Shown: positions 1 to 43,578 of the stretch, one piece after another
How the letters are laid out: the number at the start of each line of letters is the position of its first letter
How positions within the stretch are numbered: the first letter of the stretch is position 1
NCBI GenBank assembly: GCA_023266195.1
Contig: JAHFRP010000016.1
Span: forward strand, 1 to 43,578
DNA: 43,578 nt
DNA from: Sulfuricella sp.
GTDB lineage: Bacteria; Pseudomonadota; Gammaproteobacteria; Burkholderiales; Sulfuricellaceae
Reading direction: 5' to 3'
Position numbers and translations under genes: made by a program
Notes under the pieces: generated by a model
What the model was told of the DNA's origin: nothing
The model's database searches: none
What the model saw: only the letters and a program-made list of their open reading frames with translations

Positions 1-2
1 AG

Positions 3-86
3 GCGCGCATCTTGAAAGGCATCGATGAAATGAACGCCGCCCCAGTCGTATTTCGCTGGAAGAAGTTCGACCTGGATGTTGCATGA
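3..86 (+). CDS. C-terminal end of an unidentified protein (partial)
   Basis: The first bases hold an open frame of 27 codons that runs in from outside the window and ends at TGA (84-86). The peptide ends in VVFRWKKFDLDVA. Its mixed charged and hydrophobic composition looks like a real protein tail, but I do not recognise the family. It lies on the same strand as the mtaD-like gene, 65 bases upstream of it. It could be the end of a transposase or of an ordinary gene; the sequence in view cannot decide. Confidence 0.35.
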   Translation, partial: ARILKGIDEMNAAPVVFRWKKFDLDVA

Positions 87-151
87 TACGTAATCATATT
101 GTTGGAACGGTCTACTAGTGTGGGGCTTTTTTTTATGCTAGATTCCGCAGG

Positions 152-1501
152 ATGCATGCCACGCCTGAAAACGCTCCCGAGAAAAATACGGTAGACACGC
201 TGATCGACGCGCGCTGGGTTATTCCGGTCGAGCCGGCCCGCGTAACCCTCGAGCGGCATTCCGTCGCCGTCGCCGGCGGGATGATCAGGGACATCCTGCC
301 GACCGCCGAGGCGCACGCCAAATACAGTGCGAGACAACGCGTCCGGCTTGACGACCATGCCCTGATCCCCGGCCTGATCAACCTCCACACCCACGCGGCC
401 ATGTCGCTGCTGCGCGGCCTGGCGGACGACCTGCCGCTGATGGACTGGCTCAACGGCCATATCTGGCCGGCGGAAGCGAAATTCGTATCGCCGGATTTCG
501 TGCACGACGGCACCCTGCTCGCCTGCGCGGAAATGATCAGGGCCGGCGTCACCTGCTTCAACGACATGTACTTTTTTCCGGCCGCGGCGGCAAAGGCCGC
601 GCTTGCTGCGGGGATGCGCGCCGCCATCGGCCTGATCGTGGTCGATTTTCCCACCGCCTACGCCGCCGACGCGGACGATTACCTGAGCAAGGGCATGGCC
701 TTGCGCGACGAACTGCGCGGGGAGCCCCTGCTCTCCTTCACGCTGGCGCCCCATGCACCCTACACCGTCAGCGACAAGACCTTTACCAAGGTGCTGACCT
801 ATGCCGAGCAGCTCGATCTGCCGATTCACATCCATCTGCATGAAACTCTCGACGAAGTGGCCGAAAGCATCCGGCAATATCAGGTGCGGCCGCTCGAACG
901 ACTGCACCGCCTCGGCCTGCTCGGTCCCAACCTGATCGCGGCGCACATGGTGCAGCTCGACAGCCAGGAAATTCGCCAACTCGCCGAGCACGGCTGCCAT
1001 GTCGCCCACTGCCCCAGTTCCAACCTGAAGCTCGCCAGCGGCATCGGGCCGGTGGTGGAAAAGCTCGAACACGAAGTCAACGTCGGCCTCGGCACCGACG
1101 GTGCGGCCAGCAACAACCGCCTCGACATCTTCACCGAAATGCGTCTGGCCGCCCTGCTCGCCAAGGGCCAGAGCCGCCACGCCGCCGCCCTGCCCGCCCA
1201 TCAGGCGCTGGCCATGGCGACGATCAATGCCGCCCGCGCCTTGGGAATCGACCAGCTCACCGGCTCGCTTGCGGTCGGCAAGGCCGCCGACATCACGGCG
1301 GTGGACCTGTCCGCCCCGGAAACCCAGCCGTGTTATGATGTTGCGTCGCATCTGGTGTACGCCGCCGGACGGGAAAACGTCAGCCATGTCTGGATCAACG
1401 GACGGCTGGTGCTGGACGAACGCCGACTCACCACCATCGACATCCAAGAACTCAACGCCAGGACCGCGTTCTGGCAGGAAAAAATCAGCGCTAAAAAATG
1501 A
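152..1501 (+). CDS. mtaD: TRZ/ATZ-family amidohydrolase, probable methylthioadenosine / S-adenosylhomocysteine deaminase
   Basis: A 449-residue cytoplasmic metal-dependent deaminase of the amidohydrolase superfamily. Members deaminate 5'-methylthioadenosine, S-adenosylhomocysteine or related adenosine compounds. Visible signatures are the metal-binding LHTHAAMS (His79 and His81), HAPYTVSD, the second metal site in [19 protein letters not shown] and the catalytic-Asp motif GTDGAASNN. The length is normal for the family. The start at 152 gives the usual N-terminal extension before the beta-sandwich; no strong ribosome binding site is visible, and a nearby alternative cannot be excluded. The last codons overlap ubiG by four bases, so translation is probably coupled. 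Recycling SAM-derived by-products next to a SAM-dependent methyltransferase makes metabolic sense. The exact substrate is inferred from the family. Confidence 0.85.
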
Positions 1502-2205
1502 ATGAACCGAACTTGAACGCCGACCAGCACGAGCTGGATAAATTCAGCCAGCTCGCCCACCGCTGGTGGGACCCCAACAGCGAATTCAAACCGCTGCACG
1601 ACATCAACCCGCTGCGCCTCGACTACGTCGACCAGGCCGCCGGGCTGGCCGGCAAAACGGTGCTCGACGTCGGCTGCGGCGGCGGCATCCTGGCCGAAAG
1701 CATGGCGGCGCGCGGCGCCGACGTCACCGGCATTGACCTCGGCGAAAAAGCCCTCAGGGTCGCCAAGCTGCACCTGCTGGAGACCGGCCAGAAAGTGGAC
1801 TACCGCCTGATCGCGGTGGAACAGCTGGCGAAAGAGCAGCCGCACCGCTACGACATCGTCACCTGCATGGAAATGCTTGAGCACGTGCCCGATCCGGCCA
1901 GCGTGGTGCGCGCCTGCGCCGAGCTGGTCAAGCCGGGCGGCCACGTGTTCTTCTCCACTCTCAACCGCAATCCGAAATCCTACCTGTTCGCCGTGATCGG
2001 CGCGGAATACGTGCTCAACCTGCTGCCGCGCGGCACCCACGACTACTCCAAGTTCCTCAAGCCGTCCGAGCTGGGCGGCTACTGCCGCGCCGTCGGCCTC
2101 GGCGTCGCCGGCATCACCGGCATGAGCTACGACCCGTTCGGCAAGACCTACTCGCTCGGCACGGACACCAGCGTCAACTACCTGATCCACTGCAAGGCGG
2201 CATGA
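1498..2205 (+). CDS. ubiG: Ubiquinone biosynthesis O-methyltransferase UbiG
   Basis: A class I SAM-dependent methyltransferase of 235 residues. UbiG carries out both O-methylation steps of ubiquinone synthesis. The N-terminus has the family pattern [17 protein letters not shown] followed by [12 protein letters not shown]. The SAM-binding glycine loop VLDVGCGGG lies at residues 55-63, and [10 protein letters not shown] is the conserved post-I motif. Length and motif spacing match the Escherichia coli enzyme. The gene starts inside the end of mtaD (ATGA overlap at 1498-1501) and its own end overlaps gph by four bases, so the three genes form a tight operon. This gene order is common in betaproteobacteria. 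Confidence 0.95.
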
Positions 2206-2864
2206 TCCAGGGCGTATTGTTCGACCTCGACGGCACCCTGGCCGACACCGCGCCCGATCTCGGCTACGCCCTCAACCTCCAGCGCGAACGGCACGGCCTG
2301 GCGCCGCTGGCGCAGGAGATCATCCGCCCCTACGCCTCCCACGGCACGCGCGGGCTGTTCGAGATCGGCTTCGGCATGGCGCCGGGAGACGCGCGCTTCG
2401 ACGTCATGCGCGAGGAATACCTGGAGCTCTACACCGCCAACCTGTGCCGCCACACCCGTCTGTTTCCCGGCATGGGCGAACTGCTCGATGCGCTGGAAGA
2501 GCGAAAAATCCACTGGGGCGTGGTCACCAACAAGCCGGCGCGCTTCACCCTCCCCCTCATGGAGCAGCTCGAACTGCTCGACCGCGCCGCCAGCATCGTC
2601 AGCGGCGACACTTGTCCCCACCCCAAGCCCCACCCCGAACCGCTGCTCACCGCAGCCCGCGAACTCGCCGTCCCGGCGCAGCATTGCCTGTATGTGGGCG
2701 ACGCCGAACGCGACATCGAGGCGGCGCGCGCCGCCGGCATGCCCGCGCTGATCGCCGACTACGGCTACCTCGGCGCCACCGACCGCCCTGAAACCTGGGG
2801 CGCACAGGGCCGCATCGGCGCGCCGCAGGACATCCTCGCCTTTCTGGCCCTCTCCGGCGCATAG
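2202..2864 (+). CDS. gph: Phosphoglycolate phosphatase (HAD superfamily)
   Basis: A 220-residue haloacid dehalogenase-type phosphatase of the Gph/PGP group. It hydrolyses 2-phosphoglycolate, a product of DNA 3'-end repair or of Rubisco oxygenation. HAD motif I is [11 protein letters not shown], with the nucleophile Asp8 and Asp10. Motif II is VVTNKP, the conserved Lys lies in HPKPHPEPL, and motif IV is [14 protein letters not shown]. The small alpha-helical cap between motifs I and II fits the family. The start overlaps the ubiG stop. The stop codon TAG (2862-2864) is the first three bases of an inverted repeat, so the last residues may have been set by insertion of that repeat. Confidence 0.9.
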
Positions 2865-2940
2865 GTCGGTTCAAGCGCAGCGGAACCGACGCTCCGCTTC
2901 TTGCCGGGTGTGTCGGTTCCGCTGCGCTTGAACCGACCTA
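2862..2940. repeat. Inverted repeat family A, copy 1
   Basis: Two perfectly complementary 29-base arms (2862-2890 and 2912-2940) are separated by 21 bases. Each arm starts TAGGTCGGTTCAAGCGCAG when read inward. The left arm supplies the TAG stop of gph. The hairpin may also act as a terminator or mRNA-end stabiliser, although no T-run follows. A second copy with identical arms lies at 42099-42183, and a degraded piece near 29390-29425. Confidence 0.9.
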
Positions 2941-3019
2941 CCTGCCTGAATTGTCTATACTGATTTCTGCATTGAACCCATGACGTGGCCCTGCCCCCAT
3001 GGGACAGCGGAGGAAGAAA

Positions 3020-4018
3020 ATGGACAGCGTGGATATGGAAGTGCTGCAGAAATGCCTGCACTGGCAAAACGACGGCCACCGCGTGGCGCTTGCCACGGTG
3101 GTCAAGACCTGGGGCTCGTCCCCGCGCCAGATTGGCTCCCTGCTCGCCATACGCGACGACGGCCTGCTCGCGGGATCGGTTTCCGGCGGCTGCGTCGAGA
3201 CGGATTTGATCGAACGCATGCGCACGGTGCCGACCACCCACCCGGAGGTGCTGAGCTACGCCAATTCAACCGATGAATGCAGCCGTTTTCGCCTGCCTTG
3301 CGGCGGCACGCTGCAACTGGTCCTCGAACCGGCGCCGCAAAAGCTCATGCTGCAAGCCATCCTGGATGCCATCACCCACCACCGACTGATCGGCCGCCGC
3401 CTCGACTTGGCCAGCGGCCACGCCACGCTTTACACGCCGCAAACGGATGAAACCACGCGGTTCGTCGGGTTGACGCTGACTTCCGTGCACGGGCCGCGCT
3501 GGCGGCTGCTGATGATCGGCGCCGTCCAGACTGCACGCTGCCTGGCGCAAATCGCACAAGCCCTGGATTACCAGGTATCGGTGTGCGATCCGCGCGAGGA
3601 ATACCGCAAGGCCTGGAGCATCGAATGCGCCGAACTGGTGCCCGGCATGCCGGACGAGGCTGTAAGAGCCTTCGTGCCCGATGTCCACAGCGCGGTGGTG
3701 ACACTCAGCCACGATCCGAAGATCGACGACCTGGCCTTGCCGGAAGCGCTCAAATCGCCCGCGTTCTATGTCGGGACACTGGGCTGCCGCGGCAGCAACG
3801 CCAAGCGGCGCGAGCGGTTGCGGCAGCTCGACCTCACCGAAGGCGACATCGGCCGCCTGCATGGCCCGGTGGGCCTGCCCATCGGCAGCCATACCCCGCC
3901 GGAAATCGCCGTGTCCGTCATGGCCGAACTGACCGCGGCGCGCCACGGCATCGAACTTGGCATCGCGCCCGCGGCAAGGGAAAACATGATTTCGCTCTCG
4001 CACCTGGCCGTGTCCTGA
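3020..4018 (+). CDS. XdhC/CoxI-family protein (molybdenum-cofactor maturation type)
   Basis: A 332-residue XdhC-family protein. Family members bind sulfurated molybdenum cofactor and deliver it to xanthine dehydrogenase or CO dehydrogenase-type enzymes. The N-terminal XdhC/CoxI signature is seen in ATVVKTWGSSPRQIGSLLAI and SVSGGCVE. The C-terminal Rossmann-like domain includes the family motif LGCRGSNAKRRERL and the run GPVGLPIGSHTPPEIAVS. I chose the ATG at 3020 over the in-frame ATG at 2999 because GCGGAGGA (3008-3015) is then a well-spaced ribosome binding site. No xanthine dehydrogenase-type gene is in the window. The nearby molybdoenzyme is of the DMSO reductase family and normally uses other chaperones, so the client of this protein is unknown. 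Confidence 0.85.
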   Translation: MDSVDMEVLQKCLHWQNDGHRVALATVVKTWGSSPRQIGSLLAIRDDGLLAGSVSGGCVETDLIERMRTVPTTHPEVLSYANSTDECSRFRLPCGGTLQLVLEPAPQKLMLQAILDAITHHRLIGRRLDLASGHATLYTPQTDETTRFVGLTLTSVHGPRWRLLMIGAVQTARCLAQIAQALDYQVSVCDPREEYRKAWSIECAELVPGMPDEAVRAFVPDVHSAVVTLSHDPKIDDLALPEALKSPAFYVGTLGCRGSNAKRRERLRQLDLTEGDIGRLHGPVGLPIGSHTPPEIAVSVMAELTAARHGIELGIAPAARENMISLSHLAVS

Positions 4019-4233
4019 CCGAATGAGGCTAGCGAGGCGGCATCCGCGAGGAGTGGCCGCAAGCTGCACTCCGACTTTCTATCTACTAAAGTCGATGAAA
4101 GATCGTATGTCCCCGCCGCGAGCGGCAGCCAACCCTCTCTCCAACTCTCTGATGGAACTACTAGCCATTCGACTAGGCTGGCAAACTACGCCAGCCAAGT
4201 CGCTGGTTATCCCAAAGGGAGAGAGGGCAATCG

Positions 4234-4271
4234 TCCCCTCTCCCGCTTGCGGGAGAGGGTTAGGGAGAGGG
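4234..4271. repeat. Family D repeat, intergenic copy
   Basis: A short hairpin CCCTCTCCCGC/GCGGGAGAGGG followed by TTAGGGAGAGGGC. The same unit occurs inside two genes, at 22932-22994 and 39733-39795. Those two copies carry an additional upstream part that is not clear here. Confidence 0.75.
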
Positions 4272-4341
4272 CTGCTGCTCGCACGGGCGAGAAAAAAATA
4301 CAAACAACCGGGGAGCTGACGAACGACGAGGAGAACAATCC

Positions 4342-4473
4342 ATGTACTACATGATATTTACGTCGCACCCCGCAGGCGACAGAACCATGCCTTCGGAAAC
4401 ACGCGGTGTTTCTCCGTGGCTGGGATTTTCTTCGCGTCTTCGCGCCTTTGCGGTTCGACTTTTCGCGGGGTAA
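4342..4473 (+). pseudogene. Possible remnant of a small gene (43 codons)
   Basis: An ATG at 4342 is preceded by GAGGAGAAC at good ribosome-binding distance. The frame begins MYYMIFTSHP and runs 43 codons to TAA. The first ten residues look like a genuine protein start, but the rest is encoded by repeat-like DNA. It may be the surviving 5' end of a gene whose body was lost when repeats accumulated. It could also be chance. I cannot name a family. Confidence 0.2.
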
Positions 4474-4509
4474 TCATCGGCGTTGCGGGCTGACGGCCAG
4501 GCCCCATCC

Positions 4510-4673
4510 TAGGATCCTGTCAAGGTATTCCCCCCTTTGAAAAAGGGGGGTTAGGGGGGATTTAGCAACGTCGCTACTGGCTGCCACCGTTAAATCCCCC
4601 TCAATCCCCCTTTTTCAAAGGGGGAGGCGGCCAGTCTTGCCGTATCCCGGTAATTCAACGTGACAGGCTCCTA
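4510..4673. repeat. Family C foldback element, copy 1
   Basis: A 164-base element with two internal hairpins (CCCCCCTTTGAAAAAGGGGGG type at each side) linked by complementary TTAGGGGGGATTTA / TAAATCCCCCTCAATCCCC arms. The outer ends are TAGGATCCTGTCA (4510-4522) and TGACAGGCTCCTA (4661-4673), which are complementary apart from a small internal difference. The right end provides the TAG stop codon of the hybE-like gene on the minus strand. Four other copies are present in the window. Confidence 0.85.
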
Positions 4674-5237
4674 GCGCCCGGTGCGGTGCCCGGCCAGGCG
4701 GCCGAAGAATTCGCGTCGCGACACTTCCTTTTGCCAGCCGCATTCGCGCTGTTGCTCTTCCATCACCCGGTCGCGGGTCTTGATCACCTCGTCCCAGGCA
4801 GCGAATACGGCGTCGGCGCTGGCGTAGCCTTCCATCGACTGCACCAGCGGCTGCAACAGGAAATGGCCGAGTTCCGGCAGGTAGTTGAGATGGGCCTTCT
4901 GCGTGCCGCCCAGGATGGTGAAATCGAGCGGCGGGCCGATCACCAGGAAGGGCGCGGCGCCGCGCTCAGCGGCGCTCCAGCCGGACGGAACGCGCAGGCC
5001 GGGGTCGCGTTCGGGCAGGAACACCCGCCCCATCATCCACGGCGTCAGCAGCAGGAACACGCACCAGCCGTCGCTGCGCCGAAAGGCGCGGACCTCCACC
5101 GGCAAACGGTGGTTGACCAGCCATTCGTTGCTGAAATATTTACGGTAAATGCCGTCGAAACAAGCGGTCGCCGCGGCCGCCACCGCCTGATCGTCGCCGG
5201 CAGGCAACGGCCCCAGCCGCCAGGCCGAATCACGCAT
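4671..5237 (-). CDS. HybE-family chaperone-like protein in the molybdoenzyme operon
   Basis: A 188-residue protein resembling HybE, a chaperone of [NiFe]-hydrogenase maturation. Visible similarity includes NEWLVNHRLPVEVRAFRR, the run GWCVFLLLTPWMMGRVFLPE matching the family's L.TPWFMN..LLP core, and a C-terminus RREFFGRLAG resembling the RRDFLRG tail of HybE. The start ATG at 5237 overlaps the torD stop (ATGCGTGA), so it is translationally coupled to the operon. No hydrogenase gene is in view. It may instead help assemble or proofread the molybdoenzyme, as TorD does. The TAG stop lies in the terminal arm of a family C repeat, so the C-terminus may have been reset. The family call is moderately sure; the function is inferred. 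Confidence 0.65.
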   Translation of the reverse strand: MRDSAWRLGPLPAGDDQAVAAAATACFDGIYRKYFSNEWLVNHRLPVEVRAFRRSDGWCVFLLLTPWMMGRVFLPERDPGLRVPSGWSAAERGAAPFLVIGPPLDFTILGGTQKAHLNYLPELGHFLLQPLVQSMEGYASADAVFAAWDEVIKTRDRVMEEQQRECGWQKEVSRREFFGRLAGHRTGR

Positions 5238-5781
5238 CGAACAGCCCCTGTAACTGCTCGCCGAGCTGCCGGTAAAGCCGCAGGCGGCTTTCCATCGCCA
5301 GCGTGGCGCCGAACCGGGGCGTCCACGGGGCGAGATGGTCCCGCCATAATTCCCGCAGCAGCTCGCCGCTGTGGCCGCAAGACTGCTCCAGCAGCCAGGC
5401 GGCGCATTCGAGCTGGGTGCCGAGATAATCCGGCGGCAATCCTTCGGCTTCCAAACCGGCGCGGCGATAGAGGTCGGCGAGCGAATCGCACGCGACGCCG
5501 AACATCGCCCCGCCCAAAAACGCCGATTCGTAAGGCGGACACGCGGTTTTCGGATGGCCGGAGATGAACAGCCGTGCATGCTCCGCCTGCCAATCCTCCA
5601 GCGGCGTGTCTTCGAGTTCGGCGAGGGATTCGCCGAGCCAGGCGTTTTCCCCGGCGAGTTCGCGCAGCACTTCCAGCGAATCGCTGCCGGGGCTGGCCAG
5701 GAGCCCGCCGAGCAGCCGCAGGGCATGCGGCTCGACGGCGACGGCGTCCGCGCTACCAGGGGTAGGCATAGACGCCGGCAT
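5230..5781 (-). CDS. TorD/DmsD-family molybdoenzyme chaperone
   Basis: A 183-residue all-helical cytoplasmic chaperone of the TorD family. These proteins bind the TAT leader and apo-form of DMSO reductase-family enzymes until the molybdenum cofactor is inserted. Supporting features are the helical run LRLLGGLLASPGSDSLEVL, EHARLFISG and CPPYESAFLGG (family pattern Y..LF.G....P.YES.), and length typical of the family. The start overlaps the end of the nrfD-like gene by 29 bases; a second ATG four codons in (5769) would shorten this. Its position after the catalytic, FeS and membrane subunits is the usual place for a dedicated chaperone. Confidence 0.8.
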   Translation of the reverse strand: MPASMPTPGSADAVAVEPHALRLLGGLLASPGSDSLEVLRELAGENAWLGESLAELEDTPLEDWQAEHARLFISGHPKTACPPYESAFLGGAMFGVACDSLADLYRRAGLEAEGLPPDYLGTQLECAAWLLEQSCGHSGELLRELWRDHLAPWTPRFGATLAMESRLRLYRQLGEQLQGLFDA

Positions 5782-6709
5782 ACATGAAGTAGTGCCGCAG
5801 CATGTAGCCGCCCATCAGCACCAGGAGCGCCGCCGCCACCGTCGGCATGCGCCCGCTCCAGCCCTTGATCACGCCCTTGAGCTCAAGGAAGAACGGCACG
5901 ATCAGGCCGAAGCCGATAAACCCGACCAGCCAGCCCATGTCGTTCCACAGCAGCTTGGCCGACCTGTAGCCGGATTCCGAGCCGGACAGGGTGTAGTTGA
6001 AGAACGAGAACAGGATCACCAGTTCGGTGGCGATCAGGATCACGTCCATGCGCTCGTAGCGGTGGCGGATGTCCTGGTCGTTCTCGTCCGGGATGAACAC
6101 GTTCAGGAGCAGCAGCAGATAGGCGAACGCGGTCGAGAACGCCGACACGGTGAACAGCAGCGGCACGCCCGGATTGTGCCACAGCGCCACCGCCGGGAAC
6201 GACTGGATCAACAGGCCGGTATACACCGCGGTGCCGATGCCGTTGACGGTGGCGAGCCAGCCGACGATGCGGCGCCGCTTCAAACAGCAGCCGGACAGCC
6301 AGGCGACGAACTTGGTCTGCAGCAGCGCCCCCACCAGCGGCATGCGCATGAACCAGGGCGTCTCGCGCATGTAGGGCAGCGCGTAGAGCATGCCCCACAC
6401 CATCATCCACAAAATGAACTGGGTGCCCCAGGCGATCCAGGCGTGCGGCTGGTAGAACAGCACCAGCGGGTTGAGCACGTAGATCACCGCGACATGGTGC
6501 AACAGGTGGCCGAACAACACCGCCGAGCTGATGGCGAGCATCGCCACGCCGGACAGCGCGCCCCACAGCACCAGCTTGCGGTGCGGCCGGCAATACATGT
6601 CGGTGAGAAAACTGATGGAAAGGGTCGCCGCGCCCAGGCCGCCGAAGAACAGATACATGGCGATCCACCAGGTCCAGATGCTTTGCGTCGTGTAGGTCAT
6701 GGTGTCCAT
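5753..6709 (-). CDS. NrfD/PsrC-family membrane anchor subunit
   Basis: A 318-residue polytopic membrane protein of the NrfD/PsrC family. Such proteins anchor periplasmic molybdoenzymes and exchange electrons with the quinone pool. The start reads WWIAMYLFFGGLGAATLSIS, a typical first helix with the conserved G-G-x-G-A motif, followed by about eight more hydrophobic segments. Charged loops such as DENDQDIRHRYERMD lie near the centre. The gene lies three bases downstream of the FeS subunit and overlaps torD. The physiological direction (reduction of a sulfur compound or oxidation of one) cannot be read from the sequence. Confidence 0.85.
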   Translation of the reverse strand: MDTMTYTTQSIWTWWIAMYLFFGGLGAATLSISFLTDMYCRPHRKLVLWGALSGVAMLAISSAVLFGHLLHHVAVIYVLNPLVLFYQPHAWIAWGTQFILWMMVWGMLYALPYMRETPWFMRMPLVGALLQTKFVAWLSGCCLKRRRIVGWLATVNGIGTAVYTGLLIQSFPAVALWHNPGVPLLFTVSAFSTAFAYLLLLLNVFIPDENDQDIRHRYERMDVILIATELVILFSFFNYTLSGSESGYRSAKLLWNDMGWLVGFIGFGLIVPFFLELKGVIKGWSGRMPTVAAALLVLMGGYMLRHYFMYAGVYAYPW

Positions 6710-6712
6710 GGC

Positions 6713-7324
6713 TTAACCTTTCCGCTTCATGTCGTCGATGTAGTACACGTTCGGCCGCGTCCCCAGGTGCGGCATCAGCGGCTGCGCCACCCCGCTCGCC
6801 ACCAGCTGCGTGACCGGGTCGGACGGGTTGTCCAGGTCGCCGAACTGGCGCGCCGAGCCGACGCAGGTTTCCACGCACGCCGGCTTCATGCCCTTGTCGA
6901 GGCGATGGGCGCAGAACGAGCATTTGTCCATGCTCGGGCTGGTGCGCTGAAGCTCGCCATAGAATTCCTTGCCGATCTTGATGTCGCCGTAGGTCACCTC
7001 GTAGCGCGCGTCGTAGGGGCAGGCCATGGCGCAGGCGCGGCAGCCCATGCAGCGGTCCGGATCGATCAGGACGATGCCGTCGGCGCGCTTGTAGGTTGCG
7101 CCCGTCGGGCATACCGTCAGGCACGGCGGGTTGTCGCAGTGGTTGCACAAGCGCGGGAAGAAACGCCGCCGCACCTGCTCGGCCACGCCGATTTCCTTTT
7201 CGTGGACATAAGTACGCCAGCTGCCTTTCCATACCGGGGTCTGGTTTTCCATCGCGCAGGCCGCCATGCAGGCATTGCAGCCGACGCAGGTATTCAAATC
7301 GATCACCATTGCATAGTGGGTCAT
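6713..7324 (-). CDS. Four-cluster ferredoxin-like electron transfer subunit (PsrB/PhsB type)
   Basis: A 203-residue iron-sulfur protein that carries electrons between the catalytic subunit and the NrfD anchor. Four cysteine groups for four [4Fe-4S] clusters are complete: CVGCNACMAAC (residues 13-23), CNHCDNPPCLTVCPT, CMGCRACAMACPY, and CSFC followed by CVETC. There is no signal peptide, as is usual because the subunit is exported together with the TAT-bearing partner. Its start overlaps the stop of the catalytic gene (ATGA, 7321-7324). Length is close to PsrB (about 190). Confidence 0.9.
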   Translation of the reverse strand: MTHYAMVIDLNTCVGCNACMAACAMENQTPVWKGSWRTYVHEKEIGVAEQVRRRFFPRLCNHCDNPPCLTVCPTGATYKRADGIVLIDPDRCMGCRACAMACPYDARYEVTYGDIKIGKEFYGELQRTSPSMDKCSFCAHRLDKGMKPACVETCVGSARQFGDLDNPSDPVTQLVASGVAQPLMPHLGTRPNVYYIDDMKRKG

Positions 7325-10104
7325 GCCGTGGCTCCTTTATCGGAAATCTTCTTGATTCGCACGGTGAACTCCTGGGTTCGGAAACCTCCCGTCACGGGTT
7401 CCGGATCGTAAGGGACGAGCTTGTTGGTGGCGGTGCCCACTCCAAAAGCGCGGGTAAGCGCCGGGTTCTCCGAACCGAAACCGGAGTAGAAGAACACGGC
7501 CTCGCGGTGTATCAGCCGGGTGACGTGAACGTGACCTTGCGCGGACTGGCCGCTTTTCGAATTGGTGATGAGGATGGCGTCGCCATCCGCAATGCCGAGA
7601 AACGCCGCGCGCGCCGGATGCATCCAGAGGTTGGTGTAGATGTCCTTCTTGAACTTGTTGATCGACGCCAGCACCGGGTTGTTGTTGTTGGTGGAGGCAT
7701 AGGACACCGTCGGCGCCTTGCCGTAGGTAAAGTAAAACTCATCGTCCGCCAGGCTGCCGGAGCCACCTTTGCGGCATTCCGTCGGGATGTGCGTGGCCAG
7801 CACGTTGAACTGCGGCGCCGTGCCGCCCATCCCGCGCAGGCCGTCGAACAGGCTGGAGTAAAACTCCACCCGGCCGCTTCCGCTGGGCATCGGCAGTTTC
7901 CAGGGCATGGCGTATTTCTCCAGCAGCTTGTCCTTGGTTTCCTGGATCAGCACGCCCTTGTCCCGCAATACCGTGTCGAGCTGCTTCACCGTGATGCCCG
8001 CCTCCTCGGCGGCCAGTTCGAAAGCGACATCGCGGTATGCGGCGGAAAAAGGACTCTTTACCCCATCCTTGATCTTCTGCGCCAACTTCTTCTTGACCGA
8101 TGTGGCGTTCAGCCCGGTCAGTTTCTCAACGGCGCCCATGAAACCTTCGGTATTGCCGCTGATGATTTCCGTCATCTTCAACAGGATGTCGGGCGTCTCG
8201 CGGGTGTCGTACAGGGGGTCGATCGCCGCATAACGCGTGACGAGTCCCAGATCGTGGTTCACGCCGTTGGCGTAAATATTCGGTTCGCTGCGCTCCAGGT
8301 AGGTGGAATTGGGCAGGATCACGTCCGCATACATGGTCGTGTCGCACGGCAATACGTCGATGGCGATGACCAGCTCCATGTTTTTGTGGGAAAGAATCTC
8401 CTTCCAGCGCGAATCGGGGTAGTAATGGCGCACCGGATTGGCGGCATTGAGCAGCACCGCGCGGGTGTTGTAGGGTTCGCCCTTGTAGTTGAGGCTGCCC
8501 TCGACCGATTCCTTGAAACCCACGTCCGCAAGCACCGGCAGCATCACGTAAGGCCGCCCCGCCGCGCGCTCCTGTTCGGTGAAGGCCCACGACCAGCCGG
8601 GCTTGCCGTGGCTGAAATTCTTGCCGTTCGAGAAAACGTCGATAACCAGCTTGGCAAAGGGCAGGCCGACCATGCTGGTCAGCGGCGGCCCAATGTCCTT
8701 GCCTTCCTGCTTCGACTTGATGACATTTGCCTGTTTCTTGTGCACCTCGCCGCTCATGATCCAGCCGCCGGGCTTGTCGATGCCGCCGGTCAGCGCCTGG
8801 ATCATGGCCTGCACCCGGCGCAGCATGATGATGTTGCCGTAACGGCCGCCATGCCAGCCGGGATCGACGATGGCGGGGCGCGACCCGCCGAACTCGCGCG
8901 CGATGCGCCGAATGGTGGCGGCGGAAATGCCGGTGGTATTCTCCGCCCATTCCGGCGTGCAGGCCCGAACCTCTTCCAGCTGCGCCTGGAGCACGGTCAT
9001 CACCGGATGCCCGTCCAGCATCAGACCGGCCGGAGCGTGCAGTGCCGGATAACAGGGGCGGCCGTCCACATCCAGCCCATTTTCGTTGGCATAGGCGGGC
9101 ACGGTGCGGATTTCCGAACTGCGTTCCAGCACCACGCGAGGCTGCCCCTTGGCGTCGAGCGCCAGATGCAGCAGACCCTTGGCGTCCTTGTAGGCCAGGA
9201 ACGGCATGTTGGAATGCTTGCGCAAGAAATCCGCGTCGTAGAGCCCCTCTTCGAGCATGGTCTTGAGCATGGCCAGCAGGAAATCCAGGTCCGTGCCCGG
9301 CCTGATGGAGATCCATTCATCCGCCTTGGAGGCGGTCTCGGACTGGCGCGGATCGATCGCCACCACCTTGGCGCCGTTCTTGCGCCCCTGCGCGAACCGC
9401 ACCATGCGGCAGGTCGATACCGCGCCGATCGAGGCGTTGTTGGCGACGAACAGGATGTACTTGGCGTTGTCGAAATCCGGCAATATCTCGTCATGGACGT
9501 TGAAGGTGCCGGTCACGGTATCAGTTCCGATATGGCCGTTGGTCACGCACGCCTGCATCGGCGAAGCGATGATGTTCGGGATATTGTTGGCAAGCGCGAA
9601 AGGCACCGCCCAGTTCATGTAAAACACGCACGAAGTCCACCCCCCCACCATGGTCCATTCCCAGGGCTGGATGTTGGCGGCCTTCTGTTTCTTGGCGATA
9701 TAGGCGTAGGCCTCTTCCCAGGTCGCCGGGCGGAACTTCATCTCGCCGCGCTTGGAGCCTTCCACCCGGATCATCGGCGTTTTCAGCCGGTCGGTGTCGT
9801 AAGTCTGGCGCAACCCCGCCTGGCCGCGCGCGCAAATCTTGCCGCGATTGAGGGTGGAATTGGGATTGCCGTCGAGCTTGACGATGCGCTTGACGCCGTT
9901 TTTAGTCTGCGTGGTGACGCGCAGATTGCACAACGACGAGCAGAAATTACAGATGCTGTAAGTGGTTTCCTCGCTATCCGCCGGGCCGCTCTGTGCCGAT
10001 TTACCCAGCAAACCGGCCGGCTTCAACAGCGTCAACCCGGCAGTACCCAACCCTGTCGCCTTCAAAAAAGTGCGACGGGTCAGGCTCGGAAATTTCCAAG
10101 CCAT
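7321..10104 (-). CDS. TAT-exported molybdopterin oxidoreductase, PsrA/PhsA-like catalytic subunit
   Basis: A 927-residue DMSO reductase-family enzyme with bis-MGD cofactor. The N-terminus carries a twin-arginine signal (TRRTFLKA, residues 9-16) followed by a hydrophobic stretch, placing the enzyme in the periplasm. A [4Fe-4S] site is complete: Cys52, Cys55, Cys59 and Cys91 (GKICARG). Cys186, in MQACVTNGHIG, is at the position expected for the molybdenum ligand, as in polysulfide and thiosulfate reductases. The C-terminal MGD-binding domain includes WMHPARAAFLGIADGD. A GGAGGAGG ribosome site lies upstream of ATG 10104. The export signal argues against cytoplasmic sulfite dehydrogenase SoeA. 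I do not see the GRGWG motif associated with arsenite oxidase ArxA. The substrate is probably an inorganic sulfur compound, but this is inference. Confidence 0.85.
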   Translation of the reverse strand: MAWKFPSLTRRTFLKATGLGTAGLTLLKPAGLLGKSAQSGPADSEETTYSICNFCSSLCNLRVTTQTKNGVKRIVKLDGNPNSTLNRGKICARGQAGLRQTYDTDRLKTPMIRVEGSKRGEMKFRPATWEEAYAYIAKKQKAANIQPWEWTMVGGWTSCVFYMNWAVPFALANNIPNIIASPMQACVTNGHIGTDTVTGTFNVHDEILPDFDNAKYILFVANNASIGAVSTCRMVRFAQGRKNGAKVVAIDPRQSETASKADEWISIRPGTDLDFLLAMLKTMLEEGLYDADFLRKHSNMPFLAYKDAKGLLHLALDAKGQPRVVLERSSEIRTVPAYANENGLDVDGRPCYPALHAPAGLMLDGHPVMTVLQAQLEEVRACTPEWAENTTGISAATIRRIAREFGGSRPAIVDPGWHGGRYGNIIMLRRVQAMIQALTGGIDKPGGWIMSGEVHKKQANVIKSKQEGKDIGPPLTSMVGLPFAKLVIDVFSNGKNFSHGKPGWSWAFTEQERAAGRPYVMLPVLADVGFKESVEGSLNYKGEPYNTRAVLLNAANPVRHYYPDSRWKEILSHKNMELVIAIDVLPCDTTMYADVILPNSTYLERSEPNIYANGVNHDLGLVTRYAAIDPLYDTRETPDILLKMTEIISGNTEGFMGAVEKLTGLNATSVKKKLAQKIKDGVKSPFSAAYRDVAFELAAEEAGITVKQLDTVLRDKGVLIQETKDKLLEKYAMPWKLPMPSGSGRVEFYSSLFDGLRGMGGTAPQFNVLATHIPTECRKGGSGSLADDEFYFTYGKAPTVSYASTNNNNPVLASINKFKKDIYTNLWMHPARAAFLGIADGDAILITNSKSGQSAQGHVHVTRLIHREAVFFYSGFGSENPALTRAFGVGTATNKLVPYDPEPVTGGFRTQEFTVRIKKISDKGATA

Positions 10105-10170
10105 GTGCGACCTCCTCCATTTTTATAATCGATCCGCAATGACAATTCGCAGGCGCAAATTGCACAAGGT

Positions 10171-10184
10171 TGATCCTAGTCAAT
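10171..10184 (-). promoter_or_regulatory. FNR/CRP-family binding site upstream of the molybdoenzyme operon
   Basis: TTGATCCTAGTCAA matches the FNR consensus TTGAT-N4-ATCAA at nine of ten fixed positions. It lies 67-80 bases upstream of the ATG of the catalytic subunit. A TATAAA is present at 10122-10127 (minus strand) but lies too near the ribosome binding site to be an obvious -10, so the transcription start is not settled. The site suggests induction at low oxygen by an FNR-type regulator (inference). Confidence 0.5.
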
Positions 10185-10318
10185 GGTACGGAGGGATGTC
10201 ATTGATAATTCGCAATCGACGTCGTTTTATTGGGAGCCCGCTTCGGCCGACCGATTTCTGTTAAACTTGAACCACGGATTGAACTTTTTGCATCATGGTT
10301 CGTCCATAGCTTCAGCAT

Positions 10319-10691
10319 GGGGGCGACCCGGTATCGACGTGGGTTGCAAAGCAGAGTAGGGCATACCGAGGACCAGTGACCTCGTAAATCCATCTGGAAA
10401 ACTTTAGTCGCAAACGACGAAAACTACGCTCTAGCCGCTTAATTGCCGGCTAGACTCTGCACCGGTTGGTCTCTGGGCCGGCTTGAAACCGCAAGGTGGA
10501 AAGAGCAGAGTCATTTACAGGGACTCGTATCGGTCCGGGTTGCTTGAACCGATCCTAAACTCAAGGCAACTCGCTTGAACCCAGCCTGTTCGATTGGCGT
10601 GGTTCGGGTTAAATCAAATAATCGGACTAAGTATGTAGAACTGCCTGTAGAGGGCTTGCGGACGGGGGTTCGATTCCCCCCGCCTCCACCA
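10319..10691 (+). ncRNA. ssrA: Transfer-messenger RNA (tmRNA)
   Basis: A complete one-piece tmRNA. The 5' end GGGGGCGACCCGG pairs with the 3' CGCCTCC, and ACCA is encoded at 10688-10691. The T-arm is perfect (GGGGG TTCGATT CCCCC). The tag reading frame begins at the resume codon GCA (10410) and encodes ANDENYALAA, ending at TAA (10440-10442), a typical betaproteobacterial degradation tag. tmRNA with SmpB rescues stalled ribosomes and tags the nascent chain for proteolysis. A TTGAAC at 10279-10284 could be the -35 of its promoter. The 3' end is a common integration target for mobile elements, and accessory genes lie directly downstream. Confidence 0.97.
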
Positions 10692-10699
10692 TTTATCGA

Positions 10700-10731
10700 A
10701 ATCCCAACCCTTATCGGTTGGGATTTTTTTT
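10700..10731 (+). terminator. Rho-independent terminator of ssrA
   Basis: A perfect ten-base stem AATCCCAACC/GGTTGGGATT with a six-base loop, running into a stretch of eight Ts. It starts eight bases after the tmRNA CCA end. The 285 bases that follow, up to 11017, contain no gene I can support; the phrase CCTCGTGAGCGC is repeated there twice. Confidence 0.9.
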
Positions 10732-11017
10732 GCCAGAAACGCCAGTGTTGGCGTGGTTTCGGGCCTTGGCCTCGTGAGCGCCAACCCTCCACATGGCCCT
10801 GTTCCCGTGCGTTTTTGGCCTCTCTGTCTCTGTTTTTCTCTGCCCGCCTCGTGAGCGCTCACAGCCCCACATCCAGCAACGACGAGGGTTGGCGCGTGAT
10901 CGGTTGTATTTGGCAACTGCTGTCGCGCTCAAGAACCGAGATCGGAGAAACCGCAAGAACTTGGCTGCGAATGGTCATCGGAGCAGGATGAGGCCAAACA
11001 GCTGCAGATTCGGCCAA

Positions 11018-11230
11018 TCACGCAGCCATCGAATGCGAGGCGACCTTGCGTAGATCGCGCTGGAAATTATGGAAACTTCGATAATCGCTAGGCGACTTGG
11101 CTACCGTCAGCGTCTGCTGTCCATCAGGGTGAGTAAGCCGTCCATGTTTGCTTCCCCGCCGAAAGCTCCAGCCCTGACGAATCAGTTGACGGATCACTTG
11201 GTCGATGTCCTTGTTTGAACAGTACTTCAT
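11018..11230 (-). CDS. HicA-like small protein (possible orphan toxin)
   Basis: A 70-residue basic protein. The core RRGSKHGRLTHPDGQQTLTV followed by SPSDYRSFHNFQRDLRKV resembles small HicA-like proteins with a double-stranded RNA-binding fold, in which a conserved glycine-histidine strand is followed by a TPSD-type turn and a basic helix. HicA toxins cleave mRNA and are paired with HicB antitoxins. No HicB-like gene adjoins it on either side, so it could be an orphan or a fragment of a lost pair. The low GC relative to the core genes and the position just after ssrA suggest acquired DNA. Family call tentative. Confidence 0.45.
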   Translation of the reverse strand: MKYCSNKDIDQVIRQLIRQGWSFRRGSKHGRLTHPDGQQTLTVAKSPSDYRSFHNFQRDLRKVASHSMAA

Positions 11231-11391
11231 GCGCGGACACCCTGTTTGGCTTGGGCATAGCGCGCGCGGAATCGTTCAGGATCAAAGGCCATTCTGCTGG
11301 AAATCCATCAAAGCCTGGGTGGCGGTCCATATCCGACAAACAAAAAAACAAGTTTTCAACAGGTCAGGACAGTCTTGATGCTCACAAGACC

Positions 11392-11928
11392 ATGGGTGAA
11401 GAAGTTCTTTCTACCATCGTCAACGCTCTGGACATGGATCCACGAGCACAAATGGACGCCATCGGTAATCTGATGGAATTTTCCAACGCCTACAAATCTT
11501 TCGAGTTGAAAACTTGGACTTTCGCCGCCGATCAGCGCCAGATCCTTTGGGCGCTGCTGGGCCATTTTTTCATACCCAGCTTGGCCCGTCGTGTGGCTTT
11601 TTGGAGCCTTGGACAAGTACTGGACAAGGGCATGCCGGGCGGGCGTTTTTGGTATTTGCCTGAGCATTGCGATATCAATGGCAAATCCAGCCTGTATTTG
11701 CCTGTGGCCCAGGTAGTCGACTGGCTACTTGATTTACTGGGAATGCCTGTGGAGCAACTGGCTGACCGGCGCAGTGAAGCCACTGACGGTGACCATGAGT
11801 GGCTGCGACGTTCGTTGTACAACTGGCGCAATGACACCCCGATCCGGCCCGACACCATTCAGAAATACTTTCCGGACAATGCTGAATTGGTATTCAAAGG
11901 AGGCGGTGCAAATGAAAAGTGGTCATGA
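11392..11928 (+). CDS. Hypothetical protein, possible regulator
   Basis: I do not recognise the family. From the ATG at 11392 the product has 178 residues. The open frame extends upstream to 11215, but that part overlaps the divergent HicA-like gene and reads like non-coding sequence. The middle is hydrophobic and aromatic (LWALLGHFFIPSLARRVAFW). The end LRRSLYNWRNDTPIRPDTIQ followed by KYFP resembles the recognition region of a helix-turn-helix. No clear ribosome binding site precedes any start. A strong ribosome site near its 3' end begins a second, cut-off frame, so it was probably the first gene of a longer operon. Confidence 0.4.
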   Translation: MGEEVLSTIVNALDMDPRAQMDAIGNLMEFSNAYKSFELKTWTFAADQRQILWALLGHFFIPSLARRVAFWSLGQVLDKGMPGGRFWYLPEHCDINGKSSLYLPVAQVVDWLLDLLGMPVEQLADRRSEATDGDHEWLRRSLYNWRNDTPIRPDTIQKYFPDNAELVFKGGGANEKWS

Positions 11929-11968
11929 TCCGGAAAAACCACAAACACATCTATTTGCACCCAATTAA
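11912..11968 (+). pseudogene. Cut-off 5' end of a downstream gene
   Basis: AAAGGAGG lies at ideal distance before ATG 11912, inside the last codons of the preceding gene. The frame encodes only 18 residues (MKSGHDPEKPQTHLFAPN) and meets TAA at 11966-11968, exactly where the convergent AbiEii gene ends. A strong start without a body suggests that the gene was truncated when the AbiE segment arrived. The lost product is unknown. Confidence 0.4.
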
Positions 11969-12987
11969 ACGGGCTGCCGATTGGCCTCGTCCTGGATGGC
12001 GCGGCACTGCTCAATGATGTCGGCAAAGCTCGGTTGATTCAGCGCCAGCAGGCCATCTTCCAACATCGCGGCATAATCGTTTTCGAGTGCTTTCAGCGAT
12101 TCACCGGTCGGGATGAGTTGCAGCTGGCCGCTGGTGGCGGCGAAGTAATCGATCTTGGCTCCGGCAGCATCTTTTTCGATGAAGAACATCGATTTGTGTT
12201 CTGCGACGGCTCGTGCCAACGCGTGATCGGCGCAGGCCGCAGCAAAGTGCGACGTTTTGGCAATGGCGGCCAGATCGTACCAGTGCCGCGAGTAGCGCTC
12301 GCCGCGCAGCCGTCCCTGCAGGCAATACACGTGCGCTGCGGTGGCCTTTTCCCAAAAGGTGCGCTCTGCTGCCATTACCAATGGCTGGGCAACAGGGAAA
12401 GTGACGCCTTCGATTTCTGGCGCGATATCGCAATCTACGGGCTGGACATGATGCGGCTCGCCCGTGGCGCGGGCACCAAACTCCAATTGGATCGTGGGTG
12501 CTGAATAACCTGTTCCCGTTTTGACCGCCGGATAGGCCAGAATCAATTTGTCCCGGTCTTTGCCTGCCAACGTCAGGCTCGCTTCAAGCCCCGCATTCGC
12601 CAGTGCCAATTCGATGACCGGTCTGACCGTCGCCTCAATCCAGTCAGGCAGGCGATGACGCACCGCGCTGCTGATCTTTTTTTCCCGGCTGGGGGAATCG
12701 GGAATGGGGTTGCCTTCCTTCAAGAGATCGGCGACCAGTTCGCGGATGTCATAGGTGAGATCCACGTCCTCCGAAAACCGATCAATGATGCGGTACACCT
12801 TGGACAGCGAAGTGCCGCCTTTGAAGGTGAGCTTGCTGGCCAAGTCAGATTCATAGATGGCGGACAGCACCCAGACTACCCAAATGTCTTTCTCGAGCAA
12901 ATGCGCGGGGCGGCCGGTACGGGCCGCCGCAAACTCCAGTGCTTCAGCCTGATCGTTCCGGCTGAGTGAAAACCAGGACTCAGCCAT
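11965..12987 (-). CDS. abiEii: AbiEii/AbiGii-family nucleotidyltransferase toxin
   Basis: A 340-residue toxin of the type IV AbiE toxin-antitoxin and phage-abortive system. AbiEii proteins are DNA polymerase-beta-like nucleotidyltransferases; relatives add nucleotides to tRNA. The signature motif KGGTSLSKVYRIIDRFSEDVDLT region (within residues 53-80) holds the GG-S loop and the catalytic Asp pair D-x-D. Later conserved parts are ERTFWEKATAAH and YSRHWYDL. Length and domain order are complete, so the toxin looks intact. The gene follows the antitoxin gene with an eight-base overlap. It converges on the hypothetical gene 11392-11928. Confidence 0.88.
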   Translation of the reverse strand: MAESWFSLSRNDQAEALEFAAARTGRPAHLLEKDIWVVWVLSAIYESDLASKLTFKGGTSLSKVYRIIDRFSEDVDLTYDIRELVADLLKEGNPIPDSPSREKKISSAVRHRLPDWIEATVRPVIELALANAGLEASLTLAGKDRDKLILAYPAVKTGTGYSAPTIQLEFGARATGEPHHVQPVDCDIAPEIEGVTFPVAQPLVMAAERTFWEKATAAHVYCLQGRLRGERYSRHWYDLAAIAKTSHFAAACADHALARAVAEHKSMFFIEKDAAGAKIDYFAATSGQLQLIPTGESLKALENDYAAMLEDGLLALNQPSFADIIEQCRAIQDEANRQPV

Positions 12988-13576
12988 ACGCGATGGCCTC
13001 GCTGACTACTTTAGCCATCCAGCTCGGCAGCATGGCCCGTGCGCCGCGCACAGCCTCCCATTCAGATTCAGGCAGTCTGGAGCGCAGTTGCTTTAACGCC
13101 TCCGGTGCGGCTTCTGGCCCCAGCCATGACAACGCGCGGATCACCTTGCCCGCCGGGCGTTTGCCCAGCAGCAACTGCCAGCGGTTGCCGTGCTTGAGCT
13201 CCACGCAACGGCTACCCAGTTGCAAGGTGCGGGATGCGCCCGAGGTGAAAAACACCTCGCGGGTCGGCACCTGCGTGGTCAAGCCCAGCGCATTGGCTTC
13301 GGCGGCACCATTGGCCACGACTGTTTCACCGCAGCTGGCCTCAATGGCCTGCATCACAGATTCGGTGGACGGTGGACGAGAGCCAAAGCGGCCTTGATGG
13401 GGCGCGACGTAAGCGCCGCGACTCACGCGCAGCAGCTTTCCTTCCTGAGCCAGACGGGACAAGGTTTTGTCGATGGCTGCCCGCGAACCCAGATGCAAGA
13501 ACGCCTTGGGCGACAGCAAGCCACCCTCGGGCATGGCACGGGCGGCAGACAAAATATTCTCGGCAAGATGGCTCAT
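12980..13576 (-). CDS. abiEi: AbiEi-type antitoxin and repressor (DUF6088-like)
   Basis: A 198-residue antitoxin with an N-terminal winged helix (about residues 1-80: LSPKAFLHLGSRAAIDKTLSRL then VSRGAYVAP) and a C-terminal domain that in the family is needed for immunity and DNA contact. It overlaps the toxin gene. I chose ATG 13576 because AAAGGAG lies upstream at correct spacing; a longer reading to 13741 would run through the promoter and is not credible. AbiEi represses its own operon by binding inverted repeats, and a perfect inverted repeat overlaps the predicted promoter at 13591-13618. Confidence 0.82.
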   Translation of the reverse strand: MSHLAENILSAARAMPEGGLLSPKAFLHLGSRAAIDKTLSRLAQEGKLLRVSRGAYVAPHQGRFGSRPPSTESVMQAIEASCGETVVANGAAEANALGLTTQVPTREVFFTSGASRTLQLGSRCVELKHGNRWQLLLGKRPAGKVIRALSWLGPEAAPEALKQLRSRLPESEWEAVRGARAMLPSWMAKVVSEAIAYG

Positions 13577-13590
13577 GGTTATGGCTCCTT

Positions 13591-13626
13591 TGTCAGAAGT
13601 ATAAAGCAGTATCTGACATTTCGCAA
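13591..13626 (-). promoter_or_regulatory. abiE promoter and operator
   Basis: On the minus strand TTGCGA (13621-13626) and TATACT (13598-13603) are 17 bases apart, a good sigma-70 promoter. The -10 lies inside a perfect seven-base inverted repeat TGTCAGA/TCTGACA with a 14-base spacer (13591-13618). This fits an autorepression site for the antitoxin. Confidence 0.6.
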
Positions 13627-13723
13627 TTTGTAAAGCCCGGCAGGCCCAAGGCGCAGCGACAGCAGATGATCCGCTGACCACGATCAGCAGCCAGAGCGCA
13701 CTTATGAGAGGTAGTGGAAATGT

Positions 13724-13740
13724 TGTCGACACTGTCGACA
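13724..13740. repeat. Tandem palindromes TGTCGACA
   Basis: Two copies of the self-complementary octamer TGTCGACA, one base apart. They lie about 150 bases upstream of the abiEi start, beyond its predicted promoter. They may be a binding site for another regulator or part of a recombination site. No function can be assigned. Confidence 0.4.
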
Positions 13741-13883
13741 CAATCGAAGATGTTTGACATCACACCGGCAGCACGGCGGTGACCACGCCATCTGGTTCGT
13801 CGCCGAAAACCTGCACAGGTTCGTGGCATTTCGGCCAAATCATCGAATTTATGCCCTTTGCGGGCAAGGCTTGCTCTCTTGTT

Positions 13884-13923
13884 GGGAGGGCGGACGCCGG
13901 TTCAATTCCCGATTCCGCCACCA
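13884..13923 (+). other. Degraded copy of a tmRNA/tRNA 3' end (possible attachment site)
   Basis: GCGGACGCCGGTTCAATTCC followed by CGATTCCGCCACCA matches the layout of the ssrA 3' end (GCGGACGGGGGTTCGATTCC then CCCCCGCCTCCACCA), including the CCA. The T-stem no longer pairs well, and no matching 5' acceptor strand is found about 70 bases upstream, so this is not a working tRNA. It is followed by a terminator of the same design as that of ssrA. It could mark the far end of an element integrated at ssrA. Confidence 0.45.
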
Positions 13924-13928
13924 ATATC

Positions 13929-13961
13929 AAAACCCCAACTGTTCTCAGTTGGGGTTTTTTC
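13929..13961 (+). terminator. Rho-independent terminator after the ssrA-like fragment
   Basis: The stem AACCCCAACTG/CAGTTGGGGTT with a four-base loop is followed by a T-run. It begins six bases after the CCA of the ssrA-like fragment. Placement and sequence style mirror the true ssrA terminator. Confidence 0.8.
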
Positions 13962-14236
13962 TTATCTGATCGCACTGGCTCCCGCGTATTCGTGCGGGTT
14001 CCTGCGAACGCCTGCGGACTTCGGCAGCCGCCGGAATTGGCAGTTCCGGGCCACATTCCACTCTCTCCTGGCCATTCCTCGCTCCGACCTCGCTCTCCGC
14101 GAAACGCCCACAGTCCGCAAAGGCCACGCGTCGCCACCATACAGATCAATTAGTTACGCACGGACCAATCAAGCGGTTGGATTGCGGCATTGGCTACCAA
14201 AGTGGGTAAAGCGTCCCTGGCGCAATGCCAAAAGAC
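13962..14236. other. Spacer without recognised features
   Basis: Together with the region upstream of abiEi this makes a gene-poor stretch from 13577 to 14236. I see no gene, RNA or repeat in this part. Reading frames across it lack protein-like composition. Confidence 0.5.
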
Positions 14237-15343
14237 TTACCGTGCATTCTGTTCGATCTGCTCAAACAGTTTCTGTGCAGCAAGCCTGGCAGTGGCGTCT
14301 TGCTCCGGAGCGAGCGGATCAAGATCTACCCCGTCACGACCTGTGACATAGGCTGGACCGCCGACGTCATCGTCGTAGTCCGAACCGTCTTCGTTGATCG
14401 CGTAATGCGCGTCCTGGGTCAGATCCGTTCCGACCAACCGGGAGAGGTACACCCACGTCCAGCAGCGCTGCAGGTCACCGTGGTCGTATTCCTCAATGAG
14501 CTGGAGCATGGCATCCGTGTCTCCACTCTCGGCAGCACGGGTCAGCCAATGCCTGGCATCAGCAGGACGGCCCATGCATTCTGCAATAGCGGCAACTGCT
14601 GCTGGATCAGCATCAACATGCTGATGTGGTTGATCGAAGAAGGACGGATCGTCAAATCGCTCCGCCAGGTCGAGAAGTGCATCTTGATGACCCAGCCGAC
14701 CAGCCTCCTTCAAATGGTGAGCGTACTTTTCAGCATGGGCCAGACGAGACGCATGCGCTTCAGCCCACTCCTTTTCCACCCCCGTCAGGACACGTCCCTG
14801 CTGCCCCTGGGCGTACCAATAGGAACTCCCAGCGTCCGGGTCATCTTCATCGTCGCGAGCGTATATCAGTGCCAGTGCGTAATGAGCCTGGGCATTGCCC
14901 TTGCTGGCTGCAGCATCCAATCCGTCAACGAGGATCGGTCCGAACTCCTCGTCGGTAGGCTCGAATAGTTCATCCTCATCGTATTCGAGCTCGTCGTCCT
15001 GGTTGGGCGATTCGCCTCGCAGGCGACTGATCAATGACGAGATGCTGGCGATGCCAATTTGCCGCTCTGTCAGGAAGGATTCCAGCGCCGACGTCGCTAG
15101 AGTCGCGGTGTCAGGCCGATATCCAAGCTCAATGCAACGTCGGTTGATGAACGCACCTTGCGGAAGTGCCCGCCTATCGTTCTGGCGCAGCTCCGTCAGT
15201 ACGGTATTCACACCAAACGCGGCGTGGGAGTTGAAGCCAAAGGAAGCAGCCAGCAGCTCGTAGATGTGGGCTCTCTTGAAAGAGGCTCCGGTGCTGGCCT
15301 GTACGTGTTGCTGCGCGGAGTACGCGAGTTCTTTGATTGTCAT
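14237..15343 (-). CDS. Sel1/TPR-like repeat protein of unknown function
   Basis: A 368-residue cytoplasmic protein with no signal peptide. The N-terminal 50 residues (HIYELLAASFGFNSHAAF) resemble a small domain found at the start of several accessory-region proteins. The middle is very acidic (residues about 125-140). The rest has repeats of the Sel1/TPR kind: GNAQAHYALALIYARDD, GHQDALLDLAERF and SGDTDAMLQLIEEY. Sel1 repeats are protein-protein scaffolds. I chose ATG 15343, which has TTGAGGAAAAG upstream; an ATG 15 codons earlier (15388) lacks a ribosome site. A TATAAA at 15492-15497 may belong to its promoter. It sits between the AbiE module and the recombinase remnant. Confidence 0.6.
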   Translation of the reverse strand: MTIKELAYSAQQHVQASTGASFKRAHIYELLAASFGFNSHAAFGVNTVLTELRQNDRRALPQGAFINRRCIELGYRPDTATLATSALESFLTERQIGIASISSLISRLRGESPNQDDELEYDEDELFEPTDEEFGPILVDGLDAAASKGNAQAHYALALIYARDDEDDPDAGSSYWYAQGQQGRVLTGVEKEWAEAHASRLAHAEKYAHHLKEAGRLGHQDALLDLAERFDDPSFFDQPHQHVDADPAAVAAIAECMGRPADARHWLTRAAESGDTDAMLQLIEEYDHGDLQRCWTWVYLSRLVGTDLTQDAHYAINEDGSDYDDDVGGPAYVTGRDGVDLDPLAPEQDATARLAAQKLFEQIEQNAR

Positions 15344-15515
15344 GACAAACTTTTCCTCAATGCCACGCCGGTTTCGGGTCAGGCGCACACGTTTAAGTCC
15401 CCGACGACGAGGCTCAAAGAGAAGTTTTCAGTGACTGTGAAGCAACGCCTTTTTTTACTCGTGTGCAAGTATGGTGGGCACCGGTGCTGATTTTATACCG
15501 GTGCAACCGCCCGGT

Positions 15516-15944
15516 CTATACAAGCCTGGCCCGCTGCTCATCCCACAGCGCAGGTGGGTCCACCGCCAGGTCAAACAGCGTGACGTGGTTGGGCAGCGTG
15601 TCGTCCAGGATGGCCGCCACGATATCGGATGCCAGCGTGGTCAGGTTGACCATGCGGCTTACATAGCTGTTGTCGATTCCTTCCTGCGTGGCGATTTCCT
15701 TCAAGGACTTCGCCTCTCCTGACTCCAGCATCGCCAACCAGCGGTGGCCCCTGGCCAGCGCCAGTTGGATGGTGGTCGGAGCCACGTCCCACGGTCTGAC
15801 CGGCGCGGTCTCGCCGTTTGGCAATGAAACCAGCTTGCGACCGTTGCGGCGTTTGATCTGGATCGGCAAGGATAAGGTCAGCCTGCCGTCGCTGGTCTGG
15901 AGAATGTCCGGCTCGCCGGTTTTCTGGATGCGGATATCGCTCAT
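15516..15944 (-). CDS. Recombinase-associated helix-turn-helix protein
   Basis: A 142-residue protein whose start overlaps the recombinase stop (ATGA, 15941-15944). The N-terminal half is strand-rich and basic (IQIKRRNGRKLVSLP). The C-terminal half holds a ParB/KorB-like helix-turn-helix: SLKEIATQEGIDNSYVSRMV. Small proteins of this type are commonly found directly after large serine recombinases in integrative elements. The role may be control of excision or of recombinase expression (inference). It appears intact although its partner is truncated. Confidence 0.6.
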   Translation of the reverse strand: MSDIRIQKTGEPDILQTSDGRLTLSLPIQIKRRNGRKLVSLPNGETAPVRPWDVAPTTIQLALARGHRWLAMLESGEAKSLKEIATQEGIDNSYVSRMVNLTTLASDIVAAILDDTLPNHVTLFDLAVDPPALWDEQRARLV

Positions 15945-16330
15945 GCCAGTGCCTCCGCTGGTTGGTTGGTGGCCTCGGGACGCAGTTCCAGCACCAGCCG
16001 TTCGATGCCGTTGGCTCGCAACCGAACCTCGAGATCGTTGGGTGACACGATGACCTTCTCGACCAGCAGCTTCACGATCCGGGCCTGTTCTGCCGGGAAC
16101 AGCTGATCCCAAATCGCGTCGAGCCGGGTCATGGCCACGGCGATCTTGGCTTTGTCCAGTGTCGGGTCGAGCTTGATCGCCTGCGGCAGCATGTCGCCGA
16201 GCAAATTCGGGGCGCGCAGGATGGCACGCAGCTGGTCAAGCACTGCTGACTCCAGTTCTGCGGCTGGCAAACGCGGCAGGCCCGAGGCACCCGCGTGCGC
16301 CTTGGTGTCGCGTTGGGCCCGTAGGATGCG
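15941..16330 (-). pseudogene. Truncated large serine recombinase (C-terminal part only)
   Basis: About 130 residues match the end of resolvase/invertase-type large serine recombinases: GASGLPRLPAAELESAVLDQ, the run WDQLFPAEQARIVKLLVEKV, and SPNDLEVRLRANGIERLVLE. A full protein has about 500-550 residues, with the catalytic serine domain first. The catalytic domain and zinc ribbon are missing. Upstream of about 16330 the frame continues into unrelated sequence toward the higBA promoter. The truncation leaves no working integrase in this accessory region. Confidence 0.75.
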
Positions 16331-16382
16331 GTGAGCTTGCGAACCACATCCTGTGATACTGCTCCAGAGGCATCCCACAACA

Positions 16383-16412
16383 TTGAACAATATACCGTTA
16401 GCGGTATATACT
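16383..16412 (+). promoter_or_regulatory. higBA promoter and palindromic operator
   Basis: TTGAAC (16383-16388) and TATACT (16407-16412) are 18 bases apart. Between them and overlapping the -10 is the perfect inverted repeat ATATACCG-TTAG-CGGTATAT (16390-16409), a likely binding site for the HigA antitoxin. The -10 ends only seven bases before the toxin ATG (16420), so the message may have almost no leader. Confidence 0.6.
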
Positions 16413-16419
16413 TGCATCA

Positions 16420-16798
16420 ATGAAACCATTCGTCCCCCAGGAAAAACCGCTCCTTTGGATCGGGTCAGCCAAGAAGGATTTGCTGGCCTTTCCCGGCGAG
16501 GCAGTGGACGATTTCGGTTATGCGCTGGGCGTGGTGCAGATGGGCGGAATGCCGCCATCGGCCAAGCCCTGGAAAGGCGAAGGGCCGGGCGTGTTCGAGA
16601 TTGTCGAGGATCATCGCGGCGATACCTACCGGGTGGCCTTACACGGTGCGGTTTGCGAAAGCGGTTTATGTGCTGCACTGCTTCCAGAAGAAATCGCCGT
16701 CCGGCATACGCACGGCCAGGAACGATGTGGATTTGATACATGAGCGCCTGAAAACGGCGCAAGCAGATTATGAGGCGCGCTATGGAAAAGACGACTGA
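16420..16798 (+). pseudogene. higB: HigB/RelE-family toxin with a frameshift
   Basis: The gene encodes a phage-derived RelE/HigB-like ribonuclease toxin, but it is broken. The first part (PLLWIGSAKKDLLAFPGEAV through EIVEDHRGDTYRVAL) is in one frame. The rest (TVRFAKAVYVLHCFQKKSPS then ERLKTAQADYEARYGKDD) continues in another. The family expects a tyrosine between AL and TVRF; a loss of two bases near 16640-16650 explains both the missing residue and the shift. In the first frame the product ends early at 16743. Without recoding no full toxin would be made. Downstream higA overlaps its 3' end. Confidence 0.75.
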
Positions 16799-17117
16799 TA
16801 CGGTAGATGTTGGCAGCGGCGATGTTTTCCGCGATCTGGGTTATGCCGATGCGGGGGAGCGCAAACTGCGCGTGCAGCTTGCCATGCGGGTGAATGAAAT
16901 CATCAAGGACAAGCGCCTCACCCAAGCCGCTGCCGCGTCGCTGTTCGGCATCCCCCAGCCCCATGTCTCAGAACTCAAGCATTTCAAGCTTAACCGCTTC
17001 TCCTCCGAACGGCTGCTGCATTTCATGACGCAACTCGACCGCGATGTCGAAATCGTCATCCGCCCACGGGATGCCGCCCATGCCACGGGCCAGCTATCGG
17101 TGCTGTTCGCCGTTTGA
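16782..17117 (+). CDS. higA: HigA-family antitoxin (XRE-type regulator)
   Basis: A 111-residue antitoxin with a helix-turn-helix in the middle (LTQAAAASLFGIPQPHVSEL, residues about 51-70) and the family C-terminal LLHFMTQLDRDVEIVIRP. HigA neutralises HigB and represses the pair through the upstream palindrome. I prefer ATG 16782; an ATG four codons earlier is possible. It overlaps the toxin 3' end by 17 bases. It is intact while its toxin is frameshifted, so it may persist as a stand-alone repressor or as protection against related toxins. Confidence 0.8.
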   Translation: MEKTTDTVDVGSGDVFRDLGYADAGERKLRVQLAMRVNEIIKDKRLTQAAAASLFGIPQPHVSELKHFKLNRFSSERLLHFMTQLDRDVEIVIRPRDAAHATGQLSVLFAV

Positions 17118-17217
17118 GTCCAGCGGCATCCCGCTAAAGCCGATTGCTCTGGGGGTATTTATCGAAATCGCACCATGAAACAGCAGGTGGATTTCAAGCA
17201 ATGACAGAGCTAAGCTT

Positions 17218-17493
17218 TTAGTGCCGACGTATCCGGTTGGTGCGGTAGCCCACCGTCACCACCTCGTTCTGGGGGTCGAGGACGGCGTACATATCCGCCC
17301 AGCGGTCGATCTGGCGCGGCGGCAGCGACTTGGCCAAGGCGGCCTTGCCCACGCTGTTCAAGTACACCACCCGGCTGCCGTGGGGCGCATGTTCGACGCT
17401 GCCGTAGGCGAACAGCGTTTCCAGCGCCTGGGGCGGGATGCCGCGGCGCTTCATGCTCATTCTGGCGTGGCTGCTGACGATGCCCAGTTTCAT
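17218..17493 (-). CDS. Small basic protein of unknown function (possible toxin-like partner)
   Basis: A 91-residue protein starting MKLGIVSSHARMSMKRRGIP. A later part reads YGSVEHAPHGSRVVYLNSVG, and the end is VVTVGYRTNRIRRH. The pattern of an N-terminal HA..RM..RGI stretch with a C-terminal strand VVTVGYRT..I is similar to DUF4258-type small proteins, some of which act as toxins. I cannot assign the family firmly. GGGAG lies at good distance before ATG 17493. The gene lies 14 bases after the 59-codon gene and forms an operon with it, divergent from the WYL regulator. Confidence 0.55.
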   Translation of the reverse strand: MKLGIVSSHARMSMKRRGIPPQALETLFAYGSVEHAPHGSRVVYLNSVGKAALAKSLPPRQIDRWADMYAVLDPQNEVVTVGYRTNRIRRH

Positions 17494-17507
17494 GTTTTTC
17501 TCCCTGC

Positions 17508-17687
17508 TCAAAACAGGCTGGCGCTGGCGATTCGTTCGGATGCCTTGATACTTTTGCGCATCTGGCTGATCTGCCGGTCCATCTGGCGCAGCGTCGCCGG
17601 CCGCACCGTGGTTTTCCCCTCCGCCGCCGCGCGGTTGCAAATGCGGCGAATCGCCAATACCAGCTTCAATCCGTTCTGCTTTCCCAT
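17508..17687 (-). CDS. Small helical protein of unknown function (59 residues)
   Basis: A frame of 59 codons from ATG 17687 to TGA 17508-17510. An excellent AAGGAG lies at 17695-17700 on the minus strand. The product is basic and predicted helical: it starts MGKQNGLKLVLAIRRICNRA and contains TLRQMDRQISQMRKSIKA. Codon choice matches neighbouring genes. It precedes the 91-residue gene by 14 bases. Gene size, order and the divergent regulator resemble a small two-gene module such as a toxin-antitoxin pair, but no homology supports that yet. Confidence 0.55.
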   Translation of the reverse strand: MGKQNGLKLVLAIRRICNRAAAEGKTTVRPATLRQMDRQISQMRKSIKASERIASASLF

Positions 17688-17780
17688 CGCAATCTCCTTT
17701 CAGGTTGGGTATGCGATGCATTATGGGATATAGTGTGGCTCACAGAATGAGCCATACATAAACATTTCAGGAAAATATTC

Positions 17781-18776
17781 ATGGATCGCACGGAACGCTT
17801 CTATCGCATCGACCAGCTGCTGCATGAGCGCAAGGTCGTCCACATCGAAACTTTTCTCGAAGAACTGGAAATCTCCCGCGCCACCTTCAAGCGGGACATC
17901 GAACATCTGCGCGACCGGCTGAACGCGCCCATCGTGTGGGACAGGAAAGCCGGCGGATACTGTTTCGGCCAACCGGTGGCGGGGAGCAAATACGAGCTGC
18001 CGGGCCTGTGGTTCAACGCTTCGGAAATCCACGCCCTGCTCACCATGCAGCACCTGCTGCAGAACCTGGGGCCGGGGCTGCTTTCGCCCCATGTCGATCC
18101 CCTGCTCACCCGGCTGAAAGTGCTGCTCGAATCGGCCGAGATTCCGATGGATTCGGTCGAGAAGCGCATCCGCATCCTGCGCGTGAACGCCCGCTCCTAC
18201 GAGCCGGAGCATTTCGCGCCGATCGCCACCGCCGTGCTCCAGCGCAAGAAGCTGGAGATCAGCTATTACATCCGCAGCCGGGACGAAACGCAGGACCGCG
18301 TCCTGTCGCCGCAGCGCCTGACGCACTACCGCGACAACTGGTATCTGGACGCCTGGTGCCACCTGCGCAACGGCATCCGCAGCTTCTCGCTGGACGCCAT
18401 CCGCCGGGTGCGGCCGATCAACGAATCGGCGCAGGATGTCGGCGAACGCGAGCTCGACGAAACCCTCGGCGCCGGCTACGGGATTTTTTCCGGCAAGGAA
18501 GTGAAATGGGCGCAGCTGCGTTTCACGCCGCAGCGCGCCCGCTGGGTAAGCCGCGAAGCCTGGCACCCGGAGCAGAAATCGCACTACGACGCCGCCGGGC
18601 GCTACATCCTGAACGTGCCCTACAGCGACGACCGGGAACTGGTGATGGACATCCTGAAATTCGGCCCGGAGGTGGAAGTGCTGGAGCCGGCCGCCCTGCG
18701 CCAAAGGATCGTCGAACTGGTCGGCCGGACGTCGGAGCTATACGGAAAAATCCCCCTGGCGGCTGACGAAAACTGA
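17781..18776 (+). CDS. WYL-domain transcriptional regulator (YafY type)
   Basis: A 331-residue regulator. The N-terminal helix-turn-helix (residues about 1-60) contains HIETFLEELEISRATFKRDI. A WYL domain follows (about 140-215, with YYIRSRDETQDRVLSPQRLT and DNWYLDAWCHLR), and a C-terminal WCX extension ends near residue 325. WYL domains bind nucleic acid or nucleotide-like ligands, and such regulators often control DNA repair or defence genes. The gene is divergent from the two small genes at 17218-17687, with about 90 bases between starts, so it probably regulates them and itself (inference). Nothing marks it as broken. Confidence 0.85.
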   Translation: MDRTERFYRIDQLLHERKVVHIETFLEELEISRATFKRDIEHLRDRLNAPIVWDRKAGGYCFGQPVAGSKYELPGLWFNASEIHALLTMQHLLQNLGPGLLSPHVDPLLTRLKVLLESAEIPMDSVEKRIRILRVNARSYEPEHFAPIATAVLQRKKLEISYYIRSRDETQDRVLSPQRLTHYRDNWYLDAWCHLRNGIRSFSLDAIRRVRPINESAQDVGERELDETLGAGYGIFSGKEVKWAQLRFTPQRARWVSREAWHPEQKSHYDAAGRYILNVPYSDDRELVMDILKFGPEVEVLEPAALRQRIVELVGRTSELYGKIPLAADEN

Positions 18777-18857
18777 ACTATGGTTAATCTTGCAGCAGAT
18801 TTTTTGGCCGACGCAACGCACCGGCATCCGCAACGAAACCAGAAAGGAGCGACCATC

Positions 18858-19220
18858 ATGGCAAATCCGTTCGTACACGTGGAGCTCAGCACCGACAACG
18901 TCGGCAAGGCGAAGGAGTTTTACGGACAGCTATTCAACTGGACCCTGGAAGACATGCCGATGCCCGGCGGCACGTACACCATGATCAGGGTCGGCGAGGG
19001 CACCGGCGGCGGGATGATGAAAAACCCCGAGGCCGGGACTCCGTCCGCCTGGTTGCCATATGTGCAGGTGGACGACATCGACGCCTCGACGAAAAAAGCG
19101 AAATCACTGGGTGCGGAAGTATGCGTGGACGTGATGGAAGTCGAGGGCGCCGGCTGGCTGAGCGTCATCACCGACCCGACCGGCGCCAAGCTGGGGATGT
19201 GGAAACCGAAGCCGATGTGA
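18858..19220 (+). CDS. VOC-family protein (glyoxalase/bleomycin-resistance fold)
   Basis: A 120-residue single VOC-domain protein. It begins MANPFVHVELSTDNVGKAKE, the typical first beta-alpha unit, and continues with FYGQLFNWTLEDMPMPGG. The second half has VQVDDIDASTKKAKSLGAEV and ends ITDPTGAKLGMWKPK, the usual final strands. AAAGGAG (18843-18849) fixes the start at ATG 18858 rather than at 18780. Relatives are small metal-binding isomerases, lyases or binding proteins; the substrate is unknown. It converges on capA with a family B repeat between. Confidence 0.85.
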   Translation: MANPFVHVELSTDNVGKAKEFYGQLFNWTLEDMPMPGGTYTMIRVGEGTGGGMMKNPEAGTPSAWLPYVQVDDIDASTKKAKSLGAEVCVDVMEVEGAGWLSVITDPTGAKLGMWKPKPM

Positions 19221-19248
19221 GCGGTGATAGGCACAATCGGGGGCTCGC

Positions 19249-19322
19249 AGGTCGGGCACCCCGTGCCCGACAAATCCCCTCCGACAGTCCATCAAACCGT
19301 CGGGCACGGCGTGCCCGACCTA
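19249..19322. repeat. Inverted repeat family B, copy 1
   Basis: Each arm is itself a short hairpin of the type GTCGGGCACCCCGTGCCCGAC. The two arms are complementary to one another and are separated by about 28 bases. The right edge supplies the TAG stop of capA (19320-19322, minus strand). It lies between convergent genes and may act as a two-way terminator. Confidence 0.85.
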
Positions 19323-20294
19323 CCTGTTCCTGCACAACCGGACCGCCTCGTCGCCGCTTTGCCCGCAAGGCGTGAGCGCGCCGGGAACGGGATGCGGCGT
19401 GCCTTCCGCGTCCATCTCGGCGGCCAGCGTATCCCAGCCGATCAGCCCCCGGCGGTCCACGGTCAGGCGCAGCAGCCAGCCGTGCCGGGTTTCGGCCGTT
19501 TCGAAACCGTCGAAGACGAAATTCCCCAGGCTGTAGACGATCAGCCGCCCCTTGTAGTATTCGGCGCCCTGCGTGACGTGGGGATGGCCGCCAATCACCA
19601 TGGCGGCCCCGGCGTCGATCATGGTGCGCGCCAGCTGTCGTTGGCGCTCGCTGGGTTCCGGCTCGCGCTCCCAGCCCCAGTGCATGAAGGGAATCACCAG
19701 GTCGGCGCCCGCCGCACGCGCGGCGCGGATATCCGCGATCACTTGGCTGTCCTCGCTCCAGGCCACGCCCGCCCAGTCGGGGCCGGCCTCGAACGCGCGC
19801 GGCTTGAATTCGTCGTAGCCCAGCACGGCGATGCGCAGCCCCTTGCGCTCGATCCACAGCGGCGCATGGGCATGCGCCAGGTCGCGCCCGCCGCCGAACG
19901 CGGCAATGCCGTTTTGGTCGAGCAGGGACAAGGTTTGCAGGAACGCCGCCTGGCCGTAATCGCCCGAGTGGTTGTTGGCGACGCCCAGCGCGTCGAAGCG
20001 CCCGCGCAGGACGTTCATCACCCGCGGATGGGCGCGGAAGGTGTAGATTTTGTGGTCGATCGCCCGGCCGACCGTGGCCACGGAACATTCCAGGTTGCCG
20101 ATACGGTAATCGGCGGCGGCAAGCGCGGCGGCGAACGGCGCCAGCGGATCGCGCCCGGACGCGATCGCCCTGCCCGGCCCATCGTCCAGCATCACGTCGC
20201 CGGCGAAGATCAGCCGCACCGGCTCGGCCTGGGCGCAGCCCGCCGCCAGCAGCAGCGCCGCGAGCCAACATTTCAGGATCGCGGACGCGCTCAT
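19320..20294 (-). CDS. CapA-family protein (poly-gamma-glutamate capsule synthesis type)
   Basis: A 324-residue exported protein of the CapA/PGA_cap family with a calcineurin-like phosphoesterase fold. Motifs are FAGDVMLDDGPG, IGNLECSVA, GVANNHSGDYG and IGGHPHVTQGAEYY, the last being the typical metal-site region. The N-terminus is a signal sequence; LLAAGC could be a lipobox, so the protein may be membrane-attached. CapA in Bacillus helps make poly-gamma-glutamate, but many proteobacterial members stand alone and are uncharacterised. The start overlaps the preceding small secreted gene (ATGA, 20291-20294). The TAG stop is part of a family B repeat. Confidence 0.85.
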   Translation of the reverse strand: MSASAILKCWLAALLLAAGCAQAEPVRLIFAGDVMLDDGPGRAIASGRDPLAPFAAALAAADYRIGNLECSVATVGRAIDHKIYTFRAHPRVMNVLRGRFDALGVANNHSGDYGQAAFLQTLSLLDQNGIAAFGGGRDLAHAHAPLWIERKGLRIAVLGYDEFKPRAFEAGPDWAGVAWSEDSQVIADIRAARAAGADLVIPFMHWGWEREPEPSERQRQLARTMIDAGAAMVIGGHPHVTQGAEYYKGRLIVYSLGNFVFDGFETAETRHGWLLRLTVDRRGLIGWDTLAAEMDAEGTPHPVPGALTPCGQSGDEAVRLCRNR

Positions 20295-20713
20295 TCCGCC
20301 GCCTCGCCGTCCGGCTCGATCCGGCACCAGTATTCGAGTTCGCCGCCGAGCTCCGGTTCGTAGACGAATTGCCGGCCGGTAAAGCCGTAAGGCGCGCCGT
20401 GATCGGCTGCCGGCGGATAGGGATAGATCGCCTGGTGGATCGGCTCCGGGCCGCCGTCGCGGTCGGCGTAGGCGTAAACCTTGATCGAGGCGAGGTCGGC
20501 CGGCCGGGTCTGGAACACCACCCGGAATTTGAAAAAAGAGCCGACCCGGATCGCCGGCACCGCGTAGGGCGAAGCTACCGGACGAGCCGTCAGCACGCGG
20601 CTTTCGCCGCCATAGGTGTAATGGCAGGCCACCTGTTCGGCCATGGCGGCGGCGCTCGTCGCTCCCGCCAGCATGCCCGCCAGCAGCCGGTTCGCAAATT
20701 TCGGCAAAGGCAC
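20291..20713 (-). CDS. Small secreted protein of unknown function, coupled to capA
   Basis: From GTG 20713 the product has 140 residues and begins with a plausible signal peptide: PLPKFANRLLAGMLAGATSA then AAMAEQ, with cleavage after AMA. Longer starts read through the repeat at 20808-20886 and are unlikely. The mature part has two cysteines (VACHYTYGG and EYWCRIEP) that could form a disulfide, and looks beta-rich. The gene overlaps capA by four bases, so the two products probably act together at the envelope. I do not recognise the family. The start choice is uncertain because no strong ribosome site is present. Confidence 0.55.
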   Translation of the reverse strand: MPLPKFANRLLAGMLAGATSAAAMAEQVACHYTYGGESRVLTARPVASPYAVPAIRVGSFFKFRVVFQTRPADLASIKVYAYADRDGGPEPIHQAIYPYPPAADHGAPYGFTGRQFVYEPELGGELEYWCRIEPDGEAAE

Positions 20714-20807
20714 CGGAAAACCCGCCCGTTGGATTGGAAAAAGCCAGTATAGGGGCGCCTTTGGCGGGGGGCAACCGGCCGCGTCGAAATTGCGATGCGG
20801 CCGATGT

Positions 20808-20886
20808 AGGTCGGGCACCCCGTGCCCGACGGTTCGATGAAAGATTCGCGGAACGCCGGATTGTCGGGCACGGGGTGCCCGACCTA
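20808..20886. repeat. Inverted repeat family B, copy 2
   Basis: Arms of the TAGGTCGGGCACCCCGTGCC type face each other around a 33-base centre. This copy lies between divergent genes (20713 minus, 20970 plus), so it cannot be acting as a terminator for either. It may lie within their promoter regions. Confidence 0.85.
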
Positions 20887-20969
20887 CTTGCGATTGGCCG
20901 CCGGCGCCTGCTATCGTTATGGGCTTGACGAACCGCCCGCCAGCCTTTGATCCCCGATTGAGAGATACC

Positions 20970-21887
20970 GTGTCCGACCTTCATGCTGTCGCCCTGCGCC
21001 CCGGCGCCGTGGCCGCTACCCATTCCGGCTCTTTCCACGCCGACGATGTCTTCGCCGCCGCCGCGCTGCGCCTTGCCAACCCTTCCCTGGCCATCCGCCG
21101 CACGCGCGAATCCGGGCTGCTGGAGCGCGCGGACATCGTGTTCGACGTGGGGCGCGTGTTCGACCCCGCCGCCTGCCGCTTCGACCACCATCAGCTCGAA
21201 TACCGGGAGGCACGCGACAACGGCATCCCGTTCAGCTCGTTCGGCCTGATCTGGCGCGAGCTCGGCGCGCAGCTGTGCGGCTCGGCCGCCGCTGCCGGCC
21301 GGGTCGATCACTGGCTGGTGCAGGGCGTGGATGCCATCGATTGCGGCGTTACGCTGAGCAAGGAAGCGTCGCCCGTCAACGTCATGTCCATTTCAACCGT
21401 CATCGGCGGCTTCAATCCCGGCTGGCAGGATGACACCACCGCGCCGGCCCAGGACCAGGCTTTCGAGCGTGCGCTCGGCATGGCGCTGGCGGTGCTGCAC
21501 AACGCCATCCGCGGCGCGCAGAACCTCGAAGCGGCGCGCGCCGCCGTTGCCCAGGGCACCTTGCTGGAAGGCGGGCGGCTGTTGCTGCTGGAGCGCGATC
21601 TGCCCTGGCAGGATACCGTGCTGGGGTGTTCCAGGTATGCCGAGCTGCTGTATGTGGTCTACCCCGACTCGCCGACAAAATGGCATGTGCACACCGTGCC
21701 GGACCATGCCGGCAGCTTCGACAACCGCAAATCGCTGCCCGAGCCCTGGGCCGGGCTGGACGGGGACAAGCTGGATGCCGCGACCGGCGTCGAGGGCGGC
21801 GTGTTTTGCCATCGCGGGCGTTTCGTCGCCGGCCACCGGACCAGGGAAGGCGCGCTGCAAATGGCGCGTTTGGCGCTGCTGGCGTAA
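20970..21887 (+). CDS. MYG1-family (UPF0160) predicted phosphoesterase/exonuclease
   Basis: A protein of about 305 residues related to MYG1, whose eukaryotic member is a 3'-5' RNA exonuclease of the DHH superfamily. The N-terminus has the signature THSGSFHADDVFAAAAL. The DHH motif is in CRFDHHQLEY, and ALLYVVYPDS-like and GLDGDKLDAATGV stretches follow the family pattern. I prefer GTG 20970, which has GAGAGA upstream and places the start just before the signature; ATG 20919 would add 17 residues. The bacterial role is not established. It ends directly at a family C repeat. Confidence 0.8.
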   Translation: MSDLHAVALRPGAVAATHSGSFHADDVFAAAALRLANPSLAIRRTRESGLLERADIVFDVGRVFDPAACRFDHHQLEYREARDNGIPFSSFGLIWRELGAQLCGSAAAAGRVDHWLVQGVDAIDCGVTLSKEASPVNVMSISTVIGGFNPGWQDDTTAPAQDQAFERALGMALAVLHNAIRGAQNLEAARAAVAQGTLLEGGRLLLLERDLPWQDTVLGCSRYAELLYVVYPDSPTKWHVHTVPDHAGSFDNRKSLPEPWAGLDGDKLDAATGVEGGVFCHRGRFVAGHRTREGALQMARLALLA

Positions 21888-22051
21888 AGCCGGTCACGGT
21901 AAATCATGGCGATGAGAACCGGGCAAACCGCCTCCCCCTTTGAAAAAGGGGGATTGAGGGGGATTTAACGGCGGCGGCTATTGATCACATCTTTAAATCC
22001 CCCCTAGCCCCCCTTTTTCAAAGGGGGGTATCCTTGTTTCATTGACTGGCT
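21888..22051. repeat. Family C foldback element, copy 2
   Basis: The same two-hairpin core as copy 1, in the opposite orientation. The outer ends are AGCCGGTCA (21888-21896) and TGACTGGCT (22043-22051), complementary at eight of nine positions and different from the ends of other copies. It fills the space between the MYG1 gene stop and the MFS gene. Confidence 0.8.
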
Positions 22052-22068
22052 CCAAATATCACATACGA

Positions 22069-23718
22069 ATGTCCGTAACCGTCCCCCACCCCGCCGCCTC
22101 CCCCTGGGCGCCGCTTCGGCACCGCGTCTACCGCATGCTGTGGATCGCCTCGATCGTGTCCAACATCGGCTCGTGGATGCACGAGGTGGGCGCCGGCTGG
22201 CTGATGACCTCGCTCGCGCCCAGCCCGCTGATGGTGGCCCTGGTGCAGGCGGCCACCACCGCGCCGACCTTCCTGCTGGCGCTGCCGGCGGGGGCGCTGG
22301 CCGACATCGTCGATCGGCGGCGCTACCTGATCGCGAGCCAAGTATGGATGATGGTCGTCGCCGGGCTCCTGGGCGCGCTCACCCTGGCCGGGCTGACCAG
22401 CGCGCCGCTGCTGCTGCTGTTCACCTTCGCGCTGGGCGCCGGCACCGCCATGATGATGCCGGCCTGGGGCGCGATCACGCCGGAGCTGGTCGCGCGCAGC
22501 GAGCTGCCGGCGGCCATCGGCCTCAACACCATCGGCATGAACGTCTCCCGCGCCGTCGGCCCGGCGCTGGCCGGCCTGATCGTCGCCGCCTCCGGGCCGG
22601 GCATGGTGTTCGTCCTGAACGCGCTGTCGTTCCTGGCCGTCATCGTCGCCCTGAAGAACTGGCAGCGCCCGCGGCAAACCAGCGAATTGCCGGCGGAGCG
22701 GCTGGCCGGAGCCGTGCGCGCCGGCCTGCGCTACGCGCGCCATGCGCCGGAGCTGCGCGCGGTGCTGGCGCGGGGCAGCGCTTTTTTCGTGTTCGCCAGC
22801 GCGTCCTGGGCGCTGCTGCCCCTGATCGTGCGCCAGGAACTGCGCAGCGGGCCCGGCACTTACGGGCTGTTCCTGGCATGCATGGGGATCGGCGCCATCG
22901 GCGGCGCGCTGCTCCTGCCGCGCCTAAACATAAGACTCGCGCAGCGAGACTCCGTCCCCCTCGCCCACTGGTGGGAGAGGGGTAGGGGAGAGGGCCGCGA
23001 CCGAATCGTGGCCGCCGCCACCGTGCTCTACGCGCTCGCCATGCTGGCCTTGGCCCACAGCGGCAGCGTGCTGGCCGCCGGGGCCGCCATGGTGGTGACC
23101 GGCTTAGCCTGGATCAGCGTGGTGTCGTCGCTGATGACGGCAACGCAGACCGCCCTGCCAGGCTGGGTGCGGGCGCGCGGCCTGGCCTTCTTCTGGGTGG
23201 TTTTCACCGGCGGCATGGCGGCGGGCAGCGCGCTGTGGGGGCAGGTCGCCACCTGGGTCGGCATCCCCGCCGCGCTCACCCTGGCATCCGCCGGCGCGGT
23301 GGTCGGCATCGGCGCGACCTGGCGCTATCGCATCGGGCGCCACGACGTCGCCGACCTCAGCCCGTCGGTGCGCTGGCCGACAACGATGCCGGCCGACGAG
23401 CTCGGCATGGATCGCGGCCCGGTGATGGTGACGGTGGAATACCGCATCGAACCGGCCCGAATCCGCGAATTCACGCAGGTCATGAAGAAGCTGCGCACCA
23501 TCCGCCGGCGCGACGGCGCGTTCATGTGGGAGCTGTTCGACGACATCGAAGACTCCGGCCGCATGGTGGAATGCTTCATGGTCGAATCCTGGCTGGAGCA
23601 CCTGCGCCAGCACGAGCGCGTCACCGTGGCCGACCGCGACGTCAGCGACAAGGCAAGGTCGTTCCACATCGGCGAAGAGCCGCCCAAGGTGACGCACCTG
23701 CTGGCGGGGAACTTGTGA
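22069..23718 (+). CDS. MFS transporter (EntS-like) with C-terminal alpha/beta-barrel domain
   Basis: A 549-residue inner-membrane transporter of the MFS_3/EntS type. Twelve hydrophobic segments can be followed from MLWIASIVSNIGSWMHEVGA to about residue 410; motif A-like ADIVDRRRYLIA follows the second segment. After the membrane part a soluble domain of about 125 residues (VMVTVEYRIEPARIREFTQV to THLLAGNL) resembles the dimeric alpha/beta-barrel ABM fold. Residues about 288-309 (SVPLAHWWERGRGEG) are encoded by a family D repeat inserted in frame, probably in a loop. The substrate is unknown. The start ATG 22069 lacks a clear ribosome site. Confidence 0.8.
   Translation: MSVTVPHPAASPWAPLRHRVYRMLWIASIVSNIGSWMHEVGAGWLMTSLAPSPLMVALVQAATTAPTFLLALPAGALADIVDRRRYLIASQVWMMVVAGLLGALTLAGLTSAPLLLLFTFALGAGTAMMMPAWGAITPELVARSELPAAIGLNTIGMNVSRAVGPALAGLIVAASGPGMVFVLNALSFLAVIVALKNWQRPRQTSELPAERLAGAVRAGLRYARHAPELRAVLARGSAFFVFASASWALLPLIVRQELRSGPGTYGLFLACMGIGAIGGALLLPRLNIRLAQRDSVPLAHWWERGRGEGRDRIVAAATVLYALAMLALAHSGSVLAAGAAMVVTGLAWISVVSSLMTATQTALPGWVRARGLAFFWVVFTGGMAAGSALWGQVATWVGIPAALTLASAGAVVGIGATWRYRIGRHDVADLSPSVRWPTTMPADELGMDRGPVMVTVEYRIEPARIREFTQVMKKLRTIRRRDGAFMWELFDDIEDSGRMVECFMVESWLEHLRQHERVTVADRDVSDKARSFHIGEEPPKVTHLLAGNL
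22932..22994. repeat. Family D repeat inside the MFS gene
   Basis: A 63-base unit with two short hairpins (CTCGCGCAGCGAG, and the CCCTCGCCCACTGGTGGGAGAGGG type). It matches 39733-39795 along its length. At 21 codons it keeps the reading frame open. Confidence 0.8.
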
Positions 23719-23821
23719 TGCAGGGCGACGATCTTATTTTTATTTTGTCCGCCGCTGAAAGCTCTGGAACGTTGAACCGAAAAACGGCAATTAACCGCCA
23801 ATGGACGCTGCCAGTTGCCAG

Positions 23822-23982
23822 ATTCGGCTGACGTAGCGCTTCCCCCCTTTGAAAAAGGGGGGTTAGGGGGGATTTAAAACGGCACCGCGAAATGCCGGCA
23901 TCTCTAAATCCCCCTCAATCCCCCTTTTTCAAAGGGGGAAGGCGCTGTGCTAATCTGATGCGAATTTAACTGACAGTCGAAT
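23822..23982. repeat. Family C foldback element, copy 3
   Basis: The usual core with outer ends ATTCGGCTG (23822-23830) and CAGTCGAAT (23974-23982), eight of nine complementary. The gap from 23719 to 24082 holds this copy and, at about 24046-24070, a CTGCGTTTATCCGCGTTAAT stretch of a kind often dispersed in bacterial spacers. No gene is seen in the gap. Confidence 0.75.
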
Positions 23983-24082
23983 TAAAGTACCAATCTGAGA
24001 CCTTTGCGAGCGACCGAGTGAACTTCTATCCGGCCATGAAATATCTGCGTTTATCCGCGTTAATCGGCGGCCAACCGAATCT

Positions 24083-25495
24083 TTGAAGATAAATCCAACC
24101 GACCAGCCGCTGGTTTTCGTCGATCTGGAGACGACCGGGGCCAACGCGGCGTTCGACCGCATCACCGAGATCGGCATCGTCGAGGTCGACCAAAACGGCG
24201 TGCGGGAATGGAGCACGCTGGTCAACCCCGGCGAGCCGATCCCCGAATTCATCCAGCGCCTCACCGGCATCACCAACGCGATGGTGGCCGACGCCCCGCC
24301 GTTCGCGGACGTGGCGGAGGAAACCCTGGCGCGGCTGCACGGCCGGATGTTCGTGGCGCACAACGCCCGCTTCGACTACGGCTTCCTGCGCAGCGAGTTC
24401 AAGCGGCTCGGCATCGCTTTCAGCGCCACCGTGCTGTGCACCGTCAAGCTGTCGCGCCGGATGTTTCCCCAGTACCACAAGCACAATCTGGACGCGCTGA
24501 TCGAGCGCCACAACCTGCCGGTGGAAAACCGCCACCGCGCGCTGGCCGACGCCCGGGCGCTGTGGTTCTTCATGCAGCACCTGGCTCAAGCGCACCCGGA
24601 ACAGGCCATCGCCGAGGCGGTCGCGGCCATCACGCAGCGCCCCGCCCTGCCCGCCCACCTCGATCCCGCGATCATCGACGATCTGCCGGAATCGCACGGC
24701 GTGTACCTGTTCTACGGCGAAAACGACCTGCCGCTCTATATCGGCAAGAGCAACAACATCCGCAAAAGAGTGCTTTCCCACTTCGGCGCCGACCTGCGCC
24801 ATGCCCGCGAAATGGCGCTGTCGAGGCAGCTGCGGCGGATCGAGTGGATCGAGACGGCGGGCGAACTGGGCGCCCTGCTGAACGAGTCGCGCCTGATCAA
24901 ACAGCTCCAGCCGCTGCACAACCGCCGCCTGCGCCAGAACAGCGAGCTGTGCGCCTGGCTCCTGGTCGCGGGCGAAGACGGCGCGCTGCGGCCGCAACTG
25001 GGTTTCGCGGCCGAAATGGCGGATTTCGGCCGCGAGCAGAATCTGTACGGCCTGTTCACCTCGCGCAAGAACGCCCTCGCCACCCTGCGCAACCTGGCCG
25101 ACGCCCACCGGCTGTGCCACGCCCTGCTCGGGCTGGAAACGCCGGCGCCGGGCAAACCCTGCTTCGCCTACCAGCTGGAGAAATGCCGCGGCGCCTGCAT
25201 CGACCGGGAATCCGTCGCCAGCCACAACCTCCGGCTGATGGAGGCGATGGCCAAATCGCGGGTGCGGGCGTGGCCGTTCAAAGGCATGATCGGCATCCGG
25301 GAAACCGCGCCGCTCAATGCGCGCACCGACCTGCACCTGGTGGAAAACTGGGGCTACCTGGGCACCGTCGGCGGCGAAGAAGAACTGCGGGAACGAACCG
25401 AACGGCACGGCCAGGCCGCTTTCGACCTGGACATCTACAAGATTCTCGGCAAGCATCTGCGCGGTGGGAAGCTGGAGATCGTACCACTGGACTGA
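24083..25495 (+). CDS. DnaQ-like exonuclease fused to GIY-YIG (UvrC/Cho-type) nuclease
   Basis: A 470-residue two-nuclease fusion. Residues about 8-170 form a DEDDh 3'-5' exonuclease: VDLETTGA (Exo I), HNARFDYGFLRSEF (Exo II) and HRALADARAL (Exo III). Residues about 200-290 form a GIY-YIG domain (GVYLFYGENDLPLYIGKSNN) like that of UvrC and Cho, which cut on the 3' side of DNA lesions. A UvrC-like linker with Cys residues follows (CFAYQLEKCRGACIDRE). Such fusions are often annotated as a DNA polymerase III epsilon homologue and probably act in DNA repair. The start is a TTG (24083) without a clear ribosome site, so the N-terminus is uncertain by a few residues. Confidence 0.85.
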   Translation: MKINPTDQPLVFVDLETTGANAAFDRITEIGIVEVDQNGVREWSTLVNPGEPIPEFIQRLTGITNAMVADAPPFADVAEETLARLHGRMFVAHNARFDYGFLRSEFKRLGIAFSATVLCTVKLSRRMFPQYHKHNLDALIERHNLPVENRHRALADARALWFFMQHLAQAHPEQAIAEAVAAITQRPALPAHLDPAIIDDLPESHGVYLFYGENDLPLYIGKSNNIRKRVLSHFGADLRHAREMALSRQLRRIEWIETAGELGALLNESRLIKQLQPLHNRRLRQNSELCAWLLVAGEDGALRPQLGFAAEMADFGREQNLYGLFTSRKNALATLRNLADAHRLCHALLGLETPAPGKPCFAYQLEKCRGACIDRESVASHNLRLMEAMAKSRVRAWPFKGMIGIRETAPLNARTDLHLVENWGYLGTVGGEEELRERTERHGQAAFDLDIYKILGKHLRGGKLEIVPLD

Positions 25496-25562
25496 ACCTT
25501 CATTGGCGTGAAACTCGCCGTCACCGATTTCGCGTGGCATCTTCGCCGCCATCGACTATAAC

Positions 25563-25729
25563 TACTAGACAGTCAACATGAAACAGGGGGTATTCCCCCC
25601 TTTGAAAAAGGGGGGTTAGGGGGGGATCTAGTCACCACCGTTAAATCCCCCTCAACCCCCCTTTTTTAAAGGGGGAGGCGGTCAACCTTGCCGCATCCTG
25701 TACCTGCAATTCACCGTGGCTGTCTACTA
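25563..25729. repeat. Family C foldback element, copy 4
   Basis: The core with outer ends TACTAGACAGTCA (25563-25575) and TGGCTGTCTACTA (25717-25729), eleven of thirteen complementary. The gap from 25496 to 25839 is almost fully taken up by this copy and family B copy 3. Confidence 0.8.
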
Positions 25730-25738
25730 ATCAAGCCG

Positions 25739-25809
25739 TAGGTCGGGCACCCCGTGCCCGGCAAATCTCCGCCCACCATCAAGCCGTCGGGCACGGGGTG
25801 CCCGACCTA
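25739..25809. repeat. Inverted repeat family B, copy 3
   Basis: Arms of the family B type around a 27-base centre. It lies ten bases after family C copy 4, so the two families are stacked. The DUF2892 gene starts 31 bases downstream. Confidence 0.85.
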
Positions 25810-25839
25810 CACGCTGTCGCTTGGCCAGAGGAGGCGAAC

Positions 25840-26067
25840 ATGAAATGCAATGTCGGCGGAATCGACCGGACCGGTCGCATCGTGATCGGAATCGTGTTGC
25901 TGGTTGTCGGCGTGGCGGTGCCGCTCGACATGGTTTGGCGCATCGTGGTGCTGGCGGTGGCGGCCATCGCACTGGTCACCGGGATCGTGCGGTTTTGCCC
26001 GGCCAACGCGCTGTTCGGGCTCAACACCTGCGAACGCGAGGACAAGGGCGGAAGCCCGACGCCATGA
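25840..26067 (+). CDS. DUF2892-family small membrane protein
   Basis: A 75-residue protein with two transmembrane helices: IVIGIVLLVVGVAV and WRIVVLAVAAIALVTGIV. The start MKCNVGGIDRTGR and the end CPANALFGLNTC are characteristic of DUF2892 (YgaP-like membrane domain). GAGGAGGCG upstream supports ATG 25840. Members are often found near rhodanese or sulfur genes, but the role is unknown. Two cysteines near the C-terminus (CPANALFGLNTC) are typical of the family. Confidence 0.8.
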   Translation: MKCNVGGIDRTGRIVIGIVLLVVGVAVPLDMVWRIVVLAVAAIALVTGIVRFCPANALFGLNTCEREDKGGSPTP

Positions 26068-26087
26068 CCCACAGATCTTTTCCGACC

Positions 26088-26109
26088 GTCGGGCACGGGG
26101 TGTCCGACC
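26088..26109. repeat. Family B half-element
   Basis: Only one arm is present (GTCGGGCACGGGGTGTCCGA). It ends three bases from the stop codon of the penicillin-binding protein gene on the minus strand. It may be what remains of a full copy. Confidence 0.7.
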
Positions 26110-26112
26110 TTG

Positions 26113-29100
26113 CTACTCGCTCAACTCCTTGCCCCGCGCCGGCGCTTCTTCCTCCGGCGCGGGGACGTCTTTCCCGCCCTCGTCCGGCTCTTCTTCCCGC
26201 TCGGGCTGCTCGATCTCGGCCGGCTCTTTTTGCGCCGGCGCGGCCGCTTTGTAAACCTGCTCGGGCACAGGCTGTGCGGTGTCGGTGAGCGGCTTCAGGT
26301 CGGGCAGCAGATGCTTCAGGATTTGCGCCGGCAAGGCCGAGGTGAATTCGTAGTCGGCGGCGTCGGCGCCGGGGACGAAGGCGGTCAGCGTGCCGAAGAA
26401 GCGGTCGCCGATGAAGAACACGAAGGTGGCGGAGCGGTTCACCGCGCGCGACTCCTTGATCACGCCCGCGCCGGAGAAGGTGACGTAGCGCTGGTCGCCG
26501 GTGCCGGTCTTGCCGCCGATCTGGATCTGCGTGCCGTCTTCGCGCACGATGGCGCGGGACAGCCGCGAGGCGGTGCCGTGCTCCACCACGTCGATCAGCA
26601 CGCCGCGAATCGCCGCCGACAGCTCCGGCGCGAACAGGCGCTCGCCCGGAACCGGCGCGCGCTCGACGGTGGTGTCGAACGGCGTGCCGGCGCCGAAGCG
26701 CATGCGCTCGATGGTGACGGTGGGCAGCCGGACCCCGTTGTTGAGGATGATGCCCATCAGCTCGGCGAGCGCGGCGGGCCGGTCGGCGGAACTGCCGATG
26801 GCGGTGGCGAGCGACGGCACCAGGGTGTCGAACGGGTAGCCGAGGCGCTTCCACTTGCGCTGGATTTCAAGGAAGGCCTCGACTTCGAGCAGGCTGCGGA
26901 TACGCTTGTCCTGCGCGTTCTTGTGCACGGTCTTGAGCAGCCAGTCATAGACCTCGATGCGCTCCCTGCCGCTGGCGGCGATCACGTCGCGGTACTGCGC
27001 GGCGGGATGGCCGGCCAGGTAGCCGACCAGCCACAGCTCCAGCGGGTGGACATGGGCCAGGTAGCCCTGGTCCGCCAGCGAGAATTTGCCCGGCCCGTAG
27101 CGGTCGTACATCGCCCGCAGATCGTGCTGGTCCGAGGCGTTGAAGCCGGGCAGGCGCGCTTCCATGAATTCGCCGAACTGGGCGAGCGTCGCCTGCGGAT
27201 AAAGATAGCGGTAGGCCGCGGCGATCCGGTGCGGCGACGGGCGCACGCCTGCGAAGAACAGGTCGATTCGCTCGCCGGCCGCCTTGCCCTTGTATTTCGT
27301 GTAAAAACGGCCGATGAATTCCCGGCTCTCCCGGTCCGCGAAGCGCCGGAGATATTCCGCCCGGTGCGGGTCGTCCGCGTCCTTCAGGATCAGCGCGGAC
27401 GAACCCGGAATCTGGAACATGTAATAGCGCACGACGTCGCGCATCAGGCGGATGAAGACGAGGTTGACGGAATTGCGGACGGCCTCGCGCACGCTCATGA
27501 CCCGGCCGTCGTCCTCGTGCTTGAAGTTGTGGAACACGTGCACGCCGCCGCCGGTAAAGAACATCTCCGCCGGGCTGGCGGAATACCGGCGCTCCAGGGC
27601 GGCGTCGAGCATGGCGGCGAGGCTCTTGTCGTCGCTTTGCGCCAGGTAGTCGATGGCCCACCGGCTGAGCTTGTCGTTCGGCTCCACTTCGACCTGGCGC
27701 AGCGCGTCGGGCGACAGGTCCGCATACTGGCCGTGCAGCTTATCGACGATTTCCAGGTAGGTCACCAGCGTCCGCAGCTTGGCGGTGGAGCCGAGATCGA
27801 GCTTGGTGCCCTGGTTGATGTCGAACGGCTGGTCGAAATTGTCGGCCTGGATGCGCAGCTTGGCGCCCTGCGGGGTGAGCTCGTGCAGCGTGAAGCTGTA
27901 GATGATCTTGTCCAGATCGTCGTCCGCGTTCAGCAGGTGATAGCCGTAGAGGCCGGCGGCGCGCGCGTATTCGGGCTTTTTCAGATCGTGCAGCGCGGCG
28001 GTGGCCTTCTCCTGCATCGCGCCGTTGAGCGCGCTTTGCACCGAAAGATCGAGCCGGTCCACGTCGTACAGGCGGGACAACCCAAGCAGGGATGCGAGCT
28101 GCACGCGCACGGCGTTGGCCGCCTTGTGGGCGGCGTAGCCGCCGTTCTCTTCCGGCACCGCGGCGGTGAGGAAGCGCAGCCGCGCCTTCAGCGCCGCGTC
28201 CCTCAGGGCGGGCGAAATCACGCCGGCCTGCGCCAGCACCCGCAGATGGCTGTCGGTCAGCTCCTCCAGCGCGCGGTGGTCTTTCCCCAGGTAAGCAGAG
28301 GGCCGACGCTGGGCGATCATCAGGCTCAACACGTGCTTGTAGGCGCTGGCGAATTCGGCGAGATCGGCTCCGCCCGGCGGCTGCGCACGCAAGATGCGGT
28401 TGATGTAATTAAAATCCCAGCCGTACCAGGCCCACAGACCGTCGCCGATGCCATTCACCTCGCCGAACCCCGGCACGGCGGCGAGCGGCACCGTGTTGAG
28501 GTAGGCGAGCGCGATCTGCTTGCGTGCCGGCAGCGTGTTCTCCCCGCCCAGATAAGCGCGCACCGAGGCGGATTCCATCTGTTGCAGCTTGTCGCCGGCG
28601 GTGAGGGTCATGCCGTTGGGAGAATGCCGGTATTTCTCGATCTGCGTGGCCAGCGTGCTGCCGCCCGGCACCTCGTGCTCCGGGTGGACCAGCTGGATCA
28701 GCTTGTCGAGCACCGCCTGCCCCAGGCGGGCCCAGTTCACGGCGGGGTTCTTCTCCGGATGGGCCGAATCGAGCAGGTTGCGGTTCTCGATATACAGCAG
28801 GCTGTCCACCACCAGCGGCGGAATCGCCTCGAAATTCTCATAGACCCGCCCCGGCGAAATCGCCCGGAACAGCGGCTGACCGCTGAAATCGGTGATCGCC
28901 AGCCCGGCCTGGTTTTTCTCCCGGTAGGGGATGAACAGCCCCCTATCGGCCAACTGCTGCATGCGCAGCGAGATCCTCGCTTGGGCGCTCACCTGGAAGC
29001 CTTCGCCGGCAAGGCGCGGCAGCATCGACGGCAACAGGCTGTAACCCATGCGCTGGTCATACGGCCCGGCCTGCGGAACGCGCAGCTGGCGGTTCTGCCC

Positions 29101-29253
29101 GTTCTCCATCCGCCAACCGAGATTCCTGGCGAGCCCCGACAGGTAGCGCGCCTGGAGCGCCGACGTCTCAACCTCGCGAAAAACCAGGAAGCCCAGGACG
29201 GCGAGAAAAAGAAACCCCAGAACGGAAACCGCGATCAGGAAGCGCCTGAGCAT
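26113..29253 (-). CDS. Divergent class A penicillin-binding protein (transglycosylase/transpeptidase)
   Basis: A 1046-residue bifunctional peptidoglycan synthase anchored by one N-terminal helix (FLIAVSVLGFLFLAVLGFLV). The GT51 glycosyltransferase part has the altered signatures YIENRNLLD (usual form ED..F) and PGGSTLATQIEKYRHS (usual form GGSTITQQ). The transpeptidase motifs are complete: S489-T-A-K492, S595-V-N597 and K915-T-G. It is longer than typical PBP1 proteins. The C-terminus is a Pro/Glu/Lys-rich, probably disordered tail of about 60 residues. ATG 29253 is preferred; a TTG seven codons earlier (29274) is possible. The glycosyltransferase catalytic Glu is kept, but its altered surroundings raise the question of activity. 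Confidence 0.82.
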   Translation of the reverse strand: MLRRFLIAVSVLGFLFLAVLGFLVFREVETSALQARYLSGLARNLGWRMENGQNRQLRVPQAGPYDQRMGYSLLPSMLPRLAGEGFQVSAQARISLRMQQLADRGLFIPYREKNQAGLAITDFSGQPLFRAISPGRVYENFEAIPPLVVDSLLYIENRNLLDSAHPEKNPAVNWARLGQAVLDKLIQLVHPEHEVPGGSTLATQIEKYRHSPNGMTLTAGDKLQQMESASVRAYLGGENTLPARKQIALAYLNTVPLAAVPGFGEVNGIGDGLWAWYGWDFNYINRILRAQPPGGADLAEFASAYKHVLSLMIAQRRPSAYLGKDHRALEELTDSHLRVLAQAGVISPALRDAALKARLRFLTAAVPEENGGYAAHKAANAVRVQLASLLGLSRLYDVDRLDLSVQSALNGAMQEKATAALHDLKKPEYARAAGLYGYHLLNADDDLDKIIYSFTLHELTPQGAKLRIQADNFDQPFDINQGTKLDLGSTAKLRTLVTYLEIVDKLHGQYADLSPDALRQVEVEPNDKLSRWAIDYLAQSDDKSLAAMLDAALERRYSASPAEMFFTGGGVHVFHNFKHEDDGRVMSVREAVRNSVNLVFIRLMRDVVRYYMFQIPGSSALILKDADDPHRAEYLRRFADRESREFIGRFYTKYKGKAAGERIDLFFAGVRPSPHRIAAAYRYLYPQATLAQFGEFMEARLPGFNASDQHDLRAMYDRYGPGKFSLADQGYLAHVHPLELWLVGYLAGHPAAQYRDVIAASGRERIEVYDWLLKTVHKNAQDKRIRSLLEVEAFLEIQRKWKRLGYPFDTLVPSLATAIGSSADRPAALAELMGIILNNGVRLPTVTIERMRFGAGTPFDTTVERAPVPGERLFAPELSAAIRGVLIDVVEHGTASRLSRAIVREDGTQIQIGGKTGTGDQRYVTFSGAGVIKESRAVNRSATFVFFIGDRFFGTLTAFVPGADAADYEFTSALPAQILKHLLPDLKPLTDTAQPVPEQVYKAAAPAQKEPAEIEQPEREEEPDEGGKDVPAPEEEAPARGKELSE

Positions 29254-29621
29254 GTTCTTGCTAATTTTTATCAAATCGGTATACCCGCTATTTCCGCACA
29301 GGCTGAATTATAGAGGCGGCCACCCAGAATAGTGTGGCAACTAGCCGCCACATCGCCTCAATCCCTCTTTTTCAAAGGAGGAGCGGCCCAGATCGGTTCG
29401 AGCGGTAGCGGAACCGACGATTCCTCCCGCAGCTTACGGGACACGCCATCCCACACAAGGTTAAATATAGCCGAAATCGACCTCCAGTGTTACCGCATCC
29501 CCGCAGAAAAAGTGCATCTTTCATCCATCATTACGTGCCGCCGCGGAAATGATAGAATTCCGCAAAAACGATAGGATTTTCAAAAAAGTTGCAACCGATC
29601 GGCAAGCAGGGGAGAAAAACA
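29254..29621. other. Spacer with repeat remnants between divergent genes
   Basis: This 368-base gap separates the divergent penicillin-binding protein and FIST genes and must hold both promoters. It contains a worn piece of family C (about 29356-29384, TCAATCCCTCTTTTTCAAAG) and a worn half of family A (about 29391-29425, GGTTCGAGCGGTAGCGGAAC). No gene is seen. Confidence 0.6.
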
Positions 29622-30770
29622 ATGGCCGAAAGCCGCATGCGGTACCTGGCTACGGTCGAGCCCGGCGCGGTCCGCGCGCTGCTGGCGGATTGGCGCGCCG
29701 CCTGTCCGGAAATGGGCATCCTGGCGCTGGTACCCGAAGCGGAAAAAAATCGCGTTCCCGATCTCCAGGCAATTTGTCGCGAGCGGGACGTTCCCCTGCT
29801 GGGCGGCATCTTTCCCGCGCTGGCGACGCGCGACGGCTTCCGGCAGCAAGGATTGTGGCTGCTGCGCTTCGACGTCATGCCGCCGGCGGCATTGATTCCG
29901 GCCCTCAACGCCGAGCCGGTTCCGCCGGAAGAAAAAATCGCCGCGGCGCTGGACGAGCGCATCGGCGATACCGGCGACGTCAGCCTGTTCCTGATGTTCG
30001 ACGCGATGATCCCGAACATCGCCTCCATTCTCGGGAACCTTTACGTCCGCCTTGCCGACCGCGTCCATTACATGGGCGTCAACGCCGGCAGCGAAACGTT
30101 CCGGCCGATGCCCTGTTTGTTCGACGCAACGAACATCGTCGGGGACGGCGTGCTGGCCATCCTGCTGCCCGGCCGCGCCCGCGCCATCCTGGAGCACGGC
30201 TACCTGGCGCCGGAGCCGATGATCGCCGCCACCGCCACCGAAGGCAACCGCATCATCACCATCGACTGGCGGCCGGCGTTCGAGGTCTACCAGGAAGTCA
30301 TCCGCGCCCAGTACGGCGTCGAGGTCAACCGCGACAACTTTTACCGATACGCCACCCATTTCCCCTTCGGCATCGTGCGGGCGAACAACGAAATCGTGGT
30401 GCGCATCCCGGTGGCGCTGGAGGAAGGCGGCTCGCTGTTCTGCGCCGGCGAGGTGCCGGCCAACGCCATGCTGGCGCTGCTCAAGGCGCCGGAGGTCGAT
30501 TCCACCGGCACAGTGGAAACCATCGTCAACGGCCTGACCGCCCTGAACGGCCCGATGCCGGGACGCGACCTGCTCGCCTTCTACTGCGCGGGGCGGCGCA
30601 TGCACCTGGGCGAGCGCGCGGCGAACGAACTCGCCGACCTGGCGCGCCGCAGCGGCGCAGCCAACCTCGGCGGCGCGCTGTCGCTGGGCGAAATCGGCAA
30701 CTCCACCGAATGGGGCTACCCGCTGTTCCACAACGCGACGCTGGTGTGCAGCGCGTGGGGAGCGCGTTAG
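29622..30770 (+). CDS. FIST-domain sensory protein
   Basis: A 382-residue cytoplasmic protein made of FIST_N (about residues 30-230) and FIST_C (about 235-365) domains. FIST domains are thought to sense small ligands, perhaps amino acids, and are found with chemotaxis, cyclic-di-GMP and histidine-kinase signalling. Recognisable parts are RVHYMGVNAGSETFRPMPCL and the C-terminal NSTEWGYPLFHNATLV. GGGGAGAAAA precedes ATG 29622. It stands 126 bases upstream of, and on the same strand as, a GGDEF/EAL protein, so it may provide ligand input to that protein (inference). Confidence 0.8.
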   Translation: MAESRMRYLATVEPGAVRALLADWRAACPEMGILALVPEAEKNRVPDLQAICRERDVPLLGGIFPALATRDGFRQQGLWLLRFDVMPPAALIPALNAEPVPPEEKIAAALDERIGDTGDVSLFLMFDAMIPNIASILGNLYVRLADRVHYMGVNAGSETFRPMPCLFDATNIVGDGVLAILLPGRARAILEHGYLAPEPMIAATATEGNRIITIDWRPAFEVYQEVIRAQYGVEVNRDNFYRYATHFPFGIVRANNEIVVRIPVALEEGGSLFCAGEVPANAMLALLKAPEVDSTGTVETIVNGLTALNGPMPGRDLLAFYCAGRRMHLGERAANELADLARRSGAANLGGALSLGEIGNSTEWGYPLFHNATLVCSAWGAR

Positions 30771-30800
30771 GATGAACCCGGAAACGACGGCCGGCGCGGT

Positions 30801-30860
30801 TGTAGGTGCGAATTCATTCGCACGGCGACCATCGATTGTGCGAATGAATTCGCACCTACA
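30801..30860. repeat. Inverted repeat family E
   Basis: Two perfect 23-base arms (30801-30823, 30838-30860) with a 14-base centre. The arms begin TGTAGGTGCGAATTCATTCG. Units with this sequence style are widespread in Pseudomonas and betaproteobacterial spacers. Like families A and B, it presents TAGGT inward on both strands. It separates the FIST gene from the GGDEF/EAL gene. Confidence 0.85.
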
Positions 30861-30896
30861 GGCCATGAATATTTCACGTCAACGGCGGTTTCGGGA

Positions 30897-33800
30897 ATGA
30901 ACCGCGAACGGGTCATCATGGCCGTGCTGTACGACATGGCGATGGTCATCGGCGGTGAGGTCAACCTTGAGCCCCTGCTCACCCGCACGCTGCAACGCCT
31001 GCTCTACCATACCTCGTTTCCGGCCGGCGCAGTTTTCCTCAACCTGCCGCCCGCCGGCGGCGATGCCGCCAAAACCGTCTCCGCCCGGCTGGAGCTCGCG
31101 CTCGGCGATTTCGAGCTGGCCCGCCACCGGGGCGAAGCGCTGCCGCTGCCGGCGGCGCTGGTCGAGGGACCGGCCAGCCTGGTCGAAGACCCGGCGCTGA
31201 TCGGCTCCCTGCCCTGCCGGCCGCAGCGCTACGGCGTCTGCCTGCGCCTGCCGGTCGGCGCGCGTGGCGCGATCCTGCTGCTCGCGCCCGAGCTGCCCGA
31301 CGGCGACCTGCCGATCGAGCAAATTTTCCAGCCGGTGATGGCCAACCTGTCGCGCGCCATCCTGCTCTGCCACCACAACGAAGCCTACGCCAACTCGCTG
31401 ATCGCCGATCGCGACCGCGCCCGCTCCGGCCAGGCTCGCTTCCGCGCCGCGCTGGATACCTCGGACGACATCGTCTTCCTGATCGACCCGCAGGCGATGA
31501 CGTTCCTCGATTTCAATCGCAGCGCCGAATCCCAGACCGGCTACGCCCAAGCCGACCTGCTCGGCATGGGCCCGCTGGACTTGTCGCCGACAACCGACCG
31601 CGCCGAGCTGACGGCGCTGTTCGGCGAACTAGCCGCCCACAGCCGCGACGGCGTCGAGCTGGATGCGCCCATCCGCCGCAAGGACGGCAGCGATTTCCCC
31701 GCCAGCATCCGGCTCAATCTCTATACCGGCGCCGCCGGGGAAAAATCGGTGATCGCCGTGGCGCGGGACATCACCCAGCATCGCCAGGCGGAAGCCATTT
31801 CCTACCTGTTCCATGAAGTGGACCGCCGCCTGCTGGAAGGGCTCGCCCCCGAAAAAATCCCGGCCTACGTTTGCGAACGCCTGGCCGAACTGTTCGGCTA
31901 CCCGCTGGTCTGGCTCGGCGCCAAGGAAGCGGACGGCACGGTCGGCGTCCGCGCCGCCGCCGGCGCGGCGCTGCCTTACCTGGCCGGGCTGCGCGTGCGC
32001 TGGGACGACACCCCGGAAGGGCGCGGCCCCACCGGCAACGCCATCCGCTCGGGCAGCGCCTGGGCGAAGCGCCCCGGCGGGGCGGATTACCCGCCCTGGC
32101 ACGAGCGCGCAAAAGCATACGGCATCCACGCGTCCATCGCGCTGCCCGTCACGGTGGCGGGTGCAACGTTCGGCGCGCTCAATCTTTACGCCGGTCTTGC
32201 CGATGCGTTCGAGCCGCAAACCGTCCTCCGCCTCGAAGACGTCGCGGCGCGCGTCGGCATCGTCCTGCGCATCGCGCACGACCAGCAGCGGCTGCGGCTC
32301 CAGGGCGCCGCGATGGAAGCGGCGGCCAACGCCATTTTCATCACCGACCGGCGCGGCCTGATCGAATGGGTCAATCCCGCCTTCTGCCGGCTGTCCGGCC
32401 ACGCGCTCGCCGAGGTGGTGGGAAAACAGCCCAGCCTCCTCCGCTCCGGCCGGCACGATGCCGCCTATTTCGAAGCCATGTGGCGCACCATCCTCGCCGG
32501 GCAGGTGTGGAGCGGCGAGATCGTCAACCGGCGCGCCGACGGCGGCCTTTACGTGTCCAACCAGACCATCACCCCGACGCTGGACGAAAAGGGCGAAATC
32601 TCGCACTTCATCTCCATCCAGGAGGACGTCACCGCCAGGAAGGAAACCGAGTCCCGCCTGCGCTACATGCAGGAATTCGACGTGCTGACCGGCCTGCCCA
32701 ATCGCACCATACTGCTGGAGCGGCTGGGCCAGGCCGTCGCCCAGGCCGCCCGCACGGAAGGGCTGGTGGCCGTGCTGCAACTCGACCTCGACCGCTTCAA
32801 GAACATCAACGATACGTTGGGGCAAGCCCTGGGCAACCGGCTGCTGCAGGAGGTGGCCGGCCTGCTCGAAGCGTGCATGAGCGCGGGGGACATCGTTTCG
32901 CGCCAGGGCGGCGACGAATTCGCGGCCATGCTCACCGGCCTCGGCAGCAGCCTGGACGCCGCTCTGGCGGCGCAGCGCATCCTCGACGCGTTCGCCCGTC
33001 CCATCGCGCTGGAAGGGCACGAGCTGTTCGTCACGCCCAGCATCGGCATCGCCTTGTATCCGCTCGACGGCACCGAGCCGAACGAACTGCTCAAGGATGC
33101 CGAGGCCGCCATGTTCCGCGCCAAGGAGCAAGGCGGCAACGCCTACCAGTTCTTCACCGCCGACATGACCGCCCGCACCGCCGACCTGCTCGAACTCGAA
33201 AGCAGCATGCGCAAGGCGCTGGAACAAAAGGAATTCCAGCTCCACTATCAGCCCCAGGTCGATCTCGCCAGCGGCGAAATCATCGGCGTGGAAGCCCTCG
33301 CGCGCTGGCGGCACCCCGAGCGGGGAATGGTCCCCCCGGCGCATTTCATCCCGGTGGCCGAAGGGACCGGGCTGATCCTTCCCCTCGGCGCCTGGGTGAT
33401 GCACACCGCCTGCGCCCAGGCAAAAGCCTGGCAGGATGCGGGCCATACCCCGATCAGGATGGCGGTCAACCTGTCGGCGCGCCAGTTCCGCAAGGAGAAT
33501 CTGATCACGCTGGTGGACGAGGTATTGCAGGCGACCGGCCTGGCGCCGCAATGGCTGGAGCTGGAAATCACCGAAAGCGCCGTGATGGAAGACCCCGCCG
33601 CTGCCGCGCAAACCCTGCGCGAACTGAAGAAGCGCGGCATCCAGATCGCCATCGACGACTTCGGCACCGGCTATTCCAGCCTGAGCCAGCTCAAGCACTT
33701 CCCGCTCGACAAGCTCAAGCTGGATCAATCCTTCGTGCGCGAGATTCCCGCCAGCGCCAACGACGGGCAGATCGCCCTGGCGATCATCTCGATGGCGCAG

Positions 33801-33971
33801 AGCCTGAAGCTCAAAGTCATCGCCGAAGGCGTGGAAACCGAGGAACAGCTGGCGTTTCTGAGCCAGCACGGCTGCAACGAAATCCAGGGCTATTACTTCA
33901 GCCGCCCGGTGCCGCCGGAAGAGGTGGCAAGGATGCAGGGCGAGCGGCGCGTGCTGGCAGTAGACGCCTGA
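30897..33971 (+). CDS. GAF/PAS-containing diguanylate cyclase/phosphodiesterase (GGDEF-EAL)
   Basis: A 1024-residue cytoplasmic cyclic-di-GMP signalling protein. The order is a GAF-like region (about 1-165), PAS (about 180-300), a second GAF (about 305-460), PAS (about 470-590), GGDEF and EAL. The cyclase motif GGDEF is intact at 671-675 and the phosphodiesterase motif EAL at 799-801, followed by conserved IDDFGTGYSSLSQLK. An RxxD inhibitory site four residues before GGDEF is not evident. The PAS motifs (YFEAMWRTILAGQVWSGEIV; RKDGSDFPAS) may bind small ligands. No transmembrane segment is seen. It could switch between making and degrading c-di-GMP. Confidence 0.92.
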   Translation: MNRERVIMAVLYDMAMVIGGEVNLEPLLTRTLQRLLYHTSFPAGAVFLNLPPAGGDAAKTVSARLELALGDFELARHRGEALPLPAALVEGPASLVEDPALIGSLPCRPQRYGVCLRLPVGARGAILLLAPELPDGDLPIEQIFQPVMANLSRAILLCHHNEAYANSLIADRDRARSGQARFRAALDTSDDIVFLIDPQAMTFLDFNRSAESQTGYAQADLLGMGPLDLSPTTDRAELTALFGELAAHSRDGVELDAPIRRKDGSDFPASIRLNLYTGAAGEKSVIAVARDITQHRQAEAISYLFHEVDRRLLEGLAPEKIPAYVCERLAELFGYPLVWLGAKEADGTVGVRAAAGAALPYLAGLRVRWDDTPEGRGPTGNAIRSGSAWAKRPGGADYPPWHERAKAYGIHASIALPVTVAGATFGALNLYAGLADAFEPQTVLRLEDVAARVGIVLRIAHDQQRLRLQGAAMEAAANAIFITDRRGLIEWVNPAFCRLSGHALAEVVGKQPSLLRSGRHDAAYFEAMWRTILAGQVWSGEIVNRRADGGLYVSNQTITPTLDEKGEISHFISIQEDVTARKETESRLRYMQEFDVLTGLPNRTILLERLGQAVAQAARTEGLVAVLQLDLDRFKNINDTLGQALGNRLLQEVAGLLEACMSAGDIVSRQGGDEFAAMLTGLGSSLDAALAAQRILDAFARPIALEGHELFVTPSIGIALYPLDGTEPNELLKDAEAAMFRAKEQGGNAYQFFTADMTARTADLLELESSMRKALEQKEFQLHYQPQVDLASGEIIGVEALARWRHPERGMVPPAHFIPVAEGTGLILPLGAWVMHTACAQAKAWQDAGHTPIRMAVNLSARQFRKENLITLVDEVLQATGLAPQWLELEITESAVMEDPAAAAQTLRELKKRGIQIAIDDFGTGYSSLSQLKHFPLDKLKLDQSFVREIPASANDGQIALAIISMAQSLKLKVIAEGVETEEQLAFLSQHGCNEIQGYYFSRPVPPEEVARMQGERRVLAVDA

Positions 33972-33973
33972 TG

Positions 33974-34043
33974 TAGGTCGGGCACCCCGTGCCCGACAAA
34001 TCTCCGCCCGCCGCAAACCGTCGGGCACAGCGTGCCCGACCTA
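33974..34043. repeat. Inverted repeat family B, copy 4
   Basis: Family B arms around a 24-base centre, between the convergent GGDEF/EAL and histidine kinase genes. The left edge TGTAGGTCGG starts just after the TGA stop of the GGDEF/EAL gene. The right edge is five bases from the kinase stop. Confidence 0.85.
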
Positions 34044-34048
34044 CACGA

Positions 34049-36529
34049 TCACTCCGCCCGCACCAGGCTCACCCGCACCGTGGTGCCCTTGCCCGGCGCG
34101 CTGCTGATTTCGGCCTTGCCGCCGACCAGGGCGGCGCGTTCCTGCATCCCGATCAGGCCGAATGATTTGGCCTTGCGAGTGGCCGGGTCGAAACCCTTGC
34201 CGTTGTCTTTCACCGTCAGCATCAGCGTTCCGTTCCATTCGCTCAGCGTAACGTTGACCTTGCTCGCTTCGGCGTGCTTCACCACATTGGTCAGCGATTC
34301 CTGGACGATGCGGTAGATCGTGGCCGCCTGGTTGGCATCGATGGCCGGTTCCACGTCGGGCAGCCGGGCGTCGCACTCGATGCCGGTGTTACGCTGGAAT
34401 TCCTGCACATATTTTTCGATGGCGATATTAAGCCCCACTTCGTCCAGCAGGGACGGCCGCAACGCGGCGACGGTATGGCGCATGGCCTTGATGCCGTCGG
34501 CCACCAGTTTTTCCAGCTTGTTCACTTCCGCCAGCAGCTGCGGCATTTCCGCCGGGATGTCCACCGCCAGCAGCGAAACGTTGATGTTGAGCGCGGCCAG
34601 CACCCCCCCCATTTCGTCGTGCAATTCGCGCGCGATGCGCTTTTGTTCTTCTTCCCGCACCACTTCCAGGTGGGTGGCCAGCTGTTGCAGCTCCTGGTTC
34701 GATTCGTTGAGTTTCTCCTCCGCCAGATGGCGTTCGGTGATGTCCATCGCGACGCCGAGTATGTGCATCGTGCCGTCGGGCTGCGCCATCGGCACTTTGG
34801 CGACTGTCAGCCAGCGCTCCTTCCCGCCGAGGAAATTGTGGGCGACGAATGCGAAAGGGCGGCCGGTGGCGATCACTTCGCGGTCCGCCCGCAAATGCGG
34901 TTCGAACTCCTCTTTGCTCTGGAACAGCGCGCCACTGTCCAATCCAATCATGTCCTGCGGCGTAGAGCCATGCAGCGCCGCCATCGCCCGGTTGACCAGC
35001 AGGAACCGGCCATCGGAGTCCTTGACGAAGATATAATTCGGGTCGGTGTCGATCACCTGGCGCAGAAATGCCCTTTGCCGCTCCAGTTCGATTTCCACCC
35101 GTTTTCGTTCGGTGACATCGACCAGGTTGAACACCAGCCGCTCGACCTTGCCGCCGGTTCCCTTGATCGGGTGAAGCGTCCAGTCCCAGTAAGTGACGCC
35201 CCATTCCGGGTGGTCGGGGAATACGAATGGCTTGGCGAAGACCACATAGGGTCTGCCGGTTTCCACCACCTCCCGGAAAATCGCCTGATTTTCGGCGTGG
35301 GGATACAGGGCGAAATGGTTCTTGCCGATGAAAAATTCCGGCGGATGGGCGCAAGCGCGGGCGTAGGCCTGGTTCACCCGGATGAAATTGAAGTCGGCGT
35401 CGAGATAGACCACCATGGTGTGGATATTGGAGAACATCGCTTCCAGCTGGTCATGGGCTTCGCGCAACGCCTCCGCTGCATCGCGTTGCGCCTTGAGGTG
35501 CTCGATGCGCGCCTGGCTCCCGGTGAACCAGAGAAAGAACACCGCGCCGCCGAAAGCGGCAAAAGCAAAAACCAGCCCCGCCACCCAGCGTTCCAGCGTG
35601 TTGATTCCGGCAAGAAGTTCGGCCTTGTCGATTTTCGCCACCATCAGCCAGGGAGTGCCGGCAATCTCGCGCACCACGGCGACCACGGGAACGCCACGGT
35701 AATCGGCGCCCTCGGCGGTGTTAAACTCGCCGCGCAGCCACAGGGCGGGCGGCAGTTTCGATGTCGCCACCGGAATACGCAAGGACAGCGCGGCGCCCTT
35801 CCTGTGCCGCAGTTCGTTGAGGAACAGGATGTTGCCGCCCTCGCGCCGCACCAGCACCGTTTCCGCGCTCGGGCTGGCGGTAGGCCAGGTCTGGATCAAC
35901 GGGAAGAGGAAGGAATCGGGATCGGTGGAGAACAGCAACGCGCCGACGACTCGCTCTCCAGCCTTGTCGGCGACCACCAGCGGCGCGGCAAAGCCGAGTT
36001 CGATGGCGCCGTCCTTGCCGTGCCGGTGGAAATCGATAAACAGCACCTTGCGGCTTTGCATCGCCGCCATGGCCATTTCGCGGTCTTCCTCAACCGCCAG
36101 GCTCCTGCCGTTGGTCGAAATTCTGAAGTTTCCCTGCGCATCGAGCAGGGAAACGTCCTTGCAGCCTTGCGCTTCCTGCAGGTGAATGCCGGCCATGACC
36201 TTCAGGATCCGCTGCTTCCGATCGTCGTCCGGCATGCCTTCGCGCAGCCACAGATCGACTTCGACGGCAAGCAGGGAGCCGTGCATGTAGTACTCCGCCC
36301 GCCTCCGCTGGGCTTCCTGCCAGGCCGCGATTTGTGCGGTTTTCAAATCGGCGATGGCGCCGAGTTCCTGGATTTTTTCCTGCGTGAAGGATTCCTTGTT
36401 TTGCTCGAACGTGCCAAAGCCTGCCAGACCGATCAGGCAGGCAAACAGCGCGAACAACAACAAGTGAAGCCCGATGGGCATGGTGTAAAGCGGGGGAGGA
36501 CCGTCTCTCGAATCTGATGCAAACACCAT
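34049..36529 (-). CDS. Membrane sensor histidine kinase, NarX/NreB-like, with two PAS domains
   Basis: An 826-residue sensor kinase. A helix (about 17-39) leads to a periplasmic Cache-like domain (about 45-315), then a second helix (VAGLVFAFAAFGGAVFFLWF), two PAS domains (about 365-490 and 495-620), a coiled-coil linker, HisKA_3 (phospho-acceptor in RIARELHDEMGG) and HATPase_c (ESLTNVVKHAEA, DNGKGFDP, GLIGMQERA). HisKA_3 kinases pair with NarL-type regulators, none of which is next to it here. ATG 36529 follows GGAGG at good distance; a start at 36595 lacks this. A TATAAT at 36646-36651 (minus strand) may be its -10. The ligand is unknown. Confidence 0.88.
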   Translation of the reverse strand: MVFASDSRDGPPPLYTMPIGLHLLLFALFACLIGLAGFGTFEQNKESFTQEKIQELGAIADLKTAQIAAWQEAQRRRAEYYMHGSLLAVEVDLWLREGMPDDDRKQRILKVMAGIHLQEAQGCKDVSLLDAQGNFRISTNGRSLAVEEDREMAMAAMQSRKVLFIDFHRHGKDGAIELGFAAPLVVADKAGERVVGALLFSTDPDSFLFPLIQTWPTASPSAETVLVRREGGNILFLNELRHRKGAALSLRIPVATSKLPPALWLRGEFNTAEGADYRGVPVVAVVREIAGTPWLMVAKIDKAELLAGINTLERWVAGLVFAFAAFGGAVFFLWFTGSQARIEHLKAQRDAAEALREAHDQLEAMFSNIHTMVVYLDADFNFIRVNQAYARACAHPPEFFIGKNHFALYPHAENQAIFREVVETGRPYVVFAKPFVFPDHPEWGVTYWDWTLHPIKGTGGKVERLVFNLVDVTERKRVEIELERQRAFLRQVIDTDPNYIFVKDSDGRFLLVNRAMAALHGSTPQDMIGLDSGALFQSKEEFEPHLRADREVIATGRPFAFVAHNFLGGKERWLTVAKVPMAQPDGTMHILGVAMDITERHLAEEKLNESNQELQQLATHLEVVREEEQKRIARELHDEMGGVLAALNINVSLLAVDIPAEMPQLLAEVNKLEKLVADGIKAMRHTVAALRPSLLDEVGLNIAIEKYVQEFQRNTGIECDARLPDVEPAIDANQAATIYRIVQESLTNVVKHAEASKVNVTLSEWNGTLMLTVKDNGKGFDPATRKAKSFGLIGMQERAALVGGKAEISSAPGKGTTVRVSLVRAE

Positions 36530-36834
36530 TGGGCCTCCGGCAAAGAACAACGTGGCAATAATGCCATACTTTTTTTCAGGCAAACCACCGCTCACGGGAG
36601 GGATTCCGCACAGTGGCCTATAGTGAATTTCAAGGTACTGCGGCCATTATAGGAAAGTTCACTAAATATTGACGCTCGGCCATTCCCGTGCAGGCAGAAA
36701 TCCGGGCTCGGTAAAACCCCCTGGATTCCGGCTCAATCCCGGAATGACGACATTTAATGGCAGAATCATTAAGCCGGTTACCGAACGTGAATTTGTTGGG
36801 CACGAAGCGCCCAACCTAACCGATAGGTAAAAGC
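36530..36834. other. Spacer with two degraded repeats
   Basis: This divergent gap holds a short dispersed repeat GGATTCCGGCTCAATCCCGG (from 36722), a half repeat GTTGGGCACGAAGCGCCCAA (about 36796-36815) related in design to family B, and AGTGAA/TTCACT arms around the presumed kinase promoter (about 36622-36665). No gene is seen. Confidence 0.5.
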
Positions 36835-37386
36835 ATGACGACAATTTCCGGATTCATCGTCGCGTTACCCCTGGCGGTATTTGCCATCGCGGCTGCGGCG
36901 GACGACAGTTCCTGGTTGGACCGGACGGAAAACCGCTTGACCGACATCTATCGCACCGGGAATACCGAGTTCTACCTGCCCCTGCACACCCACCACCTGC
37001 GCGCGGCCTACAGCCGCGAGAAGATCGACAGTTTCCAGGAAAACCCGATCGGGATCGGCATCGGGCGCGGCCTTTACGATGGCGACGGCGACTGGTACGG
37101 CATTTACGCCATGGGTTTCCAGGATTCCCACTTCACCCCGCTGTGGATGACAGGCTACGGCTACCAGACTTTCTGGCATCCCGGCGAAAAATGGAAGCTG
37201 GGGCTGGGCTACACGGCATTCCTCATGGCGCGCTCGGAAACCGGCCACTACACGCCGTTTCCCGGCATCCTGCCGGTGGCCTCGGTGGGCTACCGCAAAC
37301 TCAGCGTCGAGACTTCGCTCATCCCCGGCGGCAAAGGGTACGGCAACATTTTTTTCTTCTGGGGCAAATACGAGTTCGGGGAATGA
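36835..37386 (+). CDS. pagP: Lipid A palmitoyltransferase PagP
   Basis: A 183-residue outer-membrane beta-barrel enzyme that moves a palmitate chain from a phospholipid to lipid A, which raises resistance to cationic peptides. It has a signal peptide (ALPLAVFAIAAAADD region, cleavage near residue 22). His54 (LPLHTHHLRAAY), Asp97 and Ser98 (GFQDSHFTP) correspond to the catalytic His33, Asp76 and Ser77 of E. coli PagP, with identical spacing of 43 residues. The barrel end IFFFWGKYEF is typical. The E. coli counterpart is controlled by PhoP; no such site was found here. It converges on the FAD oxidoreductase gene. Confidence 0.88.
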   Translation: MTTISGFIVALPLAVFAIAAAADDSSWLDRTENRLTDIYRTGNTEFYLPLHTHHLRAAYSREKIDSFQENPIGIGIGRGLYDGDGDWYGIYAMGFQDSHFTPLWMTGYGYQTFWHPGEKWKLGLGYTAFLMARSETGHYTPFPGILPVASVGYRKLSVETSLIPGGKGYGNIFFFWGKYEFGE

Positions 37387-37394
37387 TCGGAGGA

Positions 37395-38594
37395 TCAACC
37401 GATGGCGCCACGCAGGCTGTCCGGGGTGACGACATCCCCCTGGCGGATTAAGGCTCGCGCGGCATCGACTTTGTCCCATACGTTGCACATCATCACGCCC
37501 CGCACGCGCCCGCCGGCCAGGTAGTAGATCACGCCGGTATGGTTTTCCTTCTGCCAGTCGGCGAAGGTTTCGAGACGGGCATCCACTTCGCCGGTGGCTT
37601 CGTAGCCGAACTCGAACAGGTCGGAAAAGAAATACGGCTGGTAGGTGAACGGCCGGCGCGCGCCGGCCATGTTCCGCCCCGCCCACAACCCCTGGTTCAG
37701 GGCATTGTCCCAATGCTCGATGCGCGTGCTCCGGCCCAGCGCGGGGTAGGGAAAAAAGGCGTTGTCGCCGGCCGCGTAGACGTCCGGGTTAGAGGTCGTC
37801 AGGTATTCGTCAACGGCGATGCCGTTGCCCACTTCCAGGCCTGCGCCGCGGGCAAGCTCGATGTCCGGCGCGATGCCGGCCCCGACGATCGCGATGTCGG
37901 ATTCGAGAGTGCGTCCGCCTTCGGTGCGGATGACGAATTTGGCCCCGTCGCGGCTGAAAGATACCGGCTTGTCGCGGGCGACGATATGGACGCCGCGATC
38001 CTGGTAATGCCGCAGCAAAGCCTGCCCCAGATAATCGGGAAACACCCGGCTGCACAGGTAATCATCGGGAAAGATCATGGTGACGTCGAGCTTGGCGATG
38101 CTGAGCGCAGCGGCGAGTTCCGAACCGATGAATCCGCCGCCGACGACCACGGCGGATTTGCCCGGTGCGGCCTGGCTCCGCGTGTGCAGATAATCGTCGA
38201 GGTTGCGGTAATAGCAGATTCCGTCCAGGTCGCCGCCGGGGATCGGCAAGCGCCGCGGCGTGCCGCCGGTCGCCAGCAGCAGCTTGCCGAAGCGGTACAG
38301 CTTGCCGTTGGCGTCTGCGACGGTTTTTTCACGCGGGTCGAGCCCCGCTGCCCTGATCCCCAGCACCAGTTCAACCCTATTGCGGCGGTAAAAATCCAGC
38401 TCGTGCAGGAAGATTTCCTCCACCCTGGTTTGGCCGAACCAGAGCTTCTTGGAAAGCGGCGGACGGTCGTAAGGCAGGTGCACTTCCTCGCCGATCAGCA
38501 GAATGGTTCCCTCGGCATCAAGCTCACGAATACCCTGAATCGCCGACGCGCCCGCCAGCCCCCCACCCACAATCACATAGTCGTATTCGGTCAT
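37395..38594 (-). CDS. FAD/NAD(P)-dependent oxidoreductase (rubredoxin/ferredoxin reductase type)
   Basis: A 399-residue flavoprotein of the two-dinucleotide-binding family. The FAD-binding loop VIVGGGLAGA is at residues 7-16. HLPYDRPPLSKKLW is typical of ferredoxin and rubredoxin reductases. The NAD-binding loop is VVVGGGFIGSE, the second FAD motif is NPDVYAAGDNAFF, and a reductase C-terminal domain ends the protein. It probably passes electrons from NAD(P)H to a small iron-sulfur protein, but no such partner lies next to it. No disulfide redox motif is visible, which separates it from thioredoxin reductases. It stands alone. Confidence 0.82.
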   Translation of the reverse strand: MTEYDYVIVGGGLAGASAIQGIRELDAEGTILLIGEEVHLPYDRPPLSKKLWFGQTRVEEIFLHELDFYRRNRVELVLGIRAAGLDPREKTVADANGKLYRFGKLLLATGGTPRRLPIPGGDLDGICYYRNLDDYLHTRSQAAPGKSAVVVGGGFIGSELAAALSIAKLDVTMIFPDDYLCSRVFPDYLGQALLRHYQDRGVHIVARDKPVSFSRDGAKFVIRTEGGRTLESDIAIVGAGIAPDIELARGAGLEVGNGIAVDEYLTTSNPDVYAAGDNAFFPYPALGRSTRIEHWDNALNQGLWAGRNMAGARRPFTYQPYFFSDLFEFGYEATGEVDARLETFADWQKENHTGVIYYLAGGRVRGVMMCNVWDKVDAARALIRQGDVVTPDSLRGAIG

Positions 38595-38642
38595 GGCAGT
38601 CTCCCGAAAAAGCGCTGATTTATAGAAAAACGGCGTTTAACC

Positions 38643-38819
38643 CTAGTAGTCAGTCACGTTGAATTAACTGGATGCGGCAAGGCTGACCGCCTCCCCCTTT
38701 GAAAAAGGGGGATTGAGGGGGATTTAACGGTGGTGGCTATTGGTGACGCTGTCAAATCCCCCCTAACCCCCCTTTTTCAAAGGGGGGAATGCCTTTGTTT
38801 CATATTGACTGACTACTAG
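38643..38819. repeat. Family C foldback element, copy 5 (best preserved ends)
   Basis: A 177-base copy whose outer ends CTAGTAGTCAGTCA and TGACTGACTACTAG are perfectly complementary. The core has the usual two hairpins. It lies between the encapsulin gene stop and the start of the FAD oxidoreductase gene, both on the minus strand. A worn half of family B follows at about 38854-38876. Confidence 0.88.
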
Positions 38820-38882
38820 ATGACGCCAGGGGCGCCGAAAATCAAGCCACGGAGGTTCGGGACGCCGCGCCCGACCGGTCGC

Positions 38883-39686
38883 CTATCCCGGCGCTTTCGG
38901 GGCGATCGTGCAGACCGCCTTGGGCGCGTCGATGCGCAGCACGATGGATTCCCGCACGGCGAAATTGAAGTGGGCGGAATCGGGGAAGGTGAAATCCACC
39001 GTGAGATCCTCGCCGATCAGGAGCGTGCCGGCCTCCGGCGCGACCAGCACGGCGCCCTGGATGGCGGTCTTGTGGATGCCGCCGGTGCACAGCTCCTTGA
39101 GGTGATCGATTTGCAGCAGGTCGGACCCCTCCGGATAGCGCCGGAACAGATTATTGTAGAGCCGGGGCTCCAGCGCCAGCGCGTAGGGGCCGTGAAAGCG
39201 CGCCGCATCGAGCAGGGTGACGGCGGCGAGCACGTCGCGCAGCACCTGTTCCACGTCGGTCCAGTCGCCGCCTTCCAGGTGGTTGCGGCCCTCGACGGTG
39301 CACAACCCGGCCAGGCCGAATTCGGCATCGCCCAAATAGATCAGCTCTTCCTCGCGCGCGGCCACTTCCAGCGCGGACTGGCCCAGCGGGCTGAGATCAA
39401 GCGGCTGCCCGGTCTCGGTATAGGCGGCGACGCGCCGCCGGCCGAGGGCGAAATGGCGAAAAATCAGGGGAACCGGGATAGTGCGCGAAATGATGGTGGT
39501 GGCGCCGTGGCTGGCGTGCTGGCGCTGGTCGTCGTTGCCCACCGGCGCGGCCAGGTAGCCCAGCCCGAACGGCCCGTCCACCGGCAAAAAGCGGCGCGCG
39601 GTCAGCGCCTTGCGCGCCTCGGCCACGGCCATTTGCTCCATGCGCGCGAGCAGCGCGGCGTCGAAGGGCATATTGATATTGTTCAC
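38883..39686 (-). CDS. Encapsulin shell protein (family 1)
   Basis: A 267-residue protein with the HK97-type fold that self-assembles into a hollow compartment. Family signatures are PLDLSPLGQSALEVAAREEE followed by LIYLGDAEFGLAGL, GPYALALEPRLYNNLFRRYP, and the shell-wall strand VAPEAGTLLIGEDLTVDF. The upstream gene encodes its ferritin-like cargo. I prefer GTG 39686, seven bases after AAAGGAG; the GTG two codons earlier (39692) is too close to that site. The ribosome site lies within the last codons of the cargo gene, so production of shell and cargo is linked. The compartment probably stores iron and limits oxidative damage. Confidence 0.9.
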   Translation of the reverse strand: MNNINMPFDAALLARMEQMAVAEARKALTARRFLPVDGPFGLGYLAAPVGNDDQRQHASHGATTIISRTIPVPLIFRHFALGRRRVAAYTETGQPLDLSPLGQSALEVAAREEELIYLGDAEFGLAGLCTVEGRNHLEGGDWTDVEQVLRDVLAAVTLLDAARFHGPYALALEPRLYNNLFRRYPEGSDLLQIDHLKELCTGGIHKTAIQGAVLVAPEAGTLLIGEDLTVDFTFPDSAHFNFAVRESIVLRIDAPKAVCTIAPKAPG

Positions 39687-39688
39687 GA

Positions 39689-40183
39689 TCACGCTCCTTT
39701 CATGGCACCGATGGTCAGGCGCGGTCTCATGCGAGCCTCGCGAAGCGAGCCCCCGTCCCCCTCTCCCGTAGGCGGGAGAGGGCTAGGGGAGAGGGAGACG
39801 GCCATGGCACCTCGCTGTTTCATAAAGCCGGACAGCGATTCGCCGAAGCTATTCGGGGCCGCCGCCTCGCCGCCCTCCTTGCCGGTCGCCTTCTTCTCCG
39901 CCAGGGTGATGTCGCCCTGGCTGAACAGGTAGACGCGCAGGATCTCGTCCAGCCGCGGCGTGCGGCGCCGCAGCCATTCCAGCACCATCGCCGCGTGCTC
40001 CATCTCCTCGTGCATGTTGTGCAGCAGCACCGCGCGCAACCCGTCGTCGATGCAGGCGTCGGCGCGCTGTTGATACCAGTCCACCGCCTCCAGCTCCTCC
40101 ATCAGGGACAGCAGGGCTCGGTGGGAATCCACCGTCGCCGGGGCCAGTTTTTCTTCGTTTTCGTGCAGGCCTTCGTGTGCCAT
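39689..40183 (-). CDS. Encapsulated ferritin-like protein (EncFtn cargo)
   Basis: A 164-residue cargo protein that oxidises iron inside the encapsulin shell. The helical pair SLMEELEAVDWYQQRADACI and HNMHEEMEHAAMVLEWLRRR carries the EncFtn iron ligands (Glu29/30/32, Glu59/60, His63). The C-terminal LTIGAMKGA fits the encapsulin cargo-loading peptide pattern (LTVGSLRG type). Between fold and peptide lies a linker, SLSPSPLPPTGEGDGGSL, encoded by a family D repeat. AAAGGAAG precedes ATG 40183. The stop lies two bases before the encapsulin start, so the genes form an operon. The fold is typical; the repeat-derived linker is unusual. Confidence 0.88.
   Translation of the reverse strand: MAHEGLHENEEKLAPATVDSHRALLSLMEELEAVDWYQQRADACIDDGLRAVLLHNMHEEMEHAAMVLEWLRRRTPRLDEILRVYLFSQGDITLAEKKATGKEGGEAAAPNSFGESLSGFMKQRGAMAVSLSPSPLPPTGEGDGGSLREARMRPRLTIGAMKGA
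39733..39795. repeat. Family D repeat inside the encapsulated ferritin gene
   Basis: It matches the copy in the MFS gene (22932-22994), including the leading CTCGCGAAGCGAG hairpin and the CCCTCTCCCG/CGGGAGAGGG hairpin. It keeps the frame open in the linker before the cargo-loading peptide. Direction relative to the host gene is opposite to that in the MFS gene. Confidence 0.8.
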
Positions 40184-40475
40184 GGTGGGCTTCCTTTCAG
40201 GCTATTGCTCATACTCTCAATATAGTGCATGGCCCGAAGGCTGTTGCGCTTGACCGCCCGGTTCGCGCGTCGGGAACCGCCGTGGCGGGCGGCGCGGTTG
40301 AAAAAATCGAGTGCCGCGGCAACCGGATTGGCGTTGCGGGAAGCGTCGGCTTGAGATTAATCGTGCGAACAGATCCGCTCCCACAGGCCGGACGCCGGGA
40401 ATCGTTCCGTACCGACCGCCGAGTTGCGGTAAAATGTGCGATTCCCTTCTCGCCAGTTTGTTCATAGAAAATCAT

Positions 40476-42101
40476 ATGTTGCGTCTGACCGAAGTCAAGC
40501 TTCCCCTCGATCATGCCGAAAGCGCGCTCAAGTCCGCCATCCTCAAGCGGCTGGGCATCCCGGAACAGGAGCTGGTCGGCTATAGCGTCGCCCGCCGCGG
40601 CCACGACGCCCGCAAGCGCGATGCCATCGTGTTCATCTATACGCTGGACGTCGAGGTGAAGAATCAGGCGGCGACTCTCAAGCGCCTAAGAAACGACAAG
40701 CACGTCTCGCTCGCGCCGGACACGCGCTACCATTTCGTCGCGCAGGCGCCGGAGGGTCTGGCAACGCGCCCGGTGGTGATCGGCACCGGTCCGGCCGGGC
40801 TGTTCGCCGGGTTGATCCTGGCGCAGTCCGGCTTTCGCCCGATCGTCCTGGAGCGCGGCAAATCGGTGCGCGAGCGCACCAGGGACACCTTCGGTCTGTG
40901 GCGGCAGGGCAAGCTCGATCCCGAATCCAACGTGCAGTTCGGCGAAGGCGGCGCCGGCACTTTCTCCGACGGCAAGCTGCACAGCCAGATCAAGGACCCC
41001 GGCCACCGCGGCCGCAAAGTGCTGGAGGAATTCGTCGCGGCCGGCGCGCCGCCTGAAATCCTCTATGTGAGCAAGCCGCACATCGGCACCTTCCGGCTGG
41101 TGAGCATGGTGGAAAAAATGCGCGCCACGATCCAGGCGCTGGGCGGCGAGATCCGCTTCCAGAGCCGGGTGGACGACATCGACATCGAGCACGGCCAGGT
41201 GCGCGGCGTGGTGCTGGCCGACGGCGAACGCATCAATACCGACCATGTCGTGCTGGCGGTCGGCCACAGCGCGCGCGACACCTTCCAGATGCTCTACGAC
41301 CGGGGCGTGCAGACCGAGGCCAAGCCTTTTTCCATCGGCTTCCGCATCGAGCACCCGCAATCCCTGATCGACCGCTGCCGCTTCGGCGACCAGGCCGGCA
41401 ACCCGCTGCTCGGCGCGGCGGACTACAAGCTGGTGCATCACTGCGCCAACGGCCGCTCGGTCTACAGCTTCTGCATGTGTCCGGGCGGCACGGTGGTCGC
41501 CGCCGCGTCGGAGCCGGGCCGGGTCGTCACCAACGGCATGAGCCAGTATTCGCGCAGCGAGCGCAACGCCAACAGCGGCATCGTCGTCGGCGTCACGCCC
41601 GAGGATTTCCCCGGCGGGCCGCTCGCCGGCATCGAGTTTCAGCGCCAATGGGAAAGCCGCGCCTATGAGTTGGGCGGACACAACTACCAGGCGCCGGGGC
41701 AACTGGTGGGCGACTTCCTCGCCGGCAAGCCCTCCACCGCGTTCGGCTCCGTGCAGCCTTCCTACACGCCAGGCGTGCATCTCACCGATCTCGCCAGCGC
41801 CCTGCCGGATTACGCCATCGCCGCGATCCGCGAAGCGCTGCCCGCGTTCGACAAGCAGATCAAAGGGTTCGCCATGCACGACGCGGTGCTGACCGGGGTC
41901 GAGACCCGAACCTCGTCACCGGTGCGCATCACACGCGGCGACGACGGCCAGAGCGTGAACACGCGCGGCCTCTACCCCGCCGGCGAAGGCGCGGGCTACG
42001 CGGGAGGAATACTTTCCGCCGCGGTGGACGGCATCAGGATGGCTGAGGCGGTAGCACTCTGCATGATGCAAAACGAGGCTCCATCACCCCATTCAATGTA
42101 G
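40476..42101 (+). CDS. COG2509-type FAD-dependent dehydrogenase of unknown substrate
   Basis: A 541-residue flavoprotein of a widely conserved uncharacterised family. An N-terminal domain of about 90 residues (SALKSAILKRLGIPEQELVG, then ARRGHDARKRDAIVFIYTLD) precedes the FAD-binding loop VIGTGPAGLFAGLILAQSG. Family stretches are SNVQFGEGGAGTFSDGKLHS, CPGGTVVAAASEPGRVVTNG and the C-terminal LYPAGEGAGYAGGI. Length matches the family. ATG 40476 is chosen because upstream sequence does not read as this family; a TAAAAT at 40430-40435 may be the promoter -10. Its TAG stop is the first three bases of a family A repeat. The 292-base gap upstream (40184-40475) shows no gene. Confidence 0.82.
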   Translation: MLRLTEVKLPLDHAESALKSAILKRLGIPEQELVGYSVARRGHDARKRDAIVFIYTLDVEVKNQAATLKRLRNDKHVSLAPDTRYHFVAQAPEGLATRPVVIGTGPAGLFAGLILAQSGFRPIVLERGKSVRERTRDTFGLWRQGKLDPESNVQFGEGGAGTFSDGKLHSQIKDPGHRGRKVLEEFVAAGAPPEILYVSKPHIGTFRLVSMVEKMRATIQALGGEIRFQSRVDDIDIEHGQVRGVVLADGERINTDHVVLAVGHSARDTFQMLYDRGVQTEAKPFSIGFRIEHPQSLIDRCRFGDQAGNPLLGAADYKLVHHCANGRSVYSFCMCPGGTVVAAASEPGRVVTNGMSQYSRSERNANSGIVVGVTPEDFPGGPLAGIEFQRQWESRAYELGGHNYQAPGQLVGDFLAGKPSTAFGSVQPSYTPGVHLTDLASALPDYAIAAIREALPAFDKQIKGFAMHDAVLTGVETRTSSPVRITRGDDGQSVNTRGLYPAGEGAGYAGGILSAAVDGIRMAEAVALCMMQNEAPSPHSM

Positions 42102-42183
42102 GTCGGTTCAAGCGCAGCGGAACCGACAAACCGCCGCCGGCAATGGCCGCAATCGTCGGTTCCGCTGCGCTTGAACCGACCTA
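42099..42183. repeat. Inverted repeat family A, copy 2
   Basis: The same perfect 29-base arms as copy 1 (2862-2940), with a different 27-base centre. Identical arms and diverged centre suggest that the arms are conserved by function or by recent mobility. It supplies the stop of the COG2509-type gene. Confidence 0.9.
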
Positions 42184-42258
42184 CCCCACTGCTCGTCGAG
42201 GAAGAAATCATCCCGGTGAATATCGGCGATCATGATGCGGTTTATTGACCTGGCCCGC

Positions 42259-42328
42259 AGATCGGACACGCTGTGCCCGACAGTTTGAACGGTGGCGGGG
42301 ATTTGTCGGGCACGGGGTGCCCGACCTA
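42259..42328. repeat. Inverted repeat family B, copy 5
   Basis: The right arm is typical; the left arm is worn (AGATCGGACACGCTGTGCCC). The right edge provides the TAG stop of the aldolase gene (42326-42328, minus strand). It lies with family A copy 2 between convergent genes. Confidence 0.8.
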
Positions 42329-43378
42329 CGCCACCGTCACATCCTTCGCCAGATAAACATCCTGAATCGCGTTGAGCAGCGCCACCCCTTCCTGCATCGG
42401 CCGCTGAAATGCCTTGCGGCCGGAGATCAGGCCCATTCCCCCGGCGCGCTTGTTGATCACCGCGGTGCGCACCGCCTGGGCGAGGTCGTTTTCGCCGCCG
42501 GACGCGCCGCCCGAGTTGATCATGCCGGCCCGTCCCATGTAGCAGTTCGCCACCTGGTAGCGCACCCAGTCGATGGGGTGGTCGGTCGCCAGTTCGCTGT
42601 ACACCTTGGGGTGGGTCTTGCCGAACTTGATCGCGGTGTAGCCGCCATTGTTCTCGGCCTGCTTCTGCTTGACGATGTCGGCCTCGATGGTGGCGGCGAG
42701 GTGATTGGCCTGGCCGGTCAGGTCGGCGCTGGTGTGGTAGTCCACCCCGTCCTTCTTGAAGCCGGGATTGCGCAGGTAGGCCCACAGCACCGTCGCCATG
42801 CCGAGCTCGTGGGCGCGGGCGAAGGCCTTGCTGATTTCAGTGATCTGGCGGCGCGATTCAGGCGAGCCATAGTACACCGTCGCGCCCACCGCCACCGCGC
42901 CCATGTCGAACGCCTGTTCGACGCCGGCGAACAAGGTCTGGTCGTAGATTTCGGGGTAGGTGAGGATTTCGTTGTGGTTGATTTTGACGATGAACGGAAT
43001 CTTGTGCGCATACTTGCGCGCTACCGAGCCGAGCATGCCGAGCGTCGAAGCCACCGCGTTGCAGCCCCCCTCGACGGCCAGCCGGACGATGTTCCCGGGG
43101 TCGAAATAAAGCGGGTTGGGCGCGAACGAGGCGCCGGCGGAATGCTCGATGCCCTGGTCCACCGGCAGGATCGAGAGGTAGCCGCTGCCGCCCATCCGGC
43201 CATGATCGAACAGGGTTTGCAGCGAACGCAGCACGCCGGGCTTGACGTCCTTCTGCTCCACCACGCGGTCCACATAATCCGGGCCGGGCAGATGCAGCAT
43301 GTCCTTCGTGATTCCCCTGCACTGGAAAGCCAGCAGGCGTTCGGCTTCGGCTCCCAACAATTGGGCGATGTCGGTCAT
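42326..43378 (-). CDS. fbaB: Class I fructose-bisphosphate aldolase (FbaB/DhnA type)
   Basis: A 350-residue Schiff-base aldolase of the archaeal-type class I family, which splits and forms fructose 1,6-bisphosphate in glycolysis and gluconeogenesis. It has the same length as E. coli FbaB. Family stretches include [51 protein letters not shown] and the phosphate-binding [23 protein letters not shown] lies seven bases before ATG 43378. The TAG stop is part of a family B repeat. It is a single gene transcribed toward the COG2509-type gene. Confidence 0.93.
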
Positions 43379-43460
43379 TGTTGTTCTCCTTGTCATCGAT
43401 TGAAAATGCGGGCACACCTTTAAATATAGCAGCCACGCTCGAATTACACCGGGGAGACGA

Positions 43461-43533
43461 GTTGCCTCAAGATAAAAGTTACTCAAGGTGGTCTGAAAAA
43501 GGGATCGTTGCCTCAAGTTAAAGGTTACCGAAG
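43461..43533. repeat. Direct repeat pair upstream of a probable transposase
   Basis: Two 27-base units (43461-43487 and 43507-43533) start GTTGCCTCAAG and share 23 of 27 bases, spaced 46 bases apart. They lie just upstream of a start codon at 43552. Paired repeats at this place are typical of transposase-binding sites at an insertion-sequence end. Confidence 0.55.
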
Positions 43534-43551
43534 CCACCAAGGTGACCAGAC

Positions 43552-43578
43552 ATGGGAAAGCGGGAACGACGCGCCTAT
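43552..43578 (+). CDS. First nine codons of a probable transposase (partial)
   Basis: The frame MGKRERRAY runs off the window. A start of this kind (MxKxERRAYL) is seen in a group of integrase-core transposases. With the direct repeats just upstream, an insertion sequence beginning near 43440-43460 is likely. Only nine residues are in view, so the call rests mainly on context. Confidence 0.35.

Follow-up and report, generated by a model that had tools for sequence, protein, structure and literature searches.

Several genes of this locus stop at the very edge of a palindromic repeat, which raises the question of whether the repeats supply these stop codons and how repeats and gene ends came to coincide. 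The window, by which we mean the whole 43,578-nucleotide stretch of Sulfuricella sp. DNA analysed here, holds elements of families A, B and C (Table 1). A sequence-only reading of this DNA had placed the stops of four genes (gph-like, COG2509-type, capA-like and fbaB-like) within family A or B copies, and reading the TAG directly at each gene end bore this out. The common edge that it described for the two families is also real, in that both share one sequence, TAGGTCGG, of which the window has 12 copies (shuffle mean 0.64); the tag is GTAG in 11 of these 12 copies, and the gph copy has to be corrected to ATAG. The HybE-like gene does end in TAG within the family C element, as claimed, and this stop is part of a separate repeat, TAGGAGCCTGTC, with C before it, not of a GTAG element. 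Other copies lie within a few bases of stops, again as described: the GGDEF/EAL stop (33969-33971) and the histidine kinase stop (34049-34051) are 1 and 4 bases outside a family B pair, and the minus-strand gene at 26113-29274, labelled PBP in the earlier reading, ends immediately ahead of a degraded hairpin whose tag is CAAG. Pfam matches above cut-off were obtained for HAD hydrolase, the FAD-dependent protein C-terminal domain, PGA_cap (CapA), DeoC/LacD aldolase and HybE, and for the GGDEF/EAL and histidine kinase genes too.

Table 1. Repeat elements of the window and the genes that end in them (RNA fold energies in kcal/mol).
Feature	Position	Strand	Fold	Remarks
Family A REP pair	2861..2941	+	-71.3 (2862-2941; z -13.1)	TAG 2862-2864 is the gph-like gene stop; tag ATAG
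gph-like HAD hydrolase gene	2202..2864	+		Terminates in family A TAG; Pfam match
Family C element	4510..4673			Inverted TAGGAKCCTGTC at both bounds; TAG 4671-4673 (-) is the HybE-like gene stop; not a GTAG REP
Family B REP pair	19247..19323	-	-57.5	TAG 19320-19322 is the capA stop; far tag GCAG
capA-like (PGA_cap) gene	19320..20294	-		Pfam match
Family B REP pair	20806..20887			No stop use
Family B REP pair	25738..25810		-57.3	No stop use
Degraded family B hairpin	26078..26112			Minus-strand gene stop directly adjoins
Family B REP pair	33973..34044			Between convergent GGDEF/EAL and histidine kinase genes
FAD-dependent protein (FAD-depend_C) gene, COG2509-type	40476..42101	+		Pfam match
Family A REP pair	42098..42184	+	-71.5	COG2509-type FAD gene stops at TAG 42099-42101
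Family B REP pair, one arm degraded	42257..42329	-		TAG 42326-42328 is the fbaB stop
fbaB-like (DeoC/LacD aldolase) gene	42326..43378	-		Pfam match

Both families, A and B, consist of GTAG-tagged REPs, the majority of them in head-to-head pairs (REPIN/BIME-1). The string GTAGGTCGG occurs 218 times genome-wide, and exact copies number 131 for family B and 54 for family A. Within the 683 kb of own-genome stretches that we examined, 162 of 177 GTAGGTCGG copies carry the hairpin, with GTAG directly 5' of the short palindrome; an inverted mate lies 36-130 bases away in 120 of the 177, and 6 further copies are single hairpins with tags on both sides. First bases other than that of the tag are rare in these stretches (4 HTAGGTCGGGC vs 107 GTAGGTCGGGC; 1 HTAGGTCGGTTC vs 54 GTAGGTCGGTTC), and a genome-wide pattern for them, which does not take in family A, gave 5 matches. 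The copies are numerous and mostly extragenic: of the 162 with a hairpin, only 2 fall within called genes, in both cases on the strand opposite to the gene, and 6 share more than 6 bases with a called gene. The base before GTAG is C or T in 65 of 77 family B copies away from stops, a preference that weakens at stops (17 of 28, p = 0.015), while base -2 is a purine in 46 of 57 family A copies; judged by these flanking bases, the two families have separate site preferences. The REPIN paper is reportedly by Bertels and Rainey. As in the available descriptions of REPINs (PMC3116915) and BIME-1 (PMC2817692), the unit that spreads through extragenic space is a pair of REPs in opposite orientation, set a short distance apart; neither 'stop codon' nor 'GTAG' occurs in the main text of PMC3116915.

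The elements had been proposed to insert at, or to be kept at, gene ends, and the repeat TAG does serve as a gene stop far beyond chance, whether set against random placement or against frame expectation, so that this part of the proposal stands. With a home-made gene caller, 28 of the 162 hairpinned copies supply the stop of a called gene, and a single gene runs into a copy out of frame (p = 9e-13). The sister genome G009 gives 9 stops from 21 copies and 0 read-through, so that the pooled frame test for both genomes stands at 37 to 1 (p = 6e-17). Position is equally biased: 27 genes end at the exact position x=0 of a family B element, against 30 over the 27 positions from -4 to -30, about 1 for each position just downstream. 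Family GTAGGTTGGGTT of genome G001, tried as a replicate, yielded 2 copies only. The two families of the window's own genome differ, as a gene stop is supplied by 1 of 57 family A copies and 27 of 104 family B copies (p = 4e-5), even though A shares the TAG edge of B, has similar closeness to genes and folds as well. This contrast is predicted by family-specific insertion and is not predicted by selection for a combined stop and hairpin.

We compared 24 repeat-stopped genes with their orthologues in G009, of which 16 have no repeat stop. In 12 of these 16 pairs the two proteins are equally long, much as in control genes (62 of 93), which places the repeat at the old stop. The notion that the repeats supply the stops is half right: their TAG is the stop in frame, and in most genes whose sister orthologue lacks a repeat stop the protein is as long as that orthologue; for these genes truncation as a general rule is rejected. 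Within the window, the capA-like and fbaB-like genes have sister orthologues of equal length that stop at TGA, and the FAD-depend_C orthologue is shorter by 4 residues and stops at TAA. The reverse test, on genes that are repeat-stopped in G009 and have own-genome orthologues free of repeat stops, gave equal length in 3 of 5 and a TAG stop in 1 of 5. Of the 12 equal-length repeat-free orthologues, 8 have a G immediately ahead of the stop (18 of 62 in the control, p = 0.017) and 4 have GTAG there, compared with 53 of 570 own-genome genes (p = 0.020); under insertion of the IS200/IS605 kind, 3' of a tetranucleotide already present, an empty site would keep that tetranucleotide. A TAG stop occurs in 6 of the 16 repeat-free orthologues and in 21 of 93 controls (p = 0.17), a weak test because stop codons turn over fast (TAG was kept in 10 of 22 control genes).

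Tails are less uniform than lengths. Of the 24 repeat-stopped genes, 10 retain both their length and their final residue (control 52 of 93, p = 0.25). In the 8 genes with a repeat stop in each genome, the final residue is different every time; C15:265234, which belongs to this set, is perhaps a paralogue. Tails are thus sometimes rewritten, which argues against a single rule. The spacers of the two genomes have for the most part been replaced, so that a clean empty site did not turn up; 96 empty-site flank alignments gave a lowest p of 0.01, about chance level, and C8:54413 (p = 0.015) is the sole low-p case in which the match begins at a native GTAG. Where elements lie just downstream of native stops, the DNA diverges a few bases from the stop in nearly all 21 genes.

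These results are best explained, with a probability that we put at roughly 0.55, by family B elements that land or survive with their tag exactly on a native stop, most likely as insertion at (G)TAG keeps the frame. REPs and REPINs of this kind are believed to owe their mobility to single-strand tyrosine transposases (RAYTs), and the T-A-G of the tag reads as an amber codon on the strand that runs into the element. An element inserted where (G)TAG is already present would leave reading frame and C-terminus intact, and elements in other frames would be purged; in the genes with altered last residues, the element may have landed just inside the gene. Against this reading stand the TAG stops of the repeat-free orthologues, whose number is not clearly above that in controls, the altered last residues in all genes repeat-stopped in both genomes, the weaker C/T preference at stops, and a published account in which TnpAREP cleaves at CT (or CA) and GTAG belongs to the element (PMC8266576). 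We infer that the native GTAG itself could be the target. In its strongest form, which we offer tentatively as something short of an even chance, the family B transposase would target native amber stops (G-TAG) and the stop codon would turn into the element's recognition tag. The element would then arrive at the one harmless place of a gene and be held there, as the host needs the TAG.

A less likely alternative is random landing followed by selection, whereby elements would come down in any frame and bring their own GTAG, and only those with TAG in frame would survive, replacing the stop and often trimming or changing the tail. The gene at C12:129030 fits such a course, as it enters a B element out of frame and runs on for 13 codons, with the sister stop a few codons from that point. 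So does the lack of any gene keeping both length and last residue among those repeat-stopped in both genomes (0 of 8 vs 52 of 93 controls, p = 0.002), and TnpAREP, which cleaves at CT (or CA), is described in the available parts of PMC8266576 as recognising GTAG as part of the element. Random landing would, however, require the two other frames to be purged about 56-fold to arrive at 28 to 1, and it predicts scattered length changes where the change is exactly zero in 12 of 16 genes, as well as like behaviour of A and B, which is not observed. Nor do we favour a two-step course in which a deletion removed the native stop from between gene and element, since lengths would scatter too.

Considerably less probable is the proposal of the sequence-only reading that selection keeps the elements as stop codon and mRNA hairpin in one, the hairpin being protective or terminating. 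Very stable hairpins do lie directly at the stop, and among convergent B elements 13 of 22 give at least one stop and 3 of 22 give two. E. coli REPs that lie within 15 nt of stop codons, a distance also seen here, affect translation (Liang 2015 via PMC12306157), although in them the stop is upstream of the hairpin and the available account does not mention overlap of tag and stop. Such a device fails to predict that family A, with equally good folds, is hardly ever a stop, and sits poorly with the low conservation of repeat stops, which are missing from 16 of 24 sister orthologues and have altered last residues where shared. No U-tract terminator pattern was found at 41900-42500, the one stretch scanned, which contains two elements. 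A role of the hairpins at mRNA ends is plausible, if putative. Chance or a gene-calling artefact is negligible, as the pooled frame bias and the window genes, well above their Pfam cut-offs, outweigh the use of a home-made caller and the low coding scores of 2 of the 28 repeat-stopped genes (C15:265325, C25:16752).

That a REP tag can overlap stop codons is already in print (Di Nocera et al. 2013, PMC3733652), and among the literature matches listed no other paper was found that treats the tag as a stop. The available parts of its account of GTAG REPs give no frame statistic or orthologue comparison for such stops, and the string GTAGGTCGG is absent from its main text. If the tag served at the same time as stop codon, this would account for its conservation as well as for the crowding of REPINs near the ends of genes. 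The contrast between families A and B, both from the same genome, makes it easier to tell a preference in insertion from the effect of selection. Annotators who meet a gene ending at a REP tag should give weight to that end and not extend the gene.

In RAYT/TnpAREP systems a Y1 transposase gene is bordered by inverted copies of its own REP (PMC2817692; PMC8266576), and the available parts of these papers do not describe insertion at amber stops. Family B has the same arrangement, known as a REPtron: a RAYT gene of 155 aa (L005:1381-1848, minus strand) lies between cognate B pairs, and its own stop is a REP TAG. This gene scored 23.6 bits against Pfam Y1_Tnp in the genome search, and the 155-aa protein 21.2 bits, below the 23-bit cut-off. 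No family A copy lies near any of the six Y1 loci (flanks up to 1.5 kb). Among 80 of 271 relatives of the RAYT, 4 stop at a GTAG hairpin, one from Sulfuricella and three from cyanobacteria.

The two repeat families share the outer edge GTAGGTCGG, which occurs in 109 copies per strand of the Sulfuricella sp. genome (3.12 Mb in 36 contigs, one of them the window). Family A (GTAGGTCGGTTC) accounts for 28+26 of these copies and family B (GTAGGTCGGGCAC) for 67+64, while the 33 copies outside both include chance matches within genes. Copy-to-copy identity is 0.94 in A and 0.95 in B. Most copies are paired head to head, 120 of the 177 examined having an inverted partner at a distance of 36 to 130 bases (single hairpins being counted separately), and this arrangement is that of GTAG REPs paired as REPINs, or BIME-1. 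Two copies lie inside genes, both antisense. Of five pieces folded, four form long hairpins (-57 to -72 kcal/mol), and the fifth, cut at 42270, gave -22.3 kcal/mol; a scan for a U-tract terminator pattern, confined to 41900-42500, detected none. Family C (TAGGAKCCTGTC, often followed by GGACTT) is a separate repeat with 22 matches in the window and fetched stretches, three of which double as stop codons and one of which is read into by a gene.

The sequence-only reading held that TAGGTCGG marks each outer edge of A and B, its TAG stopping four genes of the window. This was borne out, coordinates included: the window contains 12 occurrences of the motif, where 0.64 would be expected, and all four genes have Pfam family matches. 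We merged the window with 66 stretches around listed copies into 683,032 bases, which contain 177 of the genome's 218 exact copies and in which a codon-usage gene caller placed 643 genes. For each copy, x is the distance between the T of its tag and the start of the closest stop codon on that strand. Among 162 hairpin-bearing copies, x was 0 in 28. Outside these 28 stand the copy at C8:19291, also at x = 0 with an imperfect hairpin, and gph, a thirtieth repeat-stopped gene whose tag, ATAG, falls outside the search pattern. Tags with a first base other than G are rare in the merged stretches; the genome-wide pattern for them does not cover family A. Only one gene runs into an element in a different frame (x = 38), and 28 of 29 at x = 0 has a probability of 9e-13 if frames are random, with one third expected there. 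Two of the 28 genes have low caller scores: the family B transposase (RAYT) gene, whose frame is supported by relatives, and C25:16752, a putative gene of 64 aa. In family B, 27 genes stop at x = 0 against 30 over the 27 positions from -4 to -30, a comparison limited to that range because some near-zero values are impossible by sequence. The sister genome G009 has 24 B copies, and x was 0 in 9 of the 21 hairpinned copies of its fetched stretches, with no read-through. On these frame and position counts in both genomes, the repeat TAG is therefore clearly commoner as a stop than random placement would make it. At three places one B element stops both of two convergent genes, from either end (see table).

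Coordinates of repeat-associated features
Feature	Coordinates	Remark
Family B transposase locus	L005:1292-1995 (fetched stretch; contig C15, about 265.2-265.9 kb)	Gene between two B pairs
B element stopping two convergent genes	C15:178948-179023
B element stopping two convergent genes	C8:206448-206625	Second GTAG REP pair nested in the B pair
B element stopping two convergent genes	C15:265234-265325
Gene reading through a B element	C12:128310-129072	Presumably SURF1-like (by eye)
Family C copy in the window	4510-4673

We compared 24 of the 29 repeat-stopped genes with G009 orthologues of at least 80% identity. Left out were the RAYT gene and C25:16752 (gene-score filter), C10:108456 (low identity; its orthologue ends in GTAG without a repeat and is two residues longer), and C15:265936 and C27:43283 (no match in the loci compared). 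For 16 of the 24, the G009 stop bears no repeat. Protein length is equal in 12 of these and the last residue in 10 of the 12, about as in controls (62/93 and 52/62), so that in these genes the repeat normally sits on a stop position shared by both genomes. The 16 repeat-free stops are TAG in six, TGA in five and TAA in five; enrichment of TAG alone is not significant (p 0.17), and stop codons turn over quickly here. The stop follows a G in 8 of the 12 same-length orthologues versus 18 of 62 controls (p 0.017). Four of the 12 already end in GTAG, versus 53 of 570 genes (p 0.020), and both figures favour capture of a native G-TAG. In the reverse direction, among five G009 repeat-stopped genes whose counterparts lack a repeat stop, length is kept in three and one ends in TAG. 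The two genomes share about 90% coding identity. In the spacers compared (L143-L162, L168-L189) most of the sequence has been replaced, in many cases by other GTAG REP families, and homology breaks off at or near the stop codon.

The remaining eight genes have a repeat TAG as their stop in G009 too, supplied by family B, by a B-like element or by some other GTAG family. All eight differ in the last residue and six in length. These look like separate events in which the tail was rewritten; the partner of C15:265234 may be a paralogue. Taken together, 10 of the 24 genes keep both length and last residue, versus 52 of 93 controls (p 0.25), so that repeat stops overall neither protect the tail nor clearly harm it. 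One gene runs 13 codons into a B element and so acquires a REP-encoded tail; as the only read-through case, it demonstrates that a native stop can be lost to an element that brings no substitute.

The sequence-only reading had proposed that the elements insert at, or are kept at, gene ends as combined stop and hairpin. Were they kept by selection as stop codons, family A should serve equally, yet it supplies 1 stop in 57 copies versus 27 in 104 for B (p 4e-5), a count that omits gph, the second A stop. The two families sit about equally close to gene ends, 19 of 57 A copies and 30 of 104 B copies following a stop by no more than 30 bases; among copies 0 to 30 bases past a stop, A supplies 1 stop in 20 and B 27 in 57 (p 4e-4). 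Away from stops, 65 of 77 B copies have C or T immediately ahead of GTAG, and 46 of 57 A copies have a purine at -2, base preferences that would represent family-specific insertion-site preference. Site choice specific to the family is the simplest reading of the A/B contrast. Published biochemistry (PMC8266576) has TnpAREP cleaving at CT or CA, with GTAG recognised as belonging to the element; on its own this would not lead one to expect insertion at GTAG.

The use of a GTAG REP tag as a stop is described by Di Nocera et al. 2013 (PMC3733652), where it is termed opal, whereas TAG is amber. No closer paper was seen among the literature matches listed, and the kind as such is already known; the frame statistic, the orthologue test and the two-family contrast are what the present analysis adds.

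Six Y1-transposase matches were found in the genome. B pairs border one of them on either side, a second is flanked by a GTAGGATGCGG family and a third by a GTAGGAGCG family; no family A copy stands beside any of the six in the flanks examined, up to 1.5 kb. The closest named relative of the family B transposase, among the relatives listed, is a Sulfuricella MAG protein at 88% identity. At its locus three of the four outer TAGs serve as stops: those of the upstream gene, which we take to be SpoVR-like, of the transposase itself, and of the convergent downstream gene, presumably GGDEF-like (by eye). In three cyanobacteria (L231, L236, L243), the RAYT gene likewise takes its stop codon from the TAG of its own REP downstream (GTAGGTTGGGTTGAA).
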